Source of the DNA: Bosea sp. Tri-49
GTDB taxonomy: Bacteria > Pseudomonadota > Alphaproteobacteria > Rhizobiales > Beijerinckiaceae
Length of the DNA: 64,000 nt
Direction: 5' to 3'
Assembly: GCF_003952665.1 (NCBI RefSeq)
Contig: NZ_CP017946.1
Coordinates: forward strand, 310,001-374,000
Position numbers and translations under genes: made by a program. Every line of letters starts with the position of its first letter. Position 1 is the stretch's first letter. This document shows, piece after piece, positions 1 through 64,000 of this stretch. The notes under the pieces were generated by a model. The model had not been told where the DNA came from and made no database searches. It worked only from the letters and a program-made list of their open reading frames with translations.

Positions 1-492
1 GCCGATCATCCGGCCGACCGTGGCCGGGCGCGGCATCTGCGCATGCGCCGCCTTCATGATCGCGAGATTGGCGAGGATGTCGGCGGGGAAAGGCGTGACC
101 TTGCGATTGGTCATGTCGACATGCAGCGACAGGTTCTCGGAGGTCGCGGCGAGCCAGCCTTCGCTGGCATGACGCATTTCGAGATAGTAGTGCAGCCGCT
201 TATCGTCGAAGGCGATGAGTTGCGCGGTGACACGTACGAGGTCGCTGGCCGTCAGCTCGCGCTTGTAGAGCACATGGCATTCGGCCGAGAAGAACGAGGC
301 CTTGCGGGTCTCGACATAGTCCTGGTTCAGGCCGACAAGCGAGAAGACCTCGTCGACCGCGCGGTCGAACAGGACATGGTAATAGGCCATGTTGAGATGG
401 CCGTTATAGTCGATCCATTGCGGCTCGACCCGCATCGGGGACGAGACGAAAGGAGCGAAGAACAGGGCGGTCGTGCGAGTTTTATCCGGCAT
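1..492 (-). CDS. Acyl-CoA thioesterase family protein (4HBT fold), cut by window edge
   Basis: The reading frame starts at an ATG at 492 and runs off the left edge after 164 codons, so the C-terminus is missing. Residues about 20-35 carry the hot-dog thioesterase signature D-Y-N-G-H-L-N-M-A-Y-Y, whose Asp is the usual catalytic residue of 4-hydroxybenzoyl-CoA thioesterase-like enzymes. A strong ribosome binding site (AAAGGAGG) lies just upstream of the ATG and fixes the start. Such proteins hydrolyse acyl-CoA thioesters in the cytoplasm; the substrate cannot be told from sequence. It is divergent from the FAD-linked dehydrogenase gene at 640, so the 147-bp gap should hold both promoters. Confidence 0.85.
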   Translation of the reverse strand, partial: MPDKTRTTALFFAPFVSSPMRVEPQWIDYNGHLNMAYYHVLFDRAVDEVFSLVGLNQDYVETRKASFFSAECHVLYKRELTASDLVRVTAQLIAFDDKRLHYYLEMRHASEGWLAATSENLSLHVDMTNRKVTPFPADILANLAIMKAAHAQMPRPATVGRMIG

Positions 493-639
493 CGGCGCCT
501 CCTTTCGTCGCTTTATCTCGTCAATGCGTGGGCGGCTCTGCGCCGCCGCCTCTTGCCGGCGCGGGCGCGGCGCGTGAAAACAACACGAGCCGCTGCTCCA
601 TAGGCCGAACCATTCCAGACTAGGCGAAGTTCTCCAGCC

Positions 640-2085
640 ATGACAATGCCTTCAACCGTTTCCGTGCCTCAGCCCGCCCCTGCTCGTACTGCAGAGCTAC
701 CGCCGTCGCCGCAGGCCATTGCTGCAGTGACGCGGGAGCTGGCGGCGCTGTTCGGTAACCGGCTCGTCACCAGCCTCGCGGTCCGGCAGCAGCATGGCCA
801 CACGTTGACCTGGATCCCGAACCAGCCGCCAGATGCGGTCGTCTATCCCGAGAGCGCCGAAGAGGTGGCCTCGATTGTGAAACTCTGCGCCGGATACGGG
901 GTTCCCGTCATCGCTTTCGGCACGGGGACGTCGCTTGAGGGCCATGTCAACGCGCCGTTCGGCGGCGTCTGCATCGACATGAGCCAGATGAAGCGGGTCG
1001 TCGCGGTGCATGCCGAAGATCTCGACTGCACGGTCGAGGCCGGTGTTACCCGCAAGGAGCTGAACGAGCATCTGCGCGACCAGGGCCTGTTCTTCCCGAT
1101 CGATCCTGGCGCCGACGCTTCGATCGGCGGCATGGCGGCGACGCGCGCCTCCGGCACCAATGCGGTGCGCTACGGCACGATGAAGGACAATGTCATCGCG
1201 CTCACGGCTGTCATGGCCGATGGCGCGATCGTCAAGACGGCGAGCCGGGCGCGCAAATCCTCGGCCGGCTATGATCTCACCCGCCTTCTCGTCGGTTCGG
1301 AAGGCACGCTCGGTATCATCACCGAGGTGACGTTGAAGCTGCATGGCATTCCCGAGGCGGTCTCAGCCGGCGTCTGCCCGTTCCCTTCGGTGAAGGCGGC
1401 TTGCGATACGACGATCATGACGATCCAGTCCGGCCTGCCGGTGGCGCGGATCGAGCTGGTCGACGATGTGATGATGCGCGGCGTCAACCTGCATTCCAAG
1501 CTCGGTCTGCCGGAGACGACGATGCTGTTCGTCGAGTTCCACGGCTCGGAGGAGGGCGTGAAGGAACAGGCCGAGCGCTTCGGCGAGATTGCAGCGGAGT
1601 TCGGCGGCGGCTCATTCGACTGGGCGACGAGACCGGAGGATCGCTCGAAGCTGTGGCAGGCCCGCCACGACGCCTACTGGGCGGCGCGGGCGCTGCGCCC
1701 CGGTGCGGAATCGGTCGCGACCGATGTCTGCGTGCCGATCTCGCGGCTGGCCGAGTGCGTCGACGAGACCAAGCGCGACATCGAAGCCTCCGGGCTGATC
1801 GCGCCGATCGTGGGCCATGTCGGCGACGGCAATTTCCACACCCAGCCGCTGGTCGATCTCGCCGATCCCGACGAGGTCGCACGCTGCGAGGCCTTCATCG
1901 ACAGGCTGGTCAAGCGGGCGCTCGCCATGGGCGGGACCTGCACCGGCGAGCATGGCGTCGGCCAGAAGAAGATGAAGTATCTCGAAATCGAGCACAGCCC
2001 GGCCGCGCTCGCGGTGATGCGGCTGATCAAGCGCTCGCTCGACCCACAGAACATCCTCAATCCCGGCAAGATCATCGCCTTGTGA
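640..2085 (+). CDS. FAD-binding oxidoreductase, D-lactate/glycolate dehydrogenase (GlcD/LDHD) family
   Basis: A protein of 481 residues, the usual length for this family. An FAD-binding (PCMH) domain spans about 55-240: the glycine-rich loop FGTGTSLEGH lies near 93-102 and PGADASIGG follows near 150. The C-terminal FAD-oxidase domain contains GHVGDGNFH, whose His residues bind the metal and substrate in D-2-hydroxyacid dehydrogenases, and CTGEHGVG plus NPGKI at the end. Expected reaction: flavin-dependent oxidation of a D-2-hydroxy acid (D-lactate or relative) to the 2-oxo acid. There is no membrane segment. A second ATG lies two codons downstream. The exact substrate is not determined. Confidence 0.9.
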   Translation: MTMPSTVSVPQPAPARTAELPPSPQAIAAVTRELAALFGNRLVTSLAVRQQHGHTLTWIPNQPPDAVVYPESAEEVASIVKLCAGYGVPVIAFGTGTSLEGHVNAPFGGVCIDMSQMKRVVAVHAEDLDCTVEAGVTRKELNEHLRDQGLFFPIDPGADASIGGMAATRASGTNAVRYGTMKDNVIALTAVMADGAIVKTASRARKSSAGYDLTRLLVGSEGTLGIITEVTLKLHGIPEAVSAGVCPFPSVKAACDTTIMTIQSGLPVARIELVDDVMMRGVNLHSKLGLPETTMLFVEFHGSEEGVKEQAERFGEIAAEFGGGSFDWATRPEDRSKLWQARHDAYWAARALRPGAESVATDVCVPISRLAECVDETKRDIEASGLIAPIVGHVGDGNFHTQPLVDLADPDEVARCEAFIDRLVKRALAMGGTCTGEHGVGQKKMKYLEIEHSPAALAVMRLIKRSLDPQNILNPGKIIAL

Positions 2086-2191
2086 CATCCAACCGCGCTC
2101 TTAGGCGGTATTACCCACAAGAATGTCGTGATCCTGCCGCGACTTGCGTGCATGATCAGGCGGTCGACATTTCGAGGATTGATGCAAGAGC

Positions 2192-5100
2192 GTGCGTGAG
2201 GCCCTGACCTTCCTGGCCGGGCTGCTCGTCGCGGCGTTGCTGGCCGCGCTGCTGGGGCCGGGCTTCGTCGACTGGCGCGAGTACAGGCCCCATTTCGAGC
2301 AGCGCATCAGCGCCGCGCTCGGCGTGGAGACGCGTGTTGCCGGCGAGATCGGGCTGCGGCTGCTGCCGTCGCCGCGGCTGGTTTTGGGCCAGGTGCGTCT
2401 TGGCTCCAGCGACAGCGGAGCGAGCAGCGCCAGCATCGAGACGCTGACCGCCGAGCTTGCTCTGGCGCCATTGGCGCGCGGCGAGTTCAGGCTGGTCGAG
2501 GCCGAGGCCGATGGGCTGGTGCTGAACCTCGTCGCCGATGAGGCGGGCGCCATTGCCCTGCCCGCCCGTCAGGGGACAGGCTTGCCGACCGAAACGGTGA
2601 TCGACCGGCTGGCGATCAGGCGAGCGGCCGTGATCTGGCGCGAGCCCGGCAAGGCGGCCCAAACGCTGGCGCCGATCTCGGTCGATGTCTCGGCCGTGAG
2701 CCTTGCAGGACCATGGCGGGTGGAAGGCGAGATCGCCGGCGCCTCGGTCCGCTTCGCCACCGGGGCGGCCGAAAGCGACGGCCGACTGCGGACCAAAGGG
2801 TCGATCACGGGCGAGCAGGTGCAGTTCGGCTTCGACGGCTCGCTGATCCTGCCGGCGGCTGAAAGCAAGGTCCGGCCCGGGCTCGAAGGCAGCTTCACGA
2901 TCGCACCCGGTGGCGCCGTCAGCCTGGCCGGACGGGTGAGCGGCGACAGCCGCCGCCTTGATTTCTCCGCGCTTGCCGTCGAGATCGCCGGCGGTGCCGC
3001 GCGGCTGGAAGGCGAAGGCTCGTTCAATCCGGGGGGCGGTCACGGCAGCGTCCAGCTCAAGGCGCGCCGGCTCGATGCCGATGCGCTGATTGAGGCTCTC
3101 TCTCAGCGGCCGGGCTATGAGCGCGCCTTTCAGGCGCTGCCAGGCGCGCTCGACCTTTCACTGGAGCTCGACCAGATCGCCTGGCGCGGCGAGGATTTCA
3201 GCGGCTTTGCCCTACGCGGGAAGCTCGATGAAAGCGGGCTCGACGCGGCGAACGCCACGGTCAAGATCGCCAATGCCGTTCTTGAAGCGCGCGGTGCGCT
3301 CGATGGCCAGGGCTTTCGTGGTACGGTTGAGGCAAAGGCGCCGGATGCGCGCCGGGCGGCTCTGGCCCTGGCGCGCCTCGGCGCCGAGGCCGGACTGGCC
3401 GACAGCTTTGCGGCCCTGCGCAGCCTCGACGGCACGGCGGCGTTCGACTGGAGCAACGAGCGTCTCGCAGTCACGCAGCTGACAGCGCGGGCAGGCTCCG
3501 GGCCGCGCCTCGAAGGCTCCGGCGCGCTCACGCTCGATCGGCTCGACGCCAAGCTGACGCTGAACGGGCTCGACCTGTCGACCTTGCCACTGGGCGACAG
3601 CCTGAATGCGCTGACCGGACGACGTGACCTGGCGCTCGACCTCACCTTGAATGGCGCGCGCTACCGGGCTTCTCCGCCTGGTTCGGCCCGGCTCGCGCTG
3701 ACGCGGCAAGGCATGGACTGGCGTCTCAGCCGCCTCGCCGTCGATGGCTTCGGCGGCGTCAAGGTCGAAGGCGAAGGGGCTCTGCTGCCGGGCGGCGGCG
3801 AGATTTCCGGCCGGGTGCGCGCGCCGCGTTTTGCGGCGTTGGCGGCGCTGGCCGGGCCCTTGCTGCCGGAAGGGCTGCGGCGCGTGTTACCGCGGATCGA
3901 GGACGGGCTCGCCGGCATCGATGCCGGCTTCAAGCTCGTGCGCGCGGCGAATGGCGAAACCGGCGTAGCCGCCGAAGGTTCAGCCCAGGCCGGGCGGCTT
4001 TCGCTCAATGGCAAGCTCGATGCGGCCGGCCTGTGGAGCGGTGGCGATGTCAAGCTCTCGCTCGACGATCGGCGCCGTGCCTTCGCCGCGTTCGGACTGC
4101 CGCGCCCGGCACGGGGCGGGCCCGGCGAGTTCACGCTCGGCTTTGGTGCAACCGGACCGGTCGGCTCGCTCGTCGGTTCCGGGCTGATGCTCGTGCTCGA
4201 AGGCGCAGGCGATGCGGCACGGCTGAGCCTCCAGGCCGACGGGCCGGGGCAGGTCTTGCCGGAAGGGCTGGCGCGACTGGCCCCGGACGGGGTGCTCGAT
4301 GCGCATGGCCGTGTCTCCTTTGGCGAGGAAGCCAGGCTTGACGATCTCGTCGTCAATGCCGGCGGCAAGGCGGCGCGCGGCGCGCTGAGCTTCTCGGCTG
4401 AGCGCGGCATTGGCGGGCGGCTCGACCTGCCGTCGCTCGCATTGCAGCCGGTGCTTGCGGCCGTGCTCGGCCAGGCCCAACCGGTCGTCGGCAGCCAGTG
4501 GTCGCCGAGCCGCTTTCAGGGCGCGACGGGCCTTGGCGAGATCAGACTTGCCCTCGGTGCAGAGCGCCTGGAACTGACCGAGGCAACCGCCCTGTCGAAA
4601 GCGCGCGTCGATCTGGCGGCAGGGCCGGACGGGCTTGTGCTCGATAATCTCCGCGGCAGCCATGCCGGCGGCGAGATCAGCGGGCGGCTCTCGGCGCGGC
4701 GTGAGGGCGGTCTGGCGCAGCTGGCGGGCAAGCTCGCCTGGAACGGCCTCGATCTTGCCGTGCTGACCAAGGGGGCACTGACCGGCAGGCTGTCCGGCAG
4801 CTTCGAGGCCGGAGGCTCCGGCGAGAGCCCGGCGCGCCTGATCGCCGCGCTCGGCGGCGCCGGTTCGATCAGCGTCTCTGGCGCCGGCATGGCGCGCTTC
4901 GACCCCTCTGCGATCTCAAAGGTGATCGCGGCGACGGGCGACGACGCCTCGGAAAGCGAGACGGATCGCCTGCAGGACCGGATCAGCGCGGCGCTGGAGA
5001 AGGCGAGCTGGCCGCTGGGCGACGTCACCATTCCCTTCACACAAGCGGCCGGCGTGCTGCGCGTATCTCCCGTCTCCGTCGAGCGCGCGGGCCTCAGGGC

Positions 5101-5992
5101 CGAGGCTACCGGGCTGGTCGACTGGCGGGCGATGACGACTGATCTGCGCATGAATCTTCGCCCGCTCGGCGCGGCGCCCAAGGGCTGGCCGGAACAGTTG
5201 CCGCAGGTCGGTGTCGCCTGGCGCGGGCCGCTCGAGGCGCCGAAGCGCGAGACCGATGTCGGGGCGCTTTCGAACGTGGTTGCGGCGCGGGCTCTGGCGC
5301 GCGAGATCGAGCGGGTTGAGGCCTTCGAGGCTGATCAGCGCGAGCGGGCGATGAACGTCCGACGCCTGCGGGCCGAGCGCGAGCTGCGCGAGAACGAGCG
5401 AAAGCTGGCGGAGTTCCTGAAAGCCGAGGAGGAGCGCCGCATCGCTGAGGAGAAGCGGGCGGAGGAGGCGCGCAAGGCTGAGGAGGCCAGGCTCGCCGAA
5501 GAAGCCCGCAAGGCCGAGATCGCACGGCGCGCAGAGGAGGCCAGACAGGCCGAGGAAGCCCGCAGGGCGGAGGCTGCGCGCAAGGCCGAAGAGGCGAGGC
5601 TCGCCGAAGAAATCCGCAAAGCCGAGATCGCGCGGCGCGCCGAGGAGGCCAGGCAGGCCGAGGAGGCCCGCAGGGCGGAGGTTGCCCGCAAGCTGGAAGA
5701 GGCGCGCCTCGTTGAGGAAGCGCGCAAGCTCGAGATCGCAAAGCGGCAGGACGAGATCCGGCGGGCCGAGGAGGAGCGGCGCAAGGCCGAGGCCGAGGAG
5801 CGGGCCAGGCAAGCGGCGATCCGAGCCGCGATCGAGGGGCGGCCTGGGCCGATGATCCTGCAGGGAGCGCCGCCTTCCTATATTCCGGGTGATCCGTATG
5901 TCAGGCCGCGCGCTGAAGCTCCGCCGCTGCCGCCGCCGCTCGATATCCAGTCGATCCCGCGGCCATTGTCGCGCTCGCCCCTGCAGAACTGA
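2192..5992 (+). CDS. AsmA family protein with C-terminal Ala/Glu/Arg coiled coil
   Basis: A 1266-residue protein starting at GTG. An N-terminal membrane anchor (about 3-22) is followed by the AsmA pattern VDWREYRPHFE and a very long body of repeated beta-strand segments, as in AsmA/TamB-like bridge proteins that link the inner membrane to the outer membrane and influence lipid or outer-membrane protein assembly. From about 1050 to 1225 the chain turns into a charged helical stretch built of A-E-E-A-R/K units, including two adjacent 36-residue copies (nucleotides 5480-5587 and 5588-5695), then a Pro-rich tail. The coiled coil is an unusual addition to the family and recalls TolA/TonB stalks. 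Periplasmic location is inferred. Confidence 0.85.
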   Translation: MREALTFLAGLLVAALLAALLGPGFVDWREYRPHFEQRISAALGVETRVAGEIGLRLLPSPRLVLGQVRLGSSDSGASSASIETLTAELALAPLARGEFRLVEAEADGLVLNLVADEAGAIALPARQGTGLPTETVIDRLAIRRAAVIWREPGKAAQTLAPISVDVSAVSLAGPWRVEGEIAGASVRFATGAAESDGRLRTKGSITGEQVQFGFDGSLILPAAESKVRPGLEGSFTIAPGGAVSLAGRVSGDSRRLDFSALAVEIAGGAARLEGEGSFNPGGGHGSVQLKARRLDADALIEALSQRPGYERAFQALPGALDLSLELDQIAWRGEDFSGFALRGKLDESGLDAANATVKIANAVLEARGALDGQGFRGTVEAKAPDARRAALALARLGAEAGLADSFAALRSLDGTAAFDWSNERLAVTQLTARAGSGPRLEGSGALTLDRLDAKLTLNGLDLSTLPLGDSLNALTGRRDLALDLTLNGARYRASPPGSARLALTRQGMDWRLSRLAVDGFGGVKVEGEGALLPGGGEISGRVRAPRFAALAALAGPLLPEGLRRVLPRIEDGLAGIDAGFKLVRAANGETGVAAEGSAQAGRLSLNGKLDAAGLWSGGDVKLSLDDRRRAFAAFGLPRPARGGPGEFTLGFGATGPVGSLVGSGLMLVLEGAGDAARLSLQADGPGQVLPEGLARLAPDGVLDAHGRVSFGEEARLDDLVVNAGGKAARGALSFSAERGIGGRLDLPSLALQPVLAAVLGQAQPVVGSQWSPSRFQGATGLGEIRLALGAERLELTEATALSKARVDLAAGPDGLVLDNLRGSHAGGEISGRLSARREGGLAQLAGKLAWNGLDLAVLTKGALTGRLSGSFEAGGSGESPARLIAALGGAGSISVSGAGMARFDPSAISKVIAATGDDASESETDRLQDRISAALEKASWPLGDVTIPFTQAAGVLRVSPVSVERAGLRAEATGLVDWRAMTTDLRMNLRPLGAAPKGWPEQLPQVGVAWRGPLEAPKRETDVGALSNVVAARALAREIERVEAFEADQRERAMNVRRLRAERELRENERKLAEFLKAEEERRIAEEKRAEEARKAEEARLAEEARKAEIARRAEEARQAEEARRAEAARKAEEARLAEEIRKAEIARRAEEARQAEEARRAEVARKLEEARLVEEARKLEIAKRQDEIRRAEEERRKAEAEERARQAAIRAAIEGRPGPMILQGAPPSYIPGDPYVRPRAEAPPLPPPLDIQSIPRPLSRSPLQN
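5480..5695 (+). repeat. Two tandem 108-bp units inside the AsmA gene
   Basis: Two consecutive in-frame 108-bp copies each encode 36 residues of the type EEARLAEE..KAEIARRAEEARQAEEARRAE, differing at only a few positions. They extend the charged coiled coil at the C-terminus of the AsmA-like protein and are a likely place for copy-number variation between strains. Confidence 0.8.
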
Positions 5993-6091
5993 TTCAAGGC
6001 GCTGGCAAACTGATTCAAGCGCGTGCGGCGCCGGTTCAAATTTCTCTCGCAAGATATTGAACTGGCAAGATTTTCGCCTCAGGCTGGGCTG

Positions 6092-6700
6092 TCAGCCGCC
6101 CTGGAGCAGCTTGAAGGCAATCGCCCACATGGTGGCGGCAACGATGCCGTCGAGGATCCGCCAGGACCTCGGATTGGCGAAGAGCGGGCGCAGCCAGCGG
6201 GCGCCATAGCCGAGCCCGAAGAAGAACAGGAACGAGGCGGTCATCGCGCCGGCGGCGAAGACCAGTTCCTGCCCGGGAAACTGGCTGGCGATGCTGCCGA
6301 TCAGCAGCACCGTGTCGAGATAGACATGCGGGTTGAGCCAGGTCAGCGCGGCACAGGTGACAAGGTTGGCCGAGAGGCTCGCGCCGGCGGCGGCGGCGAC
6401 CGCGAGAGCCTCCGACGAGCGCAGCGCCGAGAGCAGGCTGCGCACGCCATACCAGATCAGGAAGGCGGCGCCGCCATAGCGCAGGGCCGGTTCGAGCATG
6501 GGCAGCATCGCCGTCGCCTGCCGCAAGCCGACGACGCCGGCGAGGATCAGCACCGCGTCCGACAAGGCGCAGGTGAGGCAGACGGCGAAGACGTGCTCGT
6601 TGCGCAGGCCCTGCCGCAGCACGAAGCTGTTCTGGGCGCCGATGGCGACGATGAGGCTGAGGCCCATGGTCAGGCCGGTGACATAGACGGAGAAAGGCAT
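6092..6700 (-). CDS. LysE/ArgO family amino-acid exporter
   Basis: A 202-residue inner-membrane protein with about six hydrophobic helices. The N-terminus MPFSVYVTGLTMGLSLIVAI and the GAQNSFVLRQG motif right after it are diagnostic of LysE/ArgO exporters of basic amino acids. I chose the ATG at 6700 over one at 6748, because the later start leaves about 90 bp for the divergent promoter region shared with the LysR gene at 6794, whereas the earlier one leaves 45 bp. The neighbouring regulator resembles ArgP/LysG, the usual activator of this exporter, which supports lysine/arginine export as its role. Confidence 0.88.
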   Translation of the reverse strand: MPFSVYVTGLTMGLSLIVAIGAQNSFVLRQGLRNEHVFAVCLTCALSDAVLILAGVVGLRQATAMLPMLEPALRYGGAAFLIWYGVRSLLSALRSSEALAVAAAAGASLSANLVTCAALTWLNPHVYLDTVLLIGSIASQFPGQELVFAAGAMTASFLFFFGLGYGARWLRPLFANPRSWRILDGIVAATMWAIAFKLLQGG

Positions 6701-6793
6701 GAGCGGCGGTCCCGTTTCCGCCGTCCTGCCTATGCGCGATGCGTTCATTAATGTAGTTAAATATCGTTACTCTGATTAAGCAGAGCTAATGCC
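6701..6793. promoter_or_regulatory. Divergent lysE-argP intergenic promoter region
   Basis: This 93-bp gap between the divergent exporter and LysR genes contains an AT-rich stretch (about 6742-6785) in an otherwise GC-rich region. That is where an ArgP/LysG-type activator would be expected to bind and where both promoters must lie. No exact operator could be assigned. Confidence 0.5.
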
Positions 6794-7702
6794 ATGCTCG
6801 ACTACCCGGCCCTGCAGGCCGTCTCGCTCGTTGTCAGGACCGGCAGCTTCGAAAAAGCCGCGCAGGCGCTGAACGTTACGCCCTCGGCCGTCTCGCAGCG
6901 CGTCAAGCATCTCGAGGAACGGCTGGGAACCGTGCTGATCATCAGGGGGCAGCCCTGCACCGCGACCGAACGGGGCGAATGGCTCTGCCGCCACATGGAG
7001 CAGGTCGGGCTGCTCGAAGGCGAGCTGATGACGCGGCTGCCGGCGTTGGCCGAGCCGGACCAGCCGCAGCAGCGCGTCACGCTGCGGGTTGCCGCCAATG
7101 CCGATAGCCTCGGAACCTGGTTCCTGCGCGCCGTGGCAGCCTTCGCGGAGCGGTGCCCGCATCTGCTCGATATCGCCGTCGACGATCAGGAGCACACGGC
7201 AGACTGGCTTCGGCAGGGGCGGGTGCTCGCTGCCGTCACGGCGCTGGAGAAGCCGATCCAGGGCTGCCGCGTGATCCCGCTTGGTTCGCTGCGCTATCTC
7301 GCGACGGCGAGCCCGGATTTCATGGCGCGCCATTTCGCTGACGGCGTGACAGTTCCAGCGTTGGCGCAGGCGCCTTCGCTGATCTTCAACCAGAAGGACC
7401 GCCTTCAGAGTCAGTGGATGGAGCTTGCCTTCGGCAAGAGCCCTGCCCACCCCGTGCACTGGGTGCCGTCGACGCAGGGCTTCGTCGAGGCGAGCCTGCT
7501 CGGCATCGGTTGGAGCGCCAATCCCGAATTGCTGGTGCGCGAGCATCTCGCTGCCGGCAGGCTGTGCGAGCTCATGCCCGGGACGGTGCTCGACACGCCA
7601 CTGTTCTGGCAGGTCAATCGGGTCGCGGCCGAGCGGCTGTCGGATCTTACGCGCGCGGTCGTCGAGACGGCGCGCCGCCTGCTGGTCAATCCGCGGGAGT
7701 GA
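6794..7702 (+). CDS. LysR family regulator, ArgP/LysG type
   Basis: 302 residues, normal for LysR regulators. The N-terminal winged helix (about 3-60) reads MLDYPALQAVSLVV then SFEKAAQALNVTPSAVSQR, the pattern of ArgP (IciA)/LysG. The C-terminal half is the periplasmic-binding-protein-like effector domain, which in characterised ArgP senses lysine or arginine. It is divergent from the LysE-type exporter, the classical arrangement in which the regulator activates export when the basic amino acid accumulates. The end overlaps the convergent ribbon-helix-helix gene by 17 bp. Confidence 0.9.
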   Translation: MLDYPALQAVSLVVRTGSFEKAAQALNVTPSAVSQRVKHLEERLGTVLIIRGQPCTATERGEWLCRHMEQVGLLEGELMTRLPALAEPDQPQQRVTLRVAANADSLGTWFLRAVAAFAERCPHLLDIAVDDQEHTADWLRQGRVLAAVTALEKPIQGCRVIPLGSLRYLATASPDFMARHFADGVTVPALAQAPSLIFNQKDRLQSQWMELAFGKSPAHPVHWVPSTQGFVEASLLGIGWSANPELLVREHLAAGRLCELMPGTVLDTPLFWQVNRVAAERLSDLTRAVVETARRLLVNPRE

Positions 7703-7928
7703 GCTTCGCGGTCTCGGCCCGCCCGCGATAATGCGCCAGCACGCGCAGACGCAGCGCCGAGGAGAGGTTGAGCTCGCCCCGGCCGGAATCGACCTCAACC
7801 ACCAGGCTCGCAATCGGCCGCTTCTCCGCCGCTGCGATCTCCTTCAGCGCCTCCCAGAAGGGCTCCTCCAGAGAGACGCTGGTGCGGTGGCCGGCGATGG
7901 CGAGGGAGCGCTTACGCAGGCCGCTCAC
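7686..7928 (-). CDS. Ribbon-helix-helix domain protein (RHH_4 type)
   Basis: An 80-residue protein of the alphaproteobacterial RHH_4 family. The segment RSLAIAGHRTSVSLEEPFW has the ribbon (HRTSVSLE) followed by two helices, a DNA-binding fold usually acting as a dimer. The start ATG overlaps the stop of the upstream DUF4169 gene by 4 bp, so the two are translationally coupled. The role is unknown; the pair commonly sits beside fumC in related bacteria (general knowledge, not checked here). Confidence 0.8.
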   Translation of the reverse strand: MSGLRKRSLAIAGHRTSVSLEEPFWEALKEIAAAEKRPIASLVVEVDSGRGELNLSSALRLRVLAHYRGRAETAKLTPAD

Positions 7929-8125
7929 GCGTTGTCCTTGCCGTCGGGATCGTCGGAGAGACGGTGGCCTTCGAGGCGGCGCTCGGCCAGTGTCTTCTCC
8001 GCTTCGGTCAATCTGCGCTCGGCCTTGGTCCGACCGAACGCGATCCGGTTCTGCTCGGCCTGCGCCTCGGCGCTCGCCCGGTCGCGGGCCTTGCGGGCGC
8101 GGCGGAGATTGACGATCTCGGCCAT
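7925..8125 (-). CDS. DUF4169 family protein
   Basis: A 66-residue, strongly basic and helical protein beginning MAEIVNLRRARKARDRA, the hallmark of DUF4169. It lies 6 bp downstream of fumC and overlaps the next gene, so a fumC-DUF4169-RHH transcription unit is likely. Function unknown; no catalytic residues or membrane segments are visible. Confidence 0.8.
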   Translation of the reverse strand: MAEIVNLRRARKARDRASAEAQAEQNRIAFGRTKAERRLTEAEKTLAERRLEGHRLSDDPDGKDNA

Positions 8126-8131
8126 GGCGCT

Positions 8132-9526
8132 TCAGCCCGGGCTGAGCATGTCTTCGGCAACGACGGTCTTGTCGAACAGCTCGGCGTCGACCCCGGCCTT
8201 CAGCGCTTCCTCGCGCAGCGTCGTGCCATTGTGATGGGCCGCCTTGGCGATGCTGGCGGCCTTGTCGTAGCCGATCGCCGGGGCCAACGCCGTCACCAGC
8301 ATCAGCGAGCGCGAGAGCAGCTCAGTGAGGCGCTCGCGATTGGGCTCGATGCCCTCGACGCAATTGGTGCGGAAGCTGCCGGCCGCGTCTGTCAGAAGCC
8401 GCGCCGACTGAAGGAACGCCTGCGCGATCACCGGCTTGAAGACATTGAGCTCGAAATGGCCCTGGCTGGCGGCGAAGGTGACGGTCGCCTGATTGCCGTG
8501 CACGCGGGTCGCGACCATGGTCAGCGCCTCGGCCTGGGTCGGATTGACCTTGCCGGGCATGATCGACGATCCCGGCTCGTTCTCGGGCAGGCTGATCTCG
8601 CCGAGGCCGGAGCGCGGGCCGGAGCCCATCAGGCGGATGTCGTTGGCGATCTTGAACAGGTCCATGGCGAGCGCGGTCAGCGCGCCATGGCTGTAGGAGA
8701 TCGCGCCATGGCTGGCGAGCGCCTCGAACAGATTGTCGGCGGTGCGGAAGGGCAGGCCGGTCAGCCTGGCGACCTCGGCCGAGAAGGCCTTGGCGAAATC
8801 GGGATGGGCGTTGAGACCGGTGCCGACCGCGGTGCCGCCCTGGGCGAGCGCCAGCAGGCCGGGCAGGGTCTGCTCGATGCGGGCGATGCCGAGCTGAACT
8901 TGAGCGACATAGCCGGAAAACTCCTGGCCGAGCGTGACCGGGGTCGCATCCTGGAGATGGGTGCGGCCGATCTTGACGAGATTGGCGAAGGCCTTCGCCT
9001 TGGCGGCGAAGGCATCCTTCAGCCGACCGAGCGCCGGCAGAAGCTCCGTCGAGACGGCGAGCGCGGCGGCGATATGGATCGCGGTCGGGAAGCTGTCGTT
9101 CGAGGACTGGCCCTTGTTGACGTGGTCGTTGGCGTGCACCGGGCTCTTCTTGCCGAGGCCGGCGCCCAAAATCTCGTTGGCGCGGTTGGCCAGGACCTCG
9201 TTGACGTTCATGTTCGACTGGGTGCCGGAGCCGGTCTGCCAGACGACGAGCGGGAAATGCTCGTCGAACTTGCCGGAAAGCGCCTCGTCGGCAGCCTGGA
9301 CGATCGCGGTCTCGATCTTGCCGTCGAGCAGGCCGAGCTTCGCATTGACGGTCGCAGCAGCCTTCTTGACCATGACCAAGGCATGGACCAACGGCAGCGG
9401 CATGCGCTCGGCCGGCCCGCCGATCTTGAAGTTCTGCAGCGAGCGCTGCGTCTGCGCCGCCCAATAGCGGTCGTCGGCGACATCGATCGGACCGAAGGAA
9501 TCGGTCTCGCTACGGAATCCGGTCAT
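8132..9526 (-). CDS. fumC: Fumarate hydratase class II
   Basis: 464 residues, the standard length of oxygen-stable class II fumarase. The superfamily signature [11 protein letters not shown] is present near residue 315, together with the substrate-loop sequences [13 protein letters not shown] and [12 protein letters not shown]. It catalyses fumarate plus water to L-malate in the TCA cycle in the cytoplasm. It lies 23 bp downstream of sspB and immediately upstream of the DUF4169 gene, all on the minus strand. Confidence 0.97.
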
Positions 9527-9549
9527 GGCAGGGAGCCTCTAGGCTGGTC

Positions 9550-10173
9550 TCAGGTCTTCTTGCGGAAGGCGTCGAGGCTGACGACCTGGGCGCCGCCTTC
9601 CTCCTCGGCCTCGACCGGCTTCTCGTCGGCGGCTGCGTCGGGCTTGCCGGCCTCGTCTGTTTCGGCTGCTTTCGATTTGGCAGCCGGCAGCGACTTCACC
9701 GGCGCCTTGGCGGGCAGAGCGAGAGGGGCGGCTGGCGCGACGCTGGGCTCGGAGCCGGCGCCACGTGGGCCCTTCGCCGGTGCGACTGCCTCGCTCGCGG
9801 GCGCTTCGCCGGCGGCGTCCTGCGTCTCGAACTTCAGGCCGAACTGGACCGACGGATCGAAGAAGGTGGTAATTGCATCATAGGGGATCAGCAGCCGCTC
9901 CGGCACGCCGGAGAAGGAGAGCCCGACCTCGAAGGCGTGGTCGCTGACGTTAAGATCCCAGAACTGGTGCTGGAGCACGATCGTCATCTCGTCCGGATGC
10001 TTCTCGCGCAGGCGCTGCGACAGCCGCACGCCCGGCGCGGTCGTCCGGAAAGTGATGTAGAAATGGTGATCGCCCGGGAGCCCGTCGCGGCCCGCCTCGG
10101 ACAGGATCTTGCGGACGACGCCTTTGAGCGCGTCCTGCACCATCAGGTCGTAGCGGAGAATATCCTTGGTCAT
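9550..10173 (-). CDS. sspB: SspB family ClpXP adaptor (alphaproteobacterial type)
   Basis: 207 residues. The folded domain (1 to about 110) starts TKDILRYDLMVQDALKGVV, characteristic of the alphaproteobacterial SspB that tethers ssrA-tagged proteins to ClpXP. An Ala/Pro/Glu-rich flexible linker follows, and the chain ends VVSLDAFRKK, the expected position of the short ClpX-docking tail. The tmRNA gene that makes the ssrA tag lies on the same strand immediately upstream, so tagging and tag recognition are encoded side by side. Confidence 0.88.
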   Translation of the reverse strand: MTKDILRYDLMVQDALKGVVRKILSEAGRDGLPGDHHFYITFRTTAPGVRLSQRLREKHPDEMTIVLQHQFWDLNVSDHAFEVGLSFSGVPERLLIPYDAITTFFDPSVQFGLKFETQDAAGEAPASEAVAPAKGPRGAGSEPSVAPAAPLALPAKAPVKSLPAAKSKAAETDEAGKPDAAADEKPVEAEEEGGAQVVSLDAFRKKT

Positions 10174-10299
10174 CGCGTCCGGATTCCGTTTCCGCTCCTC
10201 TAGATCACGCCGCGACCGGAGGGAAGCGCCCCGAAACGAAAAACGTGACCAATTCCATTAGTTTAGAGCGCCTCTCATGCAAAAGAGGCCAGCTGCTTC

Positions 10300-10660
10300 C
10301 GATGCCCGATACTGCTTCGCGCAGGTCCAGGCAGAAAAGTGGAGGCTTCTGTTGCCAGGCGCCTCCGAGCCCCGCCTTACGCGGCTAAACGCAAGGGCTT
10401 TGGTTTGGGAACCAGCACCGCTTACGCGGCGACAGCAACCCGAGCATTGTTGTCGTTGGCAACTATGCTTTTGGCCCGATAACGGCGGAACCATGCCGAG
10501 CAAAAGAACGACCTTTACACCCTCGTCGATCCTATTTCGCCCCCGCCGCAGCCCTGCAGCCTGGTAGCTGCAAGTCCCTGCCGCTCGCGCCGCAGGGCTG
10601 TGGTGGAGGCGCCGGGTACCGCCCCCGGGTCCGAAAGGCTTATTCCGACGTCCGTTTATC
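10300..10660 (-). ncRNA. ssrA: Two-piece (circularly permuted) tmRNA
   Basis: Read on the minus strand, the acceptor piece comes first: a 5-bp stem CCGGG/CCCGG closes the T-arm position, then the strand CGCCTCC and an encoded ACCA ending at 10601. After about 56 nt of intervening sequence the coding piece starts at 10544 with GGGGGCGAAATAGGATCGAC. GGGGGCG pairs with CGCCTCC over 7 bp, including the G3-U pair that alanyl-tRNA synthetase recognises. The resume codon GCC is at 10460 and the tag reads ANDNNARVAVAA then TAA (10460-10422). A pseudoknot (GGAGGC/GCCTCC with CAGAA/TTCTG) follows. Outer ends are approximate. Function: trans-translation rescue of stalled ribosomes. Confidence 0.93.
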
Positions 10661-10761
10661 GCCATAGCCGACCTTGCGGACGGCAAGCGGAATATAGGGA
10701 CTGAGTGCGCGCGGGGAAAGAGAGCAGAACGCCGTCCCGGCTAATTTCTGCGCAAACACGG

Positions 10762-10790
10762 AAAAAGCCGCGGGAAAAGCCCCGCGGCTT
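10762..10790 (-). terminator. Rho-independent terminator of the PepSY gene
   Basis: A 10-bp perfect stem AAGCCGCGGG/CCCGCGGCTT (10765-10774 with 10781-10790), a 6-nt loop, and a run of five T on the minus strand. It lies 26 bp beyond the PepSY gene and separates it from ssrA. Confidence 0.85.
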
Positions 10791-10815
10791 GTGCTTTTCT
10801 TGGCGGGAGATGCGA

Positions 10816-11124
10816 TCAGGGCGCCGCCGCGCCGCCGATCACCGAGCCGTCATAGGCATTGAGGTCGAGGGTTACCTCGACGCCGCCCTGGGCGCGCCCG
10901 GCGATTTCCCAGCGCCAATCGGCGAGGGCGATCTCCTCGACATGGACGAGGCCGTGCCGGAAGGCGATCGAGCGCGCCTGCGCTTCGGTGATCCTCTGCT
11001 TGGTGGCAGCGGCCGGGGTTTGGGGTTGGCTGTCGGCCCAGGCCGAAGCCGAAGCCGGTCCCGCCAGGCCCGCTGCCAGAAGCAGCGCTGCCAGCATCGA
11101 TAGTCTGGTCATGATACGGTCCAT
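10816..11124 (-). CDS. Secreted PepSY domain protein
   Basis: 102 residues. A signal peptide (about 1-28, ending ASASA) is followed by one PepSY-like module (RITEAQARSIAFRHG, then DWRWEIAGRA and ending LDLNAYDGSVIGG). PepSY modules are small periplasmic or membrane-attached folds often linked to inhibition of proteases or to redox/iron proteins; no specific target is visible. A second in-frame ATG at 11112 is an alternative start. It is monocistronic, with a terminator directly behind it. Confidence 0.8.
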   Translation of the reverse strand: MDRIMTRLSMLAALLLAAGLAGPASASAWADSQPQTPAAATKQRITEAQARSIAFRHGLVHVEEIALADWRWEIAGRAQGGVEVTLDLNAYDGSVIGGAAAP

Positions 11125-11367
11125 ATCAACCGGGCGTTTGATGGAGCATCGGATCGTTCCGGAAACCGGAAGCCACCTTCGTCCGATGCAGCAAGCGCAA
11201 ACCCGAAGCGCCCCTTCTGTTCACCAGGCATTCAGATTGGGGCGGTCCTGCGACATTGCAATATCCCCAGCGTTCACGATCCCTGTCATTATCGTGAGAG
11301 CTGTGGGAGAAGCTGCGCCGACGAGCCCGGATTCGTCCCGGCGACAGCCGTTATCGTGGAGGCGGAA

Positions 11368-12270
11368 GTGGTCCGCAGGCATCCAGAGCAGCAGTATCTC
11401 GACCTCGTCGACGAGGTGCTGAGCCGCGGCGACGAGCGGATCGACCGCACCGGCGTCGGCACGCGCTCGATCTTCGGGGCGATGGCCCGGTTCGATCTCT
11501 CGGACGGGACGGCTCCGATCCTCACCACCAAGCGCGTCTTCTGGAAGACGGCGGTGAAGGAGATGCTGTGGTTCCTCACCGGCCAGACCAACATCCAGCC
11601 GTTGGTGCGCGAGAATGTGCGGATCTGGACCGACTGGCCGCTTGCGACCTATCGCCGCGAGAGCGGCGAGGACATCTCGCAGACCGAGTTTGAGCGGCGC
11701 ATCGCCGAAGATGACGGCTTCGCCGCGCGCTGGGGCGATCTCGGGCCGGTCTATGGCAAGCAATGGCGGCGCTGGCTCGGCGCCGACGGACGCGAGCACG
11801 ATCAGATCGCCGATCTTATCAGGACGCTGCGCAACAATCCGACCAGCAGGCGCATGCTCTTCCACGCCTGGAACGTGCCGGAGCTGAGCTCGATGGCACT
11901 GCCGCCCTGCCACATGGTCTACCAGTATCATGTGACCAGCGACGGGCGGCTCAACTCGCTGTGCTATCAGCGTTCGGCGGACCTTTTGCTCGGCGTTCCC
12001 TTCAACTGGGTCGGGGCGACGGCGCTGCAATTGATGATCGCCCAGCAGGCCGGTCTGACGCCGGGCGACCTCGTCTGGTTCGGCGGCGACGTCCACCTCT
12101 ACCTCAACCATCTCGAGCAGGCGAAGGGACAGCTGGAGCGCGAGCCGCGGCCGTTCCCGACGATGCGGTTGAGCCGCCAGGCCGCCAGCATCGACGACTA
12201 TCGGATCGAGGATTTCGAGGTCGAGGGCTATTCGCCCCACGCCGCGATCAAGGCCGACGTCGCGGTCTGA
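11368..12270 (+). CDS. thyA: Thymidylate synthase
   Basis: About 300 residues. It contains the catalytic-cysteine motif ALPPCHMVYQYHV, the nucleotide-binding sequence YQRSADLLLGVPFNW, the C-terminal GGDVHLYLNHLEQ and the conserved ending. It converts dUMP to dTMP with methylene-tetrahydrofolate, producing dihydrofolate; folA lies at 45.6 kb. I chose the GTG at 11368 because GGAGG sits 5 nt before it; a GTG at 11356 is possible. The last 80 codons occur again, diverged, at 38.28-38.52 kb as a fragment, so this copy is the only complete one and marks the left flank of the 26-kb block. Confidence 0.93.
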   Translation: MVRRHPEQQYLDLVDEVLSRGDERIDRTGVGTRSIFGAMARFDLSDGTAPILTTKRVFWKTAVKEMLWFLTGQTNIQPLVRENVRIWTDWPLATYRRESGEDISQTEFERRIAEDDGFAARWGDLGPVYGKQWRRWLGADGREHDQIADLIRTLRNNPTSRRMLFHAWNVPELSSMALPPCHMVYQYHVTSDGRLNSLCYQRSADLLLGVPFNWVGATALQLMIAQQAGLTPGDLVWFGGDVHLYLNHLEQAKGQLEREPRPFPTMRLSRQAASIDDYRIEDFEVEGYSPHAAIKADVAV

Positions 12271-12289
12271 CCAGGCAGCTCCGCGGCTC

Positions 12290-12604
12290 CCGATCAGCGC
12301 CACCAGCGGGGCGAAGCCAGCGCCGAGCAGCCAGGCCAGGTCGGAGGTCAACGCCGCGCCAGTGTAGCGGTATTGCGTGCCGAAGCTGCCGGCGACCGCA
12401 CCGGCGGTCTGGCCGTAGGCGAGGCCGAGCAGCCCGAAGCCGATGATCACGTAGATTGTCTGCCCGGCCAGGCTGTCGCCGAAGAGCAACGGGGCGACGA
12501 TGCTCGACAGGCTGAACAGCGCGATCATCGAGCCGGAGAGCAGCAGCGTGTTGCGGCGTCCGATCTGGTCGGCGATCAGGCCGGAGGTGACGATCGCACC
12601 GGCC
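12290..12604 (-). pseudogene. Fragment of an MFS transporter gene (remnant of the 38.6-kb gene)
   Basis: About 315 bp encode an internal piece of the same MFS transporter found complete at 38571-39896: GAIVTSGLIADQIGRRNTLL through GFAPLVALI. Both ends are missing. About 140 bp of the 3' coding end are deleted between the thyA stop and 12290, and the 5' two thirds are absent beyond 12604, where the match stops abruptly after GCACCGGC. The copies differ at many scattered bases (roughly 90% identical by eye), so this is an old or imported duplicate, not a recent one. Confidence 0.88.
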
Positions 12605-12626
12605 CAGCTGAAGCTCGTTTTCCGGC

Positions 12627-12770
12627 ATGGCAAAACTGACAACGATGATCGTCTTCGATTCCGGGGCGCGGATTGACCCTGGCAAGATCGCGCTGCTCGA
12701 GAGCATTCGCGATACCGGATCGATCTCGGCCGCGGCCCGTAGCATGGTATGGATTGTAAGCGCGTCTTGA
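12627..12770 (+). pseudogene. N-terminal remnant of a ModE-like winged-helix regulator
   Basis: A 47-codon frame starting ATG at 12627 encodes VFDSGARIDPGKIALLESIR then TGSISAAARSM. This is the N-terminal winged-helix of ModE-type (LysR-like HTH) molybdate regulators, and it breaks off in the recognition helix with an unrelated tail and a stop. The rest of the gene is absent. It lies at the left edge of the 26-kb block next to the truncated MFS fragment, which points to a deletion or insertion junction around 12745. Confidence 0.75.
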
Positions 12771-12892
12771 CGTTGCCTGAGAGCATAAATGCGCCTTCGG
12801 CGATCTGGCTGTGGCAACGCGCCTAGACCTGCTGCCGATCCGCCAAGGCGTCCCCAAACTGTGAATCCAAAACCCGACGTAGTGTCCGTGCT

Positions 12893-13915
12893 TCAGTGTT
12901 TGACCACTTTAGCGCCCCGGATGGGCTCGGGCGGCGGCGCTGCCGGGGCGGAATAGCCAAGCGGGAAGGCAATCGTGACCAACGCAAGCGTGCCCTGCGG
13001 CCGGTTCTCGACACTGACCTCGCGCAGGACCTTCAGGCGAGCGGAAACCGGCGTGCCGGCGACAGTGAAGGAATAGCTGATCGTGCCGCCGACGGCAGTC
13101 GTACGGCCCTTATAAGCTCCCAACGAGGCTCCCGCGCCGCTATCGCCACTGATCTGCTGGTAATGCGAGAACAGGGCGCCGATCGAGAACTCCTTGCTGA
13201 GATACTGGCTGATCGCGAGGTCGGCGTGGACGGCGTTGCCGCTCTTGTAGTCGGTATCGTTGTTCTTGCCGTTGATCTCGAAACCGACGGCGCCGGAGAT
13301 GTCGAGGCCGATCTTGGGGTCGAGCCAGGTCGCAGCCGCATAGACATCGCCGATCCAGCGGTTGAACGACAGGTTCGAGAGCGCACCGTCCCGATAGGTT
13401 CCCGATGGAATGCTGACCGAGCCGCCGACCTGCCAGTGGAAATTCCCCGCATGCCAGCCGACGAAGCTGGAGACGACCGGGTCGCCGAAGAGGAAAGCCG
13501 AGTCGCGCTGCTTGACGCCGAATGCTCTGCCCAGCCGCGGCGCGGCGATGACGGCTCCTGCGCTGACACGAGGATCGCCGAACGGCAAGGACACCGCAAA
13601 GCCAAGATTGCCGCCGAAGATCTGCAGAGGGGTGATCCAGGTCGGCGTCATAAAGTTTACGCGCGCCTGCACCTTGACGTTGGCGAGAACCGCGCCGCCG
13701 ATCTGGGTTCGGGTCGAGGCCGAGAGACGGCCTGAATAGGAATAGAAGTCGTTCTCGAAGTAGAATCCGGGTGGCGGAACGATGCCGGCAGCCGGGCCGC
13801 GAAGGCCAGGAACAAAAAGACTTGCCCCGCTTTCAGTGGCCATTGCCGAACTGCAACCGATCGATGCGCCGATACAGATCGCAGCACTCCAGAAGGCGCT
13901 CCGGGATCGAATCAT
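12893..13915 (-). CDS. SphA-like outer-membrane transporter (phenol MetA_deg family)
   Basis: 340 residues with a signal peptide (about 1-26, ending AMA). The rest is rich in alternating beta strands (for example NDTDYKSGNAVHADLAISQYL, AVGGTISYSFTV) and has the GFYFENDFYSYSG start typical of the SphA/phenol-degradation MetA outer-membrane family, probably a barrel for hydrophobic substrates. The end has a Pro-rich tail. A copy of the block's shared dyad motif lies about 230 bp upstream. A related but broken outer-membrane protein gene with the same kind of upstream motif sits at the other end of the block (37.8 kb). Confidence 0.8.
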   Translation of the reverse strand: MIRSRSAFWSAAICIGASIGCSSAMATESGASLFVPGLRGPAAGIVPPPGFYFENDFYSYSGRLSASTRTQIGGAVLANVKVQARVNFMTPTWITPLQIFGGNLGFAVSLPFGDPRVSAGAVIAAPRLGRAFGVKQRDSAFLFGDPVVSSFVGWHAGNFHWQVGGSVSIPSGTYRDGALSNLSFNRWIGDVYAAATWLDPKIGLDISGAVGFEINGKNNDTDYKSGNAVHADLAISQYLSKEFSIGALFSHYQQISGDSGAGASLGAYKGRTTAVGGTISYSFTVAGTPVSARLKVLREVSVENRPQGTLALVTIAFPLGYSAPAAPPPEPIRGAKVVKH

Positions 13916-14136
13916 GGTCTCATTTCCGGCAAGAGTTGCTGGCGAGGCTGAGCGGCGCAGATATCCCGGTCAAGTTGCTTGCTTCTGCGCAGAAACAATA
14001 ACTGAGGACAGGGCGTGCGGCCATCGTGGTCGGCAATACTGCCTGCCAATAATGGTCGTTCATCATGATGTCGGCAGGGGGCATCATCGGCTCCGCAGGA
14101 CGGGCCTGATGGTACGGGCATCGCCCCTGACATCTC

Positions 14137-14157
14137 TATCCGGTAAAACCCCCGGAT
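14137..14157 (-). promoter_or_regulatory. Block-wide dyad motif, copy 1 (upstream of SphA-like gene)
   Basis: Read on the minus strand: GGGG-TTTT-ACCGGATA, flanked by an ATCCGG/CCGGAT inverted repeat. It resembles the motif found at five other places in the block. It lies about 230 bp before the SphA-like ATG, within the 359-bp gap 13916-14274, which otherwise shows no gene. Confidence 0.5.
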
Positions 14158-14274
14158 TGCGCCGAGCTTTCCCTTACCCGGGAGATGTCTGCGGCGCTTG
14201 CCTCGTTCCGGCAGGTTGCGCAGCGATCTGTCGGACGGGGACATCGTGAATGCGATGCGGCAGGGAACTCCCGG

Positions 14275-15549
14275 CTAAGGACGGCCGATCGGGTTGAGCG
14301 GTGGCAAGGCTGACGGCTGGATCCGCCGCTTCTCGAGCCTGACGCTGCCGATGCGAAGCGCGAGCTTTGCGAGTTCGACCCCGCTCTGCCGGGACCATTT
14401 TTCACCCTGGCCGAACAGGCTGCGCTCGAGCCGGTTGACCAGAGCGTTCAGACGGCTGTCCTGCCCGAGACGTTGCCGGGCACCGGGCGACAATCGCGAC
14501 GACCAGACCCGCAATGCGCGGTAGGTCGCGGAAGCATCGCCGGTTCTGGCAGCCTTGCGCAGGGCTTTGCGGGCGAAGGCCTCGGAGCTCAGGTGGCGCT
14601 GTCGGTGCCGGCGCCAGGCCACGATCAGCTGGGGCCTGAGCTGAACCAGGAGCCACAGCAACAAGGCGCTGCCTGACCCGCCGACGATGATACCCTGCCA
14701 GCCTCCGATCAGGGCTCGCCAGTCCGGTTGCAATGGCGCCGCGGCTGCGACGGCTATGGTGATCCCGTCCAGCGTTTCGGAGCGAAGCTGTCTGTCGTCG
14801 ATGTCCCACCAAGGTTGCGTCAGCGCTGGCAATGCGTAGGTGCCCGGCTTCTCGAAGACGTAGGTGACCTTGTCGGTGCGAATGCCTTCGACGGAACCTC
14901 GATTGATCTTGTCGTCGATGGCCGGCGGGTCGACATAGGCGCGCACCCCTGCGGGTGCGGTGAAACGAAACTCGGCCATGCCCAGCGCCGGGACATCGGC
15001 GGCCCGGCGTCGGATGATGCGGGTGATCGCGCCGCCGACCTTGAAGGTCGACGACGAGGCAGGAGACCAGCTCTCGCTCACGCTGACATCCGATGCGGCG
15101 AGGACGGGGCCGGACGGATCGATCCCCGCAGGCACGGTGACAGCGAAACGCAGTGGCTGCCCCCTGACCGATCCGATCGGGTCGCCCTTCCGATCGAGCA
15201 GCGTCACATCGGCGGCAGGAACCTGGATGTCGCCGCCACGTCGGGGGAATACGACGAATTCGAAGGTCTGTCCGACATAATCCTGGCCATCGACGCTGTC
15301 GCGGACGGTGAGCGCCTGCGTCTCGAAGCGCATGATCTGCGCGCCGGAAGCCTCCGTGATCTTGACCAGGGGCGGTCGCAGCATTTCCCCGGGGAACATG
15401 ACCTTGATGTGCAGCCGCACGGGTTGGCCGATGACGATGCCCTCGGATGGAACGATCGATGTCTGGACCAACGGGCCCGTGGTCGGCGCCTGCGCGAGAG
15501 CTGAGCTCGATAAGCAGCAGAGAAGAAAGAGTTGAAGGAGCCGGATCAT
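14275..15549 (-). CDS. BatD-like membrane protein
   Basis: 424 residues: a signal peptide (1-19, ending ALA), an extracytoplasmic beta-rich region starting LVQTSIVPSEGIVIGQPV as in BatD/aerotolerance proteins, one membrane helix near 295-315 (IIVGGSGSALLLWLLVQL) and a basic cytoplasmic tail. The start overlaps the preceding TPR gene (ATGA), so translation is coupled. BatD accompanies MoxR ATPases and BatA/BatB von Willebrand proteins, thought to form an envelope complex. It is the last gene of the long minus-strand operon. Confidence 0.83.
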   Translation of the reverse strand: MIRLLQLFLLCCLSSSALAQAPTTGPLVQTSIVPSEGIVIGQPVRLHIKVMFPGEMLRPPLVKITEASGAQIMRFETQALTVRDSVDGQDYVGQTFEFVVFPRRGGDIQVPAADVTLLDRKGDPIGSVRGQPLRFAVTVPAGIDPSGPVLAASDVSVSESWSPASSSTFKVGGAITRIIRRRAADVPALGMAEFRFTAPAGVRAYVDPPAIDDKINRGSVEGIRTDKVTYVFEKPGTYALPALTQPWWDIDDRQLRSETLDGITIAVAAAAPLQPDWRALIGGWQGIIVGGSGSALLLWLLVQLRPQLIVAWRRHRQRHLSSEAFARKALRKAARTGDASATYRALRVWSSRLSPGARQRLGQDSRLNALVNRLERSLFGQGEKWSRQSGVELAKLALRIGSVRLEKRRIQPSALPPLNPIGRP

Positions 15550-16190
15550 GGGCCGCTCCGTTCGGCTGCCGACTGAAGCTGGTAGGAGAACTTCACGCGC
15601 AGGAAGTCCGCGGGCCTGGTCTGGACCTGTTTCAGCCAGAGCGCGCGGACGGCGTCGTCCGACATCGCCTTGCCTGGCTCCTGAAGCGTCGTGTCCTCGC
15701 CGCCTTTCTTGGTCTTGTCGTAGACGATCTCGTCGGGCTTGGATTCAGTGTCGTCGTTGACGCCGCCCTCGGCCTTCGTGCGCTCGCCGCGAATGCGCGC
15801 GATCTCGCGATTGGTGGCCGCGTCCGGCCAGCCGGGACGAAGGGCGAGTGCCCGGTCGTAGCGCTTCACTGCGCCCTCGTACTGGCCGAGCATGACGAGG
15901 GCATTGCCCTGGTCATAGGCGCTCTCGGCCGTGTCGAGCGCGGCGAAGGCCTGCGCGGCGGACTTGAAGTCTCCTGCCCGGAACAGCGCGATGCCACGCC
16001 AGAGCGGGTCGCGGAAGGCCTCCGCAGCAGCGGCTGGCTGGCTTCGATCCAGCAGGATGCGCCCGCGCTGGTCGGAGGCCAGGAAAAGGTTGCGCCAACC
16101 GAGGCGTTCTGCGGCACCCGCCAGTGCAGCGCACGTCGCCATGGCGATGATCGCATAGGGAAGCCACGTCTTACTGCGGGCGGGCGTCAT
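15546..16190 (-). CDS. TPR protein of the Bat cluster (BatC-like)
   Basis: About 214 residues from the ATG at 16190, which overlaps the stop of the upstream gene by 4 bp (ATGA). One N-terminal membrane helix (YAIIAMATCAALAGA) is followed by TPR-type helices (AFRDPLWRGIALFRAGDFKS, then ESAYDQGNALVMLGQYEGAV and ALRPGWPDAATNREI) and a charged tail. It corresponds to the BatC position in bat clusters. A protein-protein scaffold on the membrane is inferred. Confidence 0.8.
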   Translation of the reverse strand: MTPARSKTWLPYAIIAMATCAALAGAAERLGWRNLFLASDQRGRILLDRSQPAAAAEAFRDPLWRGIALFRAGDFKSAAQAFAALDTAESAYDQGNALVMLGQYEGAVKRYDRALALRPGWPDAATNREIARIRGERTKAEGGVNDDTESKPDEIVYDKTKKGGEDTTLQEPGKAMSDDAVRALWLKQVQTRPADFLRVKFSYQLQSAAERSGP

Positions 16191-17104
16191 GTCAGCACCC
16201 ATCCTCGGCGGAACCAGAGCAGCACGAACAGCGCAAGGAGCGGGGTGAGCCAGTATCCCGCTTCCTGCCAATGGCGGCCTTCGCCCGCGACGCCCGCGAT
16301 GCGGCCGACGCGATCAAGGCGGCGGGCGATGGCGGTGATGTCGGCTTGGTCCGGCGTGATCGCAATGACGGTCGCACCTAGCGCACGTCCTGCATCGCTG
16401 AGGCTGGCGGCGTCGAGATCGGGCGGAAGCAGGGACAGGATCGTGCTCTCGCCCGCCGCCGCATCGCCGAGGCGCGAGAGCTGATCACCTGCAACCATGT
16501 CGGCCATCACCAGAATCGAGCCACCATGCCCGCCGCCGGACAGGATGCGCCGTGCCATGGCTACGGCATTGGCAAGGTCGTCGCCTTCCCTCGGCATGAT
16601 GCCGGGCTCGAGGGCTTTCGCGAGATCGAGCACGACCTTGCCGTCCGGGGTTGGCGGCAGCACGACGTGGGACGATCCGGAATAGGCGATGAGGCCGGTG
16701 GCGGCGCCTTCACGCAGCGCAAGCAGGTCGGAGAGCTTCTGCCGCGCCCGGTCGAGCCGGGTCGGGGCAAGGTCCTCAGTCATCATCGAAGGCGTGACCT
16801 TGAGCACGACCACGACCGGGGGCCTGGCATCGGCGAAGGGCGAGGGCTCGCGCTGCCAGGCCGGTCCAGCGACGGCGATGGCGGAGAGCGTCCAGCCGAT
16901 CAGCAGCAGGAGATTCGGCGTGATCCGAGACATTCTGCCGCTGTCGACCAGGAGATGCTTCAGCAATTCGGGATCGATGACCCGGCGCCAGCGGCCCGCC
17001 GTATCCGCAGCCCGATGTTCGAGCCAAACCAGGAAGATGGCGGGCGCGAGGGCGAGGAGCCAAAGCGGGCGCTCGAAATGGAAGGCGGAGAGCACTTCGA
17101 TCAC
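16187..17104 (-). CDS. BatB-like von Willebrand A domain protein with degenerate MIDAS
   Basis: About 305 residues from a GTG at 17104 that overlaps the previous stop (GTGA). Two N-terminal membrane helices (FERPLWLLALAPAIFLVWL; LLLLIGWTLSAIAVA), a vWA domain (about 90-270) and a C-terminal helix match the BatA/BatB family. Where the metal-binding motif DxSxS should stand, the sequence reads LKVTPSMM: the first Asp is Lys-Val and only the last Ser remains. Metal-dependent ligand binding is therefore doubtful, while the paralogue just upstream keeps DLSGSM. Confidence 0.82.
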   Translation of the reverse strand: MIEVLSAFHFERPLWLLALAPAIFLVWLEHRAADTAGRWRRVIDPELLKHLLVDSGRMSRITPNLLLLIGWTLSAIAVAGPAWQREPSPFADARPPVVVVLKVTPSMMTEDLAPTRLDRARQKLSDLLALREGAATGLIAYSGSSHVVLPPTPDGKVVLDLAKALEPGIMPREGDDLANAVAMARRILSGGGHGGSILVMADMVAGDQLSRLGDAAAGESTILSLLPPDLDAASLSDAGRALGATVIAITPDQADITAIARRLDRVGRIAGVAGEGRHWQEAGYWLTPLLALFVLLWFRRGWVLT

Positions 17105-18123
17105 GACGCCCCCCGTGCGGCCGTGGCCTGATCCGCTTGCGAATGCCGAGATGGGCGGCGACGCCACAGCTGGCGCAGCGCCTGCGTCAGCAATGACAGG
17201 GCGAGTGCGGCAGCGAGCGGAACCCAGTAGATGTCCCGCTTCGGGCGGAAGCTGACCGTGTCGATCCTGCGGGTCTCGATCTCATCGAGGCGCTGGTAGA
17301 TTCCGGCGAGCTGGTCGCGATCAAGTGCCCGGAAGAAGCCACCTCCCGTCGCGCTTGCGACCTGCTTCAGGGCAGCCTCATCGAGCTTGTCCTCGCCCGC
17401 AGCCGTGGGGTCGCCGACGGCGACCGCATGAATGACGATGCCACGGTCCTTGGCCACCCCGGCGGCTTCGGCCGGCGGCACCTTGCTGGCGGTGTCGTTG
17501 CCGTCGGTCAGGGCGATGATCGTCTTCGCCTTGACGGTGCTCTTGTCGAAGAGCCCGATGCCGAGGCCGATCGCGTCGCCAAAGGCAGTACGCGGACCGG
17601 CCATTCCGACGACGGTATCGCGCAACATGGCGCGGCTGAGCTCGAGATCGGTGGTGAAGGGGACGAGCGCGAAGGGCGCGTCGCCGAAAACCACAACGCC
17701 GACCCGATCGCCCTTGCGACGCGAGAGGAAGTCGTCGAGCACCTGCTTGACCGCCGTCAGCCGATCGATCGTCTTGCCCGAGGCATCGACGAAGTCCTTG
17801 GTGTCCATCGATCCCGAGAGGTCGACCAGCAGCAGGAGGTCGCGCGTCGGGCGGTCCTGGTGGAGCGGCGGCTCGATCCATTGCGGGCGTGCCAGAGCTG
17901 CCAGGGTCAACAGCCAGGAGAGGATGAGGACGATCAGCGGAAAGGTACGGCGCGGCGCCACGACGCCGCCGCGATGCGGCTGCTGACCGGTCAACCGGGC
18001 GAGGCGATCGAAGAACGGGACCCGCAGCCCGGTTCGGTTGCTGGCGTGGGCGGGCAGGAGCAGCCAAACCGCGATGGGGAGGGGGACAAGGAGGGCGAGC
18101 CAGGGGTAGACGAAGGTCAGCAT
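17101..18123 (-). CDS. BatA-like von Willebrand A domain membrane protein
   Basis: About 340 residues. Two N-terminal membrane helices (about 5-25 and 62-79) flank an RVPFFDRL segment as in BatA. A vWA domain follows with an intact MIDAS DLSGSM at about 101-106 and the later motifs GPRTAFGDAIG and ALTDGNDTAS. A final helix lies near 310-325. A TTG at 18129 is an alternative start. The MIDAS side probably faces the periplasm or binds a partner protein; MoxR-type ATPases are thought to remodel such vWA proteins. Confidence 0.87.
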   Translation of the reverse strand: MLTFVYPWLALLVPLPIAVWLLLPAHASNRTGLRVPFFDRLARLTGQQPHRGGVVAPRRTFPLIVLILSWLLTLAALARPQWIEPPLHQDRPTRDLLLLVDLSGSMDTKDFVDASGKTIDRLTAVKQVLDDFLSRRKGDRVGVVVFGDAPFALVPFTTDLELSRAMLRDTVVGMAGPRTAFGDAIGLGIGLFDKSTVKAKTIIALTDGNDTASKVPPAEAAGVAKDRGIVIHAVAVGDPTAAGEDKLDEAALKQVASATGGGFFRALDRDQLAGIYQRLDEIETRRIDTVSFRPKRDIYWVPLAAALALSLLTQALRQLWRRRPSRHSQADQATAARGAS

Positions 18124-18125
18124 CG

Positions 18126-18623
18126 TCAAGCCTCCGCGCCGGGGGACTTGCGATCGCTGCGAATCCAGATGCTGGCCTGGCTGATGAGCTCGCGCAGTTC
18201 GGAAGGACCGGGCGCAGGCTCGGCCACATAGACCCCGCTCAGTATTCTCCGGATCGGCCGTGCGTCGAAATCCACGCTGGCTTTGCTTGCGACGAAATCC
18301 GCCCAGGCCTCTCCGCTGAGGGGCGCCACCTGTTCGCGGCCATAGTCCACGATGGCGACACGCTTGAGAACGGACGAGATGCGCGCAACGCCGACGGGAT
18401 CGCCGCGCTCGATCGCGCCAGCGAGCGCATTCAGCTCGGCGATGGCCGCCCGGCGATAGGCCCGTGCTCGATAACGCTGCATCGCGTGCCAGATCGCGAC
18501 GGCGATCAACGCTGTGCAGGCCGCGCCGAGAATCCAGATCCCGGGCGCAGGCGGCCAGAACGAGATCTCCGGCGGGAGCGTCAGGTCGCGCAGGTTGGCA
18601 AGGCTTCCCGGATCGCTGCTCAT
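18126..18623 (-). CDS. DUF4381 membrane protein
   Basis: 165 residues: PPEISFWPPAPGIWILGAAC leads into one membrane helix and an R/A-rich helical segment, then a conserved WADFVASK region. This is the DUF4381 pattern, a constant member of MoxR-DUF58-vWA clusters. The ATG at 18623 overlaps the DUF58 stop by 4 bp. Specific function unknown. Confidence 0.82.
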   Translation of the reverse strand: MSSDPGSLANLRDLTLPPEISFWPPAPGIWILGAACTALIAVAIWHAMQRYRARAYRRAAIAELNALAGAIERGDPVGVARISSVLKRVAIVDYGREQVAPLSGEAWADFVASKASVDFDARPIRRILSGVYVAEPAPGPSELRELISQASIWIRSDRKSPGAEA

Positions 18624-19623
18624 GCCCGCACCTGGTTCCGTACGGCGGTCGCGCGCTGCTGCGTGCGCTTGCCGATCAGCTCGCGCAACTGCCGGGCGAC
18701 ATCGCGATCGGTGGAAATCGGCAGGACCGGTATCGCTCGGTGTCGCGAGAGCTCAGCCAGCTGCGCGCGCCAGTCGTCGTGCTCCCGCGAGAAGCGGCTG
18801 CGCAGCGTCTGCGCGGAGGAATCGATCTCGATTTCTCCCAGAGCCGAGCTGAACACAGCGGGGCCGACATCCGGCAGGCTCTGTTCGAGCAGATCATGAA
18901 CATAGATGGCCAGCACATCGTTATGCGCACATAGGCGCGTGATCAGACGGGCGGTCTCGTCGTCGGCGCCGGCAGCATCCGAAATCAGGCAGATCAGCCA
19001 GTCGTGCGTGGCGGCGCGTACGGCGTACTGCAGCGCCTCGTTGAGCTTTTGGGGAGCAGTTTGCGAGCCGATGGCCTGGCCCAGGGCCCGGTTCTGCCGC
19101 ACCACTTCGCCAAGCACGCGCACGACTCCCGCATCTCGTCCCTGGGGCTTGATTTCGACGATGTCATCGTCGCCGAATACGATGGCGCCGACCCGGTCGC
19201 CGAGCGAGGTGACGCGCCAGGCGGCAAGGGCCGCTGCTTCCGCCGCCGCGACCGATTTCATCGCCCGCCGGCTCCCGAAGAACATCGTGCTGCGCTGGTC
19301 GACAAGCAGCAGCACGGGCCGATCACGCTCCTCCGAATAGACGCGAACATGGGGGAACCGAGGCGGGCCGTCGCCAGCCAGTCGATCGAGCGCGTATCAT
19401 CCCCCTCGAAATAATGCCGCAGCTCCTCGAAATTCAGGCCGCGGCCTCGCAGCCGCGAAGCGTGGCGGCCAGTGAGCAGGCTGTGGACCGGCTGGCGGGG
19501 CAGGAAGCTGAATCCCTGCGCGCGATGCTTCAGCCTCAGCAACTCGTCGAGCGTCACGAAGGCGCGCGCTTCCGTTTCCGGTGCGGCGGCGTCAGTTCCT
19601 GGGTTCTCGCGTATCAAGCCCAT
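18620..19623 (-). pseudogene. DUF58 protein gene with an apparent frameshift
   Basis: Two overlapping frames together make one normal DUF58 protein of about 334 residues. Frame one (from ATG 19623) carries the family hallmark RGRGLNFEELRHYFEGDD then SIDWLATARLGSP; frame two resumes with HVRVYSEERDRPVLLLVDQR and continues to the stop at 18620. The shift falls in a run of five C (minus strand, about 19353-19357) where six would restore the frame. It is either a sequencing or assembly error in the homopolymer, or a real inactivating or phase-variable mutation. DUF58 proteins partner MoxR and BatA-type proteins, so a true break would affect the whole cluster. Confidence 0.85.
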
Positions 19624-19636
19624 GAGACGCCTCGCG

Positions 19637-20650
19637 TCAGGCCGCGACCGCGACCTGTTTGACGACTTCGTCCAGCACGCCGTCCGCCGTCACGCCATCG
19701 GCGCCCGCCTCGTAGCTCAGCGAAACGCGGTGGCGCAGGCAGTCATGCACGATCGCCTGAACATCCTCGGGCGTCACGTAATCGCGGCCCTTGAGCCAGG
19801 CGTAGACGCGCGCGCAGCGATCGAGCGCCAGCGAGCCGCGCGGACTCGCCCCGATCGCGATCCAGTTCTTCAGCTTGTCGCCGAACTCGGCGGGGCGGCG
19901 CGTCGCGGCAATCAGGGCGACCATATAGGCCTCGACGGCGTCCTTGGTCGTGATCCGGTCGATCTCGGAACGGGCCTCGAAGACCACTTTCTGCGGGATC
20001 TTTGGCGGGGGCTGTATGGCGCCATTTGGCGACGTGGCGTTCTCGGAGCGCACCAGCCGCATCACCTTCACCTCGTCGGCGTCGGACGGGTAATCGATCC
20101 GGATATGCATCAGGAAGCGATCCATCTGTGCTTCGGGCAGGGGATAGGTCCCTTCCTGCTCGATCGGGTTCTGGGTGGCGAGCACCATGAACAGGCCCGG
20201 CAGGTCGTAGCGTTTGCCGGCGACCGTGACGTGGCGTTCCTCCATCGCCTCGAGCAGCGCGGATTGCACCTTGGGCGGCGCGCGGTTGATCTCGTCAGCC
20301 AGGATGAGGTTGCCGAAGACCGGCCCCTTGCGGAACTCGAACTGACCGTCCGGACGCAGGATCTCGCCGCCGGTGACGTCCGAGGGCAGGAGGTCCGGCG
20401 TGAACTGGATGCGGCTGAAGTCGGATTCGAGATTCTTCGACAGGCTCTTGATCGCACGCGTCTTGGCGAGGCCGGGCAACCCTTCCAGCAGCACATTGCC
20501 ATTTGCGAGCAGTGCGATGACCAGGCGCTCGACGACGCGCTCCTGCCCGATGATGTCCTGGTTGATCCGCTTCTGGAGATCGGCGATGGCCGCCCGCGCT
20601 GCCGACCCGGCAACGCCTTCGCCCTTTGTCTCGTCTTGCGAAATCTTCAT
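19637..20650 (-). CDS. MoxR family AAA+ ATPase
   Basis: 337 residues. Walker A (LLEGLPGLAKTRA) near 54-66 and Walker B (ILADEINRAPP) near 115-125, then the sensor-type segment FMVLATQNPIEQEGTYPLPEAQ: this is the MoxR signature. The C-terminal lid helices contain GASPRGSLALDRCARVYA. It is a cytoplasmic chaperone-like ATPase that acts with the vWA proteins encoded downstream. Only 2 bp separate it from the upstream HAD gene and 13 bp from DUF58. Confidence 0.93.
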   Translation of the reverse strand: MKISQDETKGEGVAGSAARAAIADLQKRINQDIIGQERVVERLVIALLANGNVLLEGLPGLAKTRAIKSLSKNLESDFSRIQFTPDLLPSDVTGGEILRPDGQFEFRKGPVFGNLILADEINRAPPKVQSALLEAMEERHVTVAGKRYDLPGLFMVLATQNPIEQEGTYPLPEAQMDRFLMHIRIDYPSDADEVKVMRLVRSENATSPNGAIQPPPKIPQKVVFEARSEIDRITTKDAVEAYMVALIAATRRPAEFGDKLKNWIAIGASPRGSLALDRCARVYAWLKGRDYVTPEDVQAIVHDCLRHRVSLSYEAGADGVTADGVLDEVVKQVAVAA

Positions 20651-20652
20651 GC

Positions 20653-21657
20653 TCAGCGCTCCGGCGGAAACACGGTCTTCCAGTCCGCCTTCATGTCGAC
20701 GATGGTCCAGCCCTTGGCGCGGCCTTCGTCGAGCGCCTTGTCGAGCTTGCCGATGCGGGACGCGCGGTCATAGGCCCATTCGCGCTCGGCATCGGTGTGG
20801 TGGACGATCAGGGCCAGGCGGGGACCGTTACCGCCAGCCGTGTACTGGAGCATCTGCAGGTCGCCATCGGAGTTGCCGAAGGCGAGGATCGGGCGCCGCC
20901 CAATGAAGCGGTTGATGCCGACGGGCTTGCCGGGGCCGTCGTCGACGAACTCGACCTTGGCTTCCTTGAAGAGCTCGGGCTTGCCATCAGGCCCGATGCT
21001 GAACTTCACCGTGCCCGAGGAGCCCACGACCTGCTCGGGCGGGATGCCGTAGACCTTCTCGGCGAAGACCCGCATGAACTCGACACCGCCGCCCGAGACG
21101 ATGAAGGTCTTGAAGCCGTTGGCGCGAAGGTAGGACAGCAATTCGAGCTGTGGCTGGTAGACCATCTCGCTGTAAGGTCGTTTCTTGGTCGGGTGCCGGG
21201 CCGTGCTCAGCCAGTCGGCGACGGATTTCTCGAAATCCTGCGTCGTCATGCCCGTATGCGTTGCGGCCATGACTTGCAGCAGCCCCTTCTCGCCCGAGGC
21301 GGCGAGCCCTTTCATGTCGCCGGCGACGAGCGAGCGATAGGGCTCCTTGCCCTTCCAGTCCGGGCGCTGGGGGGCGAGCCGCTTCACCTCGTCGAAGGCA
21401 AACAGCAGCTGGAAATAGGCCGGCTGCTCGGCCCAGAGCGTACCGTCATTGTCGAAGGTGGCGATGCGCTCCGCCGGCTTGACGAAGTCGGGGCCGCCCT
21501 CCCGCATCACCTTTGCGACGAAGTCGAGGATCGTCGCCTTGGGCTTGCCCTCGTTCCAGGATGGTAGTGGGTCCGTTTGCGCCAGGGCGCCGAGACTCCA
21601 GGCCGATTGGCCCGCGAGCAGCAACGCCAGGACAACCGCAGCACGCCGATTCAACAT
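20653..21657 (-). CDS. Secreted HAD-superfamily phosphatase
   Basis: 334 residues with a signal peptide (about 1-27, ending ALA). HAD motif I is FDNDGTLW, motif II lies in KTFIVSGGG, and motif IV in ILAFGNSDGDLQML; the cap is large and alpha-helical. It is therefore a predicted periplasmic phosphatase or phosphotransferase with an unknown substrate. It sits between the DUF1254 genes and MoxR in the same tightly spaced minus-strand array. Confidence 0.85.
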   Translation of the reverse strand: MLNRRAAVVLALLLAGQSAWSLGALAQTDPLPSWNEGKPKATILDFVAKVMREGGPDFVKPAERIATFDNDGTLWAEQPAYFQLLFAFDEVKRLAPQRPDWKGKEPYRSLVAGDMKGLAASGEKGLLQVMAATHTGMTTQDFEKSVADWLSTARHPTKKRPYSEMVYQPQLELLSYLRANGFKTFIVSGGGVEFMRVFAEKVYGIPPEQVVGSSGTVKFSIGPDGKPELFKEAKVEFVDDGPGKPVGINRFIGRRPILAFGNSDGDLQMLQYTAGGNGPRLALIVHHTDAEREWAYDRASRIGKLDKALDEGRAKGWTIVDMKADWKTVFPPER

Positions 21658-21693
21658 TCGAACCTCCCTGGGTCGGGTCTGTACTGCCGGACG

Positions 21694-22716
21694 TCACGAC
21701 GCCGGCTGCGGCTGCGGGAACTGCCATTTACCGTTCAGGATCTCGGCGCGCGGGCGGTAGAGCCGCACCGTATAGTTCCAGCCCGGCATGGTCGGCAGGC
21801 AGTTGGGGATCTTGCCGTCGCAGCCGCCGAACTGGATCGCGATCGCGCCGTCGGCGCTCTTCTTCGCCGTCAGGTTGTTGAGCGCGTAAGCGTCATAGGG
21901 GTTCTTCTGGTAGTAGCCTTCGGCATTGTAGAGGCTGACCGACCAGAAGCCGTTGACCGGCACGTCCTTGACGTTGAGCTTGTAGACGGTCTTGCCGTCA
22001 TTCCCGCTCGGCGTGATGTTGAGATAGGTCGCGTCCTTGTCGGGATTGCCACCCCAGGCCGAAGCGGAGCCGATCAGGTGCCTGATGGGATCGACCTGCT
22101 GCCTGGTTCCGAACGCCTTCTTGAAGTCCGGAATGGTCGAGCCCAGCACGATCAGCGCGTCACGGACCTTCTTCTGGCTGGCCTGGTCCCAGTTCGGCAC
22201 CTCGAACTTGCCGGGGGTCTTCTGGCTGGCCTTGAGGGCGTCCTGCAGAGCATGGACCTGCTGGACATCCTTGGGGTCGGACGGGTCGACCAACGTGCGG
22301 ATCCCTGCCACGACGTAGCGCGTGCCGACCTTCTTTCTGTCAATGGTGTAGCTGCCGGCGCCATAGGCCACCATCGGTACATAGTGATCCTCGCTGATCA
22401 CCTGCAGCGACATGAAGCGCTTGCCGGCATCCGGCAGCGTGATCGTCACCGGCCCTGCGTCGAGATCGAACACCGCCGATGAGTAGAGCGTGTCGCGGTT
22501 GAGCCGGATCACCGTCTGGTTGTCGATCGTCGCCGGCTCGCGGCGGTGCAGGAATTTCCCGAAACTGCCGTCCTTGACCATGTTGCTCAAGTAGAGATCG
22601 GACTCGGCGCGGACGAAGTTGTCGACGCCGACCGGCATGGCAGCGCCACCGGGCGACTGGGCCTGAGCGGAGAAGGGCAGCACCGCGCACGCGATCAGCA
22701 ATCCGAGATGTTTCAT
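21694..22716 (-). CDS. Secreted DUF1254/DUF1214 protein, short form
   Basis: 340 residues, signal peptide 1-19 (ending AQA). The body has the DUF1254-type start (NFVRAESDLYLSNMV and RLNRDTLYSSAVFD) and the DUF1214-type end (NGFWSVSLYNAEGYY, then PNCLPTMPGWNYTVRLYRP). It is a predicted periplasmic beta-rich protein. A GGGAG ribosome binding site precedes the ATG. It differs from the longer paralogue encoded directly upstream, so the two probably form a pair rather than a recent duplication. The biochemical function is unknown. Confidence 0.87.
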   Translation of the reverse strand: MKHLGLLIACAVLPFSAQAQSPGGAAMPVGVDNFVRAESDLYLSNMVKDGSFGKFLHRREPATIDNQTVIRLNRDTLYSSAVFDLDAGPVTITLPDAGKRFMSLQVISEDHYVPMVAYGAGSYTIDRKKVGTRYVVAGIRTLVDPSDPKDVQQVHALQDALKASQKTPGKFEVPNWDQASQKKVRDALIVLGSTIPDFKKAFGTRQQVDPIRHLIGSASAWGGNPDKDATYLNITPSGNDGKTVYKLNVKDVPVNGFWSVSLYNAEGYYQKNPYDAYALNNLTAKKSADGAIAIQFGGCDGKIPNCLPTMPGWNYTVRLYRPRAEILNGKWQFPQPQPAS

Positions 22717-22773
22717 GACTTTCTCCCATTCGCTGTGCCTGATTGACCAAGGCCGCCGTAATGAAGCTGCGCG

Positions 22774-24132
22774 CTATTTCACGGGCGTCACCGCTGCGGG
22801 TTGCCACTCGCCTTTCTTCACGACGTCCTTCGGGACATAGGTGCGGAAGGTAAGCGAGAAGGGTTTGCCCTCCGGTGACGGCAGCCAATTGGAGTCCGGC
22901 ACGCCCGCGGCGGGCTTCGGGCCGATCGCGATCTTCAGCGAACCGTCCGCCTCTTTCGCCAGCGGCGAGTAGGTATTGAAGTTGAACCGGTTCAGCGGGT
23001 TGGGCGCCACCCGGTAGTCCGGCACGCCGACGAGGATCACCGACCAGTAGGCGTTGACGGCGTTCTGCGGTAACCGATCAGCTGGGAAGTGCATCACGTA
23101 ACTGTTGCTGCCGTTGAGCGGCTTCTCCTCGGCATCGCGGGTCGCGGCGAAGTACATCACTTCGTCCGAACTGTTGGCCCAGATGCCAGCGTAATTTGCC
23201 GTGGTGCGCAGCCAATGATCCTTGCCGTAATTGCCGGTGCTGCTGCCGCCTACCCAGTGATTGCGATAGGGCGCGCTCTTGGTGAAGGCGTATTCCTGAA
23301 ACTCCGGCACCACCTTTTTCAGCTGCGTATCGATCGCAGCCCGCGCCTCCTTTCCGGAGGCTGCATAGGCGGCTACAGCGCGCACCTTCTGCTGCATTTC
23401 GGCGGCGTTCGGCGCGACATCGAGCGCGCTTGCGAGCGTGGTGTCGACCTTGTCGAAGATTTCGGCGCCGATCAGGCCCTTGTTCTCGAACATCGGCAGT
23501 GCGACTGGCTTGGCGATGGCGGGCTTGCCGCCGGTGCTGACCTTGAAGGCGTGCTGGAGCTTCACCGCGCCGTCGGGCTCGCCCTTGAGTTCGACGCGGC
23601 CCAGCATCTTGGCCTTGCTCGAATGCAATTCGATCCGCGCGGCGTCGGCAGGAATCTTGGCGGTCGATCCGGGCTTCACCAGCGCGAACTTGCCGAACGG
23701 CTTCGAGGGAAAGGTCCGCTCGTTGATATTGGCGATCACCTCGCCCCATTCGTCGAGCAGTTGAGCGGTGTAGTAGCGGCCTTTGACCTCGGGCACTTCG
23801 AGGATCACGGGCGTCTTGTCGTCCACCGCGAACCAGGCTTCGAGATAGGCCACATCGAAGTTCGGATTGACGAAATCGGCCGATCCCAAAGGGTTATACT
23901 TGATCTGGTTGTAAGCGAAGCCCTTCACCTTGCTATCGATCTGCTCCTGGCGGATCACGAGCGCACGGCCGAGGAGATAGACATAGGCGTCGGCGACGGT
24001 CTTCTCGTCGGGGGGCGCAGGCGCTGTCAATCCTTGCGCACCCGCCCCGGAAACGGGAGCAGCGGCGAGCGTCAGAAGCCCGAGCAGCACGCAGCGGCGC
24101 AGGACCATCGAGGGTGTTTGTCTCGAACGCAT
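22774..24132 (-). CDS. Secreted DUF1254/DUF1214 protein, long form
   Basis: About 452 residues from ATG 24132, which has GGAGGG 8 nt upstream. An ATG at 24171 that overlaps the previous stop is the alternative. There is a signal peptide (ending GAGAQ), a DUF1254 domain (PNFDVAYLEAWFAVDDKTP, then VILEVPEVKGRYYTAQLLDE) and a DUF1214 domain (NAVNAYWSVILVG, then PDSNWLPSPEGKPFSLTFR). Predicted periplasmic. DUF1254 proteins are common in soil bacteria, but to my knowledge no member has a well established reaction. Confidence 0.88.
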   Translation of the reverse strand: MRSRQTPSMVLRRCVLLGLLTLAAAPVSGAGAQGLTAPAPPDEKTVADAYVYLLGRALVIRQEQIDSKVKGFAYNQIKYNPLGSADFVNPNFDVAYLEAWFAVDDKTPVILEVPEVKGRYYTAQLLDEWGEVIANINERTFPSKPFGKFALVKPGSTAKIPADAARIELHSSKAKMLGRVELKGEPDGAVKLQHAFKVSTGGKPAIAKPVALPMFENKGLIGAEIFDKVDTTLASALDVAPNAAEMQQKVRAVAAYAASGKEARAAIDTQLKKVVPEFQEYAFTKSAPYRNHWVGGSSTGNYGKDHWLRTTANYAGIWANSSDEVMYFAATRDAEEKPLNGSNSYVMHFPADRLPQNAVNAYWSVILVGVPDYRVAPNPLNRFNFNTYSPLAKEADGSLKIAIGPKPAAGVPDSNWLPSPEGKPFSLTFRTYVPKDVVKKGEWQPAAVTPVK

Positions 24133-24167
24133 TGTTTCAGCCCTCCGTGACAATTCGTGGAAGCGGC

Positions 24168-26732
24168 TCATTCCCGCCTCCCTCCGCTGAACCAGCGGAA
24201 ATATGCGTTGTCTGGCGCGGCTTGGGCGACCTGCCGCATCTGCCGCGCCCAGCGCGCCCTCTCGCCCGAATAGGCGGCAAGGCCGGCATCGTAGAAGGTG
24301 AGGAGGGTGTCGGTTTCGGTCGCGAGCGCCGCGCTGAAGGCGTCGTCGGCTCCAGCGACGGCAGGGGCGTGCTGCATGTCCATCAGCGCCGGCAAGGTCG
24401 TGGTCAACTCCTGGCGGCGGACCCAGCCGGCATACTCGATCCTAGGATCGTCGTCGGTCACGGGCCGGGCGGCGCCGGCGTAGCGTTCCAGCCCGGCGCG
24501 GTCGGTCACGTAGGTCGCCAGCAAGGCAGCGGGAGAGGTGATGCCGACCTCCGCCAAGGCCTTCGCCACCTCCGGCTGCGCGAGCCGGGCCGTGATCCGC
24601 GGCAGGTCGAGCGTGGCGGGCTCCTGCGAGCCGATCAGCAGCATCTCGTGAAGTTCGCTGGTCCAGAGCGTCGCATGCGGGAAGACGTCGAGGAAGCTGC
24701 GCACCAGGGAGCGGGTATCCTCGTCGTTCTGGGTCGGCAGCGGCAGCCATTGTGCGACGAGGCCGCTCTCAGCGAGACGGGACGCAGCCAGCCTGTAGAA
24801 GTCGCTGGAATAGAGGTTCGCGACACCGGCGGCGGAGGGCGGGGGCGGCTCCAGCGTGATCAGGTCGTAGCGGTCCGGGTTGCGCAGGAGCTCGCGGCGG
24901 CCGTCGCGCAGACGAATGTCGAGGCGGGGATCGCTCGTCGCCTGGAAGTTGCCGCTGAAGGCCGAGGCGGCACGAACGACGCTGGGCAGCAGCTCGGCGA
25001 CGACGCGCCGCTCAAGACCGGGATAGGTCAGCAGCGCGCCGGCCGTGATGCCGGTGCCGAAGCCGATCACCAGCGCCGATTTCGGTTCGCGGTTGTGGAT
25101 GATCAAGGGCAGCAGCGCCTGCAGACGCATGTACCGGAGCGATGGCATGGCGTCGCCGGAGTTCGAGACGCCCTGGATGTAGAGGCGGCGGAAACGGTTA
25201 CGGCCCGAACCGCGCTCGACAACCGCGACCGTGCCGCCAAGACCTTCCTCATAGGACACGAGACTTGCCCCGCGGGCGCCCGGCAGGAGGGCGGCGAGCC
25301 GATCGCTGGGGAGAAGGATCGCTGTCAGGCAGGTTGCTGCACTGACAACGAGCGCGGCGATCCAGACCCTCGAGGAGCCGCGCCGCTCGCGCAGTGCGGC
25401 GACGGCGCCGAGCGCTCCAGCCGCGATGGCAAGGATGGCGAGGGCGCGCACGAGGCCGAGCATCGGCACGAGGACGAAGCCGGTCAGGACCGTGCCGAGA
25501 ATGCCGCCGAGCGTGTTGAGCGCGACGATCGTGCCGACACCGCGGCCGACCCGGCGGGGATCGACGATCAGCCGCAGCGCCGAGGGGAATGCCGCACCGA
25601 GGAACAGCGTCGCCGGAAGGACGACGCAAATGGCGGCGACGGCGAAGCGAGCGGACATGCCAGCGAACGCATTTCCGGTCAGCTGCACGACAATCGCTTC
25701 GACCACGCCTTGCAACTGGATCAGCCAGGGCCCGAGCGCGGCGATCGCGAGTGCGGCCGAAAGACCGGCTCCGGCGATGAGCAGCCCGAACACGCTCCAT
25801 GGATCTCTGACGCGATCGGCCCAGCGGGCGTAGATGGCGGCGCCGAGCGCTAGGCCGGTCAAATAGGTCGCCAGCAGGACGGAGAAGGCGAAGCTGCGCG
25901 TGCTCATAAACGGCACGATGGTCTGCGACCAGACCACCTCGTAGCCGAGGGCAATGCCGCCCGCGATCGCATAGAGACCGATCGCGAGCAGCGCGGAAGC
26001 GGAGAAGCGGCTTTCCGTGGCTTCGGGTGATGTGGAGACAGAAACCGCGGCGCCCCTGCTCGAGGCGAGCGCCAGAAGGGCCGCGATCAGGCAGATCGCT
26101 GCCGCAACGAGAGCCGAGCCGCGAATACCCGCAGCCGGAATGACAAGGAACGAAGCCAGCAGGGCACCGGCGATGGCGCCAGCCGTATTGGCGGCGTAGA
26201 GGCCGCCGCCGACGCGGCCGACATCCTCGCGCAGGCTGGCCGCGAAGCGCGTCAGCGCCGGCAAGGTGCCACCCATCAGCACCGCGGGAAGGCCTATGAG
26301 CAGGAAGACCATCGCCCAGCCGAGCAACGGGTTGGTCGCTTCGAGACGGGCGAAGAGCGGGCCGGCCCGCGACAGGCAAAGCGTCGTCAGGACGGCGAGG
26401 ATTGCGACGCCGCACTCGAGCGCGGCGTAGAGGCGCAAGGGGCGGGCGCTGCGGTCGGCGATGCGGCCGAAGAGCAGGCCGCCGATGGCAAGGCCGGCGA
26501 AGAAGGCGCTGACGCCGGTGGTGACGGCATAGACATCGATGCCGACCACGAGCGTGAGCTGCTTGATCCAGAGCACCTGGCAGATCAGCGCCGCCAGACC
26601 CGAGAGGAACAGCAGGAGCGCGGGGACGGCGTTGCCGCCTGCGCGCGATTGCGAGGTTTCGGCCGGGGAACGCCTGGTTCTCCGGCCGGGACGCGGTGGC
26701 ACCGGGGCCTGCTCGGTGCGTGCCAAGGTCAC
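24168..26732 (-). CDS. Fused multi-helix membrane protein and spermidine-synthase-like domain
   Basis: 854 residues from a GTG overlapping the HdeA-like gene's stop. Residues about 35-460 form some 12-14 membrane helices of MFS-like type (YAVTTGVSAFFAGLAIGGLL; YAANTAGAIAGALLASFLV). The C-terminal domain (about 470-800) is spermidine-synthase-like, with the nucleotide-binding turn ALVIGFGTGITAGALL and LITLEPPPPSAAGVANLYS. A true spermidine synthase needs a D-D/D-x-x-D substrate site; here the catalytic region reads LEPPPP, so polyamine synthesis is doubtful and another transfer or binding role is possible. Confidence 0.87.
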   Translation of the reverse strand: MTLARTEQAPVPPRPGRRTRRSPAETSQSRAGGNAVPALLLFLSGLAALICQVLWIKQLTLVVGIDVYAVTTGVSAFFAGLAIGGLLFGRIADRSARPLRLYAALECGVAILAVLTTLCLSRAGPLFARLEATNPLLGWAMVFLLIGLPAVLMGGTLPALTRFAASLREDVGRVGGGLYAANTAGAIAGALLASFLVIPAAGIRGSALVAAAICLIAALLALASSRGAAVSVSTSPEATESRFSASALLAIGLYAIAGGIALGYEVVWSQTIVPFMSTRSFAFSVLLATYLTGLALGAAIYARWADRVRDPWSVFGLLIAGAGLSAALAIAALGPWLIQLQGVVEAIVVQLTGNAFAGMSARFAVAAICVVLPATLFLGAAFPSALRLIVDPRRVGRGVGTIVALNTLGGILGTVLTGFVLVPMLGLVRALAILAIAAGALGAVAALRERRGSSRVWIAALVVSAATCLTAILLPSDRLAALLPGARGASLVSYEEGLGGTVAVVERGSGRNRFRRLYIQGVSNSGDAMPSLRYMRLQALLPLIIHNREPKSALVIGFGTGITAGALLTYPGLERRVVAELLPSVVRAASAFSGNFQATSDPRLDIRLRDGRRELLRNPDRYDLITLEPPPPSAAGVANLYSSDFYRLAASRLAESGLVAQWLPLPTQNDEDTRSLVRSFLDVFPHATLWTSELHEMLLIGSQEPATLDLPRITARLAQPEVAKALAEVGITSPAALLATYVTDRAGLERYAGAARPVTDDDPRIEYAGWVRRQELTTTLPALMDMQHAPAVAGADDAFSAALATETDTLLTFYDAGLAAYSGERARWARQMRQVAQAAPDNAYFRWFSGGRRE

Positions 26733-27082
26733 TTCTTGGTCTTCTCGTCCTTGAGCAGGACGTCGAGCGCCTGGATGATCTTCTTGTCGGGATTGGCCTT
26801 ACAGTAGACGATGAGCTTGTGCTCGCCGGCCTTGGCGCGGGTGAAATGCGCGAAGTGCTTCTTGGCGAGGCCGTTATACCAGCCGCTATACCAGGCCGCC
26901 AGCATATCGGCGTCCTCCTGATAGGTGTTGGCGAGCTGGGCGCAGGTCAGTTCCTGCACGTTGATGAAGCCCTCTTTGTCCGCATAGGCGGAAAGCTCGG
27001 TCTGGGCGCTGGCGGAAAAGGACATGGCCGCAGCCAGCGCGGCAGCGCCGGCGGTAGACGTGAGAATACGGGTCATGGTCAT
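26729..27082 (-). CDS. Small HdeA/HdeB-like periplasmic protein
   Basis: 117 residues with a signal peptide (about 1-26, ending ASA). The mature part contains INVQELTCAQLANTYQEDAD and, about 50 residues later, IVYCKANPDKKIIQALD. The spaced pair of Cys and the surrounding pattern match HdeA/HdeB acid-stress periplasmic chaperones. It could chaperone the sulfatase or other exported proteins encoded in the same operon. The gene overlaps the downstream fusion gene by 4 bp. Confidence 0.82.
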   Translation of the reverse strand: MTMTRILTSTAGAAALAAAMSFSASAQTELSAYADKEGFINVQELTCAQLANTYQEDADMLAAWYSGWYNGLAKKHFAHFTRAKAGEHKLIVYCKANPDKKIIQALDVLLKDEKTKK

Positions 27083-27151
27083 GAGAAGAGCCTCATTGGG
27101 TTAGGCAGGGAAACGTGCCGGCCGCCACGGTCGAGGCGGCCGGCAAAGCGA

Positions 27152-28825
27152 TCACTCCAGACCGCGCTTCTTGAAGGACTCGTCGATCTTCCGGTCGACC
27201 GACTTGCGGATGCCTTCGATGCTGAAGGTCGCCGGGCGCTGGCTCGGCGGATATTCGGCGAAGGTCTCCAGGAAGGCTCCCGCCCTCATCTGCGCCACGC
27301 CGACCATGTAGGCGTTCTCGGTCCGCCACTGATCGTAGCCACTGCCCGAGATCTCGGCATGCTCGTAGGGGTCCATGCGCAGGTTGAACATCTTGGGCAG
27401 GCGCAGCTTCGTGAAGGGGTTCGCCCAGACATCCATCTGGCCCTGCTGTTGCTGCTTCTCGAAGACCATCTTCCAGTTGCCGTAGCGCATCGCGACGAGG
27501 TCACCGTCGTCATTGAAATAGTAGAACTCGTTGCGCGCGCTCTTGTCGGTCTTGCCTGTCAGGAAATCGAGCTGGTTGTAGCCGTCGAGATGGTTGCGGA
27601 AGGTGGTCGTGCTGCCCTGCGGCTGCCAGCCCTTGAGCAGGCGTTCCTTCACCTCGGTGTCGCCAGCGGCGGCGAGCAGCGTCGGGAACCAGTCGAGACC
27701 GGAGACGATGCCGTTGTTGATCTCGCCGGCCTTGACCTGGCCCGGCCAGCGGATCATCGCCGGCACCCGGAAGGCGCCTTCCCAGTTGGTGTCCTTCTCC
27801 GAGCGGAACGGCGTCGTCGCCGCATCCGGCCAGGTGAAGGCGTTGGGGCCGTTGTCCGTGGCGAAGATAACGATGGTGTTCTGGGAAACACCCATGTCGT
27901 CGAGCGCCTTCAGGAGCTTGCCGACATTCTGGTCCATCTCCCACATGCCGTCGGCATATTCATTGCCGGGCATGCCGCTCTTGCCACGATACTCCGGCCG
28001 CACATGGGTGAAGACGTGCATGCGGGTGAAGTTCATCCAAGTGTAGAACGGCTTGTTGGCCCGCGCCTGGCGCTGCATGAAATCGATCGCGGCGCCGGTC
28101 GTCTCGTCGTCGACGGTTTCCATGCGCTTGCGGGTCAGCGGCCCGGTGTCCTCGATCTTGCCGTCGGCCGAGGTCTTGAGCACGCCGCGCGGCGACATCG
28201 CCTTGACGAAGGCTGTGTCATCTTTTGGCCAGTAGGGCCGCTCGGGCTCTTCCTCGGCGTTCAGATGGTAGAGATTGCCGAAGAACTCGTCGAAGCCATG
28301 CGCGGTCGGAAGATACTCGTCGCGATCGCCGAGATGGTTCTTGCCGAACTGGCCGGTCGCGTAGCCGAGCGGCTTGAGCGCCTGGGCGATGGTGATGTCG
28401 CCCTTCTGCAGGCCGACCGTCGCGCCGGGAATACCGACCTTGCAGAGACCCGTCCGCAGGCAGGACTGGCCGGTGATGAAGGTGGAACGCCCCGCAGTGC
28501 ACGAGTTCTCGGCATAGTAGTCCGTGAACAGCATGCCTTCCTTGGCAAGGCGGTCGATGTTCGGCGTCTTGTAGCCGACCAGACCGTGCGTATAGGCGCT
28601 GATATTCGACTGGCCGACATCGTCGCCGAAGATCACGAGGATGTTCGGCTTGGCCTGGCCCTGCGCCGGCGTCGGACGCGGTTGTGCCTCGGCGGGCATG
28701 ACGAGAGCGGCCCCCACCGTCACCACGGCAGCGACAGCGGCACAAGCAAGGAGCAGGCGCCGCTTCAGCGTCGCTTTTTCAGGCGGTGGCCCCGCCTGGG
28801 AAACGAGATCTGGCAGTCCGATCAT
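27152..28825 (-). CDS. Arylsulfatase, type I (formylglycine-dependent)
   Basis: 557 residues from ATG 28825, which has GAGGAGA at suitable spacing; a GTG at 28861 is possible. The N-terminal hydrophobic segment (about 22-46) is a signal peptide or anchor. The sulfatase active-site motif is CTAGR at 109-113, where Cys is converted to formylglycine; metal ligands are expected in IFGDDVGQ and FATDNGPNA. It hydrolyses sulfate esters, probably in the periplasm; the substrate is unknown. The formylglycine-generating enzyme is encoded 41 bp upstream, so enzyme and activator are co-transcribed. Confidence 0.93.
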   Translation of the reverse strand: MIGLPDLVSQAGPPPEKATLKRRLLLACAAVAAVVTVGAALVMPAEAQPRPTPAQGQAKPNILVIFGDDVGQSNISAYTHGLVGYKTPNIDRLAKEGMLFTDYYAENSCTAGRSTFITGQSCLRTGLCKVGIPGATVGLQKGDITIAQALKPLGYATGQFGKNHLGDRDEYLPTAHGFDEFFGNLYHLNAEEEPERPYWPKDDTAFVKAMSPRGVLKTSADGKIEDTGPLTRKRMETVDDETTGAAIDFMQRQARANKPFYTWMNFTRMHVFTHVRPEYRGKSGMPGNEYADGMWEMDQNVGKLLKALDDMGVSQNTIVIFATDNGPNAFTWPDAATTPFRSEKDTNWEGAFRVPAMIRWPGQVKAGEINNGIVSGLDWFPTLLAAAGDTEVKERLLKGWQPQGSTTTFRNHLDGYNQLDFLTGKTDKSARNEFYYFNDDGDLVAMRYGNWKMVFEKQQQQGQMDVWANPFTKLRLPKMFNLRMDPYEHAEISGSGYDQWRTENAYMVGVAQMRAGAFLETFAEYPPSQRPATFSIEGIRKSVDRKIDESFKKRGLE

Positions 28826-28866
28826 GGCTGTCTTCTCCTCTGCTGCAGGTGCGCCGCGCACCGGGG

Positions 28867-29877
28867 TCAGTCATTTTGCCGCGCCGGGCCGGCATCTGGC
28901 CGGATCACGCAGCGGAAACCGAGATGGCAGGTCGAGGTGTCGACCGGCTCGGCATGGCGGGCCGCCGGCCGGTAGCGCCGGCAGTAGTTGGGGGCACACA
29001 GGAACGAGCCGCCCTTGATCACGCGGCGCGGGATGCGGATCCGCGGCTGGCGAGGATCGAAGCTGTCTTCCTCACGGGCGCCGCGCGGGTTCTTCGGGAT
29101 GCAGCAAGCCTTGGCCGCGTCGGGCTCGTGACGGGCGGAGAAATAGTCGCTCGTCCACTCCCAGACGTTCCCGATCATGTCATGGAGACCGTATCCGTTG
29201 GGCGGGAAGGAGCCGACCGGCGAGGTCCGCTCATAGCCGTCGAGCTTCAGGTTCTTGTTCGGGAAGTTTCCTTGCCAGGTATTGGCCAGCTGGCGGCCGT
29301 CGGGAGCGAGCTCATTGCCTTCCCAGGCGTATTCGGCGCCGTCGAGGCCACCGCGTGCGGCATATTCCCATTCGGCCTCGGTCGGCAGATCGCCACCGAT
29401 CCACTGCGCATAGGCGAGCGCGTCGCGATAGGCGACATGGACGACGGGATGGTCGTCGAGGCCGCGATTGGTGGAGTTGCGCCCGTTCGGGCGGCGCCAG
29501 TTCGCACCGAACTCGAAGGACCACCATTGGCTCCAGTCGCGCAGGTCGACGAGACGGCCCGGGGAGCGGAAGACGAGCGAGCCGGCCTTGAGCATATGGG
29601 GCTGGGCGCCGGGATAGTCCTTCGGATCGGGCGGGATATCCGCGAAGGTGCGATAGCCGGTCGCCTCGACGAAGGCACGGAACTGGCGGTTCGTCACCGG
29701 CGTCGACTGGATCCAGAAGCCGTCGACGGACGCCCGATGGACAGGCGATTCTTCGGGATAGTGCGCCTCGGAGCCCATGCGGAAGGTGCCGCCGGGAATC
29801 CAGACCATGCCATCGCGTGGCGGAGCATGTTCCCGCTGCGCGTCGTCGGGGGGGGCGAGGCCTGCGTCCAATGTCAT
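28867..29877 (-). CDS. Formylglycine-generating enzyme (SUMF1 family)
   Basis: About 336 residues from ATG 29877 (a TTG at 29895 also fits). The FGE-sulfatase fold is seen throughout: MVWIPGGTFRMGS at the start, DLPTEAEWEYAARGG, GNVWEWTSDYF. The two catalytic Cys of true formylglycine-generating enzymes are present in GGSFLCAPNYCRRYRPAAR (about C294 and C299). It oxidises the active-site Cys of sulfatases to formylglycine; the obvious client is the arylsulfatase encoded directly downstream. A dyad motif (29912-29931) lies 35 bp before the ATG, making this the first gene of the long operon. Confidence 0.93.
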   Translation of the reverse strand: MTLDAGLAPPDDAQREHAPPRDGMVWIPGGTFRMGSEAHYPEESPVHRASVDGFWIQSTPVTNRQFRAFVEATGYRTFADIPPDPKDYPGAQPHMLKAGSLVFRSPGRLVDLRDWSQWWSFEFGANWRRPNGRNSTNRGLDDHPVVHVAYRDALAYAQWIGGDLPTEAEWEYAARGGLDGAEYAWEGNELAPDGRQLANTWQGNFPNKNLKLDGYERTSPVGSFPPNGYGLHDMIGNVWEWTSDYFSARHEPDAAKACCIPKNPRGAREEDSFDPRQPRIRIPRRVIKGGSFLCAPNYCRRYRPAARHAEPVDTSTCHLGFRCVIRPDAGPARQND

Positions 29878-29911
29878 GGCCGTGACCTTAGGCAAGGCGT
29901 GATGCAGCCTC

Positions 29912-29931
29912 CATCAGGGAAAACCCTAGGC
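29912..29931 (-). promoter_or_regulatory. Block-wide dyad motif, copy 2 (promoter of the sulfatase-Bat operon)
   Basis: On the minus strand: GCCTAGGG-TTTT-CCCTGATG, sharing the exact core GGGTTTTCCCT with copies 4 and 6. It begins 35 bp upstream of the FGE start codon, the place of a -35 region or activator site. Same orientation relative to its gene as the other copies. Confidence 0.6.
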
Positions 29932-30063
29932 CGGCACAGGTGGACTGCGCCGAGCCCGCTATTCCGGAATTACTGAGCCGGCTCCTTGCCCGTCCGGAAA
30001 ACGTGCCAAGAGCGACCGTGCAGCCAGCAAGCGCCCAATCGTCCGTGAGATCATCTCGGCGGC

Positions 30064-30477
30064 TTATCGATTGCAGCGGTTGTAGCGCGTCTCGACCTCC
30101 GGAAAGTCCGGATCGAAGCGGACCAGCGTGTTGTCGTCCTTGAAACGGACGGAGACGCTCATGGTGTCGAAGGTGATGGCGTCCTTGCAGCTCAGGAGGA
30201 AGCTCAGGACATCGCCCTTCTGCTTCGACGAGATCAGATCACAGGTCGAACGTACGCCGCGGACATGTTTGCCGCTGACGATGAAGCCGGACCAGACGTC
30301 GCCCTTCTGCTTCTTGAAGGTCAGGCGGCCTTGACGCGCGACGAACACCTGGTCGCACTGCGCCGCATCGCTGACCCAGGCGCCCTGAAGGCGATCGGGT
30401 GAGGCGAAGGCTGCGCTCGCGGCGAGCAGGAGTGGCGAAGCTGCGATGGCCGCCAGGGCGGTTGTTCTGACACTCAT
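30064..30477 (-). CDS. Small secreted protein of unknown function
   Basis: 137 residues from ATG 30477 (an ATG at 30495 is possible). A signal peptide (ending AFA) is followed by DRLQGAWVSDAAQCDQVFV, a pattern seen in small secreted lipocalin-like or beta-sandwich proteins. It has four Cys in the mature part, including one two residues before the C-terminus, so disulfides are likely. I do not recognise the family. It lies between the Gly-rich protein gene and the FGE promoter, on the same strand as both. Confidence 0.75.
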   Translation of the reverse strand: MSVRTTALAAIAASPLLLAASAAFASPDRLQGAWVSDAAQCDQVFVARQGRLTFKKQKGDVWSGFIVSGKHVRGVRSTCDLISSKQKGDVLSFLLSCKDAITFDTMSVSVRFKDDNTLVRFDPDFPEVETRYNRCNR

Positions 30478-30582
30478 GCTTCGTCTGCCTTTCAAACGGT
30501 CGGGCGATCCGAGGGATTGGAATGCCCCGCGCCGACGTCGGCTGGTGCGGGAGGCGTTGATGGGATGACCTGCGGCTACGCC

Positions 30583-32823
30583 CTATCGGCGGAAGCCGCC
30601 GTGGAATCCGCCTCCCCGGAAGCCTCCGCCGCCGTGAAAGCCGCCAAAGCCGCCACCCTGGAAACCGCCTCCGCTAAACCCGCCGCCGGCGAAGCGTCCG
30701 CCGCCGAAGCCACCGCTACCGCCGCGGAATCCTTCCAGCCGTTCGCCATGGAAGCGTCCGATCTGCTCGCGGTCGAGATGACCGATCTCGCCTCCGCCGG
30801 CATTGGCCCAGCGTCCGTTCTGGTTTTGCTGCCAACCCTGCGCGCCGCGCCGGAAGACCTCGCCGTTGCGTCCGGCATAGTGGTCGTTCGCCAGCGGGTG
30901 GTTCTGGGTGAAGTTGGCGCGCGCGTTGGCCCGCTCGCCGGGCGCAAGCCCGCCGCGCCCCGTCAGTCGGTTGTCGAACCGGCCGGTCGCCCGGTTGTCG
31001 ATCCGGCTGTGGACGGCATTGTTGGTCCAGCGATTGTAGATGTTGGCGTGGTTGAAGTTGAACTGATTGAACTGGTTGAAATTGTTGATCACGACATTGT
31101 TGTGGCCCCAGCCCCAGCCACCGCCCCAACCCCAGGCGCCGCCCGCCCAGGCCGCGCCGGCGATGGCACCGAGCGTGAAGCCAGTGACGGCCCCCCAGGC
31201 AAAGGCCGCGCCATAGCCGTAGGTCAACGGCGCCGGATACCAGGCCGCGCCGATCCAGGCCGGATAGACATAGCCGGTGCCGTAGACCACCACGCCGCCG
31301 GGCGCGGCGACGGTGCCGTAATAGCCCGGCGTATAGCCGACATAGACCACCTCGGGCGTCGCACTGTAGACCTTGACGTAGGTGACGAAATGCAGCGGCG
31401 AGCTCGGCGGGATCGTGTAGATCGCCGCTGGCACCTCGGTCGCGACCGCCCAGGGGCCACTCGCGCCGCTGGCCACGAACCAGACGCCGCTCTGGACGGC
31501 ATAGTAGGCAGCACCCGCCTTGATGACCGGAACGGCGGCGTTCACGACATAGTCGAGGCTGGTGCCTTCGATCGGCTTGAGCTGCGGCTTGCCGTCATAG
31601 TGAACGGTGGGCTTGGCCTTCTTTCGGTCGACGGTCGCTGTCTGCGGAATCTGGTTGTCGATCAGCGAATCCTGCGCCTGCACCGTTCCGCTGACGGAAG
31701 CCAGAACCTCGCCCTTGGGGTGACTGTCCGGGATCTTGGCGAAGTCGGCGGGCAGCTTGTCGCTCGCGGCGAAGTTCCACGGGCCGTTTGCAAGCGATTT
31801 CGACTGGAACCAGCGTCCGGCGACCAGGACGTAATTGTCCTGGCTGGCGACGTCGACGATGACGTGGCCGCTGGTGTTCTTGATGTAGAGCAGTTGGGTA
31901 TCCGGGATCGGCAGATACTCCGGCTGCCCAGCGGTCTGGATCAACTCGGCCGGCGACAGGCTGACATGCAGGCGTGGAACGGCGCCGGCCGCGACGGCCT
32001 GGGCGATGTCGGCAGGGGGCTCATCCATCAGGTTGACATGCGTGCCGGCGGCCTTCTGGGCCGCGGCCAGCGCAGCGGGCGGGTTGGCGGCAACCGCCCA
32101 CGGACCCTCGGGCGCCTTGGCGCTCCACCATTTTTTGAGCGCGCGCAGATAATAGGTGGCGCCCGCTTCGTCGAAGAGGATCAGTGCCGGCGTATTGATC
32201 ACGCGCAGCAGCTTGCTGCCGGCCACCTGCCGCAGCTCCGGCTTGCCGTCGACCAGGACGAGCAGCGCCGGGCTTTCGCTGAAGATGATCTTCGGCGGCT
32301 CATTGCGCACCGCGACGCTCTGGCTCGTCTCGGCCTCCGAGACGGCAAGGCTGGATTGAAGGCGCGACAGGGAAATGCTGCGCAGGCCGCCCGTCGCATG
32401 CTGGCGCAGGCTCGCAAGCACGGTATCGGCGCTGCCGGCATCCGACGGGAAGTTCGCTTTCGTGACCTCGATATTGTCGAGCGTGACCAGATCGCTCTGC
32501 TTGTCGATCGAGGTGCGCGCCTTGAACCAGACCACGCCGAGCGTCGGCGCTTCGCTGGCCGGGCGCTTTATCGACACGGCCGCGCGCGCCTCGATGACGC
32601 TGTCGCGCCAGCGCTCGATCTGCGGCTGGTAGATCGTGATGTCCTGGCCCGTGTCGGCAATGACGCGCGGCCAGGTCTGATCGGGAGCGGCTTGCGCCGC
32701 CGTGGCCGTCGCGGCGGCACGCGGCGCCTGGGCCCAGGAAACGGTTGGCGGCGGCACGAGCATGCCGGCAGTAACAATGACGGCGACGGTGTTGCGGAGC
32801 CGGGCCTTCAGACTGACTTGCAT
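30583..32823 (-). CDS. Large secreted protein with Gly/Phe-rich tail (annotated elsewhere as carbohydrate-binding V/XII type)
   Basis: 746 residues. A signal peptide (ending SWAQA) leads into repeated beta-type segments with pairs like LYIKNTSGHVIVDVASQDNY / VLVAGRWFQSKSLANGPWNF and GVWFVASGASGPWAVATEVP, then a Tyr/Gly/Pro-rich segment (VGYTPGYYGTV) and a hydrophobic Ala/Gly/Trp stretch near 550-590. The final 60 residues are almost only Gly, Phe, Arg and His (GGFRGG units). I recall relatives under the name carbohydrate-binding family V/XII, but no function is proven. It follows the HlyD gene, so export or surface assembly is possible. Confidence 0.78.
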   Translation of the reverse strand: MQVSLKARLRNTVAVIVTAGMLVPPPTVSWAQAPRAAATATAAQAAPDQTWPRVIADTGQDITIYQPQIERWRDSVIEARAAVSIKRPASEAPTLGVVWFKARTSIDKQSDLVTLDNIEVTKANFPSDAGSADTVLASLRQHATGGLRSISLSRLQSSLAVSEAETSQSVAVRNEPPKIIFSESPALLVLVDGKPELRQVAGSKLLRVINTPALILFDEAGATYYLRALKKWWSAKAPEGPWAVAANPPAALAAAQKAAGTHVNLMDEPPADIAQAVAAGAVPRLHVSLSPAELIQTAGQPEYLPIPDTQLLYIKNTSGHVIVDVASQDNYVLVAGRWFQSKSLANGPWNFAASDKLPADFAKIPDSHPKGEVLASVSGTVQAQDSLIDNQIPQTATVDRKKAKPTVHYDGKPQLKPIEGTSLDYVVNAAVPVIKAGAAYYAVQSGVWFVASGASGPWAVATEVPAAIYTIPPSSPLHFVTYVKVYSATPEVVYVGYTPGYYGTVAAPGGVVVYGTGYVYPAWIGAAWYPAPLTYGYGAAFAWGAVTGFTLGAIAGAAWAGGAWGWGGGWGWGHNNVVINNFNQFNQFNFNHANIYNRWTNNAVHSRIDNRATGRFDNRLTGRGGLAPGERANARANFTQNHPLANDHYAGRNGEVFRRGAQGWQQNQNGRWANAGGGEIGHLDREQIGRFHGERLEGFRGGSGGFGGGRFAGGGFSGGGFQGGGFGGFHGGGGFRGGGFHGGFRR

Positions 32824-32862
32824 TGCAACCTCTATGCGGTTCGCGTTGGCCGTGGTCGTTCG

Positions 32863-33804
32863 TCAGAAAGGGTTGATGTAGTTGGTGATGGCGATCTGGC
32901 GCAGCAGCACCTTGCGGATGATGTGCGCGGCCTTGACCCGGTCGGTGAAGATCGCCGCGTCTCCCGTCGCGCCGGCCGGCAGGGAGGCCGCAAAGGCCTG
33001 GTCGTCGAGCTTGACGCGCACGACGAAGGGAGCCGACTGGATCGCCTTCGGCGTGACCGCTGCGCCTGAGACCTGGGTCTGGCCGGTCGAGATCGCCTGC
33101 AGCACGCTTTCGACCTTGCCGGGGAAGACCTGGCCGGGCGCATATTTGAAGGTCAGCTCGACCGGTTGCCCAGGCGCGATGTAGCGGGCGTCGATCTGGT
33201 TGATCTCGACGCCGATGATCGTGTTGGCGGTGTCGACGAAGGCCATTACGGGCGACAGCGGCAGGTTCGCGACGCGCGCGCCCTTGCGCAGAGCGAGATT
33301 GGTGACATAGCCAGCGGCGGGAGCGCGGACGACGGTCTTGTCCAGGTTCCACTGCGCGCCCTCGAGCTGCGCCTTGAGCTGGTCGGCCTCAGCCTGACGC
33401 TGCTCGACGTCGAAGGCGCGGCCCGATCCTGTGCTCTGCAGCTGCGTCATCTGCGCAAGCCGCTGCTCCTGCAGCTTGTATTGCGCCTCCAGCGCCTTGA
33501 GCTGCGACTCGTAGGGTTTGGGATCGATCTTGAAGAGGACGTCGCCAGCTTTCAGAGGGACATTCGCCGCCACCGGCACATCGACGACTTCGCCGGCGAC
33601 GTCCGGCACGATGGCGATCGATTGCCGCACGACCAGCGCCGGCCCCTGTGGCGCACCCCAGTTCATCGGAATGAACAGGCCGACCAGCAGCAGCAGCAGG
33701 ACGAGGACCGGCGAAACCTTCCAGAACAGGTTGAACGGAACGATCCTGAGCTTCACCAGGATGAATAGCAGCGCAAGATAGGTGTTGAGCAGAACGACGA
33801 TCAT
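32863..33804 (-). CDS. HlyD-family membrane fusion protein (YiaV-like)
   Basis: 313 residues. Two hydrophobic segments at the N-terminus (about 3-17 and 30-46) anchor it in the inner membrane. A barrel-sandwich/lipoyl half (AIVPDVAGEVVDVPVAANVP, then LKAGDVLFKIDPKPYESQLK), a coiled-coil hairpin and the second half (TVVRAPAAGYVTNLALRKGA) follow. It overlaps the DUF3302 gene by 4 bp, exactly the YiaV-YiaW pairing known from enterobacteria. No partner transporter gene is present in the block. Confidence 0.88.
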   Translation of the reverse strand: MIVVLLNTYLALLFILVKLRIVPFNLFWKVSPVLVLLLLLVGLFIPMNWGAPQGPALVVRQSIAIVPDVAGEVVDVPVAANVPLKAGDVLFKIDPKPYESQLKALEAQYKLQEQRLAQMTQLQSTGSGRAFDVEQRQAEADQLKAQLEGAQWNLDKTVVRAPAAGYVTNLALRKGARVANLPLSPVMAFVDTANTIIGVEINQIDARYIAPGQPVELTFKYAPGQVFPGKVESVLQAISTGQTQVSGAAVTPKAIQSAPFVVRVKLDDQAFAASLPAGATGDAAIFTDRVKAAHIIRKVLLRQIAITNYINPF

Positions 33805-34070
33805 CGTGCCGCCTCCTGCTCAGCGGAGCGGCGGACGGGGACCGACGGCACGTCGACATAGGCCCAGATCAGGACGATGGGCCAGAGCACGAAGCCTAAG
33901 AACAGCGTCACCCAGCCACCGACGGCGACCGCGTCGGCCCAGGGATGGTTACGTCGCCTGGCGACCATCCCGGGCAGCATCGCCATGAAGACGATGACGA
34001 AAATCGTGCTCGCCGCCAGAACGACCAGAACGATCCAGGCGAAAATGTCCAATCCGCTCACGTCGCCCAT
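33801..34070 (-). CDS. DUF3302 membrane protein (YiaW-like)
   Basis: 89 residues with two membrane helices (about 7-30 and 49-69) and the Asp-Ile-Phe-Ala-Trp start and WADAVAVGGWVTLFLGFVLW segment of DUF3302. It is translationally coupled to the HlyD-type gene. A near-perfect copy of the dyad motif starts 51 bp upstream of its ATG, so it opens the three-gene unit DUF3302-HlyD-Gly-rich protein. Confidence 0.85.
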   Translation of the reverse strand: MGDVSGLDIFAWIVLVVLAASTIFVIVFMAMLPGMVARRRNHPWADAVAVGGWVTLFLGFVLWPIVLIWAYVDVPSVPVRRSAEQEAAR

Positions 34071-34120
34071 CCTCCAGCGCGATGACGGCGCCGATTGTCT
34101 GGAAGGCGAGGGCGAAGGTG

Positions 34121-34140
34121 TATCGGGGCAAACCCTGATA
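34121..34140 (-). promoter_or_regulatory. Block-wide dyad motif, copy 3 (promoter of the DUF3302-HlyD unit)
   Basis: On the minus strand TATCAGGG-TTTG-CCCCGATA: the most symmetrical copy, 15 of 16 arm positions fitting the inverted repeat TATCAGGG/CCCTGATA. It starts 51 bp upstream of the DUF3302 ATG and also lies downstream of the response regulator gene (stop at 34181). Confidence 0.65.
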
Positions 34141-34180
34141 CGGACCGTTTGGGGGCGTCGGCCTCAGATCCGCTCGAGGG

Positions 34181-34864
34181 TCAGGGCTCGACGATCTTGT
34201 TTCGGACTGCGTAGCGCACGAGAGCGGCGGTGGTGTTCAGATTCAGCTTGTGCATGACGGCGGCGCGGTGGGTCTCGACCGTCTTCAGGCTGATGTTGAG
34301 TATCCGGCTCGCTTCCTTGCTGGAATTGCCTTCGGCGATCAGCTGCACGATCTCACGTTCGCGCGGCGTCAGCGTGCTCGTTTCGCTTCCACCCGGCTGG
34401 GACAGGTAGAGCTTGAGCAGCGACTCGTTGATCTGCCCCGTGAAATAGGGCTGGCGCCGCGCCAGCGCATCGAGCGCAGCGAGCAAGGTGCGATCGGCAT
34501 CCGATTTGACGAGGAAGCCGCGAGCGCCTGCCGTGAGCACCTCGCGGATCAGCACGTCGCTGTCGTGCATCGTGAAGATCAGCACCTGCGTTCCAGGCGA
34601 TTGCGCGCAGATATGGCGCGTGAGCTGTGCGCCATTCATGACCGGAATGGAATAATCGACGATAGCGATGTCCGGTTTGGTTTCGATCGCCAGATCAAGC
34701 GCTTCCCGGCCATCCTGGGCTTCCGCAACGACCTCCCACCCCGCTCGGCTTTCGATGACCGAGCGGACGCCGCGGCGGACGATGTCGTGATCGTCGGCGA
34801 TCAGCACACGCACCGGTTTTCGACCGGGCCGCGCGCTTTCGCGCCAATCGGGCGGCGAATTCAT
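34181..34864 (-). CDS. NarL/FixJ-type response regulator
   Basis: 227 residues. The receiver domain (about 18-135) has the acidic pair in IADDH and the phospho-acceptor Asp in AIVDYSIP, with the conserved Lys in GFLVKSD. A LuxR-type helix-turn-helix (about 160-225) reads LTPREREIVQLIAEGNSSKE then LNISLKTVETHRAAVMHKL. The sensor kinase is encoded divergently at 35528. I infer that this regulator binds the dyad motif repeated in the block, because LuxR-type domains bind such inverted repeats as dimers. Confidence 0.92.
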   Translation of the reverse strand: MNSPPDWRESARPGRKPVRVLIADDHDIVRRGVRSVIESRAGWEVVAEAQDGREALDLAIETKPDIAIVDYSIPVMNGAQLTRHICAQSPGTQVLIFTMHDSDVLIREVLTAGARGFLVKSDADRTLLAALDALARRQPYFTGQINESLLKLYLSQPGGSETSTLTPREREIVQLIAEGNSSKEASRILNISLKTVETHRAAVMHKLNLNTTAALVRYAVRNKIVEP

Positions 34865-35097
34865 GTTTCTACCCGCTAGCTGCCCACGGATCTCTCTGGA
34901 CGGACGATTGCATCACCTTAGCGGGCCGGTCGAGCAACGAATAGGCGGTGGAACCCTGGGATCGCTGCGAGGAACCCTGTATTCGGACGCAGAGGCCGTG
35001 GCAGGCTTCCTGCCTCGAAAATCCAAAGCCGACCGTCCCGGCGATCGATTCCGGCGCTGCTTCACGCTGGAGCGATATCGCGGCCTTCAAAAAGGAA

Positions 35098-35117
35098 TCC
35101 CCGGGTTTTCCCTGATA
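35098..35117 (+). promoter_or_regulatory. Block-wide dyad motif, copy 4
   Basis: TCCCCGGG-TTTT-CCCTGATA on the plus strand. The right arm matches the consensus fully and the core GGGTTTTCCCT is exact. It is 411 bp upstream of the kinase start and 234 bp from the divergent response regulator start. Confidence 0.55.
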
Positions 35118-35408
35118 GAAGTCCGCCCTTCGCTGCCGAGATCGTCCCCTTTGGCACCAATGTCGGACAGTTTCGCGAACGCCTCGAGGAAGTCGGAAGG
35201 CCGTTTTCATCGGTGTTTAGAAGGCATTCCGTAAGGGCAGCATAGTCGGCGTGGTCAGCCACTCAACCTACCGAAGGCCCAAATCTTCAGGCCCCACCGG
35301 CCGGCAGGACGGCAGCCTTTCGCAATTCGTGCAATTCTACGCTTAACCAGTGCGTGACTGCGGTCTTGCAACCCTTGTCTGAAATTGCACAATCAGGGCG
35401 GAGAAGCC

Positions 35409-35428
35409 CTTAGGGGTTTTTCGGACGG
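35409..35428 (+). promoter_or_regulatory. Block-wide dyad motif, copy 5 (weak)
   Basis: CTTAGGGG-TTTT-TCGGACGG on the plus strand, 100 bp before the kinase ATG. Only the left arm and T-tract resemble the other copies, so it may be a low-affinity site or chance. Confidence 0.3.
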
Positions 35429-35527
35429 GATTCGGAGACGATACGGCTGGTGATGCGGCGGCGTTTGCGAGGCGATGACATGTAAAGGCAGCAGCCGAGG
35501 GGCGGCGACGGGGCTGGGGCTGGAATC

Positions 35528-37552
35528 ATGCAGAGAGAAACGGCCTCGCTGGGGCTGGTCAAAGGGGAGCGCCGGAGGCTCGTTCGGGCAGTCCGGATCG
35601 CCCTGTTTCTCAGTGCGGCGATTCCCATCATCGCCGGTCTCATCTACGCGCAGTCGAGCTACCGCCAGGCGTCGGCAGAAGCCCGCGAGTTGCTCGGTCG
35701 CACTGCCGTTCTGGCGGCCGAGCACAGTCTGCGCGTGTTCGAAGGCGCGGATTCGGCGCTCTCCGAGATTTCCCAGCTGCCTATCGATGTACCGAGCGAG
35801 TACGAGAAATCGCTCGAACGGATGACCGCGATTGTTAACTCGCGGCAGCCTGTGCGCATCCTCGGCGTGACCGACGGCAGCGGCGACATCAAGATTTCGG
35901 CGCCGTGGCGCAACTCCATGAATGTTTCGTGGCGGGATTACTTCAAGGCCCATCGCGATGGGACCGTCCGCGGCAGCCTTTATGTCGGGGCGCCGATCCT
36001 CGGCTCGAAAGATACCGCCTTCAGCGTGCCGGTCAGCCGCGCGATCAACGACGCGGCGGGGACATTCGCCGGGGTAGCGTTCATGGCGCTCGATCGCGGC
36101 TATGTGGGGCAGTTCTTCGAGAGGATCTCGGGACCTTCGGTCGAGGTGATCGGCCTCTTGTCGGCATCGGGGGCTCTGATTGCCGAGCATGGCAACGAAA
36201 CCGTCGGCCCAGACCGTCGACGGACGCTCGCAGTGCGGATCGAGCAGACTCGACCTGAAAGCATCGGGCAGGCCTATCTCGACGTCGACGACGCCGATGG
36301 CGAGTCGAACATCGTGGCGCTCAGGGCGGTCGGTGACTATGGGCTCTATGCCTTCGCGAGCTTGAGGCAGAGCGCCATCCGCGCCGCCTGGTGGCTCAAG
36401 GCTCGCGAGGTCCTCATGCTGCTGATGCTGCCGATCGCCGGACTTGCGCTGGCGGTCTACCTTGCCGAGCGGCAAATGCACAGCTTCAAGGATCTGTTGG
36501 CAGCTCTTGCCTCCAATCGCGCCAGATATCGGGCGATCTTCAATAGCTCACCGGACTGCAACTTCCTGATTGGATCCGGTGCGGCCGCGGACGCGCTGGT
36601 CTTTCTCGAGGTCAATCAGAACACGGAGCCGATCTTCGGCCTGAGCGCCGACGGGCTCGTCGGAAAGAACGTGCATGACGTTCTTCAGTCAAGCGAGGTG
36701 GCGTTCATCTCGTCGTGCTTCCATTGCTGCCAGCAATCGCGCGGCATTGTGCAACGTGAACACCGGGTCGAGTCGAGCTCGAATCCTGGCCATTGGGAAA
36801 TTCGGATAGCCCCGCTTCCGGGGCAGACTGGAACTGCCATCGGCAGCATCCGGAACATTGCAAAGCAGAAGCACCTGACGGCGTCGCTGCGCGACCTCAC
36901 CGTCCGCCTGTTGCAGCGGCAGGATCAAGAGCGGCGACAGATCGCGCGCGATCTCCACGATTCTGCCGCTCAGAATTTACTGGCCGCCAGTCTCGAGCTG
37001 AAGCTTGCGGCTGATGCGCTGTCACAGCGTCACGGCCCATGGCATGCCCATCTCGGCCGGATGCGGGACTTCATCGAGAATACGCAAAAGGAAATCCGGG
37101 GGGTGTCCTATCTGCTGCACCCGCCAATGCTGGATGAATCCGGGCTTCCCAACGCTCTGCATTGGTTGGTCGATGGCTTCAAGCGCCGAAGCAACATTCA
37201 TCTGGAGTTGAGGATCGGAGGCGCTCTCAACGATCTGAGATTGCCCGGGGAGGTGGAGACGGCCCTGTTCCGCGTTGCGCAGGAGGCGCTCGCGAACGTC
37301 CACCGCCCTGCCGATGCCAGCGCGGCACGCCTTTCGCTCGATATCGATGAGCACGGCATGTTGGAATTTCGCGTTGAGGACGATGGCACAGCCGCGCGGA
37401 GCGCAAGCGGAAAGACCGTAGTCCGGGAGGGCGTCGGCATCTCCGGCATGCGCGAGAGGCTGATCGCATTCGACGGAACGCTCACGTTTCGCGTTTCCAA
37501 CGAGGGGGCCATCCTGTCGGCGAAGTTGCGTCTCGTGCCGAAGGCGGCCTGA
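35528..37552 (+). CDS. Membrane histidine kinase, HisKA_3 type, with periplasmic sensor and PAS domain
   Basis: 674 residues. Membrane helices near 22-42 and 293-314 enclose a periplasmic sensor region of about 250 residues of the PDC/CACHE kind (VSWRDYFKAHRDGTVRGSLY). A PAS domain (about 330-450, RYRAIFNSSPDCNFLIG) and the HisKA_3 dimerisation segment RQIARDLHDSAAQNL follow, with the phospho-acceptor His near 477. The ATPase domain has GVGISGMRERL near the end. This kinase class pairs with NarL/FixJ regulators, here the divergent gene at 34181. The ligand is unknown. Confidence 0.92.
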   Translation: MQRETASLGLVKGERRRLVRAVRIALFLSAAIPIIAGLIYAQSSYRQASAEARELLGRTAVLAAEHSLRVFEGADSALSEISQLPIDVPSEYEKSLERMTAIVNSRQPVRILGVTDGSGDIKISAPWRNSMNVSWRDYFKAHRDGTVRGSLYVGAPILGSKDTAFSVPVSRAINDAAGTFAGVAFMALDRGYVGQFFERISGPSVEVIGLLSASGALIAEHGNETVGPDRRRTLAVRIEQTRPESIGQAYLDVDDADGESNIVALRAVGDYGLYAFASLRQSAIRAAWWLKAREVLMLLMLPIAGLALAVYLAERQMHSFKDLLAALASNRARYRAIFNSSPDCNFLIGSGAAADALVFLEVNQNTEPIFGLSADGLVGKNVHDVLQSSEVAFISSCFHCCQQSRGIVQREHRVESSSNPGHWEIRIAPLPGQTGTAIGSIRNIAKQKHLTASLRDLTVRLLQRQDQERRQIARDLHDSAAQNLLAASLELKLAADALSQRHGPWHAHLGRMRDFIENTQKEIRGVSYLLHPPMLDESGLPNALHWLVDGFKRRSNIHLELRIGGALNDLRLPGEVETALFRVAQEALANVHRPADASAARLSLDIDEHGMLEFRVEDDGTAARSASGKTVVREGVGISGMRERLIAFDGTLTFRVSNEGAILSAKLRLVPKAA

Positions 37553-37575
37553 CCGGGAGAGCCATCGCCTTACAG

Positions 37576-37595
37576 CCTGAGGGTTTTCCCTTATG
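37576..37595 (+). promoter_or_regulatory. Block-wide dyad motif, copy 6 (upstream of broken outer-membrane gene)
   Basis: CCTGAGGG-TTTT-CCCTTATG on the plus strand, with the exact core GGGTTTTCCCT. It lies about 240 bp before the ATG of the outer-membrane protein pseudogene, similar to the distance of copy 1 from the SphA-like gene. The 281-bp gap 37553-37833 holds nothing else recognisable. Confidence 0.55.
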
Positions 37596-37833
37596 GGCGC
37601 CATCTCCAGCGGAGGTCCGGCCGGGAAGGGGGCTTAGCCGCCAGTGAGGCTCGCCGGGCGTGTTAGCCCAGCCGATGGCAGTTTCGTGCCATCGGCTCGC
37701 TCGCTTTCAGGGCTTTACCCGATCCTCTGGAACTCGCGAATCTCGTTTAGTTTTCCTCTATCGCGTCCGCTTCCCGAGCCGGCGCATGACGCCCACACCG
37801 TCCGAACGCTGATCGCGAAGGAAAAGGACGGCC

Positions 37834-38284
37834 ATGCACCGACGGGGAAAGCGGATAGCGGTCGTGGCCGCGCTGGTCGCATCGAGTTCGCTTGCCCACG
37901 GCGAAGACGCGGAGGAGCTTTCGAAGAAGCTCGCCAATCCGATCGCTAAGATGATCAGCATTCCGCTTCAGGGAAATTTCGATTTCTCAGGCGGGCCGCA
38001 TCGGAATGGCCTCGCCTCGACCAAGAATATCCAACCGGTCGTTCCGTGCCGCTCAATCAGGACTGGAGCCTGATCATCCGCAAGGTGTTGCCGGTGGTTC
38101 ACCGTGACCGCAACGGCGCGGCCGATGGAACCGGCATTGGCGAGACATCACGCAGAAGTTCCTCTTCACCCCCACGCCCAATAAGAAAGGGTTGATCTGG
38201 GGCTTTGGCCCGGTCTTCCTGTGGCCGACCGCCACCGACGACCGCTGCGGAAGTGGAAAATGGGGCGCAAGCCCGGCAGCTCTG
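37834..38284 (+). pseudogene. Frameshifted, truncated outer-membrane transporter gene
   Basis: The start encodes a signal peptide (ending SLAHG) and EELSKKLANPIAKMISIPLQ, the N-terminus of a family of outer-membrane transporters of the SphA/MetA_deg kind. After NIQPVV a one-base loss shifts the frame (the other frame continues PLNQDWSLIIRKVLPVVHRD). A second shift near 38140 leads to ITQKFLFTP, then GLIWGFGPVFLWPTATDD, and the gene breaks off near WGASPAA, joined to a thyA fragment. The C-terminal half is missing. Confidence 0.82.
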
Positions 38285-38521
38285 GCTCTCGCCCAGCAGG
38301 CCGGTTTGCAGCCGAGTGACCTCGTCTGGTTCGGCGGCGACGTTCACCTCTACCTCAACCATATCGAGCAGGCGCAGGGGCAGCTGGAGCGGGAGCCGCG
38401 GCCATTCCCGACGATGCGGTTGACCCGCCAGGCATCAAGCATCGACGACTATCGGATCGAGGATTTCGAGGTCGAGGGCTATTCGCCCCATGCCGCGATC
38501 AAGGTCGATGTCGCGGTCTGA
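38285..38521 (+). pseudogene. 3' fragment of thymidylate synthase gene
   Basis: The last 77-79 codons of thyA, from AQQAGLQPSDLVWFGGDVHL to the natural stop, lacking the catalytic Cys and all upstream parts. The sequence parallels 12034-12270 with scattered differences (for example LQPSD for LTPGD, IEQAQGQ for LEQAKGQ). It is fused in frame to the broken outer-membrane protein gene, making an open frame 38192-38521 that is a junction artefact rather than a real gene. It marks the right flank of the 26-kb block. Confidence 0.88.
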
Positions 38522-38570
38522 CCAAGCGGCCTCGCTGCCCTTGGTCGGCAGCGGTAGCCGTGCAGCCGCG

Positions 38571-39896
38571 TCACTCGTAGCGGGCTTCCGACCGCCGATC
38601 GATCGCCAACGCTGCCAATGTGCAGAGCGCGCCGGAGAGCAGGTAGATGCCGACCCAGGCGAGGCCGAACGTGCTCGACACGGTCAGCGCCACCAGCGGG
38701 GCGAAGCCGGCGCCGAGCAGCCAGGCGAGGTCGGAAGTCAGCGCCGCGCCGGTGTAGCGGTATTGCGTGCCAAAGCTGCTCGCGACCGCGCCGGCAGTCT
38801 GGCCATAGGCCAGGCCGAGCAGCCCGAAGCCGATGATCACATAGATCGTCTGCCCGGCCAGGCTGTCGCCGAAGAGCAGCGGCGCCACGATGCTCGACAG
38901 GCTGAAGAGCGCGATCATTCCGCCGGAGAGCAGCAGCGTGTTGCGGCGCCCGATCTGGTCGGCGATCAGTCCGGAGGTGACGATCGCACCGGCACCGACC
39001 ACGCCGCCAGCGGCCTGCACCAGCAGGAACTCCGCGACCGAGCGATCGGTGAAGAGATTGATCCAGCTGACAGGGAAGATGGTGACGAGGTGGAAGAGCG
39101 CGAAGCTCGCCAGCGGCACGAAGGCGCCGAGGACGATCGTGCGGCCATGGGCGCGGATCAGCTCAGATACCGGCATCGGCACCAGCTCGCGCGTTTCCAT
39201 CAGCTCTGCGAATTCGTGGGTCGCGACCATGCGCAGACGGGCGAACAGCGCGACGACGTTGATCGTCAGCGCGACGAAGAAGGGATAGCGCCAGCCCCAG
39301 CCGAGGAAATCCTCCTTCGAGAGCGCGCCCTCGAAATAGGCGAACAGCCCGGCGGCGAGGATGAAGCCGAAGGGCGCGCCGAGCTGCGGCAGCATGGTGT
39401 ACCAGCCGCGCCGGTTGGCTGGAGCGTTCAGCGCCAGCAGCGAGGACAGGCCGTCCCAGGCGCCGCCGAGCGCGATGCCCTGCAGCAGGCGGAAGGCGGC
39501 GAGGATGACGCAGGACCAGATGCCGATGGTCGCATAGCCCGGCAGGAAGGCGACGGCCGCGGTCGAGCCGCCGAGGAGGAAGAGCGCGACGGTGAGCTTG
39601 GTCGTTCGGCCATAGTGGCGGTCGATCGAGAAGAACAGCACCGAGCCGATCGGGCGTGTGACGAAGGCCAATGCGAAGATGCCGAAGCTGTAGAGCGTGC
39701 CGGTGAGCCGGTCGACGAACGGGAAGACCAGCTCGGGGAAGACCAGCACGCAGCCGAGGCCGAAGACGAAGAAGTCGAAATATTCCGACGTCCTCCCGAT
39801 GATGACGCCGAGCGCGATGTCGGCGGGGCTGACATGGTCGCGCCCGTGCTCGTCCGTCAGGTGCCCCGATGAATGGCTCGCCGCGTCAGCGCTCAT
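38571..39896 (-). CDS. MFS transporter (metabolite:H+ symporter-like)
   Basis: 441 residues with 12 predicted membrane helices. The segment SEYFDFFVFGLGCVLVFPEL near the N-terminus and the cytoplasmic loop IADQIGRRNTLLLSGGMIAL are typical of the metabolite:H+ symporter branch (sugar acids, dicarboxylates, osmolytes); the substrate is unknown. It converges with thyA remnants: its 3' end lies 49 bp from the thyA-fragment stop. An internal piece of a diverged second copy occurs at 12290-12604 beside the full thyA, implying that thyA and this gene were once neighbours. Confidence 0.9.
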   Translation of the reverse strand: MSADAASHSSGHLTDEHGRDHVSPADIALGVIIGRTSEYFDFFVFGLGCVLVFPELVFPFVDRLTGTLYSFGIFALAFVTRPIGSVLFFSIDRHYGRTTKLTVALFLLGGSTAAVAFLPGYATIGIWSCVILAAFRLLQGIALGGAWDGLSSLLALNAPANRRGWYTMLPQLGAPFGFILAAGLFAYFEGALSKEDFLGWGWRYPFFVALTINVVALFARLRMVATHEFAELMETRELVPMPVSELIRAHGRTIVLGAFVPLASFALFHLVTIFPVSWINLFTDRSVAEFLLVQAAGGVVGAGAIVTSGLIADQIGRRNTLLLSGGMIALFSLSSIVAPLLFGDSLAGQTIYVIIGFGLLGLAYGQTAGAVASSFGTQYRYTGAALTSDLAWLLGAGFAPLVALTVSSTFGLAWVGIYLLSGALCTLAALAIDRRSEARYE

Positions 39897-40032
39897 GACC
39901 GCGAATTCCTAAGCTGGCGGGCGCGCCGGAGAACCGGGCTTGCCCGCACCTCGTGCAAATGGATACGGTGGATAGAAGCGACCCGTCAAACTGCCGCAAT
40001 GAGACAGATTGTCTTATGTGCGGTGCGAAAGA

Positions 40033-41163
40033 ATGGACATAGACAACGGCTGTTCCCCCGATAGGGAGGTCTTAAGTCTCTTGCGGATCTTTCGACTTTT
40101 AACGGTTCTACCGATCCTCGCCCTGCTCGGCGGGTGCCAGATGGTGCTGCTTTCGCCATCAGGTGATGTTGCGCTGCAGCAACGCAACCTCATGCTCGCA
40201 TCCGTCGCGCTGATGCTGCTCGTCATCATCCCGGTGATGGCGCTGACGATCTTCTTCGCCTGGCGCTACCGCGCCTCGGCCAAGGCAACCTATCATCCGG
40301 AGTGGAACCATTCGCTGCCGCTCGAGGTGGTGATCTGGTCGGTGCCGCTGCTGATCATCGTCGTCCTCGGCGCGATGACCTGGATGGGCACGCATCTGCT
40401 CGATCCTTATCGCCCGCTCAACCGCATCGCCGCCGGCAAGCCGGTGGTCGAGGCGAGAGCGGGTAGTACAGGGATCAGGAAGCAGCCGCTGGTGATCCAG
40501 GTCGTGGCGCTCGACTGGAAATGGCTCTTCCTCTATCCGGCGCAGGGCATCGCCTCGCTCAACGAGGTGGTGGCGCCGGTCGACCAGCCGATCGAGTTTC
40601 GCATCACGTCGTCCTCGGTGATGAACTCGCTCTTCATCCCCGCGCTCGCCGGCCAGATCTACGCGATGCCGGGCATGCAGACGAAGCTCAACGCCGTGAT
40701 CAATCGCCCCGGCGAGTTCGAGGGCTTCTCCGCCAATTACAGCGGCGCCGGCTTCTCCGACATGCGCTTCCGCTTCCGCGGCGTCGACGACAAGGCCTTC
40801 GGCGAGTGGGTGCAGGGCGCGATCCGCGGCGGCAGCACGCTCGGGCGCGACGAATATCTCGTGCTGGAGCGGCCGAGCGAACGCGAGCCGGTCCGCTATT
40901 TCCGCGACATCCCGTCCGACCTCTTCACCGCCATCCTGAACATGTGCGTCGACCGCACCAAGATGTGCATGCGCGACATGATGGCGATGGACGCCAAGGG
41001 CGGCGGTGGCAAGGAGGGTATCCATACTGTCGTCGCGCTCGAATACGACAAGAGCGTGCGCCGCGGCGGGCAACCGCTGCCGCCGCGTCCGTTCGTGACG
41101 GCGATCTGCACCCCGACCGATGTCTATGGCGCTGCGGGCATGTCCGCCCGCGCCGTCAACTGA
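40033..41163 (+). CDS. cyoA: Cytochrome o ubiquinol oxidase subunit II
   Basis: About 376 residues from ATG 40033; an upstream in-frame TTG at 40009 is possible. A lipoprotein signal with lipobox LLGGC is followed by two membrane helices and a cupredoxin domain ([35 protein letters not shown]). The Cu-A ligands of cytochrome c oxidases are absent, as expected for a quinol oxidase. The C-terminal extension holds the Cys-containing [14 protein letters not shown] segment. First gene of cyoABCD. Confidence 0.93.
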
Positions 41164-41188
41164 GCCGCATCCGCGAGCCGAGGGAAGC

Positions 41189-43189
41189 ATGACCTCCTAT
41201 CCCGACTGGTGGAAGCTCATCTTCGGACGCTTCACCCTCGAAGCGATCCCCTATCACGAGCCGATTCTGATCGCGACCTTCGCTGCCGTCGTGCTCGGCG
41301 GGCTCGGGCTCGTCGCGCTGATCACCCGCTTCAAGCTCTGGGGCTATCTCTGGCACGAGTGGTTCACCAGCGTGGACCACAAGAAGATCGGGATCATGTA
41401 CATGATCCTCGGCGTCATCATGCTGCTGCGCGGCTTTGCCGATGCACTGATGATGCGCGGCCAGCAGGCGATCGCCTTCGCCGGCAATGAGGGCTACCTG
41501 CCGCCGCACCATTACGACCAGATCTTCACCGCCCATGGCGTGATCATGATCTTCTTCGTGGCGATGCCGTTCGTCACGGGACTGATGAACTATGTCGTGC
41601 CGCTGCAGATCGGCGCGCGTGACGTCGCCTTCCCCTTCCTCAACAATTTCAGCTTCTGGATGACCGTCGGCGGCGCCGTCCTGGTGATGGCCTCGCTCTT
41701 CATCGGCGAGTTCGCCAAGGTCGGCTGGCTCGCGTACCCGCCGCTGTCCGGGGCCGCCTACTCGCCCGGGGTGGGCATGGACTATTACCTCTGGGCGCTG
41801 CAGATCGCGGGCATCGGCACGACGCTATCGGGCGTCAACCTGATCGCGACCATCGTCAAGATGCGCGCGCCCGGCATGGACCTGATGAAGATGCCGATCT
41901 TCACCTGGACGTCGCTGTGCACCAACGTGCTGATCGTCGCGACCTTCCCGATCCTGGCGGCGACGCTCGCGCTGCTCACGCTCGACCGCTATGTCGGCAC
42001 CAACTTCTTCACGAACGATCTCGGCGGCAACCCGATGATGTACGTGAACCTGATCTGGATCTGGGGCCACCCGGAGGTCTACATCCTGATCCTGCCGCTC
42101 TTCGGCGTCTATTCCGAGGTTGCCTCGACCTTCTGCGGCAAGCGCCTCTTCGGCTACGCCTCGATGGTCTATGCGACGGTGGTCATCACCATCCTGTCCT
42201 ACCTGGTCTGGCTGCACCACTTCTTCACGATGGGCTCGGGCGCCAGCGTGAACTCCTTCTTCGGCATCACGACGATGATCATCTCGATCCCGACCGGGGC
42301 GAAGATCTTCAACTGGCTGTTCACGATGTATCGCGGCCGCATCCGCTTCGAATTGCCGATGATGTGGCTGCTTGCCTTCATGATCACCTTCGTCATCGGC
42401 GGCATGACCGGCGTCATGCTCGCGGTGCCGCCGGCCGATTTCGTGCTGCACAACAGCCTGTTCCTGATCGCCCATTTCCACAACGTCATCATCGGCGGCG
42501 TGGTCTTCGGGGTCTTCGCCGGCATCGCCTACTGGTTCCCCAAGGCCTTCGGCTTCAAGCTCGAGCCGTTCTGGGGGCATCTCTCCTTCTGGTTCTGGGT
42601 GGTTGGCTTCTACGTCGCCTTCATGCCGCTCTACATCCTCGGCCTGATGGGCGTGACCCGCCGTCTCAGCCGCTTCGAGGATCCCTCGCTGCAGATCTGG
42701 TTCGTGGTCGCGGCGTTCGGCGCGGTGCTGATCGCGCTCGGCATCCTGTGCTTCCTGATCCAGATCGGCGTCAGCATCCTGCGCCGGGAGCAGCTACGCG
42801 ACACGACCGGCGATCCCTGGGACGGGCGCACGCTGGAATGGTCGACCTCCTCGCCGCCGCCGGCCTACAACTTCGCCTTCACTCCAATCGTCCACGATCT
42901 CGATGCCTGGGCGGACATGAAGAAGCGCGGCTATCGGCGTCCGCTCGCGGGTTACCGGCAGATCCATATGCCGAGGAATACCGGCGCCGGTCTAATCATC
43001 GCCGGACTGGCGACGATCTGCGGTTTCGCCTTGATCTGGTACATCTGGTGGCTGGCGGCGCTCTCCTTCGTCAGCGTGATCGCGGCCGTGATCATCCACA
43101 CCTTCAACTACGACCGCGACTTCCACATCCCGGCCGATGAGGTCGTGCAGGCGGAAGATGCGCGCACCCAGCTTCTGGGCCGGGCCTGA
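41189..43189 (+). CDS. cyoB: Cytochrome o ubiquinol oxidase subunit I
   Basis: 666 residues, the usual length, with about 15 membrane helices. The haem-copper catalytic signature [19 protein letters not shown] contains the Cu-B His and the cross-linked Tyr; [11 protein letters not shown] carries a haem His ligand and [12 protein letters not shown] the pair binding both haems. The ATG at 41189 follows an AGGGAAGC ribosome binding site, 25 bp after cyoA. It reduces O2 to water and pumps protons. Confidence 0.97.
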
Positions 43190-43195
43190 GGGGCG

Positions 43196-43828
43196 ATGAT
43201 GGCTAAGGCGACAGCGCAGACCGCGAACGGCGTTCCGGCATTCTACGTCACCGAGGAGGAGCACGCGCACCCCGGCGGCTCGACGATGCTCGGCTTCTGG
43301 CTCTATCTGATGAGCGACTGCCTGGTCTTCGCAGTGCTCTTTGCGACCTACGGCGTGCTCGGGCGCAATTATGCGGCAGGGCCGTCCGGCGCCGACCTGT
43401 TCGACCTGAAGCTGGTGGCGGTCAACACCGCCATGCTGCTGTTCTCCTCGATCACCTATGGTTTTGCCATGTTGGCGATGGACAAGGGCCGGCAGGCGGC
43501 GGTGCAGGGCTGGCTCGTGGTCACGGCGCTCTTCGGCCTCGCCTTCCTGGGGATCGAGCTCTACGAATTCGCACATCTGATCCACGAGGGCGCGACGCCG
43601 ATGCGCAGCGCCTTCCTGTCGTCCTTCTTCACCCTGGTCGGCACGCACGGACTGCACGTCACCTTCGGCCTGGTCTGGCTCGCGGTGCTGATGACGCAGG
43701 TGTCGAAGCATGGGCTGATCGCGGCCAATCGGCGCCGGCTGATGTGCCTCTCGATGTTCTGGCACTTCCTCGACGTCGTCTGGATCGGCGTCTTCACCTT
43801 CGTCTACCTGATGGGCGTGCTGAAATGA
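43196..43828 (+). CDS. cyoC: Cytochrome o ubiquinol oxidase subunit III
   Basis: 210 residues with five membrane helices, beginning after a polar N-terminus ([20 protein letters not shown]). [17 protein letters not shown] is the conserved subunit III pattern. There is a second ATG at 43199. The stop overlaps the cyoD start (ATGA). Confidence 0.94.
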
Positions 43829-44214
43829 GCCAGAACCACGCCAAGGCCCAGAACGGTCATCACGACAGCCATCATGACGGGCACGACGCCCACGGCGCGG
43901 CACATGGCAGCCTGCGCGGCTACGTCACCGGCTTCCTGCTCTCCGTTGTCTTGACCGCGATCCCGTTCTGGCTCGTCATGAACGACGTGCTGCCGAACTC
44001 GCTGCTGACGGCGATCGTGATCATGCTCTTCGCCGCCGCGCAGATCGTCGTTCACATGGTCTATTTCCTGCACATGAACGGCCGCTCTGAAGGGGGCTGG
44101 ACGATGATGGCGCTGATCTTCACGATCATCATCGTGGCGATCGCGCTCACGGGCTCGCTCTGGGTGATGTTCCACCTCAACGCCAACATGATGCCCGACC
44201 TGCACAAGATGTGA
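43825..44214 (+). CDS. cyoD: Cytochrome o ubiquinol oxidase subunit IV
   Basis: 129 residues. A His/Asp-rich N-terminus ([13 protein letters not shown]) precedes [20 protein letters not shown] and three membrane helices; [11 protein letters not shown] is the family signature. The ATG overlaps the cyoC stop by 4 bp. Confidence 0.93.
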
Positions 44215-44224
44215 GGCACGAGCC

Positions 44225-44971
44225 GTGTGGCCGGACGCGGAGAGAAGGCGACAGGGTGGCGTCGCGCGGGGCATCTTCATCGCGGGGCTCTGCCTGGCCA
44301 CTCTGATTTTCGCCGGCCTCGGCATCTGGCAGGTCCAGAGGCGGAGCTGGAAGCTCGACCTGATCGCCCGTATTGAGCTGCGCCTCAAGGCTCCGCCCGT
44401 CGCTGCACCGGGGCCGGCGCAATGGGACGGGATCACCGTCGCAGCGGACGAATATCGCCGCATCACCCTGCAGGGCCGCTATCCCGATGCACCGGAGACG
44501 CTGACTATGGCGGTGACGGAGCGCGGCCCCGGCTTCTGGGTCTTGGCTCTGTTCCAGGCGGATGCCGGCTTCACAGCGCTCGTCAATCGCGGCTTCGTGC
44601 CGGAGGGACAGCGTGGAGCCGCGGAACGTCGCAAGGTCGCCGGCGGAGAGGCGAGGGTGGTCGGGCTGTTGCGACTAAGCGAGCCGGGCGGTGGCTTCCT
44701 GCGCGCCAACGATCTGGCCGCCGGCCGCTGGTATTCCCGCGATGTTGCAGCGATCGCGCAAGCGCGGGGGCTCGGCCAGGTCGCACCCTATTTCGTCGAT
44801 GCCGATGCGGCCACGGAGCCCGGCCCGCTGCCGCAGGGCGGCATGACCCAGGTCGGCTTCCGCAACACCCACCTAGTCTACGCGCTGACTTGGTTCTGCC
44901 TCGCGCTGATGAGCGCCGGCGCGGCGGGTTATCTGCTCAGGGGCATGCCGGAGGAGCCGCCCGAGGCCTGA
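44225..44971 (+). CDS. SURF1 family oxidase assembly protein
   Basis: 248 residues from a GTG, 10 bp after cyoD. There are two membrane helices, near the N-terminus (GIFIAGLCLATLIFAGLGIW, running into QVQRR) and at the C-terminus (YALTWFCLALMSAGAAGYLL), enclosing a periplasmic domain with NRGFVP and GFRNTHLVYALTWF, the SURF1 signatures. It assists haem insertion into the oxidase. No cyoE (haem O synthase) follows, so haem O must be made by a gene elsewhere. Confidence 0.9.
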   Translation: MWPDAERRRQGGVARGIFIAGLCLATLIFAGLGIWQVQRRSWKLDLIARIELRLKAPPVAAPGPAQWDGITVAADEYRRITLQGRYPDAPETLTMAVTERGPGFWVLALFQADAGFTALVNRGFVPEGQRGAAERRKVAGGEARVVGLLRLSEPGGGFLRANDLAAGRWYSRDVAAIAQARGLGQVAPYFVDADAATEPGPLPQGGMTQVGFRNTHLVYALTWFCLALMSAGAAGYLLRGMPEEPPEA

Positions 44972-45075
44972 CGGGGATGCGCGAGCCTATGTGCGCCGGC
45001 TCCGGTCATGATGTAAGCGGGCTGCATTATTCGCGCCGATTCCGTCGGCCGCGCCGCTGTAGTCGGAGATGCCGT

Positions 45076-45558
45076 ATGACGCTGACGATTCGCCCCGTGC
45101 GGCCCGATGAGGCCGGGCTCGTGCTCGGCTTCGTCCGCGAGCTCGCCGAATACGAGAAACTGCTGCACGAGGTCGAGGCCAGCGAGGCCGATATGGCGGC
45201 CGCCCTGTTCGGCCCGGAGCCCAAGGTCTTCTGCGACATTGCCGAATGGGACGGCGCTCCGGCAGGCTTTGCGATCTGGTTCTACACCTATTCGACCTTC
45301 ACCGGCCGGCATGGCATCTGGCTCGAGGACCTCTATGTCCGGCCGGAGCATCGCGGCCGCGGCATCGGCAAGGCGCTGATGGTGCGTTTGGCGAAGCGCT
45401 GCGTCGATGAAGGCCTGTCGCGCTTCGCCTGGTGGGTGCTGAATTGGAACGAGCCCTCGCGGGTGTTCTATCGCTCGATCGGCGCGGTGGCGCAGGACGA
45501 GTGGACGGTAAAGCGCCTCGACGGGCAGGCGCTGCACAAGCTCGCTGCCGGAGGCTGA
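45076..45558 (+). CDS. GNAT N-acetyltransferase, diamine acetyltransferase-like
   Basis: 160 residues, one GNAT domain. The acetyl-CoA loop is VRPEHRGRGIGKALM (about 94-108). IRPVRPDEAGLVLGFVRELA, YEKL near the N-terminus and WLEDLYV plus WVLNWNEPSRVFYRSIGA resemble the spermidine/spermine or thialysine acetyltransferase branch; the acceptor is not certain. The stop is 3 bp before the folA start, so the two genes are probably co-transcribed. Confidence 0.87.
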   Translation: MTLTIRPVRPDEAGLVLGFVRELAEYEKLLHEVEASEADMAAALFGPEPKVFCDIAEWDGAPAGFAIWFYTYSTFTGRHGIWLEDLYVRPEHRGRGIGKALMVRLAKRCVDEGLSRFAWWVLNWNEPSRVFYRSIGAVAQDEWTVKRLDGQALHKLAAGG

Positions 45559-45561
45559 GCC

Positions 45562-46077
45562 GTGGCGAAGCTCCCCATTGTCCTGATCGCGGCGATCGCC
45601 GAGAACGGCGTGATCGGCCGCGACAACCAGCTGATATGGCGGCTCAAGACCGACATGCGCCGCTTCCGAGAATTGACCATGGGCTGCCCGATCATCATGG
45701 GGCGCAAGACCTTCCTGTCGATCGGCAAGCCGCTGCCGGGACGCCAGACCGTAGTGCTCTCGCGCGATCCGGACTTCCAGCCGGAAGGCGTCTATATCGT
45801 GCCCTCGCTCGATCAGGCGCTCGCAACGGGGCAGGGGCTCGGTAAGGCGATGGGCGCGCGCGCCGTCATCGTCGCTGGCGGCGGCGAGGTGTATGCTCAG
45901 GCGTTGCCGGTCGTGGACCGGCTGGAATTGACCCTCGTCCACGCCCGGCCGGAGGGTGACGCGGTCTTCCCGGATTTCGACCGTGCGGTCTTCCACGAGA
46001 GCACCCGTAGCGAGCACCCGGCCGGCGCTGACGACGAGTTTTCCTTCGCCTTCGCGACCTTCGAGCGGGTATCCTAA
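45562..46077 (+). CDS. folA: Dihydrofolate reductase
   Basis: 171 residues from a GTG. The active-site segments are AAIAENGVIGRDNQLIW, then LKTDMRRF with the catalytic Asp, PIIMGRKTF for NADPH binding, and GGGEVYAQALP. It regenerates tetrahydrofolate from the dihydrofolate made by ThyA (11.4 kb). thyA and folA are normally close together; the 26-kb block and the cyo operon lie between them here. Confidence 0.95.
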   Translation: MAKLPIVLIAAIAENGVIGRDNQLIWRLKTDMRRFRELTMGCPIIMGRKTFLSIGKPLPGRQTVVLSRDPDFQPEGVYIVPSLDQALATGQGLGKAMGARAVIVAGGGEVYAQALPVVDRLELTLVHARPEGDAVFPDFDRAVFHESTRSEHPAGADDEFSFAFATFERVS

Positions 46078-46244
46078 AGGCCAAACGGCGAACTGCGACG
46101 AACGGTCTACGACCAAAGGGGCTTGCGTCGTTGACGAATCCGTGGCCGATGCCCAATTCAACGCGCATTGCGCCGCTTGGCGCTGACAGCGTTCTGCCGT
46201 TCAGCTATGCACGGTCGAAGCAAAGAGTGAGGAACGGCTGAGGC

Positions 46245-47414
46245 ATGCCTTGGAGTAACCAGAGCGGCGGGAGTGGCGGCAGCGGTGGCGGCGGTGGTGG
46301 CCCCTGGGGCCAGCGCGGTGGCGGCGGCAATGGCGGCGGTCCCTGGGGCGGCGGTCCTTCGGGCGGCAACACGCCTCCCGATCTCGAGGAAATCATCCGG
46401 CGCGGTCAGGACCGGCTCAAGAATTTCCTGCCGGGCGGCAATCTCGGCGGGCCCGGCCTGATCATCGGCGTCCTGTTCCTGATCTTCGTCTGGTTCATGA
46501 CCGGCTGGTACATCGTCCGCCCGAACGAGGTCGGCCTCAATCTCGTCTTCGGGAAATACATCGGCAAGACCGGCGAAGGCCTCAACTACAACTGGCCCTA
46601 TCCGATCGGCAGCGTGGTCAAGCCGCAGGTGACGAACGTCATCACCACCGAAGTCGGCTTCCGGACCGTCGAGTCGGTGCGCACGTCGCGCCAGACCGAC
46701 GTCACCGAGGAAAGCCTGATGCTGACCGGTGACGAGAACATCGTCGACATCGATGTGATCGTGCAGTGGAAGATCGATGCGGGCGCGCCCGAGAACTATG
46801 TCTTCAACATCCAGGATCCGCCGGGCACGGTGAAGGCCGTCGCCGAGAGCGCGATGCGCGAGATCATCGGCCGGCGCAACATCCAGCCGGTGCTGACCAC
46901 CGACCGCGGCGCGATCGAGACCGAAGTGCGCCAGCTGATGCAGGACACGCTGAACACCTACCGGGCCGGCGTGCAGATCAATCTGGTCCAGCTTCAGAAG
47001 GTCGACCCGCCGCAGCAGGTCATCGACGCCTTCCGCGACGTCCAGGCGGCGCGCGCCGACCAGGAGCGCCTGCGCAACGAGGCGGAAACCTACGCCAACC
47101 GCGTCGTGCCGGAATCGCGCGGTAAGGCTGCGCAGCTCCTCCAGTCGGCCGAGGCCTATAAGGACCAGACGGTCAACGAGGCGCTCGGCCAGATCAGCCG
47201 CTTCAACTCGGTCTACGAGCAGTACAAGAACGCGCCCGCCGTCACGCGCGAGCGGCTCTTCCTCGAAACCATGGAACGCGTCTTCGGTGGTATGGACAAG
47301 GTGATCCTCGACCAGAACGGCTCCGGCAGCGGTGTCGTACCCTATCTGCCGCTCGGCGAGCTTGGGCAGCAGCAGCGCCGTCCGGCCGGCCAGACCCAGG
47401 GAGCGGTGCGATGA
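46245..47414 (+). CDS. hflK: FtsH protease modulator HflK
   Basis: 389 residues. A long Gly-rich cytoplasmic N-terminus (GGGGGPWGQRGGGG) is followed by one membrane helix (about 76-95) and an SPFH/band-7 domain (WYIVRPNEVGLNLVFGKYIG) with a coiled-coil tail. With HflC it forms the periplasmic cage around the FtsH protease. The stop overlaps the hflC start (ATGA-type). Confidence 0.94.
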   Translation: MPWSNQSGGSGGSGGGGGGPWGQRGGGGNGGGPWGGGPSGGNTPPDLEEIIRRGQDRLKNFLPGGNLGGPGLIIGVLFLIFVWFMTGWYIVRPNEVGLNLVFGKYIGKTGEGLNYNWPYPIGSVVKPQVTNVITTEVGFRTVESVRTSRQTDVTEESLMLTGDENIVDIDVIVQWKIDAGAPENYVFNIQDPPGTVKAVAESAMREIIGRRNIQPVLTTDRGAIETEVRQLMQDTLNTYRAGVQINLVQLQKVDPPQQVIDAFRDVQAARADQERLRNEAETYANRVVPESRGKAAQLLQSAEAYKDQTVNEALGQISRFNSVYEQYKNAPAVTRERLFLETMERVFGGMDKVILDQNGSGSGVVPYLPLGELGQQQRRPAGQTQGAVR

Positions 47415-48337
47415 GCGGCATCCTTCGTGTGGGTCTGCTGGCGCTCGTCGCCATCGCCGCGGTCGTCTTCTATGCCTGCACCTTCGTGGTGCGCCAGACC
47501 GACTCCGCCATCGTGCTGCGCTTCGGCGCGGTGCGCACCGTCGCGACCGCGCCGGGGCTCTATCTCAAGCTGCCGGCACCGTTCGAGCAGGTCGTCTTCC
47601 TCGACAACCGCATCCTCGATCTCGACCTGCCGTCGCAGGAGATCATCGCCTCGGACCAGAAGCGTCTCGTGGTCGATGCCTTCACGCGTTACCGGATTTC
47701 CGATCCGCTGCGCTTCTACCAGGCGGTCAACAACATCCCGCGTGCCAATTCGCAGCTCGCCTCGATCGTCAACGGTAATGTCCGCTCGGTTCTCGCCGAG
47801 GCGACGTTCACGTCGATGGTCCGCAACGATCGCTCGCGGCTGATGAACCGCATCCGCGACGAGGTGAATCGCGAGGCGGGCCGCTTCGGCATGACCGTGG
47901 TCGACGTCCGGTTGCGCCGTGTCGACCTGCCGGCGGCCAACTCGCAGGCGGTGTTCCAGCGCATGCAGACCGAACGCCAGCGGGAGGCGGCGGAAGCGCG
48001 CGCGCTCGGTGGCCAGCAGTCGCAGGAGATTCGGGCAAAGGCTGAGCGCGATGCGATCATCATCGTCGCCGAGGCGCAGCGGAAGTCCGACGAGACCCGC
48101 GGCCAGGGCGAGGGTGAGCGCAACCGCATCTTCGCCGAGGGCTTCGGCAAGGATCCGGAGTTCTTCGCCTTCTACCGCTCGATGCAGGCTTATGAAGCGA
48201 GCCTGAAGTCCGGTGATACTCGGATGCTGCTGACGCCGGATTCGCCGTTCTTCCGCTTCTTCAACGACCCGTCCGGCCGACGGGCCGGAGCGGGAACCGA
48301 TGCTACCCCGGCGACGCCGGCGGCTCCCAAGCCCTGA
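47411..48337 (+). CDS. hflC: FtsH protease modulator HflC
   Basis: 308 residues with an N-terminal membrane helix (about 5-23), an SPFH domain (TFVVRQTDSAIVLRFGAVRT) and a helical region ending GFGKDPEFFAFYRSMQAYE, the HflC signature. Translationally coupled to hflK. Confidence 0.94.
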   Translation: MSGILRVGLLALVAIAAVVFYACTFVVRQTDSAIVLRFGAVRTVATAPGLYLKLPAPFEQVVFLDNRILDLDLPSQEIIASDQKRLVVDAFTRYRISDPLRFYQAVNNIPRANSQLASIVNGNVRSVLAEATFTSMVRNDRSRLMNRIRDEVNREAGRFGMTVVDVRLRRVDLPAANSQAVFQRMQTERQREAAEARALGGQQSQEIRAKAERDAIIIVAEAQRKSDETRGQGEGERNRIFAEGFGKDPEFFAFYRSMQAYEASLKSGDTRMLLTPDSPFFRFFNDPSGRRAGAGTDATPATPAAPKP

Positions 48338-48357
48338 CCTATGACCGAGCGCTGCGC

Positions 48358-48543
48358 ATGACAGATTTCCTCGCGGCGCTCGGCCTGGTCTTCGCCATCG
48401 AGGGACTGCTTTTCGCGTCGATTCCGGAGATCGCCAAGGAGGCGCTGCGCAGCGCCTCCGAGACACCCGCCGAGCGGATGCGGCTGATCGGCATCGTCTC
48501 GGCGGTCGTCGGTGTCGCCCTGGTCTGGCTAGCGAGAGGCTGA
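48358..48543 (+). CDS. DUF2065 small membrane protein
   Basis: 61 residues, two membrane helices (FLAALGLVFAIEGLLFASI; LIGIVSAVVGVALVWL). DUF2065 genes commonly sit between hflC and degP; the function is unknown. It is 20 bp behind hflC. Confidence 0.85.
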   Translation: MTDFLAALGLVFAIEGLLFASIPEIAKEALRSASETPAERMRLIGIVSAVVGVALVWLARG

Positions 48544-48698
48544 CGCCCCTTTTTGGGCGATCACGGCGTTATGACGCAATCTTGCGTCGCCCTTCCGCCG
48601 CATTTTGGCGTTCTTAAGTTGCGTTCGGATTCCGGCTGCGCTGCAATGTCGTCAAGGCCGATCACTTGGCGCGGCAACTCATGATCATGAGGACATCG

Positions 48699-50240
48699 AT
48701 GGCACTCACACAATCCCATGCCTACCGTCTGGCGCGGGTCGCGACTGTCGCCGGCATGGCCTTCGCGACTGTGCCTGCGTTCGGCCAGGCGACGCCGGCG
48801 CCCGGACCTGTCCAGGCCGTGCCGCAGGTCCATGGCACCACCATCTCGCTGGCCGATCTCGCCGAGCGGGTGATGCCGGCGGTGGTCAACATCGCCGCGG
48901 TGACGACCAGCGAGAACCGCGGCCGCACCCTGCCGCAACTTCCGCAGCTCGGCCCCGACACCCCGTTCGGTGACCTGTTCGAGGAATTCTTCAATCGCCG
49001 CGGCCGTGGCGGCGAACAGGGTCAGAACCAGCCGCAACAGCCGCCGCAGCAGCGCCGCTCGCAATCGGCCGGCTCGGGCTTCGTGATCGATCCGTCCGGC
49101 CTGGTGGTGACCAACAACCACGTCATCGGCGACGCCAACGAAATCACCGTGGTGTTCAGCGATGGCCTGCGCCTCAAGGCCGAGGTCGTCGGCAAGGACA
49201 CCAAGGTCGACCTCGCCGTTCTGCGCGTGAAGCACGACAAGCCGCTGCCCTTCGTCAAGTTCGGTGATTCCGACAAGGCCCGCATCGGCGACCCCGTCAT
49301 GGCGATCGGCAACCCGTTCGGCCTCGGCGGCTCGGTCTCGTCGGGCATCGTCTCGGCCCGCAATCGCGACATCAACCAGGGCCCCTACGACACCTATATC
49401 CAGACCGACGCGGCCATCAACAAGGGCAATTCGGGCGGCCCGCTGTTCAACATGGCCGGCGAGGTGATCGGCATCAACACCGCGATCCTGTCGCCGACCG
49501 GCGGCTCGGTCGGCATCGGCTTCGCCGTGCCGTCCTCGCTTGCGACCAACATCGTTGATCAGCTCAAGGAGTTCGGCGAGACCCGCCGCGGCTGGCTCGG
49601 CGTACGCATCCAGAACGTCGATGACGCCACCGCGGAAGCGCTCGGCCTCGGCACGGCGCGCGGCGCGCTGATCGCCGGCATCGACGACAAGGGCCCGGCC
49701 AAGCCGGCCGGCCTTGAGATCGGCGACGTGATCGTCAAGTTCGACGGCAAGGACGTGAAGGATTCGCGCGAGCTGCCGCGCATCGTCGCCAGCACGGCGG
49801 TCGGCAAGGACGTGCCGATCCAGGTCATGCGCAAGGGCAAAGAGCTGGCCAAGACGGTCAAGCTGGCCCGGCTCGAGGATGGCGAGAAGGTCCAGCAGGC
49901 TTCGGCCAACAAGCCGACAGGCGAGGCCGCCAAGCCGGCCACCGCCTCGGCGCTCGGCCTTGAGTTCTCGGCCCAGAACGAGGAGCTGCGCAAGCGCTAC
50001 TCGATCAAGGACGGGCTGAAGGGCGTCGTCATCACCAAGGTCGACAGCAACTCGAACGCTGCCGACAAGCGCATCCTCGTCGGCGAACTCGTGGTCGAGG
50101 TCGGCCAGGAGGCGGTGAATTCGCCCGAGGACGTCACCAAGCGGTTGGACGCCCTCAAGAAGGAGGGTAAGAAATCTGCCCTGCTGCTGGTCTCGAACGG
50201 CCAGGGCGAAGTCCGCTTCGTCGCGGTGACGATGAGCTGA
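48699..50240 (+). CDS. Do/DegP family periplasmic serine protease
   Basis: About 513 residues from the ATG at 48699, preceded by GAGGA at 5-nt spacing; in-frame ATGs at 48681 and 48687 are alternatives. A signal peptide ends AFGQA. The trypsin-like domain has the triad in NNHVIG (His), VDLAVLRV (Asp) and GNSGGPL (Ser). Two PDZ domains follow (RRGWLGVRIQ; GLKGVVITKVD). It degrades or refolds misfolded envelope proteins. A strong terminator follows. Confidence 0.94.
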   Translation: MALTQSHAYRLARVATVAGMAFATVPAFGQATPAPGPVQAVPQVHGTTISLADLAERVMPAVVNIAAVTTSENRGRTLPQLPQLGPDTPFGDLFEEFFNRRGRGGEQGQNQPQQPPQQRRSQSAGSGFVIDPSGLVVTNNHVIGDANEITVVFSDGLRLKAEVVGKDTKVDLAVLRVKHDKPLPFVKFGDSDKARIGDPVMAIGNPFGLGGSVSSGIVSARNRDINQGPYDTYIQTDAAINKGNSGGPLFNMAGEVIGINTAILSPTGGSVGIGFAVPSSLATNIVDQLKEFGETRRGWLGVRIQNVDDATAEALGLGTARGALIAGIDDKGPAKPAGLEIGDVIVKFDGKDVKDSRELPRIVASTAVGKDVPIQVMRKGKELAKTVKLARLEDGEKVQQASANKPTGEAAKPATASALGLEFSAQNEELRKRYSIKDGLKGVVITKVDSNSNAADKRILVGELVVEVGQEAVNSPEDVTKRLDALKKEGKKSALLLVSNGQGEVRFVAVTMS

Positions 50241-50264
50241 CCGCTCCTCATTGATGGATCGACG

Positions 50265-50292
50265 AAAAGGCGGCCTCCGGGCCGCCTTTTTT
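50265..50292 (+). terminator. Rho-independent terminator after the degP-like gene
   Basis: An 11-bp stem AAAAGGCGGCC/GGCCGCCTTTT with a short loop and a run of six T, starting 25 bp after the protease stop. Confidence 0.92.
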
Positions 50293-50381
50293 GTTGCCGC
50301 TGATTGGCGCCATCAGGTTTTTGCGTTGGAAACGCGATCACGGCTCCGACAAGGTTCCTTTCCTAATCAGAGAGGCATCCA

Positions 50382-50723
50382 ATGCGTATGAGCGACATCC
50401 CCTTCGGCACGACCGACTGGTCCTCTGTCGAGCCGGAGCATTTCCCTGGCGAAGAGGGCCAGGCGACCTGGCGCACAAGGCGCTTCGGGCCGGCGGAGAA
50501 TCCGATCCGGGTCAGGATGGTCGAATACTCGGCCGGCTATGTCTCCGACCATTGGTGCGAGAAGGGGCACATTCTCTTGTGTCTCGACGGCGAGCTCGAG
50601 ACGACGCTGGCTGACGGCCGGGCCATGCTGCTGCGGGCCGGGATGAGCTACCAGGTCGCCGACAAGGCCGAGCCGCATCGCTCGCGCTCGCCGAACGGAG
50701 CGCGGCTGTTCATCGTCGATTGA
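50382..50723 (+). CDS. DHCW-motif cupin-fold protein
   Basis: 113 residues (ATG 50382, or 50388). The sequence VSDHWCEKGHILLCLDGELE contains the DH-W-C motif naming this small cupin family, with His residues that could bind a metal in the beta barrel. Cytoplasmic; function unknown. Convergent with serB, whose stop lies 3 bp further on. Confidence 0.82.
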   Translation: MRMSDIPFGTTDWSSVEPEHFPGEEGQATWRTRRFGPAENPIRVRMVEYSAGYVSDHWCEKGHILLCLDGELETTLADGRAMLLRAGMSYQVADKAEPHRSRSPNGARLFIVD

Positions 50724-50726
50724 GGC

Positions 50727-51617
50727 TCAGGCCCTGACGATCTCGTCGCCGCGATAGCCCTGGGCGTAGAGCAAGGCAGTGAGGTCGGCATGGTCGAGGC
50801 GGGCATCGGCTGCGGCTGCCACCGTCGGCTTGGCGCGGAAGGCGACGCCGAGCCCGGCTTCGCCCAGCATGGCGAGATCGTTGGCGCCGTCGCCGACCGC
50901 GAGGGTCGCCTCATCCGGCAGGCCGAAGCGGGCGCGCAATTCGATCAGCGCGTCGAGCTTGGCCTGCTTGCCGAGGATCGGCTCGGCGACCAGTCCCGAG
51001 AGCAGGGCGCCTTCGCTGAGCAGGATGTTGGAGCGGTGCTCGTCGAAGCCAATCGTCTGGCTGATCGGGCCGGTGAAGACGGTGAAACCGCCCGAGACCA
51101 GGGCCGTGTAGCCGCCATTGGCGCGCATGGTGCGCACCAAGGCACTGCCGCCCGGCGTCAGCGTGATGCTCCTGGCGATGATCTCGTCGACGACGCCGAG
51201 CGCAATGCCCTTCAACAGCGCGACGCGCTCACGCAAGGCCGGCTCGAATTCGAGCTCGCCGCGCATGGCGCGCTCGGTGATATCAGAGACCTTCTCCTTT
51301 AGCCCGACATAGGCCGCGAGTTCGTCGATGCATTCCTGGCCGATCATGGTGGAATCCATGTCGGCGAGGAACAGGCGCTTGCGGCGCGTTTGCGCAGGCT
51401 GGACGATGATGTCGACCTGAGCGCCGCCAAGCGCCTCGCGCAGCGCCGCTTCGAGCTTGCGCGCATCGTCCGCTTCCGCGAAGAGGTCGGCCGCGATCTC
51501 GCCATCGAGGCGCTCGACCTTTGCCGGCGCCGGCGAAGCGGCGCGCAGGCGGGCGAGCAGGCCGTCGCCGAGCAGGGCCTGACCATGGGCGGAGACGAAG
51601 GTGGCGACGAGCGTCAT
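50727..51617 (-). CDS. serB: Phosphoserine phosphatase
   Basis: 296 residues. HAD motif [18 protein letters not shown] has the two catalytic Asp near 86 and 88, then [12 protein letters not shown] (motif II) and [11 protein letters not shown] (motif IV). The N-terminal 80 residues are an ACT-like regulatory part. It makes L-serine from O-phospho-L-serine. The start lies only 18 bp from the divergent miaA start. Confidence 0.94.
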
Positions 51618-51635
51618 GAGGGAGCCGGAAGCGAA

Positions 51636-52580
51636 GTGAAATACAGCGCGGTGCTCATCGCAGGTCCGACCGCGAGCGGCAAGTCGGCGCTGGCGGTCGC
51701 ATTGGCGCGCCGTTTCGGCGGCGTCGTGGTCAATGCCGACTCGATGCAGGTTTACCGCGACCTCCAGGTCATCACCGCGCGACCGACGCCGGAGGAGATG
51801 GGCGAGGTACCGCACCGGCTCTATGGCCACATCGACGGCGCGGTGAACCATTCCGCCGCGGCCTATGCGGCCGAGGTCACGGCGCTTTTGCAGGAGTTGG
51901 CCGGGCAGGGCGCCCTGCCGGTGCTGGTCGGCGGCACCGGGCTTTACTTCAAGGCGCTGACCGAGGGGCTTTCGGACATCCCGCCAGTGCCCGAGGAGGT
52001 TCGCATTGCCTTCCGGGCCCGGGCGGAGCAGCGCGAGACCAGCGAGTTGCATGCCGAGCTGGCCGGCAAGGATCCGGAGATGGCGGCGCGCCTGCGGCCG
52101 AGCGATCGGCTGCGGGTGATGCGGGCGCTGGAGGTGTTGCAGGCGACCGGGCGCTCACTGGCGAGCTTCCAGGGTTCGAGGCGGCCGGGGCGGCTGGCGG
52201 GGCAAAGCCTGCTCAAGCTCTTCCTCGCGCCGGAGCGGGAACTGGTGCGCGCCCGGATCGACCAGCGCTTTGATGCGATGATGGCGCAAGGCGCGCTCGA
52301 AGAGGTCGCGGCCCTGCGCGAGCGCCGGCTCGATCCGCTGCTCCCGGTGATGCGCGCCCATGGCGTGCCGGGGCTGATCGCCTATCTCGACGGCGAGCTT
52401 TCGCTCGACGAGGCAGTGGCACGCGGCAAGGCCGACACCCGCGCTTATGCCAAACGGCAGATGACCTGGTTCCGCCACCAGATGGAAGGTTGGACGGCGG
52501 CTGCGCCGGAGGCGGCGCTCGGCGTCGCGCTGGCCGCCTGCGCGGGCGGGCCTTCGCTTGCCGGCTTTAATCGCGCTTGA
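51636..52580 (+). CDS. miaA: tRNA dimethylallyltransferase
   Basis: About 314 residues from a GTG with GGAAG just upstream. The P-loop GPTASGKS is at 10-17, then [14 protein letters not shown] and [12 protein letters not shown]. It adds a dimethylallyl group to A37 of tRNAs reading UNN codons. It is divergent from serB. Confidence 0.93.
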
Positions 52581-52636
52581 CCATGCGGTGTTGCTCGGCT
52601 AGCGTCCGGCAACTTTCGTTTCGACAGGGCTGCGAC

Positions 52637-52672
52637 ATGCGCAAGCTTATTATCGTACAGGTGCGCTGGTAG
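52637..52672 (+). CDS. ilvB leader peptide
   Basis: An 11-residue frame MRKLIIVQVRW with a stop, containing Leu-Ile-Ile-Val and a further Val, the end products of the pathway. It lies directly before the attenuator hairpins and 117 bp before ilvB, so its translation would sense Ile/Val/Leu-tRNA charging. Confidence 0.82.
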   Translation: MRKLIIVQVRW

Positions 52673-52740
52673 GGGCCGGTTTTACAACCGGGCGTCCCCG
52701 ACGCCAGCGCACGCCCAGGCCCCTCCGAGGGCCTTTTTTA
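52661..52740 (+). promoter_or_regulatory. ilvB transcription attenuator
   Basis: Three alternative pairings can be read directly. GTGCGCTGG (52661-52669, the end of the leader peptide) pairs perfectly with CCAGCGCAC (52704-52712). AGGGGCC (52671-52677) pairs with GGCCCCT (52718-52724) as antiterminator. AGGCCC (52717-52722) pairs with GGGCCT (52729-52734) followed by a T run, as terminator. A ribosome stalled on the Ile/Val codons would cover the first strand and free the antiterminator, as in classical attenuation. Confidence 0.88.
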
Positions 52741-52788
52741 TTGCCTTTTTCCGACTGAAACTGACCAAGACCTCCGCAGGAGACCGTT

Positions 52789-54552
52789 ATGAGCGAGATG
52801 ATGACCGGCGCCGAGATGGTCGTTCGCGCCCTCCAGGACCAGGGCGTGGAGCATCTCTTCGGCTATCCCGGCGGCGCCGTGCTGCCGATCTACGATGCGA
52901 TCTTCCAGCAGGACAAGGTCAAGCACGTGCTCGTCCGCCACGAGCAGGGCGCGGTCCACGCCGCCGAGGGCTATGCCCGCTCGGCGCCGGGCAAGGTCGG
53001 CTGCGTGCTGGTCACCTCCGGCCCCGGTGCGACCAACGCCGTCACCGGGCTGACCGATGCGCTGCTCGACTCGATCCCGCTCGTCGTCATCACCGGCCAG
53101 GTCCCGACGCATCTGATCGGCTCGGACGCCTTCCAGGAATGCGACACGGTCGGCATCACCCGCTCGTGCACCAAGCACAACTACCTGGTGAAGAGCATCG
53201 CCGACCTGCCGCGCGTCCTGCACGAGGCCTTCTACGTCGCCGCCAATGGTCGGCCAGGCCCGGTCGTGGTCGACATTCCCAAGGACATCCAGTTCGCAAC
53301 CGGCTCCTATAGCCGTCCGCGCGACAACCAGCACAAGACCTATCGTCCGACGGTCAAGGGCGACCTGAACAAGATCAAGGCCGCGGTCGAGCTGATCGCC
53401 AAGGCGAAGAAGCCGGTGTTCTACACCGGTGGCGGCGTCATCAACGCTGGCCCGCACGCCTCGGCGCTGCTGCGCGAGCTCGCGCGCCTGACCGGCTATC
53501 CGGTGACCTCGACGCTGATGGGTCTGGGCGCCTTCCCGGCCGCCGACAGGCAGTGGCTCGGCATGCTCGGCATGCACGGCACCTACGAGGCGAACCTCGC
53601 GATGCATGACTGCGACGTCATGATCAATATCGGCGCGCGCTTCGACGACCGGATCACCGGCCGCCTCGATGCCTTCTCGCCGCACTCGAAGAAGATCCAC
53701 ATCGACATCGACCCGTCCTCGATCAACAAAAACGTCAAGGTTGACATCGGCATCATCGGCGACTGCGCCCATGTGCTCGAGGACATGGTCCGCGTCTGGC
53801 GCGAGACCTCGCCGCAGATCGACAAGACCGCGCTCACCGCCTGGTGGACACAGATCGACGGCTGGCGGGCGAGGAACAGCCTCGGCTACAAGCAGTCCGG
53901 CTCGGTTATCAAGCCGCAATATGCACTCGAGCGGCTCTATGAGCTGACCAAGGACCGCAACACCTACTTCACCACCGAAGTCGGTCAGCATCAGATGTGG
54001 GCGGCGCAGTATCTGCGCTTCCAGGAGCCGAACCGCTGGATGACCTCCGGCGGGCTCGGCACCATGGGCTATGGCTTGCCGGCGGCGATCGGGGTGCAGA
54101 TGAAGCACCGCGACGCGCTCGTCATCGACGTCGCGGGCGAGGCCTCGATCCTGATGAACATGCAGGAGATGTCGACGGCGGTGCAGTACCGGCTGCCGGT
54201 CAAGGTCTTCATCCTCAACAACGAGTACATGGGCATGGTGCGCCAGTGGCAGGAATTGCTGCATGGCGGGCGCTATTCGGAGAGCTACTCGGCCTCGCTG
54301 CCGGACTTCGTCAAGCTGGCGGAGGCCTATGGCGGCCACGGCATCCGCTGCTCCGACCCGGCCGATCTCGATGCCGCGATCATGCAGATGATCGAGACGC
54401 CCGGCCCGGTGATCTTCGACTGCCTGGTGGCGAAGGAAGAGAACTGCTTCCCGATGATCCCGTCGGGCAAGGCGCATAACGAGATGATCCTGCCCGATTT
54501 CGAAGGCGATACCGGCGAGATCATCGACGCCAAGGGCAAGCAGCTCGTTTGA
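52789..54552 (+). CDS. ilvB: Acetolactate synthase large subunit
   Basis: 587 residues. The catalytic Glu lies in [16 protein letters not shown] (about residue 52). FAD- and ThDP-binding domains follow, with [16 protein letters not shown] and [19 protein letters not shown]. The ThDP/Mg motif reads AGEASILMN, with Glu where GDGS/GDAS families have Asp, a conservative change. It makes 2-acetolactate or 2-aceto-2-hydroxybutyrate for Val/Leu/Ile. It is controlled by the attenuator upstream; the small subunit gene ilvN is 1.5 kb downstream, with two unrelated genes between. Confidence 0.95.
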
Positions 54553-54557
54553 TCGGG

Positions 54558-54660
54558 CATCGTCATGCTCGGGCCTGACTCGAGCATCTCCAGTCGGATG
54601 GGCATTTCATCCTGCACCAGATTCTCGGGTCTGCGCTCCGCGCTGCCCGAGAATGACGGC
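54558..54660. repeat. Intergenic palindromic element
   Basis: Two inverted repeats in about 100 bp between ilvB and the racemase gene: ATGCTCG/CGAGCAT (54565-54571 with 54581-54587) and the 9-bp ATTCTCGGG/CCCGAGAAT (54621-54629 with 54646-54654), each flanked by GTCATG- or ATGACGG-like ends. This looks like the dispersed GTCATGCTCGGG/CCCGAGAATGACG elements of Rhizobiales genomes; only one copy is seen in this window. Confidence 0.6.
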
Positions 54661-54683
54661 ATCGGCACAGCATGGGGGACCAC

Positions 54684-55391
54684 ATGGCGACCATCGGCCT
54701 GATCGGCGGAATGAGCTGGGAATCGACGGCGGTCTATTACCGGCTGCTGAATGAGGGCGTGCGGGCGCGCCAGGGCGGGCTGCACTCGGCTGATGTCCTG
54801 CTGCACTCGGTCGACTTCTCGTCGATCGCCGAGATGCAGGCGAAGGGTGACTGGGATCGTGCCGGGGCGGCGATGGCCGCGAGCGCCCGGCGGCTCGAGC
54901 AGGGCGGGGCGGTCTGCATCGTGCTCGCCACCAACACCATGCACAAGCTCGCCGACCACATCACCCAGGCGACGAACCTGCCTTTCCTGCATCTCGCCGA
55001 CGTCACCGCCAAGGCGATCCGCAAGAGCACGAGCCGTCGGCCGCTGCTGCTGGCGACGCGCTTCACCATGGAGCAGCGCTTCTATCGCGATCGTCTCGGC
55101 GCTTTTGGCGTCGAGGCGCTGGTGCCGGACGAGGCGGAGCGGGCTGATGTCCACCGCATCATTTATGAGGAGCTCTGCCAGGGCCGCGTCGAGGCAGCCT
55201 CCAAGGCGCGCTATCGCGAGATCGTCGCGCGGGCGGCGCGGGAGGAGGGCGCCGACGGCGTCATCCTTGGCTGCACCGAGATCGGCCTCCTGGTCTCGCA
55301 GGCGGATTTCGAATTGCCGGTCTTCGACACCACCGCGCTGCATGTCGAGGCGGCGCTCGATTTCACGCTGGCGATGGAGCAGGCGGCGTGA
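54684..55391 (+). CDS. Aspartate/glutamate racemase family protein (YgeA-like)
   Basis: About 235 residues from ATG 54684 (GGGGG just upstream; an ATG at 54672 is possible). IGLIGGMSWESTAVYYRLLN and a first active-site segment LATNTMHKL with Thr instead of Cys, plus a second GVILGCTEIGLL with Cys, match the YgeA subgroup, which has a Thr/Cys pair. It probably interconverts D- and L-amino acids without PLP. The start of the GST gene overlaps its end by 4 bp. Confidence 0.85.
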   Translation: MATIGLIGGMSWESTAVYYRLLNEGVRARQGGLHSADVLLHSVDFSSIAEMQAKGDWDRAGAAMAASARRLEQGGAVCIVLATNTMHKLADHITQATNLPFLHLADVTAKAIRKSTSRRPLLLATRFTMEQRFYRDRLGAFGVEALVPDEAERADVHRIIYEELCQGRVEAASKARYREIVARAAREEGADGVILGCTEIGLLVSQADFELPVFDTTALHVEAALDFTLAMEQAA

Positions 55392-56101
55392 AGCTGATCA
55401 TCGCCAACAAGACCCATTCCTCCTGGTCGCTGCGGCCGTGGCTGGTGCTGGCTGAGTTCGGCATTCCGTTCGAGGAGGTGCTGGTGCCGTTCGGGCCGAC
55501 CTTCGACGATCCGGAGTGGAAGCGCACCGTTGCCGAGTACACGCCCGCCCGCAAAGTGCCGTCACTGGTCGACGGAGCGATTGCGGTCTGGGATTCGATT
55601 GCCATCATCGAATACCTTGCCGAAACTCATCCGGAACTGCCGATCTGGCCGCGCGACAAGGCGGCGCGTGCGCTGGCGCGTTCGATCTGCGCGGAAATGC
55701 ACTCCAGCTTCGCGGCTTTGCGCAGCGCCTGCCCGATGAACCTCGCCTGGGTGCATCCGGCGCGCGATCGCGGCCCGGCTGTCGCTGCCGATATCGCCCG
55801 CGTCACCGAAATCTGGCGCGATGCGAGGCAGCGGTTTGGTGCGGGCGGCGATTTCCGGTTCGGTGATTTCAGCGCGGCCGACGCGATGTTTGCTCCGGTG
55901 GCGACCCGCTTCACTACCTATTCGATCGCGCTCGATCCTGTCAGCGCCGCCTATGTCGCGGCCGTGCAGGGCACCGCCGGCTTCAAGACCTGGCGCGAGG
56001 CTGCGCTGGCCGAACCCTGGATCGTATCCGAGGACGAGGTCGACGAACCTGTCCTGACCGATTTCCGCCCAAATCTCAGCCGCAGCAAGGCCCAGCGATG
56101 A
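55388..56101 (+). CDS. Glutathione S-transferase family protein
   Basis: 237 residues from a GTG. The N-terminal thioredoxin-like domain (KTHSSWSLRPWLVLAEFGIP, KVPSLVDG, WDSIAIIEYLAE) binds glutathione; a helical C-terminal domain follows. The substrate is unknown. The stop overlaps the ilvN start by 4 bp, so ilvN is translationally coupled to this gene. Confidence 0.85.
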   Translation: MKLIIANKTHSSWSLRPWLVLAEFGIPFEEVLVPFGPTFDDPEWKRTVAEYTPARKVPSLVDGAIAVWDSIAIIEYLAETHPELPIWPRDKAARALARSICAEMHSSFAALRSACPMNLAWVHPARDRGPAVAADIARVTEIWRDARQRFGAGGDFRFGDFSAADAMFAPVATRFTTYSIALDPVSAAYVAAVQGTAGFKTWREAALAEPWIVSEDEVDEPVLTDFRPNLSRSKAQR

Positions 56102-56634
56102 ACACGACGCATTATCCCAGCGCCCCGACCGCGCAGCCGATCGCCCGCCACACCCTGGCGGTGATCGTCGACAACGAGCCCGGCGTTCTCGCGCGCATCG
56201 CCGGCCTGTTCTCCGGCCGCGGCTACAACATTGAGAGCCTCACCGTCTCGGAGACTGAGCACGAGAAGCACCTCTCGCGCATCACCGTCGTCACCTCGGG
56301 TACCGCAAACGTCATCGACCAGATCAAGGCGCATCTCGACCGGCTGGTGCCGGTGCATCGCGTCGTCGATCTCACCCTGCAGGGCGAGGCGATCGAGCGC
56401 GAACTCTGCCTGGTCAAGGTCGTCGGCAAGGGCGACCATCGCGTCGAGGCGATGCGGCTCGCTGCCGCCTTCGGGGCGCGCACGCTCGATGCGACGCTGA
56501 CCTCCTTCGTCTTCGAGCTCACCGGCTCGACCGAGGAGATCGAGCGCTTCATCAAGCTGATGACGGTGGTCGGCCTGACCGAGGTGTCGCGTACCGGCAT
56601 CGCGGCGATGAGCCGCGGCCCGGAGGCGATGTGA
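56098..56634 (+). CDS. ilvN: Acetolactate synthase small subunit
   Basis: 178 residues. The N-terminal ACT domain has HTLAVIVDNEPGVLARIAGL then FSGRGYNIESLTVSETE, where valine binds for feedback inhibition; the C-terminal ALS domain has ELCLVKV and LTEVSRTGIAAM. It is the regulatory partner of IlvB. Confidence 0.95.
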   Translation: MNTTHYPSAPTAQPIARHTLAVIVDNEPGVLARIAGLFSGRGYNIESLTVSETEHEKHLSRITVVTSGTANVIDQIKAHLDRLVPVHRVVDLTLQGEAIERELCLVKVVGKGDHRVEAMRLAAAFGARTLDATLTSFVFELTGSTEEIERFIKLMTVVGLTEVSRTGIAAMSRGPEAM

Positions 56635-56654
56635 GCCGGTAGGCTGGTTGCGGC

Positions 56655-57929
56655 ATGAGTCGCAGCCTATCGATCGCGATCATCGGGTGCGGCACCGCCG
56701 GACTGGCGGCCGCGCTTCTGCTCGAACGGGCGGGCCACAAGGTCACGCTGGTCGAGCGCTTCAGCGAGCCGCAGCCGCTCGGCTCCGGCCTGATCCTGCA
56801 GCCGAGCGGGCTCGCTGTTCTCGCTGAACTCGGCCTCGCCGCGCCATTGATCGCCACCGGCAGCCGGATCGACAGGCTGTTCGGCCTGAACGCCGCGACC
56901 GGCTCGGTGGTGCTCGATGTGCGCTATGCCGCGCTGAAGCGGGAGCGTTTCGGCGTTGGCATCCATCGTGCGGCGTTGTTCGAAGAGCTGTTTACCGCTG
57001 TGCAGCGGCAATCCATCGCGATCGAGACCGGGGTCGAGGTCGGCGACATCGATGCCTCTGCTGGCGGCAAGGTCTCGTTGATCGCCGCGAGCGGTCGCCG
57101 CATCGGCCCCTTCGATCTCGTCGTCGATGCGTCGGGCACGCGCTCGCCGCTGCTCGGCCATGCCGTTCGACCAGTGAGGCAGGTGCCGCTGCGCTATGGT
57201 GCGCTCTGGGCCAATGTCCCGCTTGGCGAGACCGGCTTTGATCGCCACGCGCTCGAACAGCGTTATCGGCGCGCCAGCGTCATGGTCGGGGTGCTGCCGA
57301 TCGGGCGTCATGGCGAGCAGAGCGAGCCGCAAGCGGCGCTGTTCTGGAGTCTGAAGGCGGATGCGCTCGACGGCTGGCGCAGCGCCGGACTTGCAGCGTG
57401 GAAAGCCGAGGTCGAGCGCACCTGGCCGGCGACCGCGCCGCTGCTCGCCCATATCGCCGATCCGGAGCAACTTACCTTCGCGAGCTATCGCCACCAGACG
57501 CTGCCGCGACCTTACGGCCAGCGGATCGCCTTCATCGGCGACGCCGCGCATTCGACCAGTCCTCAGCTCGGGCAAGGGGCGAACATGGCCCTGCTCGATG
57601 CCTATGCGCTGGCGGTGGCGCTCAATCAGGCCGCCGATCTCGATGGCGCGCTGCGCCGCTATGCGCAGCTGCGCCGCTGGCATGTCCGGCTCTACCAGGC
57701 GGCGAGCCGGATGTTCACGCCGTTCTACCAGTCGGACAGTGCCGTGCTGCCGGTGATCCGCGATCGCGTGGTGCCGCCATTGGCGCGGTTGCCTGGCATC
57801 GACCGGATGCTGGCGCTCCTGGTCTCGGGACTGATCGGCGATCCCTTGCGAAGGCTGGGGTTGAAGGAACCTGCGATTGCTGGTGAAAGCGATCGTCCGG
57901 CGCTGGCCGGGAAGGGGGCAGAGCCGTGA
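56655..57929 (+). CDS. FAD-dependent monooxygenase family protein
   Basis: 424 residues. The dinucleotide-binding motif IIGCGTAGLAAALLLERAG is at 8-26, and the FAD ribityl motif IAFIGDAAHSTSPQLGQGAN near 294-313, typical of class A flavoprotein hydroxylases. The C-terminal part is helical. The substrate is not known. The stop overlaps the next small gene. Confidence 0.87.
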   Translation: MSRSLSIAIIGCGTAGLAAALLLERAGHKVTLVERFSEPQPLGSGLILQPSGLAVLAELGLAAPLIATGSRIDRLFGLNAATGSVVLDVRYAALKRERFGVGIHRAALFEELFTAVQRQSIAIETGVEVGDIDASAGGKVSLIAASGRRIGPFDLVVDASGTRSPLLGHAVRPVRQVPLRYGALWANVPLGETGFDRHALEQRYRRASVMVGVLPIGRHGEQSEPQAALFWSLKADALDGWRSAGLAAWKAEVERTWPATAPLLAHIADPEQLTFASYRHQTLPRPYGQRIAFIGDAAHSTSPQLGQGANMALLDAYALAVALNQAADLDGALRRYAQLRRWHVRLYQAASRMFTPFYQSDSAVLPVIRDRVVPPLARLPGIDRMLALLVSGLIGDPLRRLGLKEPAIAGESDRPALAGKGAEP

Positions 57930-58144
57930 CGATCGGACTGAATGAAATCTCGCTCGGCCTCGGCGCCCTCGGTTTCGCCTGTTTCGTCTGGCCGATTTAT
58001 CAGCGCCTGTCCGGCAAGGCCGCGGCCGAGCCGCTCGGCTCGGGCAAGAGCCTGCGCTCGCCGCTGTGGTGGGCCGGCTTCGTGCTCACGGTCGCGGCGA
58101 TCTTCCTGCAGCGGATCGCGGCGCAGCAGGCGGCGGGCGGCTGA
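57926..58144 (+). CDS. Small two-helix membrane protein
   Basis: 72 residues with two hydrophobic helices (ISLGLGALGFACFVWPIYQR; WWAGFVLTVAAIFLQRIA). It overlaps the monooxygenase gene by 4 bp (GTGA), which supports translation. I do not recognise the family. Confidence 0.65.
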   Translation: MTIGLNEISLGLGALGFACFVWPIYQRLSGKAAAEPLGSGKSLRSPLWWAGFVLTVAAIFLQRIAAQQAAGG

Positions 58145-58213
58145 GGCTCTTGATCGCCTGCGCCGATCGGCGGCAAATGGGCTGCATGATGATCTCTTGC
58201 GCGTGAGCAGGTG

Positions 58214-58960
58214 ATGTCGATCCAACTCGAACTCCGCAGCTATCGCGGCGGCGACCGCCACCGCCACGACTACAGCCAGATCCTGCTGCCGATGCAGGGC
58301 GCGATGCGGCTCGATGTCGAGGGGCATCGCAGTGTCGTGTCGAGCCAATGCGTCGCGATCATCCCGCGCGACCACGAGCATGATTTCGAGCCGACGGCCG
58401 ATTGCAGCATGCTCATCCTCGATGTCGAGGCGGGAGCCTTCGCGGGCGAGGCCGAACCGGCGCTGCTGCGCAATCTCGTTCCGTCGCTGACACGGATCGA
58501 GCCCTGGCTCTGGCGGATGTTCCGGCAGCTGGGCGCCGAGGTCGAAGCCGGTACCTGCCGCCCGAGCGATGCGGCCCATATGGCAATGGCTGGGCTGCAA
58601 CTGGTTGCGCCGAGTGCCATGCCTCGGCCGTTGTCGCGTGCGGAAGGCCGTGTCGCGGATATCGCCCGTGACGGCAGAGCCGGCAGCGTGGTCGAGATGG
58701 CGAGGATTGCCGGCCTCGGCCAAAGCCGGTTCCACGCGCTGTTCCGGGCGACCACGGGGCAGTCGCCGAAGCAAGCGCAATTGACCCGGCTGTTTGACGA
58801 GGCCGCCGGGCAGCTGGTCGCGACGGCGCTGCCGATCTCGGAGATCGCCTACCGCCTCGGCTACCAGAACGCCTCGTCCTTCAACCGGCAGTTCAAGCGG
58901 CGCTTCGGCCTGACGCCGTCCGAGTTCCGCGCAGCGAGCCAGAGCGGCTTGAGCCGTTAA
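58214..58960 (+). CDS. AraC family regulator with N-terminal cupin
   Basis: 248 residues from ATG 58214 (a GTG at 58211 is also possible). The N-terminal cupin (HRHDYSQILLPMQGAMRLDV) senses a ligand. Two C-terminal helix-turn-helix motifs (SVVEMARIAGLGQSRFHALF; ISEIAYRLGYQNASSFNRQF) bind DNA. The target may be the upstream FAD monooxygenase or another gene; nothing in the sequence decides. Confidence 0.88.
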   Translation: MSIQLELRSYRGGDRHRHDYSQILLPMQGAMRLDVEGHRSVVSSQCVAIIPRDHEHDFEPTADCSMLILDVEAGAFAGEAEPALLRNLVPSLTRIEPWLWRMFRQLGAEVEAGTCRPSDAAHMAMAGLQLVAPSAMPRPLSRAEGRVADIARDGRAGSVVEMARIAGLGQSRFHALFRATTGQSPKQAQLTRLFDEAAGQLVATALPISEIAYRLGYQNASSFNRQFKRRFGLTPSEFRAASQSGLSR

Positions 58961-59059
58961 GCGCAGTTTCGGTCAAGTCGTTCGGAGTTTCGCCTCATCA
59001 CGGCGGTGCGGGTGGTCGTTATGGTCCATACGACTGCGCACCCATGAGGACCGCTCGCG

Positions 59060-59785
59060 ATGAAACTCACCGATTTCAAAGTTCTGACCTTCGACTGCTA
59101 CGGCACGCTGATCGACTGGGAGACCGGGATCTGGAACGCGCTGCAGCCGCTGATCAGCGCCGGCCAGCTCAAACTCGACCGCGAGGAGGCGCTGGCGCGC
59201 TTTGGCCGGATCGAGAGCGAGCTGGAGGAGGCGGGACCGTCGCTGCGCTATTCGACGCTGCTCGCCGCCGTCCATGCCCGCCTCGCCAAGGATTTGGGCG
59301 TCAACATCCACGCCGATCTGAACGAGCGCTTCGGCGGCTCGGTGCCGGACTGGCCGGCCTTTCCAGACTCAGCCGAGGCGCTCGCCTATCTCAAGCGGTA
59401 CTACAGGCTGGTGATCCTCTCCAATGTCGATCGGACGAGCTTCGCCGCCAGCAACCGCAAGCTCGGCGTCACCTTCGACGCGATCTACACCGCCGAGGAT
59501 GTCGGCTCCTACAAGCCCAACCCGCGCAACTTCGACTATCTGCTGGCGCATCTTGAGACCGATCTCGGCCTCAAGGCCGGCGATGTCCTGCATACCGCGC
59601 AGAGCCTGTTCCACGATCATGTCCCGGCGGAGCGGGCCGGGCTGGCGCGGGCCTGGATCGACCGGCGCTTCGGCATGGCAGGCGGTGGTGCGACGCAGAT
59701 CCCCGCGAACCAGCCGAAGGTCGACTTCCACTTCAAGAGCATGGCCGAACTGGCCGAGGCTCATCGGAACGCGGTCGGCAGCTGA
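59060..59785 (+). CDS. HAD hydrolase, haloacid dehalogenase type II-like
   Basis: 241 residues. HAD motif I TFDCYGTLIDW, motif II VILSNVDR, motif III SYKPNPRNFDYL. FDxYGT and the all-helical cap after motif I are typical of the type II (2-haloacid dehalogenase) subgroup, but phosphatases share this build. Cytoplasmic. Confidence 0.82.
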   Translation: MKLTDFKVLTFDCYGTLIDWETGIWNALQPLISAGQLKLDREEALARFGRIESELEEAGPSLRYSTLLAAVHARLAKDLGVNIHADLNERFGGSVPDWPAFPDSAEALAYLKRYYRLVILSNVDRTSFAASNRKLGVTFDAIYTAEDVGSYKPNPRNFDYLLAHLETDLGLKAGDVLHTAQSLFHDHVPAERAGLARAWIDRRFGMAGGGATQIPANQPKVDFHFKSMAELAEAHRNAVGS

Positions 59786-60340
59786 TCAGCCGCTGAAGCC
59801 GCCATCATCGAGAAAACGCTGCTCCTCGGCCGAGCTTTCGCGGCCGAGGACGGCGTTGCGGTGCGGGAAGCGGCCGAAATCGCGGACGATGTCGCGGTGG
59901 ATGACGGCGTACTTGACCGAGTCGTCATCGCCCGAGGCCTCGCTCAGGGCGACGCAGCGCTCCTGGTCGGCGAGGTCCTCGGAGTGCATGAACGGCATGT
60001 AGAGGAAACGGCGTTCCGGATTATCGAAGGCCTCGTCGAAGCCGCGCGCGACCGCACGGCCGGCGACTTCGCGCGCCAGCCCATCGGCCGCGAAGGCGTG
60101 GGCCGAGCCGCGATGCAGGTTGCGCGGGAACTGGTCGAGCAGGATCAGCAGCGCATAGACGCCCTCCGGCGTCTCTTCCCAATTGGAGAGTTCGCCGCGT
60201 GCGGCTGCGTCGACCAGCGGCCGGAATCGCTGGGCGATCTCGGCGTCGAAGGCATCGTCCTTGGCGAACCATTTGTCCGGGCCGGCCTCGCGCCAGAAGG
60301 CGAGGACTTCGGCGGCCGCAGGCGGGGTAGGCTGTGTCAT
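59786..60340 (-). CDS. DUF924 family protein
   Basis: 184 residues from ATG 60340 (CGGAG upstream). VLAFWREAGPDKWFAKDDAF and LLILLDQFPRNLHRGSAHAF are the DUF924 hallmarks: an all-helical protein. No function is established to my knowledge. Convergent with the HAD gene, with abutting stop codons. Confidence 0.88.
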   Translation of the reverse strand: MTQPTPPAAAEVLAFWREAGPDKWFAKDDAFDAEIAQRFRPLVDAAARGELSNWEETPEGVYALLILLDQFPRNLHRGSAHAFAADGLAREVAGRAVARGFDEAFDNPERRFLYMPFMHSEDLADQERCVALSEASGDDDSVKYAVIHRDIVRDFGRFPHRNAVLGRESSAEEQRFLDDGGFSG

Positions 60341-60487
60341 AACTCGCTCCGGATCAGGCATTCTCTCGGGGGAAGATATAGGTGCCCTGATGGCGTGCGG
60401 GCGATGAATTTTCTCCCGCGGGCCCTTGCGCCCCGGCAAGCCGTGCGGTAGATGCCAGAACCGTAACGTACGGTACTCTCCGGATCG

Positions 60488-62192
<1,705 letters not shown>

Positions 62193-62273
62193 GGCCGGCG
62201 CCAGACTTCGCACGCGGATTCAGATCCCTGCGAAGCTGACTCCGGAAACGCTTGCAACTGTTTGACAATCAAG

Positions 62274-62303
62274 GAAACGGGCGCCCGGCAGGGCGCCCGT
62301 TTC
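62274..62303 (+). terminator. Hairpin terminator after ilvC
   Basis: A perfect 13-bp stem GAAACGGGCGCCC/GGGCGCCCGTTTC with a 4-nt loop, 81 bp after the ilvC stop. The T run after the stem is short (TTTCG), so efficiency is uncertain. Confidence 0.75.
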
Positions 62304-62381
62304 GCGTTGAGGGGGCGAGCTTGGGGAACCGCGCCCCGCGGCGGGCGTTGATGCTCCAGTCGATATCTGCAGGAGCGTGCG

Positions 62382-62567
62382 ATGACCCGCGAAGACGAAC
62401 TGAGACATAGGGCGATCGAACGGCTGCATCAGCGCCACGCTCGTCACGGGCTCGCCGATGTGGCCAAGCCTGTGTCATGGGGCGACCAGCTCCCCGTCCT
62501 GCTGCTGGGCGGTTTTCTCGCGGTGACGCTGCTGGCGAATGTGCTGATGCGCGCCGTCGGCGGCTGA
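62382..62567 (+). CDS. Small membrane protein of unknown function
   Basis: 61 residues: a charged N-terminal helix (EDELRHRAIERLHQRHARHG) and one membrane helix (LPVLLLGGFLAVTLLANVLM). Family not recognised. Confidence 0.5.
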   Translation: MTREDELRHRAIERLHQRHARHGLADVAKPVSWGDQLPVLLLGGFLAVTLLANVLMRAVGG

Positions 62568-62594
62568 CACGGCTCAAACGAGCAGGAGGCGACG

Positions 62595-62816
62595 ATGCAC
62601 GACGACGTGAAAGAGCGTGAGGCGCGTATTCCTGAGAACGGTGGCCAGCCGATCCCGCCAATGCGAGCGGATGTCCATTCCGATAGCGATCCCGCAGTGG
62701 AGACCCCGGTTGAGGCCAGGCAAGGCTTCTTGGACCGGCCTGTGCTGGTCGTTCTGGTGGCTGGGCTTGCCCTCGCGATCGTCGGTTGGGGCGTCGCTGG
62801 AATGTTGGCCTATTGA
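62595..62816 (+). CDS. Small membrane protein of unknown function
   Basis: 73 residues. A polar N-terminal half is followed by one C-terminal membrane helix (VLVVLVAGLALAIVGWGVAG). AGGAGG lies near the start (62583), which supports translation. Family not recognised. Confidence 0.5.
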   Translation: MHDDVKEREARIPENGGQPIPPMRADVHSDSDPAVETPVEARQGFLDRPVLVVLVAGLALAIVGWGVAGMLAY

Positions 62817-62889
62817 GCCCATCGCGGCCCGGCCACGACGGCAGAATTCAACGACGAAGCTGACCGAAGCTGAACAGATGGAGGCGATG

Positions 62890-63003
62890 ATGACACCGAT
62901 CCGATCGATGCATGCGTCCCAAGGTTTTCAGTTCAAGATCGCGCATCTGGCGCTGGGCGCCTCGTTCGCCCTGCTGACAATGGTCGTCCTCGGCCTGCTG
63001 TAG
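62890..63003 (+). CDS. Very small membrane protein (candidate)
   Basis: A 37-codon frame beginning MTPIRSMHASQGFQFKIAH and ending in one hydrophobic helix with a TAG stop; GGAG lies 6 nt before the ATG. ATGs at 62878 and 62887 are alternatives. It is the third short single-helix frame in a row here. Real translation is uncertain. Confidence 0.35.
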   Translation: MTPIRSMHASQGFQFKIAHLALGASFALLTMVVLGLL

Positions 63004-63040
63004 TTCTTCGCGGCGTCAACCGGCGCAGCGAAAGGCAGGC

Positions 63041-63868
63041 ATGTCGCAGTTCTCGGTAAGCAAGCTGCTCGACAGCGAGATCGTGCTGGTGCGCGATGTC
63101 GTTTGCTCCGGCGAGTGCCGGCATCGTAGCCGCGAGGAATGCGCTCACGCGACCCATCTCGTCTTCCCGTATCGCGGCGTCTTCGTGCGCCATGTCGGGC
63201 GCGAGGATGTGGTCGCGGAGAGCAACCAGGTCCTGTTCTTCAATCCGCATGAGTGCTACCAGGTCAGCCACCCGGTTGCGGGCGGCGATGCTTGCCTCGA
63301 CCTGCGCTTTGGCGAGGACGCTCTCCACGAGCTTGTGCAGGCCGAGCTGCTGCGGGAGGGCACGACCTCTTTCCTGACGCAGCACCGTCGAATCGATCCG
63401 CGCGCGCAGGTGCTCGTCGCCCTGCTGCGGCATAGCCTGCAGCGCGGCGTCGCCGAGCCGCTCGAAGCGGAGACGCTGGCGCTGACGCTGGTACGGCGGG
63501 CGCTCGGCGAACGGACCTCGCATGCGGCGGGCGCGACATCTGGCCGGCGCAAGTTGGTCGACCGGGCGAAGCTGGTGATGGCCTCCGATCTCGCCAGGCG
63601 CTGGACGTTGGCCGCGATCGCGCGCGAGGTCGGGGTCTCGCCGGTCTACCTCACCCAGGTCTTCGCCCAGGTCGAGGCCGTGCCGCTCTATCGCTATCAA
63701 TTGCGCCTGCGGCTGGCGCGGGCGCTCGACCTCCTCGGCGATTACGACGACCTGACCCAGCTCGGACTCGAACTCGGTTTCTCCAGTCACAGTCATTTCA
63801 GCGCCGCCTTCCGGCAGGCCTATGGCCGCACGCCGGCTGAGTTTCAGCGCTCGCTCAATCTCCGCTGA
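63041..63868 (+). CDS. AraC family regulator
   Basis: 275 residues. The N-terminal cupin-type sensing part includes FVRHVGREDVVAESNQVLFF and NPHECYQVSHP. Two helix-turn-helix motifs lie in the last 90 residues (WTLAAIAREVGVSPVYLTQV; LTQLGLELGFSSHSHFSAAF). Directly behind it lie two repeated dyads, the likely operator for the next gene. Confidence 0.88.
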   Translation: MSQFSVSKLLDSEIVLVRDVVCSGECRHRSREECAHATHLVFPYRGVFVRHVGREDVVAESNQVLFFNPHECYQVSHPVAGGDACLDLRFGEDALHELVQAELLREGTTSFLTQHRRIDPRAQVLVALLRHSLQRGVAEPLEAETLALTLVRRALGERTSHAAGATSGRRKLVDRAKLVMASDLARRWTLAAIAREVGVSPVYLTQVFAQVEAVPLYRYQLRLRLARALDLLGDYDDLTQLGLELGFSSHSHFSAAFRQAYGRTPAEFQRSLNLR

Positions 63869-63913
63869 CAGAAGCTGTCACTGATCGCGAAAGATTCTGA
63901 CAGCAGCTGTCAG
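63865..63913 (+). promoter_or_regulatory. Pair of repeated dyads (candidate AraC-type operator)
   Basis: CTGACAGAAGCTGTCA (63865-63880) and CTGACAGCAGCTGTCAG (63897-63913), each an inverted repeat and together a direct repeat with 32 bp from start to start, about three helical turns. The second ends 44 bp before the ATG of the next gene. Confidence 0.6.
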
Positions 63914-63957
63914 CCCGAAGGCGTTCTCTGTCGTCATCACAACGACGGAGACAGGTC

Positions 63958-64000
63958 ATGATCAGCTTCATCATCGGATCGGCCAAGCCCGTGCTCGCAA
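63958..64000 (+). CDS. Start of an unidentified gene, cut by window edge
   Basis: An ATG at 63958 follows ACGGAGACAGG and opens a frame MISFIIGSAKPVLA that leaves the window. Too short to identify; placed behind the dyad pair. Confidence 0.5.
   Translation, partial: MISFIIGSAKPVLA

Follow-up and report, generated by a model that had tools for sequence, protein, structure and literature searches.

In the soil bacterium Bosea sp. Tri-49, a block of 21 genes (12893-37552 of the 64-kb window, the whole stretch of DNA that was analysed) was bounded by direct repeats and is apparently a horizontally acquired sulfatase island. We give a probability of roughly 0.5 to the reading that the island serves a calcium-dependent periplasmic sulfatase, which would be matured by its own formylglycine-generating enzyme (FGE) and by a NorQD-like MoxR-VWA machine. 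The coupling of the sulfatase to the MoxR-Bat genes was well supported, and the recurring pairing hints at a so far undescribed step on the way to an active sulfatase. Metal loading by the MoxR-Bat set would follow by analogy, with calcium as the putative metal. No description of the island, or of this sulfatase/MoxR-Bat maturation route, was found among the open-access papers searched.

Gene content of the block

The gene parts were identified by Pfam and NCBIfam scans (Table 1), which confirmed the families named in the first-pass annotation, but the gene total was 21 instead of about 19 and the DUF58 gene was frame-broken. Twenty block genes lay on the minus strand, and only the kinase gene lay on the plus strand.

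Table 1. Features of the block and its flanks (positions in the window)
Feature	Position	Strand	Remarks
thyA (presumed), complete, left flank	11356..12270	+	G007 protein 96% identical
Left direct repeat	12038..12605		thyA 3' end and internal MFS fragment; ~139 bp shorter than right copy
SphA-like outer-membrane protein	12893..13915	-	Phenol_MetA_deg PF13557, E 4e-49
BatD-like	14275..15549	-	PF25607 above cut-off; BatD PF13584 below cut-off
TPR protein	15546..16271	-	
BatB, VWA	16187..17167	-	degenerate MIDAS (KVTPS)
BatA, VWA	17101..18129	-	intact MIDAS (DLSGS)
DUF4381 membrane protein	18126..18623	-	E 1e-33
DUF58	18620..19623	-	frame-broken: 18620-19315 and 19258-19623
MoxR AAA+ ATPase	19637..20650	-	E 2.5e-61
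Exported HAD phosphatase	20653..21657	-	relative of PDB 4ovy
DUF1254/DUF1214 protein a	21694..22716	-	
DUF1254/DUF1214 protein b	22774..24171	-	
MFS/spermidine-synthase fusion	24168..26732	-	NF037959
HdeA-like protein	26729..27082	-	E 1e-10
S1-type sulfatase	27152..28861	-	CTAGR active site, conserved calcium ligands
FGE	28867..29895	-	both catalytic cysteines
AGGGAAAACCCT dyad	29916..29927		upstream of FGE-sulfatase genes
Small exported protein	30064..30495	-	no Pfam family matched
Gly-rich exported protein	30583..32823	-	no Pfam family matched
HlyD/periplasmic adaptor	32863..33804	-	YiaV-like in the first-pass annotation
DUF3302 membrane protein	33801..34070	-	E 1e-27; YiaW-like in the first-pass annotation
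NarL/LuxR-type response regulator	34181..34864	-	
CGGGTTTTCCCT dyad	35102..35113		between regulator and kinase
Histidine kinase	35528..37552	+	PAS, HisKA_3; Cache match below cut-off
AGGGTTTTCCCT dyad	37580..37591		after kinase gene
Right direct repeat	38289..38995		thyA 3' fragment (38289-38521) and 3' end of complete MFS gene
MFS transporter, complete, right flank	38571..39896	-	

The sulfatase possessed a Sulfatase domain (PF00884) and the calcium ligands Asp, Asp, Asp and Asn, as expected of S1 sulfatases, which use calcium (PMC8746622). In the aligned family D80 and D81 were found in 271 of 273 members, and D336 and N337 in all 273. The active site read CTAGR instead of CxPxR, with Ala in 272/273 aligned members; the Pro of the C/S-x-P-x-R maturation motif was thus not found, and the Cys/Ser and Arg positions of the motif were retained. 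Compared with S1 formylglycine sulfatases such as arylsulfatase A (PDB 7aj0), the domain, calcium ligands, Cys and Arg were the same, whereas the block family was set apart by CTAGR, GKNHLG and a conserved LYHLNAEEEPE stretch. The signal peptide was twin-arginine-like, as judged by eye. A second sulfatase of the genome (G000:C1:5173049) had no other block part within the surrounding 35 kb.

The FGE carried an FGE-sulfatase domain with both catalytic cysteines (GGSFLCAPNYC), and its best solved relatives were mostly FGEs. No other gene of the genome was a close FGE match, and the radical-SAM sulfatase maturase (TIGR03942) gave no genome match at E 0.001, so the radical-SAM route was rejected and the block FGE presumably reads CTAGR. 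Domain and cysteines were like those of known FGEs, but CTAGR as the presumed substrate motif differs.

The Bat (Bacteroides aerotolerance) operon combines MoxR, DUF58, two VWA proteins, a TPR protein and BatD. The same families formed a complete MoxR-DUF58-BatA-BatB-TPR-BatD set in the block, a call for which PF25607 scored above the Pfam cut-off and the BatD model itself below it, with DUF58 frame-broken; the set of the block differs in its linkage to a sulfatase. DUF58 was a single ORF in 69 of the loci compared (median 311 aa); in Bosea sp. Tri-49 it was split into two frames, a break that may impair the machine. The MIDAS motif DxSxS was observed in BatA at 72/72 loci and in BatB at 56/72, the window's own BatB being one with no intact MIDAS. 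Membrane segments were recognized in BatA and BatB by eye. NorQD, described as inserting iron into nitric oxide reductase (PMC13036017, PMC9976466), has the same pair of a MoxR-class AAA+ ATPase and a MIDAS-bearing VWA partner, here MoxR and BatA; the block adds a second VWA protein, DUF58, DUF4381, TPR and BatD, its partner is a sulfatase, and metal loading is what we infer for it. In addition, a second, more distant MoxR paralog was present in the genome of Bosea sp. Tri-49.

MxaACKL load calcium into methanol dehydrogenase. With the mxaR, S, A, C, K, L gene row (PMC6414531) the likeness was by gene row only: a similar MoxR-DUF58-VWA-VWA-TPR row, with a MoxR 48% identical, adjoined a PQQ dehydrogenase and PQQ-synthesis genes at locus L238 of G384, a genome from another genus of the same family. 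Among 20 PQQ-dehydrogenase loci (L237-L256) only L238 gave MoxR-Bat matches, among which DUF4381 was not recognized. For TIGR03075, the family of PQQ alcohol dehydrogenases, there were 0 matches in the Tri-49 genome, where the set was thus not associated with a PQQ methanol dehydrogenase, and methanol dehydrogenase was rejected as the MoxR-Bat client in this genome. The metal-enzyme analogy of the MoxR-Bat set is a thin one.

The shared regulatory motif claimed for the block proved real: AGGGWWWWCCCT, allowing at most one mismatch, had four matches in the window versus 0.42 expected (sd 0.65) from 100 shuffles, the largest shuffle count being three. Three of the four were intergenic within the block, and the AGGG-A/T-CCCT dyad goes with the response regulator.

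Flanking repeats and mobility

The direct repeats were made of the 3' ends of a gene which we take to be thymidylate synthase (thyA) and of a convergent MFS-transporter gene. Their copies were 92% identical, which bears out the flanking duplication noticed earlier. In the sister genome G007, whose flanks were 91-95% identical, the sulfatase system was on a separate contig and absent from thyA, while thyA and the MFS gene were separated by 13.2 kb that carried another cassette, and there was no duplication; no undisturbed thyA-MFS junction was found among the genomes examined. Direct repeats on both sides and a patchy distribution in the genus (fusion in 11/67 genomes, MoxR in 18/67), the two marks expected of a horizontally moved island, were observed. 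Mobility of the block, also proposed in the first-pass annotation, is supported by the duplication and by the different location in G007, but no integrase or transposase family had a Pfam match among the block genes scanned (the remaining small ORFs were partly scanned). The island would have arrived by homologous recombination through the ~700-bp thyA-MFS segment.

It is rather doubtful that the repeats came from a tandem duplication inside this lineage and not from a circle or fragment that entered and integrated. The identity of the copies is close to that of the flanks with G007, so an old local duplication could have produced them; a recent one, on the other hand, should have left near-identical copies, and the arrangement in G007, with its own system on another contig, speaks against a local origin.

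Co-occurrence of the sulfatase and the MoxR-Bat set

The sulfatase family, searched at E 1e-80, gave 85 matches in 46/398 Pseudomonadota genomes, and 60 loci around 60 of these matches were sampled (two overlap, L156, L157 and L183 are short, and some further loci are cut by contig ends). Near the sulfatase, MoxR was found at 27/60 loci, and DUF58, BatA and BatB at 26/60 each; the MoxR-DUF58-BatA/B set was present at 26/60, the 27th MoxR locus (L186) holding a lone MoxR of 44% identity. The linked sulfatase/MoxR-Bat set occurred in 24/42 genomes sampled. On the sulfatase tree the neighbour state changed at least 12 times, 8 of the changes being forced by well-supported branches. Around canonical sulfatases the set was seen at 0/11 loci versus 26/60 (Fisher p 0.004), a small control of 13 loci chosen by the analyst from 46 matches, of which two with a CTAGR sulfatase were removed, the motif of L224 is unreadable, L221 also has a CTAGR sulfatase, and L221 and L231 are cut short. 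The Alphaproteobacteria sample had matches in 5/172 genomes, too few for counting.

Within the genus, the sulfatase family was present in 24/67 genomes, and MoxR in 18 of these 24 versus 0/43 others (p 1.4e-11, with thresholds set beforehand and relatedness ignored). A post hoc split at 68% sulfatase identity separated MoxR presence into 18/18 and 0/49. In 5/18 genomes (G013, G041, G044, G056 and G080) MoxR and sulfatase lay over 10 kb from each other or on separate contigs; the G056 match was at a contig end, where adjacency is possible. The MoxR set of G013 and of G080 adjoined another family member (52-54%) and not the closest one. In six genus genomes the family was represented by members of 51-61% identity, and a MoxR search at E 1e-100, which leaves more distant paralogs uncounted, gave no match. 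Since MoxR had no match near the sulfatase at 33/60 loci and was missing in these six genomes, the machine is no general requirement of the family.

The combination that recurred was the CTAGR sulfatase, FGE, HAD, MoxR-DUF58-DUF4381-BatA-BatB-TPR-BatD, accessory exported proteins and the kinase/regulator pair. Twelve same-genus loci retained 12 to 18 of the 21 parts and G384 retained 16; sulfatase, fusion and MoxR-Bat were kept together in Pseudomonas, Aeromonas, Cupriavidus, Variovorax, Dyella and Nitrospira loci. The sulfatase and fusion occurred with no MoxR in the stretch examined at three Flavobacteriaceae loci, one Nitrospira locus and one gammaproteobacterial locus. Recurring parts were FGE (15/60 near the sulfatase), HAD (23/60), DUF1254, HlyD-DUF3302 and SphA, while HdeA, the fusion and the kinase/regulator pair were rarer. 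The fusion was found at 8/60 sulfatase-seeded loci and, at E 1e-3, in 11/67 genus genomes, strong (at least 76%) in six; it was therefore rejected as the cluster core and is optional.

It is hardly credible that unrelated envelope genes came together here by chance: gene order varied among the sulfatase-seeded loci and from lineage to lineage, and outer parts were present at some loci and missing at others, but the parts are held together across many genera, with 26/60 versus 0/11 and 18/24 versus 0/43, and in far more than twos or threes. Of the single functional unit first suggested, the core of sulfatase, FGE, HAD and MoxR-Bat stands, while the outer set was variable, with the kinase/regulator pair, HdeA and the fusion optional.

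Proposed maturation of the sulfatase

In the proposed mechanism, the kinase and regulator would turn on the block genes through the candidate AGGG-A/T-CCCT sites. In the cytoplasm the FGE would turn the cysteine of CTAGR into formylglycine, and the sulfatase would then be exported. At the inner membrane MoxR and BatA, aided by DUF58, DUF4381, BatB, TPR and BatD, might remodel the sulfatase in a way that brings calcium into its active site or holds it there, by analogy with NorQD and the iron of nitric oxide reductase. For part of the CTAGR family, an ATP-driven MoxR-VWA step that loads or locks the calcium after formylglycine formation and export, the third in maturation, is tentatively proposed. 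SphA and HlyD-DUF3302 could carry substrate or product across the envelope, and HAD and the DUF1254 pair could process the desulfated compound. The fusion has no part in this scheme. Handling of sulfated compounds, as suggested before, follows from the sulfatase, but the substrate side is putative; for envelope remodelling no specific support was obtained.

The MoxR-Bat set could instead act on another exported partner (HAD, DUF1254 or a multiheme cytochrome) or on the envelope, the sulfatase being merely co-regulated, which we regard as possible but on balance doubtful. HAD was a frequent neighbour, also at 72/80 fusion-seeded loci, and a multiheme cytochrome was near the sulfatase at 16/60 loci, 13 of them with MoxR. 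However, HAD had no match at several MoxR-bearing loci (L165, L182, L197 and G063 among them), and the cytochrome query had none at the genus loci, where every MoxR that was present came with its full set. MoxR presence in the genus moreover tracks sulfatase identity, a one-sided comparison since HAD was outside the genus-wide search.

It is unlikely that the enzyme is a phosphate or phosphonate ester hydrolase in a cluster which scavenges phosphorus through HAD and DUF1254. Superfamily relatives hydrolyse phosphoric esters (the block enzyme matched PehA far below its cut-off), the sulfatase PyuS is described as acting on both sulfate and phosphate ester types (PMC8746622), and an HAD phosphatase is often nearby; against this, the nearest relatives of known structure go by the names of arylsulfatase and N-acetylgalactosamine-6-sulfatase, an argument from names. 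Quite improbable is a role of MoxR-Bat in formylglycine formation at CTAGR, a motif that FGE may read poorly with Ala in place of Pro, even if FGE shares the cluster at a quarter of the loci (15/60). The serine (STAGR) members at L177, L178 and L181 also had MoxR-Bat, with no FGE match in the stretch, so MoxR-Bat is not tied to the cysteine; furthermore, FGE acts in the cytoplasm, whereas BatA and BatB bear membrane segments.

To our knowledge, MoxR-Bat gene sets are widespread, most having no known client, and we know of no dedicated metal insertase for any sulfatase so far. If the calcium-loading reading is true, the block would encode the first one, which would explain why sulfatase and machine travel jointly across Pseudomonadota, and a new maturation route would be defined for a large sulfatase family. 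With the CTAGR sulfatase as client, coloured or fluorescent sulfate esters would allow a direct assay of the machine in culturable soil bacteria, in the presence and in the absence of calcium. Such a client relationship would also give a handle on the release of sulfate from organic matter by soil bacteria.

Composition and recurrence of the sulfatase block

The block comprised 21 genes, of which only the kinase gene lay on the plus strand and the other 20 on the minus strand, and the parts named in the first-pass annotation were borne out by protein-family scans of the block genes. That annotation had also taken these parts as one system, and it was right: homologous clusters were not confined to two or three of the parts, twelve same-genus loci keeping 12 to 18 of the 21 (18 in G045, 16 in G022 and G046, 15 in the sister genome G007, 14 in G003, G006 and G061, and 12 in G043, G048, G063, G076 and G077). 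In G384, from another genus of the family, 16 of the 21 were kept. The core of the system is the sulfatase, formylglycine-generating enzyme (FGE), HAD protein and MoxR-DUF58-DUF4381-BatA-BatB-TPR-BatD set (MoxR-Bat), with the remaining parts optional. The DUF58 gene, split in the window, was a single ORF in the compared loci (69 loci, median 311 aa); the split could be genuine or come from misreading of the sequence.

The sulfatase family, that is, relatives of the block's exported sulfatase with CTAGR in place of CxPxR at the active site, was found at E 1e-80 in 24 of the 67 genus genomes, and the block's MoxR at E 1e-100 in 18, all of which fell inside the 24 (p 1.4e-11, from counts which ignore relatedness). 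These 18 were exactly the genomes whose best sulfatase was at least 68% identical, a split chosen after seeing the data; the best member was 55-61% identical in the six sulfatase genomes lacking MoxR at this threshold (G009, G019, G024, G051, G064 and G066). Sulfatase and MoxR lay within 10 kb in 13 of the 18, 38 kb apart in G044, and on different contigs in G013, G041, G056 and G080 (G041 and G056 are drafts, and MoxR of G056 is at a contig end). Among the fetched loci, which did not include G041 and G056, the sulfatase half and MoxR half were apart in G013, G044 and G080, and another sulfatase-family member (52-54%) adjoined the MoxR set in G013 and G080.

Across Pseudomonadota, the sulfatase family at E 1e-80 gave 85 matches in 46 of 398 genomes, and 60 of these matches were sampled, each as a locus spanning at most 20 kb. 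MoxR was near the sulfatase in 27 of the 60 loci, and DUF58, BatA and BatB in 26 each, the difference being locus L186 with MoxR alone (44% identity). Other neighbours were HAD (23), multiheme cytochrome (16), FGE (15), SphA (9) and the MFS/spermidine-synthase fusion (8), and rarer ones were HlyD (4), DUF3302 (3), regulator (3), kinase (2), HdeA (2) and the Gly-rich protein (1). Counted by genome, at least one linked set was present in 24 of the 42 sampled. A canonical CTPSR sulfatase used as control query gave 46 matches, many being the CTAGR family itself; 13 loci were hand-picked outside the first list, and two were dropped because their own sulfatase was CTAGR. MoxR or Bat was near none of the remaining 11 (Fisher p 0.004 versus 26/60 and 0.003 versus 27/60). 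In this control the motif could not be read in L224, L221 and L231 were truncated, and L221 had a CTAGR sulfatase as well. On a sulfatase tree of 61 rows, the MoxR-neighbour state changed at least 12 times, 8 forced by well-supported branches (shuffled mean 20.2).

Seeding with the fusion protein, using the best 80 of 227 relatives from a scan of named genomes, recovered sulfatase in 77 loci, HAD in 72, MoxR in 69, BatD in 67, SphA in 29 and FGE in 13; sulfatase, MoxR, DUF58 and BatA occurred together in 67 of the 80, an uneven sample in which Pseudomonas made up 56 loci and several loci ended at contig ends. Beyond Pseudomonas, the set was found in Mesorhizobium, Variovorax, Cupriavidus, Aeromonas, Azomonas, Dyella, Paraburkholderia, Aestuariivirga and one of two Nitrospira loci, in differing gene orders. 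The stretches covered at three loci from Flavobacteriaceae, at the second Nitrospira locus and at one from a gammaproteobacterium contained no MoxR. The multiheme cytochrome c of the table was also present in 51 of the clustered fusion-seeded loci, among them those of a MAG from Flavobacteriaceae (L024) and of Dyella (L074).

Coordinates of the block and of related features (window positions unless a genome or locus is named)
Feature	Position	Remarks
Sulfatase block	12893-37552	between thyA and MFS flanks
Left repeat copy	12038-12605	92% identical to right copy over shared parts
Right repeat copy	38289-38995
DUF58 gene	18620-19623	two overlapping frames
Long thyA allele	11356-12270
tmRNA gene	10331-10723	alphaproteobacterial; about 1.3 kb left of left repeat
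18-bp periodic repeat	5403-5780	within long ORF; 12 overlapping copies of 108-nt reference
Second sulfatase of the window's genome	G000:C1:5173049-5174626	50% identical; twin-arginine-like signal by eye; no other block parts in surrounding 35 kb
PQQ dehydrogenase	G384:C4:101759-103378	about 17 kb from G384 sulfatase system
Lone HAD gene	G024, L117:15558-16601	86% identical to that of block
Multiheme cytochrome c	L065:12823-15186	787 aa, with TPR repeats

Edges of the block at the thyA site

At the left edge, a complete thyA was followed by an internal fragment of the MFS gene, and at the right edge a thyA 3' fragment preceded the MFS gene in its complete form. The left repeat copy was shorter, lacking about 139 bp. 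Such an arrangement would result from one crossover of a circle that came in bearing a thyA-MFS segment, and the copies diverged about as much as the flanks of the window genome from those of G007 (91-95% identity). In G007 a different 13.2-kb cassette lay between thyA and MFS with no duplication, its sulfatase system being on another contig. No integrase family matched among the block genes in the protein-family scans. On these grounds, the block appears to have arrived by homologous recombination. No empty thyA-MFS site was found among the genomes examined. The long thyA allele was common to only 5 of the 24 same-genus genomes searched (68-96% identical), and thyA of the others was about 50% identical to it. 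The lone HAD gene of G024 lay directly after thyA, the same place as the block in the window.

Regulation and sulfatase maturation

The motif AGGGWWWWCCCT, with at most one mismatch, occurred four times in the window versus 0.42 expected: one copy lay upstream of FGE, one between the NarL-type regulator and the histidine kinase, one past the kinase and one within the DUF1254b gene. A relaxed form (A/T-spaced, spacer 3-5, one outer base free) was found in 4 of 4 other scanned loci with the regulator/kinase pair (G080_C18, G061, G006 and G384) and in 0 of 17 scanned system or sulfatase loci without it (p 0.0002; L187 and L190, with weaker regulator matches, were outside the scan). The kinase, whose Cache match was below the curated cut-off, may sense a small molecule outside the cell.

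CTAGR was present in 118 of the 120 nearest proteins listed. Among 273 aligned sequences, picked by similarity or from seeded loci, the active-site positions were C in 270 and S in 3, A in 272 and P in 1, and R in all; calcium ligands D80 and D81 were kept in 271, and D336 and N337 in 273. The STAGR (serine) members L177, L178 and L181 were still accompanied by MoxR-Bat and HAD. The FGE of the block, with both cysteines present, was the one close FGE match in the window genome, a second match being partial (38%), and no radical-SAM maturase matched there. This FGE is thus the candidate for maturing the CTAGR cysteine, if that cysteine is matured.

A possible link between MoxR-Bat and the sulfatase calcium

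Metal insertion in NorQD is driven by a MoxR ATPase with a VWA partner (PMC13036017, PMC9976466), and the calcium of S1 sulfatases is bound by Asp, Asp, Asp and Asn together with formylglycine (PMC8746622). MIDAS was kept in 72 of 72 BatA and 56 of 72 BatB proteins (degenerate in the window's BatB), and in 0 of 69 DUF58 proteins. Locus L238, on contig C3 of G384, showed a MoxR-DUF58-VWA-VWA-TPR row and then a BatD-like gene that scored below cut-off, next to PQQ synthesis genes and a PQQ dehydrogenase, a kind of enzyme also needing a metal. Mxa proteins load calcium. A MoxR row was present in only one of the 20 PQQ-dehydrogenase loci fetched, and TIGR03075 had no match in the window genome.

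The NorQD precedent, sulfatase calcium ligands, BatA MIDAS and the G384 row beside PQQ dehydrogenase fit a role in which MoxR-Bat would load or lock the calcium of the sulfatase. A metal-loading machine for a sulfatase would be a bold reading, and one for which a simple test is possible.
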